From the NCBI GenBank assembly GCA_001630475.1, contig KV419473.1:1-28200 (forward strand): a DNA stretch of 28,200 nt. The letters are read 5' to 3'. This document shows, one piece after another, positions 1 to 28,200 of the stretch. Origin of the DNA: Sistotremastrum niveocremeum HHB9708. Its lineage: Eukaryota; Basidiomycota; Agaricomycetes; Sistotremastrales; Sistotremastraceae. Position numbers and translations under genes: made by a program. The notes beneath the pieces were generated by a model, which was not told where the DNA came from, searched no databases, and saw only the letters and a list, made by a program, of their open reading frames with translations. Each line of letters begins with the position of its first letter. Position 1 is the first letter of the stretch.

Positions 1-34
1 TCGCTGTCGTCGATGATTGCTGATGAGAACATAA

Positions 35-406
35 GTGAAAGTCCTCTACACTCAAAGCACGGGCAAAGGAGCTCGTCACGCATGGCATCCGACACTCTCC
101 TCCATTGGTGCGCCATCGTATATTGTTGTTCAGCTCTACGAGCGTGCGCAGCTCCATCGTTTCCGCCCAGGAGCCGCCTCAGGATCTCGTCTACACAGTT
201 ACACATTCGCTCAAATTACTCGGAATGCGCTCCTTACCCTCCTCGATCGAAACGATTGGCCGAAAGGTGAAGCCCGGTCAGGGAGTGTGGATGTGTCGCA
301 GAAGGTGTGGGAGATCTATGCAGCACTCAGCAAGGACAGAGAGAATCTCAAGGCTCTGATGAGCAAGATGAAGTCGCGACAACAGAATCAAGACAACGAA
401 GAGTAG
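35..406 (+). CDS. possible 3' end of an unidentified gene
   Basis: A reading frame stays open from the left part of the window to a TAG at 404-406. Only its last third looks protein-like: a charged, helix-prone tail rich in Lys, Glu, Gln and Asn (about residues 80-123, ending QDNEE). The true 5' part probably lies left of the window or in upstream exons, so the first ATG at 35 should not be trusted. No domain is recognised. It converges tail-to-tail with the minus-strand gene ending at 581. A chance open frame is a real alternative. Confidence 0.25.
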   Translation: MKVLYTQSTGKGARHAWHPTLSSIGAPSYIVVQLYERAQLHRFRPGAASGSRLHSYTFAQITRNALLTLLDRNDWPKGEARSGSVDVSQKVWEIYAALSKDRENLKALMSKMKSRQQNQDNEE

Positions 407-491
407 ATCATCGAGGAATCGTTTGAAAGGACGTCGTAACATATATTTTATTCACTGTCTATGATCTATGTACGTTGGTAAATACAGTCTA

Positions 492-573
492 GTCGCCAGC
501 AATGTCTCTACAGTGTTTCGGACGCGAAGGCTCGTCGCCAGCAATGTCTCTACAGTACTTCGGACGTGGAGGG
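492..573. repeat. two-copy direct repeat, period 42 bp
   Basis: A 23-bp segment (492-514, starting GTCGCCAGCAATGTCTC) recurs exactly at 534-556. The following bases are also similar in both copies (TTCGGACGCGAAGG and TTCGGACGTGGAGG). It abuts the inverted-repeat element at 585-658, and both share a CGGAC core, so the stretch may be one degenerate transposon end or LTR fragment. Confidence 0.75.
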
Positions 574-580
574 CCAAAAT

Positions 581-1837
581 TCAGATGTCAGGTAGGATTT
601 CGGACATCGAGCCGAAAATTTGGTTCGGACATCGGACATCCGTGTCTGTACCTGACATATCCTGACATAATCCAGGGTCCTCCGTGGACTCGTAAGGGTT
701 CTTCGCCGACTGCGCACGAGCAGGTGCAGCAGGTGTCGTACTAAAGCTGACGACTTCATCGGTGGCGAAGTCAGGTTCGGCAGCAGGTGGGGCAGGCCGA
801 GAGGAGTTGATAGGAGCAGGGTCCTTCTGTACAGGAGTAGGGGTGGAGGCCTGTAAAGGAGCCGTGGTGGAGGCGTGAGGAATGTTGGATAAGATCAGAG
901 CGACGGCTTCCTCGACCTCAGTCTTGGTAGCCGTGGATGCACGGAGAGAGAAGACGGAGTCGTCAAGGGATTCCTTAAGAGCAGCAATCTCACCCGAAAG
1001 GTCGTCGCGAGCATCACCAGAGAGGCGCTCTTTCCCATAGCTGACAACCTCCAAAGAAAGTTTCTCAACACTCTCAGAGAGCCTGGCCATAGACTGACGT
1101 AGGTCGGTGAGAATGGTGTCTTGCCCAGCAAGACGGGATGCAGTGTCCGCGCGCAGAAACTCTACGTTTTGGTCGAGACGGCGACAGCCTGCAGTGGCAC
1201 TCTCTTTGGGAGCGGCGCGTTGGTAGCCGGCGCTGGGAGCGGGAGAGGTAGGAGGTGGATGGGAAGCAGTGTTGAACGAAGCGCTCGTTTGGTGGGAGAG
1301 GGAGCGAGTAGTGGAAGGCACAGCAGCAGGCGAGATGACCTGCGCAAGATCATTACTGGCCGGGTTGCCAGCACCCGGGGGAAGAGGGGTTGCGGAGTGT
1401 CCGGCAGCTACGACGGTGGGGACGAAGTGTCCCTGAACCATGCCCTTGACCTTAGCACCCCAAGCAGAGGAGAGAGGGACCGCAGGAGTGGTGTCCGTAA
1501 CCGGTGACGATGGTTCAGTGTCAGGGCCGTAATCGACGGACTCGTCCCCAACCTGGAAAGAGTCGTCGAGACGCAGTAGGCGATCACTGGACACGTGAAG
1601 CTCCTCACCATTACGAGGATCGTCGGTGAGCGGCTGTGTTGAGCCAAAGACGGGAGCGTCGGGCTGTTGAGTGAGAGGAACAGCTGAACGCGAGGCGGTC
1701 GATGGAGCTGAAAAGCGGTAAGCAATGCGACGGCGACGGTAGGGCAGGGACATACCAGAAGAATTACGGTTGCTTTTGCGCCGTTTGGCCGAAGGCTCAT
1801 CAACGGGATCGGAAGAGACGTGTTTCGAGGCGGACAT
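581..1837 (-). CDS. coiled-coil, low-complexity protein (418 aa), function unknown
   Basis: An uninterrupted minus-strand frame of 418 codons, no introns needed. The frame is open upstream to 2119, but I chose the ATG at 1837 because the sequence before it is not protein-like and AGA precedes the ATG, giving A at -3. Residues 1-50 are basic with a nuclear-localisation-like cluster (AKRRKS, then YRRRRI). Residues about 50-225 are Ser/Pro/Thr-rich and probably disordered. About residues 230-330 form a heptad-like coiled coil (LTDLRQSMARLSESVEKLSL and EIAALKESLDDSV). A Pro/Ala/Thr-rich tail follows. The last 26 codons come from the inverted-repeat element at 585-658, so the native C-terminus may have been replaced. 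A retroelement Gag-like protein or a nuclear scaffold protein are guesses; no zinc knuckle or enzymatic motif is visible. Confidence 0.55.
   Translation of the reverse strand: MSASKHVSSDPVDEPSAKRRKSNRNSSGMSLPYRRRRIAYRFSAPSTASRSAVPLTQQPDAPVFGSTQPLTDDPRNGEELHVSSDRLLRLDDSFQVGDESVDYGPDTEPSSPVTDTTPAVPLSSAWGAKVKGMVQGHFVPTVVAAGHSATPLPPGAGNPASNDLAQVISPAAVPSTTRSLSHQTSASFNTASHPPPTSPAPSAGYQRAAPKESATAGCRRLDQNVEFLRADTASRLAGQDTILTDLRQSMARLSESVEKLSLEVVSYGKERLSGDARDDLSGEIAALKESLDDSVFSLRASTATKTEVEEAVALILSNIPHASTTAPLQASTPTPVQKDPAPINSSRPAPPAAEPDFATDEVVSFSTTPAAPARAQSAKNPYESTEDPGLCQDMSGTDTDVRCPNQIFGSMSEILPDI
585..658. repeat. 74-bp inverted-repeat element with CGGACATC repeats
   Basis: ATGTCAGGTA at 585-594 is exactly inverted as TACCTGACAT at 649-658. 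Between them CGGACATC occurs at 601-608, 626-633 and 633-640. A further half-site, CCTGACAT, follows at about 662-669. This compact architecture resembles a small non-autonomous element or a transposon-end fragment; no coding capacity of its own. It supplies the C-terminal codons of the overlapping minus-strand ORF. Confidence 0.6.
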
Positions 1838-3893
1838 TCTGAAGTAAGCGATATGAAGGTGATGCGATGAGCTGAGGAACAAGTTTAAAGGAGAGTGGGT
1901 GCAGAGAACGAGAATTAAATATCCTGTCACGGGAGGAGGTCTCGGAAGAATGGGAAGGTTGTCTCGGATGATGGCTACTGACCACAGAGTCGAAACTGAG
2001 ACAGGACAACCGAGACACGGCTGTGGCAGAGCACAAAGATAGAGGTTACATCCGACTCTGACGGGGACGAGAAAAGCGAGCAGAGGACGACGCGGGAGGG
2101 CGGAGGGCAGAGGGCACAAAGCAGCGGAGCGAGCCGCGCGGTCGTCGAACAGCTGTATTACATAAGCGCTGAGGATCGAAAGTATTACGTAATCGCATGA
2201 CGCGGTAATGTATTAAGTAAGCTAAAACAGGCGACAGAGAGCGCATGGGCCATGGTCCGTGCACGACAGGGGTGAAAATCAAAGATGGCGTGGAGAAAGA
2301 GAAACAGACAGCATAAAGCCACAAAGGCAGCAATTAATCACGAGAGCGATAGCGCCAACGGACAACGCCAAAAAGCAGGACGGAGAAAGTAGACAGCAGA
2401 AAAAGGAGCCAACAAATGGAACAGGACAACGACGGAGAAGCAGGAAACGACAGGTGATCTCGCAGTGCGCAGGGATCCCAGAAGTAAACAGAGAAAGACG
2501 TAAGCATCAACGCAAACGAACACCCATATCAAATACGGAATACACAGAATCAGAAGACTCGCAAACTGAGAGGGGCCATGCGAAGCTCTCAGCACCGTTG
2601 CAACTGATCAGGCATCCGATAGATAAGATGTCGATGGTGAGCTATTACGTGGAGGGTGTCGAAGGGGGAGCAAGATGGTGAGTGTCCTTTGGTCATTGAT
2701 GCAGGACTCGTGACAATGTGTGTTGAGAACGTGTCTGAATGGTGGGCGTGTGTATACGCTGCCAGCGCCAGTCCAGCATGCCACATTTGCCCTGAGTTAC
2801 TGTGAGTAACGGTTACTATGTGGATGGCGCCCAGGCACAGTGTTCTTCGAAGACCTCGACCGATGGACCCATTCGACGACGACGATCAAGAATTCTTCCA
2901 GGAATCCGTTTCATCTAAATTTAGATACAATCCCTTGGGTACCGCTACGGATGAATGAGCGAAAACGCAGGCAGTCATTGGCAGAAGAGAGCTACGTGCA
3001 ACTTGTAGCGCTTGTGAAGCAGTGAGACGAAAATAGAACTCGGAGTTTGGTCGGAGCTTCAATTCCTCTCATGCTTACCCTCGACGCCGAGTCGACGGTG
3101 ATGTTACCGTGAAGAGCTCGGGAGCTTGGGCACCAGCCTCTCTATCAAGCCTCCTTCCAGTGTTTCCCCTTGATTTTATTCAACTTTTATCGTGAAACCA
3201 GAGCGGAATTCTCAAACGCAGAATTATTAGGTCAAAATAACAGAAAGAATCATTACCTCAAAGTTCAAACTCGGTATCTCAACCCATAAGGCGCGTGTAT
3301 AGTCTCATAGCTCCAATTCATTCACAGGCGTAATCTGAAGACTTGTCATCCGAGGCCCTGCAGTGGGTCGGGAGAAATCGACGCGCATTTCTAGACGCCA
3401 ATCAGCACAAATCCCCTTCGTCCCCGTGGTTCTAAAACCACAATTGAGGATAACAGACCCTCGTCGTCGCCTTTTTCTGTCCACAAATATTTCTAAGCAG
3501 CCAGCGCCATAATCGATGCATGGTCTTCCACCAACAGTAAACCGCTCGCTCAGTATCCCAAGCGTTTCATATCGATAAGGTCTTGAGTCTCTGATTCAGC
3601 CTCGGAGAGTTGCTATTGATGGCATAGGTATATCAGTTTGAAGAGCGGTGTTGAGGAACTTGCTGTGTGTGATCAAATCCGTCCCCAGTTGCAGAACCTT
3701 CGGCTCTCACGAAACTCTCATCGCCAGATCGAAAGCCAATGACAGACCTGGATGATCGAAGGCAAGATACAGATTGAGTAGAAGGAGAGGAAGGATGACC
3801 AAGAATAATGTTCATCGTGAGCGGTTGGATCGCATAGCACAGGTCGGTTTCAAACCAGCTGAATCTCGCGAAGATATATTGATGTAGTCCGCG
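1838..3893. other. intergenic, no gene supported
   Basis: This 2-kb stretch contains only short overlapping frames with poor composition. None carries a recognisable motif or a convincing splice pattern. I see no copy of the array's TATA/CCCCATCT promoter block here, so the array appears to begin to its right. The 3' end of unit 1 (stop at 3894) marks the right border. Confidence 0.4.
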
Positions 3894-4322
3894 TCATCTA
3901 TGGAGGAAGTCAGAGATTTTAGAGATGGGAGCATTGGACTGATACATAACAGAGTCCTGGAACAGGTAAGCGTTCGCATATCAATGGATGGTCTGTACAT
4001 CACCAAAACGGGACTCACCAAAGAAATCGACGTCTCACATCCTATGATATCCATGACATCCATCATTCCCATCCTAGGATGCTCTCTCGCACGCTTACGA
4101 CAGTACATCCATAATATTCCATCTCAAGTTCAGAAGCCCATCGCACTCCGAATGTTGCAAGACCAGAGAAAATCTGGATACGAAGGCGCTGACGAAGAAA
4201 TTTGTCGGTACGTCGATCCAGCTGCCTTTTTGGTCCGGAAGCTGCCTGACTAACATCGTTCTCGAGCCCTGCAGAGTAAGCACAGTACACAGGAGACAAC
4301 CGTCCGACATCTGTGGCCACAA
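3894..4322 (-). CDS. putative 3' exons of unit 1 gene
   Basis: Three pieces join in frame. The first (about 4322-4099) includes the segment W-I-D-V-P-T-N followed by FFVSAFVSRFSLV. The second (4073-4019) reads MGMMDVMDIIGCETSISL. The last (3956-3894) reads DSVMYQSNAPISKISDFLHR and stops with TGA. The 62-nt intron 3957-4018 has a GTGAGT donor and a TTCCAG acceptor. The join at 4074-4098 would need an intron of only 25 nt, which is doubtful. Unit 2 conserves VPTN[FL]FV and the ETSIS segment at the protein level, which argues that the minus strand is or was coding. Function unknown. Confidence 0.4.
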
Positions 4323-4580
4323 GAGCTTTACGCCTGCCAGCCTGAGATCATGAGAAAAATTGAGCGTTCTCCATCTCGTGCTTTAAGGTGGATGATCGAC
4401 TAGTCATTTGCCTTACGCATTCTATGAGCTTCAGAGAATTGCCTCGATTATCATTGTGATATCTGGAGACGGCCACTTCGATTAAAAGGCGTTGAGGACG
4501 AAAGGTCTGGCAGACAGCGAGTCGGCGGAGTTGGAAATATCGCTCCCTCCTTCCGTCGTCCAACTTTCGAACACAAAACC

Positions 4581-4630
4581 AAATTTCGAGCAAAAGCCTA
4601 ATTTAGCATTATCCAATAATGTAGTATACA
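4581..4630 (-). repeat. LDN block of unit 1
   Basis: On the plus strand: TTCGAGCAAAAG, then ATTATCCAAT (4608-4617), then GTAGTATAC. On the minus strand the core reads LYTTLLDN. Relative to the other copies there is one extra base between TTGGATAAT and TCGAAA (18 versus 17), which would put a +1 shift in the conserved frame. Confidence 0.6.
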
Positions 4631-5493
4631 ATTCTAGATATCTATTATTATGTCCAGCAATACCCCCTGCCTTCCCATACACGGCAACTCAGGGCCAGAC
4701 CACCTCTCTGAACAATTCGGCTGTTCGTGAGTTGTGCCTAGGAATATATGACTTGAAGACCTATGCACGCAAGATCACGCTTTTTGCCTTTGCCTCCACC
4801 CAGCACAGTCAACACGTCTATTTGAAAATAGTCAATAAAATTCCATTCAAATCACAGGAACTATTCCGAACCACTCGCCGCTTCAAACAGCTTGAAGATC
4901 ACGTTCGAAACGAACTGGATGTTGAACGCGGTTGTGGATGCGATGCGGCAGAGAGGATTCAGTGCAACTTCAGCTATCTGGTGTACGCCGAGCGCAAAAC
5001 TCTGATACACGTGAGGAATCGCGCGGACGGAACGTAAACAAATAACACTGACCGGACGGCAACACCATGCAATATCGTGCCGGTGTAGTTAGGGAATAAA
5101 AAATGGCTGCAGCCCTTTGCCAGAGACTATCCCTATATGCGTCGTGAGCCGAGGGTACTTGGGCAGAGGATAAATGATCAGACAATACCGCGTATTTCCG
5201 ATGGTTGGGGAGAGCACTAGTTAACATGGCTTTGTCTTATCAGTATCGAGAGCAGAATTGCTGAGCCACCGAACGGGCTTACTAAGAAGTCAGTCGCTGA
5301 AGGTTCATCCATCGTGGCAGAGTCCTGCGAAACTCCTTTGCGGCGACTCTAGAATGGGATATTGATCGAAGCAATTAAGTCGTGTACTGAGAGTAGTTGA
5401 TGTGGCGGATTCAAGGAAGGGATGTTTAAAGAGAGATTGGAAAGCTGGGCACATTCAGCAGGATGGGATAGGAGCAGTGAACCCTTAACACAC

Positions 5494-5553
5494 AGATAGA
5501 GAAAGATGGGGGATCGATGGGGGTCGTCCTCCAAAATCTGAGAGTTTATATAC
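5494..5553 (-). promoter_or_regulatory. core promoter of unit 1 (TATA plus CCCCATCT tract)
   Basis: On the minus strand GTATATAAA (5545-5553) is followed within 60 bp by repeated CCCCCATC and TTTCTCTATCT. The same TATA-to-pyrimidine-tract arrangement occurs at ten other places in the window, always in this orientation. It is read as a TATA box plus transcription start region. Confidence 0.6.
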
Positions 5554-5613
5554 CCAGCGTAGACCCTTCCAAACTCCGAATCCCCAGAGTCGATGACATC
5601 GAACCATCGGAAA

Positions 5614-5776
5614 TGTCAGTCAACGGAGGCACGATCTCGATCTGCATGACCCGATCGCTGACGATGACAGGTAGGCGCCTCGGGAGAAGCGCTGCCATAT
5701 GAAGAGGATAGAAATGAGCGCTCGACGATCATTCGATCTCCCGAAGTGATCATCGGAAGGTCTTCGATTGACAGGT
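5614..5776 (-). promoter_or_regulatory. conserved upstream block of unit 1
   Basis: This 163-bp stretch aligns with 7481-7648 upstream of unit 2. Shared pieces include AGTCAACGGAGGCACGATCT and GAAGTGATC[GA]TCGG. It is followed by TCTTCGATTGACAGG, also present upstream of unit 3 (10081-10104). It lies 60-220 bp upstream of the TATA box and is rich in GATC/CGATC, so a promoter-proximal regulatory role is plausible. Confidence 0.5.
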
Positions 5777-5867
5777 GCAGTAGACGCCGCCGAAAGACGT
5801 GGAGTCGAGGAGGGTCGGATTCAAATAGAAGAGCGGGGGAGAGATCGGGGGATTCTTGCGATCGATG

Positions 5868-6171
5868 TCAATGATTGGATGCCCAGAAGTTTTTCGGAGT
5901 GAGACTCGCCGACGAAATTGACGTCTCTGAGGCCATGAGATCTATGACATGCAATATTCCCATCTTCAAGACCTCTCGCGCAGGGATAGCACTTCCAATA
6001 ATATATGCCATATGAGATCCAGAACCTCTTCGCACACCGAATATGACGAGACAGAGAACCGTTGGAAACGAAAACGTAAGACAAAGAGATTTGTCGGTAC
6101 GTTGTTCCAGCCTCGGATAGCCGCTGAAGCTGGCCAAATAACATCGTGTTCAATACCTCCACATTGGACAA
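5868..6171 (-). pseudogene. unit 2 counterpart of the unit 1 3' exons
   Basis: This stretch aligns with 4019-4260. It keeps W-N-N-V-P-T-N-L-F-V and MGILHVIDLMASETSIS, but these lie in different frames with no usable GT donor between them. Relative to unit 1 there is also a one-base length difference just before the VPTN segment. Either splice sites have moved or this copy is a broken gene. Confidence 0.4.
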
Positions 6172-6478
6172 GCTAACATGAGAGAACTGCTCAAAATCTG
6201 AGAAAATCGAAGAGCTCTAGGCTTGATTCGCTTGAAAGCTCATCGTGTTGTTGACAGTTCAGCATGGTTCAGATTGTGCCTTGAGGCGGATGGGCGACTA
6301 GTAATTTGCCATATGCATCCCATGAGGTTCATACGTTCGTTCCGATGATCATTTCGAGATTTGGAGACAGCCACAATGAGCGGAAGGCGTTGAGGACGAA
6401 AGGTATCGCAGACAGCGAGTCGTCGGAGTTGGAAATATTTATGTCTCCTTCAGTCAGTCGAATTCCGAACACAGAACC

Positions 6479-6530
6479 AAATTTCGAACAAAAACATTTC
6501 TTGTCATTATCCAATAAAGTAGTACATCAT
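6479..6530 (-). repeat. LDN block of unit 2
   Basis: TTTCGAACAAAAA, then ATTATCCAAT (6506-6515), then AGTAGTACAT on the plus strand. The minus strand reads CTTLLDN followed by FCSKFGSVF, nearly as in unit 1. The frame upstream is closed by a TGA where other copies have a leucine codon (TTA/TTG). Confidence 0.6.
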
Positions 6531-7372
6531 GGCACACGACAACGGCCAAACCAGGTAAACGAGCGGCACACCGTTACACGATCACTCAGTGCCCCACTGC
6601 GTCCCGCAAACGATCTGAGCTGTGGCGAGTTGTTTATATATATGTAGACGACCAAGTGCTTGGCCGAAAGATTAGCTCATACAAATGCTTAAGCGAAGTT
6701 AGAGCAGTCAGTCTTCAGATCACAATGAGTACAATTCTGTGCATAGAGGATAGCAAATCACGAACCAATATTTGCGGGTCTCGAGGTTGTGATATCCCGT
6801 TCGGGACGATCTGGAGATGGAGCCGTGATATGGAGGCGAAGCAATGCGCGCCGAGGTCATCGACATGAGTAGCCCGAAGTACGCCTAGCGCATTACCTTG
6901 AAACATATGAGAATTTACGCAGACGAACCGTGAAGAGAGAAAGCTGACCAAGGACTATATCGCCGGAGTAAATCCTAGATTCCTTCACACTTCTTCGAAA
7001 CTACATGGCCTGTATGCGTAGCGTAAGATGGACGGCATGATATGAGAAGGAGCCGAAGAACCATGACGCGTGCTGCCGATGGTCGGGCATCAGATGTACT
7101 GGAGAGACTTTGCCAACAATCAGTATCGCAAAAAGCAAAATCGTGTCACGGGATGAACGTACCGGCGCGTTAACTGCACAAAGCAATATCCACCTCGACA
7201 GTATCTGGACAACTACTGAGCAGAGATTGTCGTCGCGAGAGGATTGTTGTCCGATCAAGTCGTTGATAGAGAGTAGGGAATGTGTCGAGGAGATGGATCG
7301 GAGGTGCGCAAGAAAAATAGATGGTCGGGCGGACCGACAAAGAAATAACAGAAGCCGTGGCAAGCATTCATT

Positions 7373-7433
7373 AGATAGAGAAAGATGGGGTATAGATGAG
7401 GGAACGTCCTCAAAAAGCTGATTCTTTATATAC
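7373..7433 (-). promoter_or_regulatory. core promoter of unit 2
   Basis: Minus-strand GTATATAAAG (7424-7433), followed by CTCATCTATACCCCATC and TTTCTCTATCTAA. Same arrangement and spacing as in unit 1. Confidence 0.6.
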
Positions 7434-7480
7434 CCCTCCACATCAAGCTTCCCGATCGACGTGGCATCGTACGCTCGGGA

Positions 7481-7648
7481 GATCAGTCAACGGAGGCACG
7501 ATCTCGATCTTCATGACCGATCGCAGACGAAGGAAGGCGCCTCGGAAGAAGGGAAGCGCAGCCTCATGAAGAGGATAGGAGTCAGCGCTCCCCGATCACA
7601 GGACCTCCCGAAGTGATCGTCGGGAAGTTTCGATCGACAACCTGACGG
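7481..7648 (-). promoter_or_regulatory. conserved upstream block of unit 2
   Basis: Partner of 5614-5776, with the same order of pieces. The similarity continues further upstream to about 7785, where GATATTTTGAATTG and GAGCCGTGTCGATCGG match 10210-10258 above unit 3. Confidence 0.5.
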
Positions 7649-8256
7649 TTCCGAAGGACTCCGTCGGAGAGAATGGGGGCAGAGGGATTGAGAGATCCTC
7701 GATCAACGATCGCAACCATAGAAGCTTTTCGAATACTTTCGATATTTTGAATTGAATTGAGCCGTGTCGATCGGGAGAATCAGGAATCATGGACGACTCG
7801 GAAAGGATCTGAAGAGGATGCAGATCAAGTCATCGGAGGAGGACCAGGGATCGCTAGCACTGATTGAAGATACGAAGGAAGTTGACGTGTCTTCTCAAAA
7901 GCCGAGAATGTCAGACGATCGGGAAAGCTGATGTGCTGGAAGTGACGATGACGCGTTCACAGTTTCTTGCATCGTGTTGCACTGGACCTACTTAGCGGCT
8001 TATGATCACAAGCACAAGATGACCTGACGTTAGAGACGCGTCATGAATATCTGCACACTACGCGAGAGTCTGAAAAGACTCACCAACAGTATCCACCGTC
8101 AGAGACCAACATTCTCTCTCGAACAACCAGCGCTGAACCCTGGCACACTGAGTGAAGGAATTATTGCATCTCAGTCTACTGTGTCCCGCCCTGCTCGGAA
8201 AGTCAAAGTCAACTCAAGAAGAGCGAATGATAAGGTGCTGAAGATCGACTAATGAG

Positions 8257-8528
8257 TACTGTGCTCCAACAAACTAGTGTCCCTACCCCTGTGACATGTG
8301 ACCAAAATGAACCGAGTGTCCCACTGTCCCAAACCGAGAATTTTTGTGTGACCAAGGGAAAAAATGTGTCCCAAATTGCATTTCTGAGCGAAAAAATGAA
8401 TTTTTATATTTTATTTCATATAGAAAGTGTCCCAAATTCTCGTGTGACAAGTGACGGGACACTTTTTAGTGTCCCAATGAGAGGCAGTGTGACGCGTGAC
8501 TGGGACATATGATTGTTGGAGCACAGTA
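8257..8528. mobile_element. Tc1/mariner- or pogo-like MITE with TA duplication
   Basis: TACTGTGCTCCAACAA at 8257-8272 is perfectly inverted at 8513-8528. The outer TA on both sides fits a TA target-site duplication, so the element proper is 8259-8526 (268 bp). The terminal repeats continue imperfectly to TGTCCC on both ends. GTGTCCC occurs at 8277, 8316, 8366, 8427 and 8469, and inverted at 8456. These copies look like subterminal transposase-binding sites. GGGACACT and AGTGTCCC (8456-8475) can also form a hairpin. The centre is A/T-rich and there is no transposase ORF, so it is non-autonomous. Confidence 0.85.
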
Positions 8529-8880
8529 TGGTGAAACGTTCCCAAGTCTACGTGCATACCGATATATACCGCGTTTGCAATTTGTATAAGTAGAGACTTC
8601 ATCTAGCCACCGATACCGTCAACGGAGAGTGTCAGCGGATGAGATAGTGCGAGGACGATGTGGCAAACGGCCCAGAACACGACTTGTCCCGGCTCGAGAA
8701 GATGGATGGGCGACGTATCCGAAGCAGCGCGCGTTTCATTTCATCAGGACTTCAATATCCAGTATTTATCACGAGATAAAGCAGCTGTCGACATAGCGAA
8801 TGGCATTGAGCAAGAGAAACATCGCAGAGACCGAGTTGTCGGGCTTTGAAATTAAGTCTTCACTTGTCGCAATCAAACCC

Positions 8881-8932
8881 GAAATTTCGAACAAAAAATC
8901 ATATAGTATTATCCAATAGCATCGTACATAAT
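8881..8932 (-). repeat. LDN block of unit 3
   Basis: TTTCGAACAAAAAA, then ATTATCCAAT (8908-8917), then GTACATAATT on the plus strand. The minus strand reads LCTMLLDNTI, then a stop, then FFVRN. Confidence 0.6.
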
Positions 8933-9686
8933 TACAAGAAGATCACATGTGGCAACAGATTCAACAACAACGTCGCTAAACAGAATATTGCGTCGAATCC
9001 GGAACTACAGCGAATGTTCGGCATTTGCTAAGCGGAGCGACTGCGGCGCTGGACCCGAAGACTTATAAAATCAGATGATATTTTCATCGGCTTCTGGCCG
9101 TTGCTCTTATCATGTTTCCCTACCGCACAAAGTTAGGAAAAGATCACAGCGCAACAAAAGAAGAGATCACATACCTTCTCGTAATCTGAACCCCATAAGA
9201 CCACCTCCAGTCGCATTCTGATACTCGAGCGTCTGACAAACATGAAGCAAGAGACGTGGGGACCGGTCAGGTCGTCATATACTCCATCACGGTAGCACAT
9301 TCTCTGATACATTCAATCAGCCACGCGAAGATAATGAAATAAATCGGACAAACCATCGCATGATCATGATGAACATCGGCCTCACGATGAGCTTATAGTG
9401 GCGGATAGTTCTAGGTGAGGGAACAAGGAGGTCTGAGAGTGCTCGAGGGTTACGATGGGCGGCAGCCGAATGGCACTGGCATAGCTGGCAAACGGTCAGA
9501 CTGACGATGTCTCAAATCGGATTATAAACTGACGCAGAACATCATCAGAGAACTGGATACCGCATCGTCGGAGAAGAAGCCCCAGAATCAAATCCGACGC
9601 GAAGAGTCCGAGTTGGAGAAGCGCATGCACGCGGATATCAGCGATATATGTTCTGATAGGATGGTAAACCGAGGAACCAAAATATG

Positions 9687-9754
9687 ATGGGGGTAGATAG
9701 AGGTAGATGGGAGGTAGATGGGGGAAATGCGACTGATGTTGAGTCCTTATATAC
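9687..9754 (-). promoter_or_regulatory. core promoter of unit 3
   Basis: Minus-strand GTATATAAG (9746-9754) followed by three CCATCTACC-type repeats and CTCTATCTACCCCC. Strong match to the other unit promoters. Confidence 0.6.
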
Positions 9755-10060
9755 TCCTCAGCGTCGACTTTTCGTCCACCGTCGAAAGTCGAACGATCGG
9801 GAGTAGGAATCGATCGACGGAAATATACGGCTGGTACGTCTGAAGATTGCTTGGCAGTCGGAAGCATAGGGAACAGCTTCAACTACGTCGGTCGAAGGGA
9901 AGTTGTCGGAACAGAGAGGCGCTCGATACATCCAGCGCCATGATCGGGAGGATCAACAAATGAGGCCCGATCTCGATTCCGACCACTCAATGGCGGAGAA
10001 GAGAGCTCGGGAGAAGCTCTTCCAGATCGAAAGCATCCGTGACAGCGATCGTCGATCAAT

Positions 10061-10258
10061 CAATCTTCCAAAGTGATCGTCGGAAGGTCTTCGATTGACA
10101 GGTCCAGGTCGACGCCGTGAAGAAGAGGACGGCTGGACGAGGGAGAAGAGATCGAGATATTCTCGCAATCGATGCCAATAGTTGGATGCCGGAAGCTTCG
10201 GTGAAAGCCTTCGATATTTTGATGATGTGGATCGAAGTGAGCCGTGTCGATCGGAGGA
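10061..10258 (-). promoter_or_regulatory. conserved upstream block of unit 3
   Basis: Its left half matches 5735-5890 (TCGGAAGGTCTTCGATTGAC is shared with unit 1, as is TTGGATGCC). Its right half matches 7720-7785 of unit 2. It thus bridges the two and shows that the three upstream regions are homologous. Several short minus-strand frames cross it, but the copies agree better as DNA than in any frame. Confidence 0.45.
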
Positions 10259-11048
10259 TGGGAGGAGTGTGGACGAAAAGCTTCGGAGAAGTAGGAGATG
10301 CAGTCATCGGAGGAGCTTGTGATCGCTGATGACAGCCTGAGCGAAACCAACTGAGCTTGAGAAGCAAGAAGCTGGGGCTGGAGGGATCGGCACATACCTG
10401 AAATGGTGCCACATTTACTTCTTATTTCACCGCGGTGCGTAACTGAACGTGTCCGGGCCATAGTAATCACCACTTGAAGGGTATCTGAACGTCTAAGTAT
10501 CAACATTGATTTCTGGTGTTGCGAGATTGCTTTGGGAGACTCACCGAATTACATCAACGACATCCGGCGTCATCCACTGCCATTTTGTCGTCCATAATCT
10601 CCCTCGTTTTCCCGATTAATACAGCCATGAATTTATGCCCCGGAGTCTCCTTTGTCTTCCCACACAATTCTGAAAATTGGGTGATAATTGGATTATGCTG
10701 ATTTCGAAGAACGACTGCAAGCCGCTGAAGAATCCCAGTCAGTACGCACATCAAAGTCTTCTAACGTTCGATCGTACCAAATGCACGTCGTGTGAGTGCT
10801 ACTTCGCTCGCCAGAAATCGATAGATCATCAAGAACATCCGTGTGATATCTATCGCGCAAGCTGGGTACCCGCCGCTCGATGAATATTCCCCTGACACGG
10901 ATGTCCAACGCGGCTCTTGCTGCCGAGGGTAAAACCAATCAGATGGAGGCTCTTGACATCCTTCAAGTAATTCCAGAGAGGTAGGTCGACCAAAAGACGT
11001 CGAATAGCAAGTTCATCGCAGAGAACTGAGCTGGCGGAGTTTGAACGT

Positions 11049-11312
11049 TCAAAGCTTCACATTTCTTGCGAACGGAACAGATTTTCGAACAAAAAGTAGT
11101 ATATTATTATCCAATGAAGGGATACATAAATCAAGGGAAAGTAATCGACAGTCACCGACGATCCAATAGAGAGCATACAAAACATTGAGGCGGTTATACA
11201 TATGCTCCGGCAGCTTCAACAGTCCTACTGAGAATATTGATGCGTGACTACAGAAGGCTACCGAATCGAACCAGATGCCGGAGAACCCATTCAGACATCC
11301 CCGGTCACGGAC
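11049..11312 (-). CDS. putative exon of unit 4 containing the LDN motif
   Basis: Right after a CTCTAG acceptor (ending at 11313) an in-phase frame of 87 codons runs to a TGA at 11049. It begins VRDRGCLNGFSGIWFDS and includes YWIVGDCRLLSLDLC and PSLDNNILLFVRK. The last part is the conserved LDN motif, so the block here lies well inside an open frame. No known domain is recognised. It may end the protein, or a further splice may carry it into the SAMNLLF segment. Confidence 0.4.
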   Translation of the reverse strand, partial: VRDRGCLNGFSGIWFDSVAFCSHASIFSVGLLKLPEHMYNRLNVLYALYWIVGDCRLLSLDLCIPSLDNNILLFVRKSVPFARNVKL

Positions 11313-11968
11313 CTAGAGTAGGAAAATTTCATAAATGTTGCAGAAGAAAGAAAGCAGGAGGCGGCGTACCGATTATCCAGTGCTCGGACTCCATGGTCTT
11401 AGATTCGTATGACCCAATCTCAGCAACGGCTCGTCGCGTCTCGAAGCAGCACACTTTTTGTCAAGTATAGACTATTCCCTGAAAATCAGAAAGATAAATA
11501 AAGACTATGATAAGCACGAACAGACTTACCCAAATACGCCCGGAGCAAATCCGACAAGACGAATTGCAGTCGAACGCTTGAGCTCGTATATGTGCTCATG
11601 CACCTGAAGCTGTCTGACTGGCAGTTAGTGCAATGCGTCGAAAGGAACAGGGCCCAGGAGGCCGTGATGCGAAGGTCGTCCGGCAATCCACACATTGAGA
11701 ACGCTTTCGGAAAGTATTAGCTTCAAGAGACGCGGTCCAGATTTCACGAGATAAGCTTACCATCTGGTGTTCGGTGGGGCCAGCGTCGGCTCGTCAGACA
11801 ACACAAGACCTATTAAAGCCTCCATAAAACGATGAGAATCCGATCGACGGCAGGTAGTGTAGCGAGAATGAATGATGTGAGATAATCAAGAAAAAAGCAT
11901 TCACGATGCAGAGACACGTCGAGATTTCGCCGGCAAGACGAAGAAGGACCGATTCAAGTTCAAAGGAA

Positions 11969-12028
11969 GATAGAGATAGATGAGTGTGAGATGGGGAAAG
12001 TTTGGACAGAGGCTTCAGCCTTATATAC
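11969..12028 (-). promoter_or_regulatory. core promoter of unit 4
   Basis: Minus-strand GTATATAAGG (12019-12028), then CCCCATCTCACACTC and ATCTATCTCTATC. Standard unit promoter. Confidence 0.6.
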
Positions 12029-12439
12029 CCCATCGTCCCCTTCCTTCTGGTCTATTCGACGATCCGAAGATCGTTCGATCTGGAGCGACGAAGGACGGGA
12101 CTTTTCGGCAGTTACTTCGAGAATTTCTTGGCGACCGTAAGGAAGATTGACAGGCATCTTGACAAGTGAGATGGGGACGGAGCACAGAAGCACGCGAAGG
12201 ACCAGCTGCCTTCATCGGGAGGATCGGGAGATTGGTGAACTGAGGCTCAATCGCGTTATGGATGGCTCAAGGGGAGGAAGATGATCTCGGGAGAAGCGTT
12301 GGTAACGAATTTGCAGATACAGCGATCGTCAGAAGGTTTCCAATTGAAATTTCAACCGTGATGGTTTTGACTCTTGAGGATCTCCAATTTTCCTCTGGGG
12401 AATTCTTCCGGCGCCGCGGTGGAAAGCTGGATGGAGAAG

Positions 12440-12643
12440 CTAATATTCTTGCTGTGCGGACGACCGTTTTATCTCCATATTCCGTGGTATTTCAAATAGT
12501 AGTTGATCGACACTGACCAGAGTAAAGAGTTCGAAGAGAGAAGCATCGTTGAGAGCAAGCTGTCGGAGTATGAAAAGCGTACTCGCGAGGGAATAATCTA
12601 AGCTGGTTCGGGTTTCTCGGCCTGAGTTTGTGGACTTGAACAC
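12440..12643 (-). CDS. putative 3' exon of unit 5
   Basis: An open frame of about 67 codons ending in TAG at 12440. It reads TSLDYSLASTLFILRQLALN, then SLFELFTLVSVDQLLFEIP. Position and the D-x-S-L-x-x-x-x-F-[VI]-L pattern agree with ISNSDDSLSAIPFVL of unit 2, supporting a coding origin. The listed 5' end is only where the frame opens; a splice acceptor upstream is likely. Confidence 0.35.
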   Translation of the reverse strand: MFKSTNSGRETRTSLDYSLASTLFILRQLALNDASLFELFTLVSVDQLLFEIPRNMEIKRSSAQQEY

Positions 12644-12708
12644 GATCTATACCTCCACAACATAGCGATTTTCTTTTGCTGTCTCTACTGCTCAACTTCG
12701 AGGCCTAA

Positions 12709-12758
12709 GATTCCGAACAAAAAGAAGCACGATATTATCCAATGATGTGGTACATAAT
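12709..12758 (-). repeat. LDN block of unit 5
   Basis: TTCCGAACAAAAAG, then ATTATCCAAT (12734-12743), then GTGGTACATAAT on the plus strand. The minus strand reads SLDNIVLLFVRNLRPR. Confidence 0.6.
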
Positions 12759-12883
12759 CCTATATAAGTGAGATAACCCCACACAGCTGGCTGCAAGGCC
12801 TATTGCTTCTCGCCGCGAACGAAAAGTGGTCGTTTTCTTTGCGTGAAATGTACAGTATACAGAAAAAGCACGAGGCCTCTGGG

Positions 12884-13236
12884 TCATCGAATATATTCTT
12901 GCTGAAGCACGTTGAGGAGCGACACCCATGATCCTTGCTTCCTCTAGGGACGGTGATTGAGCGTTGTGTTGAATTGAATATTAAAGAAGACAATGACGCA
13001 CCTCACTCTCGTCTTCGATGCTTACGCAAACTTTCCTGTGGCCACTATAGTCGCTGATATCGAGCTCGTATTCATCGCCTACGCTGAAACATGAAAGCGA
13101 TCAGTTTATTTCGATTTGATACCAAATGAAGGGAATCTTACGGCGCAAATATGGAGCCCAGGAGGCGAAGTTTTACGTACGAATGTACCGAGCTGAGAGT
13201 AAGCACTATGTTGGAGGCCAAACGAAAGGATCGATA
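12884..13236 (-). CDS. putative middle exons of unit 5
   Basis: Three exons join in phase: 13236-13142, 13083-13002 and 12943-12884. The two introns are both 58 nt, with GTAAGA/TTTCAG and GTGCGT/CCCTAG borders. The product reads LSSVHSYVKLRLLGSIFAP, then VGDEYELDISDYSG, then RKQGSWVSLLNVLQQEYIR and a TGA. A short Y-x-L-D motif in the second exon recurs at similar positions in units 6, 9 and 10. The first exon's true 5' border is uncertain, and no family is recognised. Confidence 0.4.
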
Positions 13237-13520
13237 CTGCATAATTTTATCAACGGAATGTAAGTATAAGAAAAGAAATCGGAGAATGAAGACTCACGCC
13301 GAAGATCTCAGCAAGCTGTCACTCTCACACGATTCGTCAACGTCAATCGGAACGACTCAATATCTTTCCCGAGCACAAAGTCGAGGCAAGACCGTAGAGG
13401 ACCGGTTTACCAACACGAAAATGTCAAGGATTTTAGATATTGAAGGTGATGAGAGATAGCGGGGGCAAGAGGGTGAAAAACAAGAGCATGACGAGCACAA
13501 GACGAACAATAACAGTAGGA

Positions 13521-13574
13521 AATAGATAAGGGATAGATGGGGTATTCGCAAGAGGGCAATGGGTCTTTATATAG
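13521..13574 (-). promoter_or_regulatory. core promoter of unit 5
   Basis: Minus-strand CTATATAAAG (13565-13574) followed by ACCCCATCTATCCC and TTATCTATTTCC. Confidence 0.55.
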
Positions 13575-14494
13575 CTGAACGAGATGAGTCGGACGTGTCG
13601 GGTCATCTAAGGCTTGGCGCTCGGGAGGAATGGGAAGGGGTTGAGCGATGGGCGCAAGATCGAGGAGGAATCGGATCGAAAAGAAGGGCATGCAGAGAAC
13701 TAGCGAAACACCGTTCACGATCGGGAGGATGCGATGCGATGAATATCTTGATCGCCGGGACTGTAGATCGAGGAAGCAAACTGAGGGAAAGGGATGATCG
13801 GACGGAAGGGGCTAAGCGCTGATCGTCGGAGAGGTATGTCGATCGAGAAAGTGACAGGACTTCTTCCGGATCTTCGGAAATGATCTGATGATGTCAGGGA
13901 CTGGATGGGTTGCATGACGTCGGTATTTTGGATATGTTTCCGTTGAGACTGCCAGTCTCCAAGAAATATTCTAGGGATGCGACTGTAAATCAGGGAGAGT
14001 AATTTTAGGATGTAGCGTAGCAGCTCACCATTCTCAATCCGAAAAATCGTGCTGAGTTCAAGCCAGATAATATCACCGTGAGACCCATCGCAAGAGTCTT
14101 CGTGTAGAAATTTGGATAGATTTGTCCATCCATGGTCCATCCATCCAGCAGCCGCGGCATCACCCATCCAGCTCGAAGGAGAAGCTTAGTCTTGGGACAG
14201 ACGAGGTGCGTCAAATCTCATTGCCTGTGAACATCCATATAGATTCAACGTTGACAGATCCATCCAGTAGAACGAGGAGCCTGGGGCACACGACAACGAG
14301 AAACGAGCAAGCGGAGTTTCAAGTGAAGTCGCGAGTTGAACGCTTATGTAATCCTTTCCATTCTTCGCTGTTTGTTGACTTGACACATTCGAACGCGATC
14401 TCATTCGCAAGTCCTTCACCTATATCTGAACTATCACTGAATGAGGTCTCGTTCGCATTGTTGAATCCCGTTTTTGCAATTTGAAGCCAACACG

Positions 14495-14550
14495 AAGATT
14501 CTGGATCAAACGAAGCATCACATTATCCAAGACGAGATATATAGTAAATG
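14495..14550 (-). repeat. LDN block of unit 6
   Basis: ATTATCCAAG at 14522-14531 with a diverged ATCAAACGAAG in place of TCGAACAAAAA. The minus-strand frame reads YLVLDNVMLRLIQNLR, close to unit 8 (LILDNTMRRLIRIR). These two differ in many bases but agree in residues. Confidence 0.55.
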
Positions 14551-15193
14551 AAAGTGATTTGTGTTAAGCTGCTCGGCAATCCGCCAGGTTTCTCGCTCCG
14601 TACACCACATCCCTTCACCAATCAACCTCAGAGTCGAGCAGACCAGGTCGACTTACTCCAGCTATCGCCCCTAAACCGCACAGCCAAGCCTAAACCAGAC
14701 GAAGAATCGGGATCAAAGGGTCATATGACCATTTCGTTTGGGGTTTGAAAGGAGGGTTCTATGGGAATAAACCAAGATGAGCCGCTTTATTTCGACGATT
14801 GAAAGAAAAGAATTAAACGCACTATGTGGGAAGGTGAATATGTTGAGCAGAGGACGATGGAACGGCAATGTCGATTGACGGTGTTGCGAACGTGTAATAC
14901 ACCATTGTCTCGAAGACACCCTATCAGCCAATAAAACTTATTATCAGCATCGAGAATATAGACATCATGAGGTTGGTCGACGTACATTTGAAAAGTCTGT
15001 ATACATAATCGAGCGTGGAAGAGCTGACTCCGTAGGTCAAGAATATATCCGCAAGTAGAGAGGTGTCGAGCCGGATAGGTTGTGCTTTGCTAGAGGGACG
15101 TCTATCGCCGACGCGCTACGTGATGCAAAGGATAGAGGAAGTAGAGTGTGTCTATGCAAGAAGGAAGAGCTGTGACTTCTACGAGTTACATTC

Positions 15194-15248
15194 GGATAGA
15201 TGGATGAAAGATGGGGAAAAAGTAGACAAAACTTGACGCCTTATATAC
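15194..15248 (-). promoter_or_regulatory. core promoter of unit 6
   Basis: Minus-strand GTATATAAGG (15239-15248), then TTTTCCCCATCTTTC and ATCCATCTATCC. Confidence 0.6.
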
Positions 15249-15589
15249 CACAGGAGTCCAGAAGAGATCGTCGATGGAGAGTCGAGACAGCTGTCATCGG
15301 AAGAAAACTCGATCATAGGAACGACTCGGATGGATACTCGATGATCGGCTTGGCATTCGGAGAGACCTGGAAGTTGCAGGGACTCGATCGAGTTTCCGAT
15401 GAAATCGGAAGAATATCTGTCAAGCAGATCGATCGATCGCTGCCGAGCTTTGGATATCGGACAAATCGTCAAGGGGAGGACTCTGTTTGACATGGGACTC
15501 GGACCCGGGAGTTGAACACTCGTTCCGACTGATACTGTTTTCAAATTTTCTTCGAGACCTTACGGCTTCAAAAGTCACCCCAGGACATC

Positions 15590-16400
15590 CGGACAAAAAT
15601 AGCATATATTCAAAAATACCCTATACTAAAAACACCACATCGTATTCTCGCACACCAGACACGCAAGAGCCCCTATTAGACGGACTGCAAAGGCTCGAAG
15701 ATAGGAGGAGACCGTTTGCGAAGGTAGTTCTCGAGAAGGAAGAGACGGCCTGGCCAGACTGCACATGAAGTCAGTGATCATCGAACCGACTGTGGAGCAA
15801 CACCTACCAACAATGCCCACAAATGACTGATGAAAGAATGCGCTATCTCAAGCTTGATCCCACATTCGGCGACCGTCCTTCATTTGGGGTCATGAGCGAT
15901 CGCGCGAGACACCTGGAGATATCCAGATCAAAAATGGCCCGATCGCACGCCCAGAGAGGAAAGGAACTCACCAAGTGAATGTGAAAGGAGTATCGAAGGC
16001 AAGTCTACTCCCCCGATGTAAGACAGTGGTCGCAGAAAGGCGAACTAAACAGCACTGTTCGTCAGCTACGTATCGATGAACGAGAGGTGTAAGAAAGACG
16101 TGCCTGGAGCAGCTAGTGGCGGTGCAGAACCCTGGAAAAAACGAGCGAGGAGACAGATCCAAGAAGTGTCATCGCAGCCATCCCACCGAGGAGTATGTTT
16201 GGATATAAGTGAGAGGATAGATAGAGTGAGATGGGGTAAGATGGGGAATCGTTCGTTCGAGGGGAACAGCTTTATACTCCAGAGACGTCCGAAGATTCCG
16301 GAAGAGCTACATGTAAGAGGGGAGATCGGGCGGACACGATCGACGGACCAAACCCGTTGTTCGACAAAGTGATCAGGCTTCTTTCGGGGCCACACGGAAG
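15590..16400 (-). repeat. array unit 7
   Basis: Promoter 16215-16277. A degenerate LDN-type block lies at 15590-15632, where GGACAAAAATAG followed by CATATATTCAAAAA replaces TCGAACAAAAA and the ATTATCCAAT core. Coding signal in between is weak: several GT/AG pairs and short frames, but no conserved peptide that I could match. Confidence 0.4.
16215..16277 (-). promoter_or_regulatory. core promoter of unit 7
   Basis: Minus-strand GTATAAAG (16270-16277) followed by CCCCATCTTACCCCATC, then CACTCTATCTATCC. Confidence 0.55.
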
Positions 16401-16554
16401 ACTCTTCTCATTCAATTCGAGAAGACTAGGGAATGACTGAGGCGGCCGATTGTTCCACGGGAGAAAATCTCGCATGACAGCTCGATCGACGGCACCGACA
16501 GAGCTTCTTCGGGACAGGCTGGGGATTTGGAATGATTTTCAGGCACGAAAGGTG

Positions 16555-17000
16555 CATTGAGTTGAGGAAGTGTCATCGACGAGTTGACATCTCTGGCGCC
16601 TGTGTGGTCGATCAATGCCTGAATCATTTTCCGCTCTGCTTCTCCTCGCCAAGAACGTGAGACTGCAGATCGGCGGATCTTTCTTTACACTGCAAGAAGT
16701 TTCTGATGGCTGAAGATGTCTCAAGCAGCGAGCATGACTCGGCACTTAGCTACATTGCTCGATTATAGACCGCTTGGGACGGTGAGTTAGAAATGATGTC
16801 ATGATGCTCTCTTTTTGCCGCTGATTTTGGGGAGGTATGCAGCATCGCTGGTAGTACGAAAGGATTGAAGCGACAAGGTGGATTCAAGACTGGCCGAAAG
16901 CAAGGCCGAAAGTGAAGAGTTGAGACTCCGATAGCTGACGAATCATCTCCCTGATTTGGAAAAGCGGAGACTGAATCCTCCTTGTCAAGCCAGAAAGCTT
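16555..17000 (-). repeat. remnant 3' part of a further array unit
   Basis: Minus-strand GCCAGAGATGTCAACTCGTC (about 16571-16590) matches CCTCAGAGACGTCAATTTCG of unit 2's ETSIS segment. Further right, AAGCGGAGACTGAA at about 16963 resembles the GCGGAGTTTGAA element that sits 70-210 bp from the LDN block in other units. No promoter block follows; instead the pyranose oxidase gene begins. This looks like a unit whose 5' half has been lost. Confidence 0.35.
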
Positions 17001-17318
17001 ACATCATCGTCGGACATCGGCTCTCCAGTCAATTTTCTCACTCGTCGACAACTTGTCCGTCTCAGTACTGTTCTTCATGCAAGACTTTACATGTATTCCG
17101 CGTCGATCATTTCAGGCTTGTATTTGGATTCATGCGCGTACTATGCATGTACAGAACTGGCAACTCCTCCAAGAGATTGAGCGACAGAATGAAACGATGA
17201 ATATCTCAGATTCTCAACGTTACCGAAGCAACACGACAACAAGAACAGTGACAGGACCAACATAACATCATACACGACTGTCCAGAAGATTCAAGAGACT
17301 TCGAAACTAAACCAATCC
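17001..17318. other. intergenic, 3' flank of pyranose oxidase
   Basis: No gene supported. Short plus-strand frames overlap here without motifs. It presumably holds the 3' UTR and polyadenylation site of the minus-strand oxidase gene. Confidence 0.4.
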
Positions 17319-19989
17319 TTACTTGGCCTTCTCCGCGATAACGGTACTGGCTCGGATAGCATAGCACATGCTAGTCAAAGTCGGATTCGCCGCAAAGGCA
17401 GTCGGAATGATACCGTTTCCGCCCAAGAAGAGATTGGAGAAGTCGTAGACTTGAGAAAACTCATCGACGACCGAGTAATTCTTGACGTTTCCGGGAGGAT
17501 GGGGTGGTTTCGCGGATTTGCTGTTGTGCCGAGCCGTTGCGTCAACGTTGAGTCTTAGGAAAGATGAGAAACAGATTGCTTACCCAGGTTGGAATGCGCG
17601 GAAAGTTCCCTAAGGCGGTGTTAGATTGTGCCTTTGGCTCACACGAATGCGTACTCACGGCGAGATGAAGGGCAAGGCCAGGCTCCAAGAATTGAGGTTC
17701 AGAACCAGGAAGATACCCGCCGAGTTTCGTAGCAACCTGCCAGACGTGATTAGCGCTTCTTTACTGGTCCGTATGTGCTAGCAGGTCCTTACGTTGGTCA
17801 TACTGATGTTCAGATCAGTCAGGGATCACGATCGATATGAACAGTAAAAGACTCACTCAGCCATCATCATGCCACTCTCTTTCCTAGACTGCGGAGTCAT
17901 CTGGAAATGGAAGGTGGGCTGTGGCATATCGTATCCGTCACGGTGCTTATCGCTAAACGTCAAAGTATTTGTCTCGACGGGCTCATTGCGTCCGAAGAAG
18001 CGCAAGTCGACTACGACCCTGCTGTCGATGGTCGCGCCGACTTTACCGTACGAGAATGCATCGCGGTGGATCTATTTGATCGTGAGAGGGGGCATCGAAT
18101 TAGGCTGAATGTTACTGACCTGAGTGTGCCAGGGATGTTCCTTCGAGATCGGGCTCGTGACCTGTCGAAGTAGTGAATTGGATTATGAGTCGAGGATGTA
18201 AACTTTCTTGATGGACGCACTTGTGGCTCGGGCTCGTCGAAAGGCATCGCAATAGGATCCAACGGGAAGTCCCTTATATGGTCCTCGACTCTCTTCTTCC
18301 AGTCCTCCTTGGGATGTTCTCGAACGTCGGCGATGAGATCACGGTACAGCATGATCTCTGTTATCGACCGTGAGACATACTTGAGATTGGATTTCGGTGG
18401 AAGACTTACGACAGAAGGCCATGGTTTGTTCGGTGATATATTTCCCCTGAAAGCGGATCAATAATTAAAGAAGACGATTAACGGGTAGTCACAAATCACT
18501 CACCAGCGCCGGCATCTCCTGTTCTTTAGCGAAGAACGAATTTGCAAGGATCTAGATTCCAGTTAGAATCGATGCAAAGCAAGGACCACTGTAGAAGATA
18601 ATTACCTGAGGAGTTCCGACAGCACCAGCTGCAATAATATATACCTTTGCCTTGACTTGGACGTTCGTATCGACCTTCCCGAGGCGAAGGCGCGTGCATT
18701 CGACGAAATCTATCTCTCCTTTGCCGGGCAATTGCCAGACGCGAGTGCATCGTGTGTTCGGATAGAGTTCGAAGAAATCGCCAGCTCTGACAACTTCCTC
18801 TTCATCTACTTTGAGGGAGACTCCCAAATCCTTCAGCACAGTATGAGCTGAATGCCTAGCGAAGAGACAACGAAATCAGCGTCAAAATAGTGGAAATATA
18901 ATTTTAGATGACATGCCAGGTAACGAATCTTGGGTCCACGGTATCTCTATCGCAAGCCAACGGCAACGCTTTGAATTTTCTAGCAGGGGCATTACCGACA
19001 GCCGGGAACTCCTTGATAAGTGTGTCCAAGACCAATTGATGGCGGATCGAATGGGAGAACTGGTTTTCTCCGACACCAATGAGTTTCTTTGCCCTCGTAT
19101 ACAGCCTTACCCATTCGGCATTGTTCTTGGTATCATCTTCGTCTAAGCGAGGCCTTTCGAGATCGGGATCCAGCTCGGGGCATGCACAGGTCCAGTGGGT
19201 GGACATGCCGCCGACGCATCGGGTCACGGCTTCCGCGCCAAGATTGAATTCTGGCAGCTGCTCCGGGTTCTGATTGTTGCGAACGAACCATTTGGAGCTA
19301 GAGTTTGCTTTAGTTGAGAAGACGAACAAGTGTTGTGGGATTAACTTACGCTCTGGCGTTGGGATTGTTGTCAACTGTGACTTTGATGTCTTCAAACCAC
19401 GGAAGGAATACCCTGATGTACAACACGATCAGTGGGTCATATCCTTGAGAAGCTCAGACGACGTACTCCGGATCCGCATTTGTGACAGGGACGTTGGTTA
19501 CCGGCACGGAAACCGTACTCAAGTCTCCCTATATTGATGCGTCAGAATCTTGCTCTATATACTCACAAAGGCCACACATACCTGAATGATGTGAACGAAC
19601 CTATCGATGTCTGGAAAATTGACTGAGTGAATAACAGAGCAGCGCTGACAATGGCATTAGCAACCTTTCTGAAAATCGATACTGTTCTTCTTGTGGCTAC
19701 CAGGCACTGCGGTGTCGCTTCAAGAATAATCAGTATGACTGCAGTCGACGGGGTCCATGATTCTCTCACAGGCCGCCAATATCGGTCATAAGGATCTTCA
19801 ACTTTGGGTTAATGCGATGTAGTTCCGCGGCGAAGGTGGCCCCAATAGGACCGCTTCCAGCGATGAACACCTGAGGTCCGTGATGAAAACACATTTCAAA
19901 TGAGAGAATGAGCGACCGACATCCGGTGTGAGCGTCGTGGACAATTGCGGGAGGGCTTTGGCTGCCTTGTATTCTGCGGAGTGGTCCAT
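17319..19989 (-). CDS. pyranose 2-oxidase (GMC-type flavoenzyme), 615 aa, 17 exons
   Basis: Exons, minus strand: 19989-19921, 19870-19770, 19717-19665, 19622-19582, 19528-19467, 19412-19350, 19297-18917, 18855-18606, 18551-18504, 18446-18410, 18357-18221, 18161-18120, 18071-17857, 17802-17793, 17736-17659, 17609-17584, 17553-17319. They sum to 1848 nt with all phases consistent. Seen: FAD dinucleotide-binding [14 protein letters not shown] (residues 24-37); the [10 protein letters not shown] motif whose His164 matches the histidine covalently bound to FAD in Trametes pyranose 2-oxidase; YITEQ and PFDEPEPQ; the substrate-loop region HRDAFSYG; catalytic His527 in LHLAGT; catalytic Asn594 in AANPTLTS. 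Length is close to the family's roughly 620 aa. In the family the enzyme oxidises glucose and related pyranoses at C2 and reduces O2 to H2O2 or reduces quinones. No signal peptide is seen. The region between the catalytic His and Asn is about 22 residues longer than in Trametes as I recall it, so substrate range may differ. Confidence 0.93.
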
Positions 19990-20072
19990 GATAAACGGTG
20001 GATTGTGTGTCTGTTAAACTTCGCTTGAAGATGTGCTTGTGAGGTGAAGAATGTCCAAGTAAGATGGGCAGT

Positions 20073-20078
20073 CTTATA
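20073..20078 (-). promoter_or_regulatory. TATA box of the pyranose oxidase gene
   Basis: Minus-strand CTATAAGAC places a TATAAG 84-89 bp upstream of the ATG at 19989. It is followed closely by GCCCATCTTAC, reminiscent of the CCCATCT tract in the array promoters but much nearer to the TATA box. The start context is TTATCATGG, with A at -3. Confidence 0.5.
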
Positions 20079-20099
20079 GGAGAAAAATTAGCAGCTCGC

Positions 20100-22900
20100 A
20101 CGGAACCAGAAAGTCGGCCGCAGCACACCTGTCGAATGTTGAGAAAGAGCCGATGCCCCGAGCTGGCTGTCATTCTGGCATCAGTATGACCATATCCTTC
20201 GAGTATTGCGAACCGCGTGGGTGAACGAGCACGGTAACATTGGCAAGCCGTTGTAGACCATTGTGAACTTATGAGTCCTGAGTCCCAGAACAGCTGGTGC
20301 AAAGGAAAGCCGTGCTCCCGATTTGCTAGATCGCTGTGGACGTAAGAAGCTCTGCACTGTAAGCGAGAATGATTAGCGTGAAGCGTGGAGCCAGAAGAGG
20401 AGCGGCTTAGGTCCTACATACTTCCCAGGAACGCAGTGCATTTGCCGAGGCTTCCTGCAACTTAGGATTTGCGTGTGCCAATTGTTATATGTGACGGCGA
20501 ATGTCGGAAGCGAAGTGTCTGGATAGCTTTTGACAACAGCCGCCGCCGCAGCTCACAAAGGTCGAAGAACTGTAAATGCGAATCAAGATACCAGAAGGTC
20601 TAAAGAAAGTCGCAGAGTCCCAATATTAGTGCGAGGACGGATTGAATTACACCCATTCTCCGATGATGACAGAGCTTTTTACTTGGTATTCAGTCGCGCC
20701 TCGCATTGAATCTCAAAATCTCCAGACGAAATTGCATGGAGTTTAGAAGGCTGAGGGATCAAACGTGCAGGTTGCGATGAGAATAGAATACTCCCGCAAC
20801 GCCATCTACAGGTTTTGCCCTATCGGCAATTCGAAAAGCCCGCGCGAAGAACCGCTTTCATCCTGAAAGATACCTATGCTATCGATATGAAGGACGAAGG
20901 TGGTTCCATAGTCCGACCAAAGTCGAGTCCGGCAACTGGTGGAGAGAGCGCAACCGAAGAGTCGAACTTGCGGTTTGACAGTTCTTAGATTCAGCAGACT
21001 GTGGGTACACCGAGTATCTGGCTTTAGAGTTGACTTCATGTCGGAGAGAGCGGTTTGCGTTGAGAGGGCGAATCACTCTAGTTTGCAAGCCTGTTCAACC
21101 TTCCCGTCATGGTGCACAGCACGAAAGATTATCGTGGGAATCTCACCCTGACGGTCGTTCTAACTTCCAATTGCAGTCCGACGTTTTTGAGGCCATTCTT
21201 ACAGAATAAATCAGTTATTATTGAATACATCATGCTACTCCTCGTCATCAGCAATTACTGGAACTCAGTCTGCTTCATTTAGCCAATCTTCCGAGTACAA
21301 CCGACAAGCTCAACGTCACCAACAGGTAATATTTTACATTTCTACCAGGATCAGCTGACGATTAAGTTGTCGGAATATGCGGCCGTAGCTGCTTTGAGAA
21401 GCGAGTCACTCCCTCGAGACTAGGAGACTAGAATGAGTTCAGATGAGGTCAAGGGACGTCAGAGAATAGAGTTGCGGGCTGTCCCGGCTTCTCTCGGAAA
21501 ACGTAAATGTTCCGGACCCCTTCGGCTGCCGGACCCGGTCATAGAGCTCTCACACCGCTGAGCCACTCTGAAGCCGACGTCAACAGAGGATGCTACCGAA
21601 TAAGCTCGGCATCTCCACGCACAAGTTTCGTGTGCGCAATTGAGAGTCTTCAATGAGATTGAAGTGTAGACTGAGTATGATGGCCGATTGTTCCGCTGCA
21701 GTTAGGTGGAATTAATTGGCAGGGTGTTGCCGCGGACTGATATAAATGTGGGGAAGTGCGCAGTGCAAGCATTCATTGAGGGTCCGTGAGGCGATTCAGA
21801 GGGCAAGTATTGATTTCAAAGAGTTATTGTGTATGAATTTTTGAAGCCGAGCGCAATCGAACGAAGGCCGCGAGCACCAAACATGCCGAGAACAATGGTG
21901 CCAACAGAAGGCTTCCCAGAAGTGACACTTGAACAAATCAAATCTGAGATGACGCTGCCGATGAGTTGAATGATCAAGAGCAAACCCCATAATCAAGGGT
22001 CGCGGAGACTGGCTGAACTGAGGTCAAGGGTTAGATGATCTGATTGCGCCAGTGTTGTTGAACTTCAGAAGAGCTTCGAGGAGGCTGTACAGTGACAGAA
22101 CGCAGCGGATAATAATAAAACGCACTTGGTGTGGGATTTCTGAAGACGATGTTCGCCCGAGTTTCGTATCATCGAGCTAGACGCTAGAATAGGCGCCGGG
22201 TACATATCAGCCAACTCCCGAGAACCAGAGCCAATCAAGCAGGGCGTAAAAAGGGGAATGTTGAGCGAGATATTGAGCCTTCTGTTGAGCAGATTGCCAC
22301 ACGATCGGCAATGAGGAGAGGATGGAATCCGTACAAGGTCGCAGGCCGTGTTCAAAGCCCAATCGTCTCGAGAGCGTAGCTTATGATACGTAACTGAAGA
22401 TCAAGATTCAGTCAATTTATGACGTAGAATAGGTTCACGACGCACCTGTCTCGACATGGATCTCTCAAGCTTTCGTCTCTCATCTCTCACTTCGATCGAT
22501 GATTGGCAAGACGAGGTGGCACGAGCGCTCAGACCTGATAATATGATGTAAGATTCACGAAGGTCGTAGAGCAGAGATGATTACCATGGGGTCAGGCATA
22601 ACGAGTTGGCGAACGCCTCAGATTCCTTTGCAGTCAGTCAACGCCCGATGATGGCCCCTATCTGCCGATTTGTCAATTTCCTCTTCTCACTCACGACACC
22701 TCACTGGAGTCCAATGTAGCCATATTTGAATAACTTCTTCAGAATGGGAATATCGAACGAAGCAAGCTTGGGCGAAAGACCGAACGTGTCATCAAAGCGG
22801 TTCGAGTAAAGACAGTCGGATATGGAAGCAGTGAATCAGGCAATCTCAAATCCAGTTCTAGTCCAACATTGACGTCCCGTAGCACATTTCAGATTGAATC
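20100..22900. other. 2.8-kb region without a supported gene
   Basis: Only short overlapping frames in both directions. On the minus strand between about 22060 and 22860 several stretches are protein-like (for example SNRFDDTFGLSPKLASFDIP near 22770-22810) and donor/acceptor pairs exist, but no consistent join could be made. This may be the decayed 3' part of unit 8. A plus-strand GATATAAATG at about 21739 is the only TATA-like site noted. No promoter block of the array type is present. Confidence 0.4.
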
Positions 22901-22903
22901 GCT

Positions 22904-23155
22904 TCATAACGACGAGCGAGTCTCAAGAGAGCCCAGACAACGCCAGACGTGGCATGAAGAGGCGGAGTTACAATCTCGGTCCAACGCTATGAGAATATTA
23001 CGTAATGAACTCGTTGTTCGTTTGTTGACTCGAGTTTTCTCGTTTCCGTGCGCACTGCGGATTCGAATCAAACGTCGCATAGTATTATCCAATATAAGAA
23101 TATCTACAGCGCAAACTTCTCGCGCCTCAAGGGACAAGACGGAGAGAACACCCAA
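22904..23155 (-). CDS. putative exon of unit 8 containing the LDN motif
   Basis: An open frame ending in TGA at 22904. It includes EVCAVDILILDNTMRRLIRI and, later, TTSSLRNILIALDRDCNSAS. The LDN stretch agrees residue by residue with unit 6 (VLDNVMLRLIQNLR), better than the DNA does. The listed 5' end is arbitrary (first start-like codon); an upstream acceptor is expected. Confidence 0.35.
   Translation of the reverse strand: MGVLSVLSLEAREVCAVDILILDNTMRRLIRIRSAHGNEKTRVNKRTTSSLRNILIALDRDCNSASSCHVWRCLGSLETRSSL
23061..23105 (-). repeat. LDN block of unit 8
   Basis: ATTCGAATCAAACG then ATTATCCAAT (23084-23093) on the plus strand. Core conserved, flanks diverged. Confidence 0.6.
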
Positions 23156-23247
23156 GCATGCGATAAAAGACAGAGAATCTCACAAAGATGCATCTCGATA
23201 CCTGCCTGAAGGAACCTCTTCCGCACTGTCTTTACGAGATTGAGAAC

Positions 23248-23600
23248 TTATGCGGTTCTGAATCCCCCGCCAGACAGAATTTTATCGGGATTCCCATTAC
23301 GAGAAACCAAAGTCATCTGTTATAGTTGTGAGGATCTGTAATTCAACAAAGATATCCGATAAATAAAATACGTACAATCGTCTTAATCTTGATTTTCTGT
23401 GCCAATCGGTCGAAACTCACAGACGAATCCTCATCCAACAGCCAACCGTTCCCAAACGTCACGAACGACCTTGAGAGTGTCAACTAGGAAAGAAATGGAA
23501 AATATGAAACTCGGACTTACGGAGACAGATATTGGGCGAGCGGAGATTGTCAATCTGAAGGCGAAATGACAGCAAAAACGTTCAGGCAATCTGTAGGAGG
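23248..23600 (-). CDS. putative middle exons of unit 8
   Basis: A frame ending SARPISVS at 23521 joins across a 37-nt intron (23484-23520, GTAAGT to TTCCTAG) to 36 open codons (23483-23376: LTLSRSFVTFGNGWLLDEDS, ending KIKIKTI). These join across a GTACGT...AACAG intron (23317-23375) to 22 codons plus TAA (23316-23248: MTLVSRNGNPDK, then ILSGGGFRTA). All joins are phase 0. The W-L-L-D segment corresponds to the Y-x-L-D motif of other units. An alternative phase for the first join is also open for a short way, so the model is tentative. Confidence 0.4.
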
Positions 23601-23876
23601 ACTCCCTTATCAAATTCAATGAATACTGATTCAACTGATGATCGGGGATAAGAATATACGCACCGAGCCTTTTTCCTCCTTCGATGGTGGAGCCTTCACT
23701 GTGCGAGAATATCTGCAAAGATCCAGCAGCGAGGAAGTCTATCTCCCTTTGACCAAACACGATATTCGTCACCAAGATAATTTAATTGGAAGAAAGCAAT
23801 GTCACGCATATCCAAGATGTAGAGTGAAAAGGAAGACGGTCAAAAGGAAAGATAAAAGAGGACCCTCGATGAAGAA

Positions 23877-23941
23877 GATAGATAGAGATAGATCGATGGG
23901 AGATGGGGGACTTTCGAGCCAATCTTGGTCTCCTTTTATAC
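23877..23941 (-). promoter_or_regulatory. core promoter of unit 8
   Basis: Minus-strand GTATAAAAGGA (23931-23941) then CCCCCATCTCCCATC and GATCTATCTCTATC. The TATA box is TATAAAAG, the best canonical form in the window. Confidence 0.65.
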
Positions 23942-24250
23942 ACCAGAGAGTCGGAGATCTAACGTTTCAGAGGTCTGGAAGGATACGATCAGAGGAGGAG
24001 ATTGGATGATTGGCTTGGCGATGAGGGAGAAGTCGGAAGGTGTCACGGAGGAGATCGACGGAATGATGAGGGTCGGAAAGAAGAAGGTGGATCTTCAGGA
24101 GAAAGAAGCTTCGATCATTCCGTATAGATTGGAGACATGTCAGATCGAAGGATCGGATCGCCAAGACTGTTTTCGGGAACTCGGGAGTGGATACGAGGAC
24201 AAGAGGATTTGGAAGATCATGGAGAGCGATCAAGAGAGGAAAGCAGATGT

Positions 24251-24880
24251 TTTCGAACAAAGAATTTATAGAATTGCCAAGAGTAAAGACAACAAATAGA
24301 CCAAACACAGAAACCATACTGAAGCACTCAGACCCGGACCTATGCACGTAACATCAACGGCTCGGGAGCTCGATAAGCTATACCAGAGATACGTCAGTGG
24401 CGTGGCGGATGAATAGTTCGTAAACCTTACATAGATGCTGCGTCTACCCCTTATTCCCGAGAACTCCAACGAGAGCGGTCCTAGTCGAAACACCCAGTTC
24501 TTCAGGCAAAGACTAAGTCGGAGTAAAGCATAAGATCAGCTGATGCGTACCATGTACAGCAAAGAAAAGCTCACAGAATCTAGGTACGCTAGAGATGCAG
24601 CTCAAGAGTCATGGGCCTTCATGATGCCGAAACCGACAGTACTCGAGACTATGAAACGGCATCCATTCAATGCACAGTAGATGAAAGAGAATCAACGAAC
24701 GTACCGTCGTCCAGAACTGCAGTACCGAGACCCTCAGTGCGAGACATGCCAAGAAAGAGAAGGTGCAGGGGTGCAGTAGTCTGGTAATGGAGAGAGACCA
24801 AGAAGGGGATATATGTCTGTGAGATGAGGGGAGATAGAAGGAGATGAGGGGAATCCGTCACAAACGACTTGTTCTTATAC
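24251..24880 (-). repeat. array unit 9
   Basis: The shortest copy. Promoter 24822-24880; a degenerate LDN block at 24251-24295 (TTTTCGAACAAAG then AATTGCCAAGAG). The minus-strand frame there reads VFTLGNSINSLFENICF, still parallel to LDN-x-x-x-x-L-F-x-x-N. A small spliced frame MSRTEGLGTAVLDD, then AYLDS, then SLPEELGVSTRTALVG can be built with GTACGT/CTCTAG and GTGAGC/ACTTAG introns and ends in TAG, but it is very short. Confidence 0.4.
24822..24880 (-). promoter_or_regulatory. core promoter of unit 9
   Basis: Minus-strand GTATAAG (24874-24880) then TTCCCCTCATCTCCTTC and TATCTCCCCTCATC. Confidence 0.5.
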
Positions 24881-25562
24881 TGCAAAGCTGAAGAAAATCG
24901 ATCGATTCAGGGTACCCGATCATCGGAACGAGTCGCTCGATCCACAATTTGACAGGACTTCTTTCGGAGAGCTCGGAAGGATGGTGGGGACCCAAATGAG
25001 ATGAGGCGTCAACTCGGGTTCGTACTGCATTGAGCTCGAAATCTCGATCGTTGATGACATTGATGACAGCACGATCCGCGGATCTGTCTCCGAAGCTTCC
25101 GAAGGTTTCACTCAATTCACTGTGCACATTAAGAATCAGAAACATCACACGAATGTCGGACGAAATACTGTTATTATTTATGATACAAGAAGCGTAACAT
25201 ACACGGGAGAATGCGCTCTCCAAACACCCCACAGCTCGGCAAACCCACAATTTCAGACTTCTAGGATGAAGACGTCATAGAGATGGAACTCCACTGAGCA
25301 CGAGCACCGATATGAATATCACTGAATAGGGAAAAAGAAAGTAGAGTGATGCTCACCTCATCTGAGATATGCTCTCCAGATTCATCACGTCCACAGGAAG
25401 ACGTGAGAGGGTTGACAGAAAGACCACGACTACAGCTATGAATGAGACAAAAGCAAGCATCCGAAAATATACTACGAGCTCACCAGAACTACTACACACA
25501 TATCTGACCCACACAATAGGCCGCAGACGAGGACAAGCTACTCGCGTCAGCACTACACCACA

Positions 25563-25721
25563 TTACTTCATCAAAGAGTCAGCGACTGTCTTGAGAGAAG
25601 TGAAGAGAGAACACAGACCGATTAAATTCGCCAATTTTTGCACACCGAGCGAAGTGAGATGGACCTTTGAGGAGACTGACGACCTCCGTGATATGTCCAA
25701 GATGAATATACAAGAAGGCAT
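25563..25721 (-). CDS. possible first exon or small ORF of unit 10 (52 aa)
   Basis: The first ATG after the TATA box (about 75 bp downstream) opens 52 codons ending in TAA. The start is MPSCIFILDISRRSS, including an I-L-D-I-S stretch like the E-L-D-I-S of unit 5. It could be a complete small protein or a chance frame; no domain recognised. A longer frame through this region is rejected because it would run across the promoter. Confidence 0.25.
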   Translation of the reverse strand: MPSCIFILDISRRSSVSSKVHLTSLGVQKLANLIGLCSLFTSLKTVADSLMK

Positions 25722-25737
25722 CGCCGACGACGCAGGA

Positions 25738-25798
25738 TAGATGGGAAGAAGATAGAGAGAGATGGGGGAATCCGTTCGTCGAGGTGCCCTTCTTATAC
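25738..25798 (-). promoter_or_regulatory. core promoter of unit 10
   Basis: Minus-strand GTATAAG (25792-25798) then TTCCCCCATCTCTCTC and TATCTTCTTCCCATC. Nearly the same as unit 9. Confidence 0.55.
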
Positions 25799-26140
25799 TC
25801 CAGCGACTCGACGAAGATCGGGTTGTTGATCTCGATCTTCGGGACGTACGGCTCAGATTGACAGGATCGACAGGAGTTCTCCGAGACCATCGGGAGAGAC
25901 GGGAGCATTTCTGGCAGATCGAGTCGAAGGCTGCGATCGATCGATCAACTCCGGCGTCTAATCTCGATCGACGTTGGCGACGAATAGGGAAGGAGCCAAG
26001 AGTCCACCAGATATGTGCCATGTGCCGCTTGGTGAACGTCGATGAGGGAGACATGTGGGAGATGGCCGGTGAAGTGATACGCTGAGCTGAGCGAGTAGGG
26101 CATCGCAAGACATTTGCGTTGGATGACAGAATGAGCAGCA

Positions 26141-26455
26141 TTACCAAGTCGAGATAGTCAGCGTGAATCCGGCGCGAGAGATGAGGGACTCGTACGAAAC
26201 GATACATGAGCACGTTGTCGACACCACACAAATCTTCTCCCAGACGCGCATGGATGGATACGAAAGTCGCAGATCAAGAACCCAAGTCACGAAAATGAAC
26301 AGTATCCGCGCATCCACAGCAATACGCACGTTCATGCCTAGGTATTGACAGTTCGAGAGAGTCTCATGACCGTCCGTAGTCCAGAGCTTGTAGAGCAGTC
26401 GAATTGACTCGAAAGCGTCCAATGCGAGGATGTAAGCGGAGTTCGAAATTCTCAT
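26141..26455 (-). CDS. putative 3' exon of unit 11 (up to 104 aa)
   Basis: An ATG at 26455 opens 104 codons. It begins MRISNSAYILALDAFESIRL and matches the ISNSADSLSA segment of units 1 and 2 at the same distance from the LDN block. The rest is hydrophobic with Trp and Cys (for example LFIFVTWVLDLRLSYPS). A GTGCGT donor after GMN might cut the frame earlier. Confidence 0.35.
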   Translation of the reverse strand: MRISNSAYILALDAFESIRLLYKLWTTDGHETLSNCQYLGMNVRIAVDARILFIFVTWVLDLRLSYPSMRVWEKICVVSTTCSCIVSYESLISRAGFTLTISTW

Positions 26456-26499
26456 GTTGGCTCATCGACGACTTCGTATTCTGTCCTCATTTGACACCG

Positions 26500-26550
26500 C
26501 AGATCAGGCGGAAATAAAATGCAGTTATCCAATCCAGCAAAAATGTATCA
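26500..26550 (-). repeat. LDN block of unit 11
   Basis: GTTATCCAAT at 26524-26533. The minus-strand frame reads DTFLLDWITAFYFRLICGVK and then stops, with Trp replacing the Asn of LDN. The plus-strand flank AGGCGGAAATAAAATG is diverged from TCGAACAAAAA. Confidence 0.5.
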
Positions 26551-27310
26551 TCAAAGCGAGTAATTGGGCGAATCGGAGGGAGCCTCAGGATCGAGTCGAT
26601 CGAGGGCGCATCAGATCGAATGAGAATCATGTGGAAGGCTCTGGTTGATAATGCCTGAAGATCTCAGATATCATTAGTGCACATCACCTGAATTGTCTTG
26701 GCAGAAATCCCAACTTCCGAGAGATAGATGCGCATATACGGTACGAAAATCATATATTCAAGCAGTCATAATGCTTCCGGAGCATCTGTAAATAGTTCTA
26801 ACCATATATCACCCAGATTCAAAAACCCAAACGTTCGTCAGAGATATCAAGAGAGGTATGCAGTTCGCCTATTCAGCGCCGAGGTTCATTAGCAAAGACT
26901 GGCCTGATAACTGAGAGAGAGAGAAATAACGCACAGCTCCGCCGAGCCGCTAAACCCGCGACGCTACGATGAGCGACTTGGTATGCCGCAGTTTACAGGG
27001 AACCGAGTCGTGCTGACGCCTTCCCGTCAGTTTCAAATTGGGTAGTAAATAAATGAGAATGCTCACCCAGGTCTCTCGTATTGAATCCACGACTACTCGA
27101 CTTTCTCGAGCATGTCGAACAACTCTGAATAGCTAGTCCAACCATCAATCGAAGCAGCTCGCAAGGAAGATCAGAGAAACCTACAAAAGTCCATGGCTCT
27201 CGGAGTGGATCAAGAACCGCATGTCGAGTAACTGATCGTCAAACAAGAAGCACTGACAGCATTATGAGCAATCCAAGAGAAAGCCCCGGAAACCAAGACA
27301 TCTTAAATAA

Positions 27311-27364
27311 GGTGAGATGGAAGGAAGATGGGGGAGTCGACACTCGGACGCTGACCTTATATAC
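27311..27364 (-). promoter_or_regulatory. core promoter of unit 11
   Basis: Minus-strand GTATATAAGG (27355-27364) then TCCCCCATCTTCCTTCC and ATCTCACC. Standard arrangement. Confidence 0.6.
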
Positions 27365-28104
27365 GCCCAAGGACTGAAGGTTTGGGCCGATACGATCCAA
27401 AGGTATCTTCATCCTCGGAACGGGTGGAGTCAATTGACGGGTCTTCTCAGAGGATCGCAGAGGATCTTCTGTTGGACGAGATTAGTCCTATCGGAGTGCT
27501 ACCCGATCTGGTTCCTCAATCGTCCGAATCGATTCGATTGACACGTTGACAGACAGAGATGTTCTCGGAAGGAATTGAGAAGAAGGAGCTTCCGGAGATC
27601 GGAACGCCAAGTGCAAAGATCGCGGGGAAGCTTCTTGGGAGGATCGATAAGTGATCGAACTGAGGTGAGCCCTCATCAATGGTCCCATCTCTCGATCCGG
27701 CAGATATCCTGCTCCATTGCTCTTTATTCTCAAGAAATCTTCTTCTCTTCATTCTCTCCCCGTTACCCGGATTCTCGTCAGGATCCGCCTGCAAGTTCCG
27801 GAAGAAGAAGTCGAAGCCGGAAAACCGAGGGTCGACGATCGTGAAAGGGGTGGGATCGAGGAAGGACGAGGACAGTGAGTATGAATGTTGTAGTGATGTC
27901 GTTAGCGAGGTAGCATGCGTTCGCCGAGCAACATATATGTTGATCTGAAGGACACGTCATCCGTCACTTCGTCTATCCCGAGTCGAAAATAACATGAGGC
28001 AAATAACAGTAGCCGGAGAGCATGAAGAATGATCCATGGTCTGAGAATAAGGCCTGAGGAGTTGACTAAGTTGGCGAATATCAAAGAGGCCACGTCGGTG
28101 GGCT

Positions 28105-28200
28105 TTAGTGTTTGGATGGGTCGGGTTGGGCTGGGTTGGGCCAGAATAGGGTCGCATCAGAGCTCTGACCCGGACCCGAGTGGCTGGGTCTGGGTTGGGT
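28105..28200. repeat. G-rich GGGTTGGG/GGGTC repeat, runs off the window
   Basis: Plus-strand TGGGTCGGGTTGGGCTGGG and variants from about 28117, then the inverted form GACCCGGACCC near 28168, then TGGGTCTGGGTTGGGT to the end. Short motif, irregular spacing and both orientations suggest a transposon subterminal repeat or a minisatellite. It is not a clean telomere array. Confidence 0.5.

Follow-up and report, generated by a model that had tools for sequence, protein, structure and literature searches.

Pol II snRNA genes carry an upstream element plus a 3′ box, and these bracket a noncoding transcript. Subtelomeric arrays of hypervariable surface genes in fungi and protists form same-strand clusters with conserved promoters and variable bodies. 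Among sources of small RNA, the grass reproductive PHAS loci (phasiRNA precursors) are many clustered noncoding Pol II loci with unlike bodies and a short common motif, and the Caenorhabditis piRNA (21U-RNA) genes are clustered, separate Pol II units with a common upstream motif and unlike products. Papers on these systems include PMC7057497 for the former and PMC7917558 and PMC6367137 for the latter. The locus analyzed here, a window of 28,200 nt at the start of contig KV419473.1 of Sistotremastrum niveocremeum HHB9708, has features of all four. At the sequence level, it shows what marks PHAS- and piRNA-type loci, that is, clustered units with a common control motif and unlike bodies. However, PHAS loci belong to plants and their common motif is a miRNA target site, whereas the units here have a common promoter, a putative 3′ box, and predicted introns. 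The 21U-RNA units are tiny and yield a 21-nt RNA, whereas the present units are ~1 kb long with predicted introns. They differ from Pol II snRNA genes in having predicted introns, no Rfam match in the window, and no conserved RNA structure, and from the surface-gene arrays, which are protein-coding, in having no convincing coding signal. Titles and abstract openings listed by searches of an open-access library contained no description of such arrays. Judged by sequence patterns, the units are probably spliced, hypervariable noncoding RNA genes of the Pol II type that make up one large, clustered family.

A pattern search placed 11 minus-strand promoters at 5.5–27.4 kb of the window, each with a TATA box followed after ~30 nt by a CCCCATCT-like initiator:

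5493..5552, minus strand, W1 promoter (TATATAA, TATA at 5552, plus CCCCATCT initiator)
7373..7432, minus strand, W2 promoter (TATA at 7432)
9694..9753, minus strand, W3 promoter (TATA at 9753)
11968..12027, minus strand, W4 promoter (TATA at 12027)
13514..13573, minus strand, W5 promoter (TATA at 13573)
15188..15247, minus strand, W6 promoter (TATA at 15247)
16217..16276, minus strand, W7 promoter (TATAAAG variant, TATA at 16276)
23881..23940, minus strand, W8 promoter (TATAAAA variant, TATA at 23940)
24820..24879, minus strand, W9 promoter (TATAAGA variant, TATA at 24879)
25738..25797, minus strand, W10 promoter (TATAAGA variant, TATA at 25797)
27304..27363, minus strand, W11 promoter (TATA at 27363)

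The proposed self-alignment (dot-plot) check, run as a self-BLAST of the window (E ≤ 1e-3), gave six off-diagonal matches, every one on the same strand, including 4012–4626 vs. 5903–6524 (70%, 2e-64) and 5494–5773 vs. 7373–7639 (76%, 2e-45). The ladder is real and, with the 11 promoters, bears out the original prediction of a tandem, same-strand array of about 11 units. The predicted spacing of 0.9–2.3 kb holds for most units, the single exception being a 7.7-kb gap (16276 to 23940) that contains a pyranose-2-oxidase-like gene. The array does not end at 27660 as had been supposed, because the same contig has four further TATA sites past the window (31394, 33725, 41336, and 43966). Genome-wide, a hand tally gave 94 promoter sites over 12 contigs (among them C9 225524 and C9 316053); neighboring sites ≤12 kb apart were on the same strand in 72 cases and on opposite strands in three.

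The promoter motifs were far more frequent than in controls. The pattern TATATAAN{24,38}CCCCATCT had 35 matches in the genome and 0 in the reversed control, some sites being counted twice, and the pattern TATAWRAN{22,40}CCYCATCTN{3,12}ATCT had 110 vs. 0 among the matches listed, again with some sites counted twice. GCCAAG, TATA, and CATCT occurred in this order in 76 matches vs. 1 in the control, a count that takes in repeated rows and a few isolated, possibly chance matches. GCCAAG was present in 36 of 55 upstream regions (2.0 in shuffles) and in many units sits ~80–110 nt before TATA, in an upstream module that is rich in GATC. In the window it was located upstream of three units:

9850..9855, minus strand, GCCAAG upstream element of W3
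12127..12132, minus strand, GCCAAG upstream element of W4
15349..15354, minus strand, GCCAAG upstream element of W6

By its motifs (TATA plus initiator, in order), the promoter of each unit is of the Pol II type.

Conservation was uneven along the unit. Six within-genome pairs of units were 67–88% identical over the 60 nt that begin at TATA and 33–58% identical over the following 60 nt. Similarity resumed around a downstream motif, the LDN box, in most of these pairs (~63–85%) and was absent there in L023/L024; bodies between promoter and LDN box rarely aligned. The original prediction, that promoters had stayed more alike than the presumed coding parts, is correct for the promoters, but most coding tests of those parts were at chance (see below), and “highly diverged” understates bodies that are mostly unalignable, beyond mere divergence. 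Dispersed copies that stand singly on C33, C37, and C96 do align across ~1 kb; their bodies are 70–74% alike and their regulatory parts are kept better than the body. Such copies are what would be expected if the units were mobile or DNA-level elements (an LTR-like promoter carrier or a chromatin or replication element) with the body as a neutral spacer, which would be less conserved than the regulatory parts. We consider this very unlikely: no terminal inverted repeat (9/10 nt) was found near the tested edges of the three copies, in a scan that stopped short of the upstream edge of the C33/C37 similarity, which extends past the compared DNA, and neither same-strand, head-to-tail runs nor sense-strand introns are expected of such elements.

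The LDN box lies mostly 0.6–1.0 kb downstream of the TATA/initiator. In the window, the boxes and the blocks that follow two of them are:

4585..4616, minus strand, LDN box of W1
6483..6514, minus strand, LDN box of W2
8886..8916, minus strand, LDN box of W3
11084..11114, minus strand, LDN box of W4
12712..12742, minus strand, LDN box of W5 (+831 from TATA)
14501..14530, minus strand, weaker LDN box of W6 (+717 from TATA)
23062..23092, minus strand, LDN box of W8
4012..4584, minus strand, block after the LDN box of W1, with SLSA segment (70% identical to the W2 block)
5903..6482, minus strand, block after the LDN box of W2, with SLSA segment

A clear box thus follows 7 of the 11 window promoters (W1–W6 and W8). 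The box of W11 is weak (15 of 22 positions), the match assigned to W9 falls within the body of W8 and is probably due to chance, and no box passed for W7 and W10 in the window scan. The LDN pattern had 16 matches in the genome and 1 in the control. All the genome matches but one, on C14 and off the clusters, were on cluster contigs; these 15 lay inside a cluster or no more than ~4 kb from it, on a strand that the cluster uses. The LDN and SLSA segments had been presumed to be coding, a view that the data contradict: both are nucleotide motifs, not peptides, and the substitutions between the W1 and W2 blocks after the LDN box are without codon phase. In its layout (UGUA, then GGAUAAUA, then a U/GU tract), the box resembles a cleavage/polyadenylation region. 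However, some promoters have LDN copies ~350–450 nt upstream, so the box could instead mark a boundary or act as an upstream element rather than a 3′ end.

Splice signals were strongly biased toward the sense strand. The predicted introns of the window units are:

5217..5282, minus strand, predicted intron of W1 (strict consensus)
7099..7162, minus strand, predicted intron of W2 (strict consensus)
9120..9174, minus strand, predicted intron of W3 (strict consensus)
11479..11529, minus strand, predicted intron of W4 (strict consensus)
14921..14985, minus strand, predicted intron of W6 (strict consensus)
27013..27066, minus strand, predicted intron of W11 (strict consensus)
26869..26934, minus strand, second predicted intron of W11 (strict consensus)
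13084..13141, minus strand, predicted intron of W5 (looser consensus)
23317..23375, minus strand, predicted intron of W8 (looser consensus)

From +60 to +800 of 58 units, strict predicted introns numbered 61 on the sense strand (in 44 units) and 3 on the antisense strand (200 shuffles: mean 5.8, maximum 14). The 11 window units alone had 9 and 1, respectively (shuffles: 0.96, maximum 4), and the regions upstream of TATA had one on each strand. Six donor hexamers were found 174 times in sense and 30 times in antisense, and donors ranked top in a model-free analysis of hexamer enrichment in bodies. Among 23 units, intron starts from LDN-900 to LDN-150 were 34 sense vs. 2 antisense, with none from −150 to +300 of the LDN box and 5 vs. 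1 from +300 to +600. The dispersed copies C33, C37, C54, and C96 had no intron by the strict rule. From these signals, we infer that the units are transcribed and spliced.

The splice signals also bear on the possibility that the array is a relic, in which what were once protein-coding or RNA genes have multiplied and are now in decay, their promoters being the last to survive. A relic would have no ORFs and unalignable bodies, and would lack a clear LDN box in some units, as observed. Nevertheless, we regard it as unlikely. Bodies that have ceased to align still show strong retention of donor hexamers and of splice signals on the sense strand, which makes plain decay less likely, and the upstream module, TATA/initiator, and LDN box keep their order across tens of units. 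Of the predicted locally expanded family, either diversifying or decaying, the local same-strand expansion is supported.

Spliced multi-intron structure and bodies that change faster than their flanks would also be compatible with a hypervariable, effector-like or antigen-like protein family with many ~60-nt exons, in which protein similarity between units had been lost by fast divergence. Exon 2 of L008, L009, and L010 is open in one common frame, and an initial, smaller set had 12 open runs among 17 runs of joined exons (7.8 expected). In the larger set, however, openness was at chance both for exons between good introns (42 of 50; 40.3 expected) and for exon pairs (9 of 19; 8.9 expected); when the intron cutoff was set highest, open exons numbered 22 of 24 (19.2 expected). 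Across 42 units, intron 1 favored no particular frame. Bodies totaling 38.6 kb had a 3-nt periodicity of 0.0009, against 0.023 for pyranose oxidase exons, although a third coding control, presumably FunK1-like, was also without clear periodicity (0.0085, z = 0.8); predicted exons gave z = 1.4. First-ATG ORFs were 28 aa long (25.5 in shuffles), and substitutions among the C33, C37, and C96 bodies were phase-flat. A protein family thus seems to us quite improbable.

The longest spliced ORF (93 aa vs. 95 antisense and 88 shuffled) was near chance in a weak test, the pyranose oxidase gene itself giving 86–172 aa per tile (mean 124) and its antisense strand 64–158 aa (mean 103). An ATG-to-stop spliced search at 29 loci had a mean of 250, which is within chance (225 in shuffles, with an sd of 96, and 209 in antisense), and was set aside, as were tblastx matches between downstream regions, which fall in several frames and cross stops. 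In 15 of 35 units (5.9 expected), one frame ran without a stop for 90 nt from the LDN box, an excess that arises partly because the box itself has no stops in that frame. A spliced-ORF score that rewards introns was higher at 27 loci (169) than in antisense (104) or shuffled (106) sequence, which we read as intron signal, not frame. A convincing coding signal is absent from the bodies, and the units are apparently noncoding. Convincing RNA structure or a hairpin precursor was also absent: Rfam gave 0 matches in the window at the gathering score, the fold stability of 14 bodies of 500 nt had a mean z of −0.06, and conserved structure reached z below −2 in 1 of 12 alignments. A hairpin at the LDN box (87.5% vs. 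85.6% paired; reached by 13 of 1000 shuffles) is borderline and is not claimed.

As a family of noncoding RNA genes, each unit would be a separate Pol II-type gene giving a spliced RNA without a protein product. Its transcription start would be set by the GATC-rich upstream module (often with GCCAAG), the TATA box, and the pyrimidine-rich initiator; the primary transcript would be ~0.6–1.0 kb long, with about one to five short introns (~57 nt), and would end at or near the LDN box. Same-strand tandem duplication may have produced the roughly ninety clustered units. Exons diverge, whereas the promoter, splice sites, and end motif are retained, so selection would maintain co-regulated transcription and splicing of many different RNAs, not one RNA sequence. 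If the rest is granted, an RNAi or chromatin role would still be a guess of low probability and the weakest step of this reading: the RNAs might enter nuclear RNA processing, either as precursors of small RNAs or to control the chromatin of the clusters. More speculative, and doubtful in our own estimate, is a fungal counterpart of PHAS/piRNA clusters. In that case, the spliced precursor RNAs, each with a body of its own, would form a co-regulated library whose body diversity is itself selected and whose common promoter and 3′ box would route precursors to a common processing machine. Gene finders based on reading frames might overlook such units or annotate them wrongly. If transcribed, they would amount to roughly ninety co-regulated, intron-bearing RNA genes in which promoters and splice sites, but not sequence, are preserved; being transcribed and spliced would be set apart from having a given sequence, and a role of the RNA would be directly testable.

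Scans of the window showed no tRNA and, for tandem repeats, short repeats only. Runs of four TTAGGG, sought as a link to telomeres, numbered 0 in the assembly and 3 in the reversed control. Among the best candidates scored, the W1/W2 (5500–7500) and W4/W5 (11120–13480) stretches had genome matches on their own contig only. The same search tool gave 26 further matches for a small element in the window.

The window, bases 1–28200 of a 53,553-base contig (C80) in an assembly of 34.7 Mb and 111 contigs, contained eleven minus-strand promoters with a common TATA box, a CCCCATCT-like initiator approximately 30 nt downstream, and additional CATCT/CTATCT words. Its self-comparison yielded six off-diagonal matches, every one same-strand. 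Both results bear out the original prediction of a tandem, same-strand array of approximately 11 units, for which self-alignment had been proposed. Four further promoters, all minus-strand, were found in the next 20 kb of the contig. Across the whole assembly, the promoter pattern gave 35 matches and a looser pattern 110 (0 with the reversed control in each case). A tally by hand, with repeats removed and units added from fetched DNA and a GCCAAG-TATA search, reached at least 94 sites on 12 contigs, a lower bound because pattern variants escape the search; isolated rows on contigs C14, C2, C7, C51, and C67 were left out. Tallied neighbors less than 12 kb apart were on the same strand in 72 cases and opposed in 3, with a median same-strand spacing of 2.0 kb. 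On contig C9, unit blocks at 94–132 kb (plus) and 217–327 kb (minus) converge across approximately 85 kb; on C54, one minus-strand unit is faced by plus-strand units. Two promoter-like loci on C37 (L021 and L022, at 133028 and 147550), with approximately 50 identical bases following the initiator in both and a different setting (a protein-kinase-like ORF, judged by eye), were excluded from the family.

Upstream regions shared further motifs: among 55 regions, GCCAAG occurred in 36 (2.0 in shuffles), TCGATCGA in 29 (4.6 in shuffles), and CTTCCG in 41 (15.1 in shuffles). GCCAAG set 80–110 nt before a TATA box was found 76 times genome-wide, versus 1 control match. The LDN pattern had 16 genome matches versus 1 in the control, 15 of them on cluster contigs, and a looser search (68 entries, including some duplicates) gave 38 distinct boxes, mostly 0.6–1.0 kb downstream of the TATA box, with two beyond 1.2 kb.

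In pairwise profiles, promoters were 67–88% identical and the following 60 nt 33–58%; the body was mainly at alignment-noise level, and most pairs, the L023/L024 pair of units excepted, became similar again where the LDN block was reached. Promoters are thus more alike than the parts downstream, as had been proposed. The inner gap of the LDN box varied in length by single bases. Between closest relatives, the box and the SLSA-bearing block had substitutions without codon phase and numerous 1–2 nt indels, so LDN and SLSA are nucleotide motifs and not, as originally presumed, coding. The layout of the box (UGUA / GGAUAAUA / U-rich) resembles a poly(A) region. Copies also lay 350–450 nt upstream of some promoters, so the box might serve as a boundary or act from upstream.

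Introns were predicted with a strict rule (GTRNGY, CTRAY, YAG, 42–85 nt) at +60 to +800 from the TATA box in 58 units (63 detected, 5 repeats dropped). There were 61 sense introns, in 44 units, versus 3 antisense; 200 shuffles gave a mean of 5.8 and a maximum of 14. The window's 11 units had 9 sense and 1 antisense (0.96 shuffled), and regions upstream of the TATA box had 1 of each. Splice donors also ranked top in a model-free hexamer count of the bodies, with six donor hexamers occurring 174 times in sense and 30 in antisense. In 23 units, predicted introns started 34 times in sense and 2 in antisense between approximately TATA+150 and LDN−150, never from LDN−150 to LDN+300, and 5 times versus 1 beyond +300. 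Good-scoring introns averaged 57 nt. Splice sites kept in unalignable bodies argue against plain decay, one of the fates originally suggested for the family.

Coding tests of the bodies were mostly near chance. The longest spliced ORF averaged 93 aa in sense, 95 in antisense, and 88 in shuffles, a test weak on its own because a coding pyranose oxidase gene gave per-tile means of only 124 aa in sense and 103 in antisense. Open exons between good predicted introns numbered 42/50 (40.3 expected), open exon pairs 9/19 (8.9 expected), and open exons at the strictest cutoff 22/24 (19.2 expected). No phase preference was found at the first intron of 42 units (before, 18, 15, and 18; after, 22, 25, and 23). 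Three-nucleotide periodicity was 0.0009 (z = 0.5) for the bodies, which totaled 38.6 kb, and 0.005 (z = 1.4) for predicted exons; controls gave 0.023 (z = 3.6) for pyranose oxidase exons, 0.033 (z = 4.2) for a long ORF, and 0.0085 (z = 0.8) for a putative FunK1-like gene. Single dispersed units on C33, C37, and C96 (L041, L042, and L044) aligned at 72–74% identity along most or the whole of the stretch from promoter through body to LDN box, which array units do not, and would be the best material for selection tests. Their mismatches favored no codon phase, and of the 21 gaps between C33 and C37, 16 were not multiples of three, near the two-thirds share that chance would give. Contrary or mixed results were joined exon runs open in 12/17 cases versus 7.8 (first set), one frame behind the LDN box open in 15/35 versus 5.9, a common open frame in one exon of units L008, L009, and L010, and a favorable spliced-ORF score from a scheme that rewards introns. 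In sum, these tests place a noncoding reading well ahead of the coding parts originally presumed.

The order of promoter, predicted introns, and end-like box was kept around bodies that differ between units. On the simplest account of these sequence features, the units would be Pol II-type genes for spliced noncoding RNAs, a clustered family that grew through tandem duplication; roles as small-RNA precursors or in chromatin control are guesses. Rfam gave no match within the window, and a search for conserved RNA structure in the units found none. The closest parallels in logic are PHAS loci and nematode piRNA genes, but they differ in introns and sizes. Searches of an open-access library found no account of such an array, which is weak evidence given that restriction.

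Other features of the window were as follows.

584–2212, minus strand: open frame of 543 aa, strongly periodic at 3 nt
Approximately 17300–20450, minus strand: pyranose 2-oxidase-like gene identified by exon match, interrupting the array
8257–8528: 272-bp MITE-like element bounded by terminal inverted repeats (16 nt, perfect), in the spacer after the LDN box of the third unit (W3)

The 543-aa frame had no Pfam family above cutoff, and its subthreshold BDV_P24 match (E = 0.0096; 16.3 versus 27 bits) is probably due to chance. The oxidase exon at 18907–19428 (minus) matched solved fungal pyranose 2-oxidases (best E = 7e-31), and 18555–18875 matched GMC_oxred_N with a score below cutoff. Taken with the style of the introns, the exon match points to a basidiomycete. 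The terminal repeats of the 272-bp element have TA at start and end. Its 26 further genome matches, several at 97%, indicate a recently active MITE-like transposon family, a copy of which inserted into the array.
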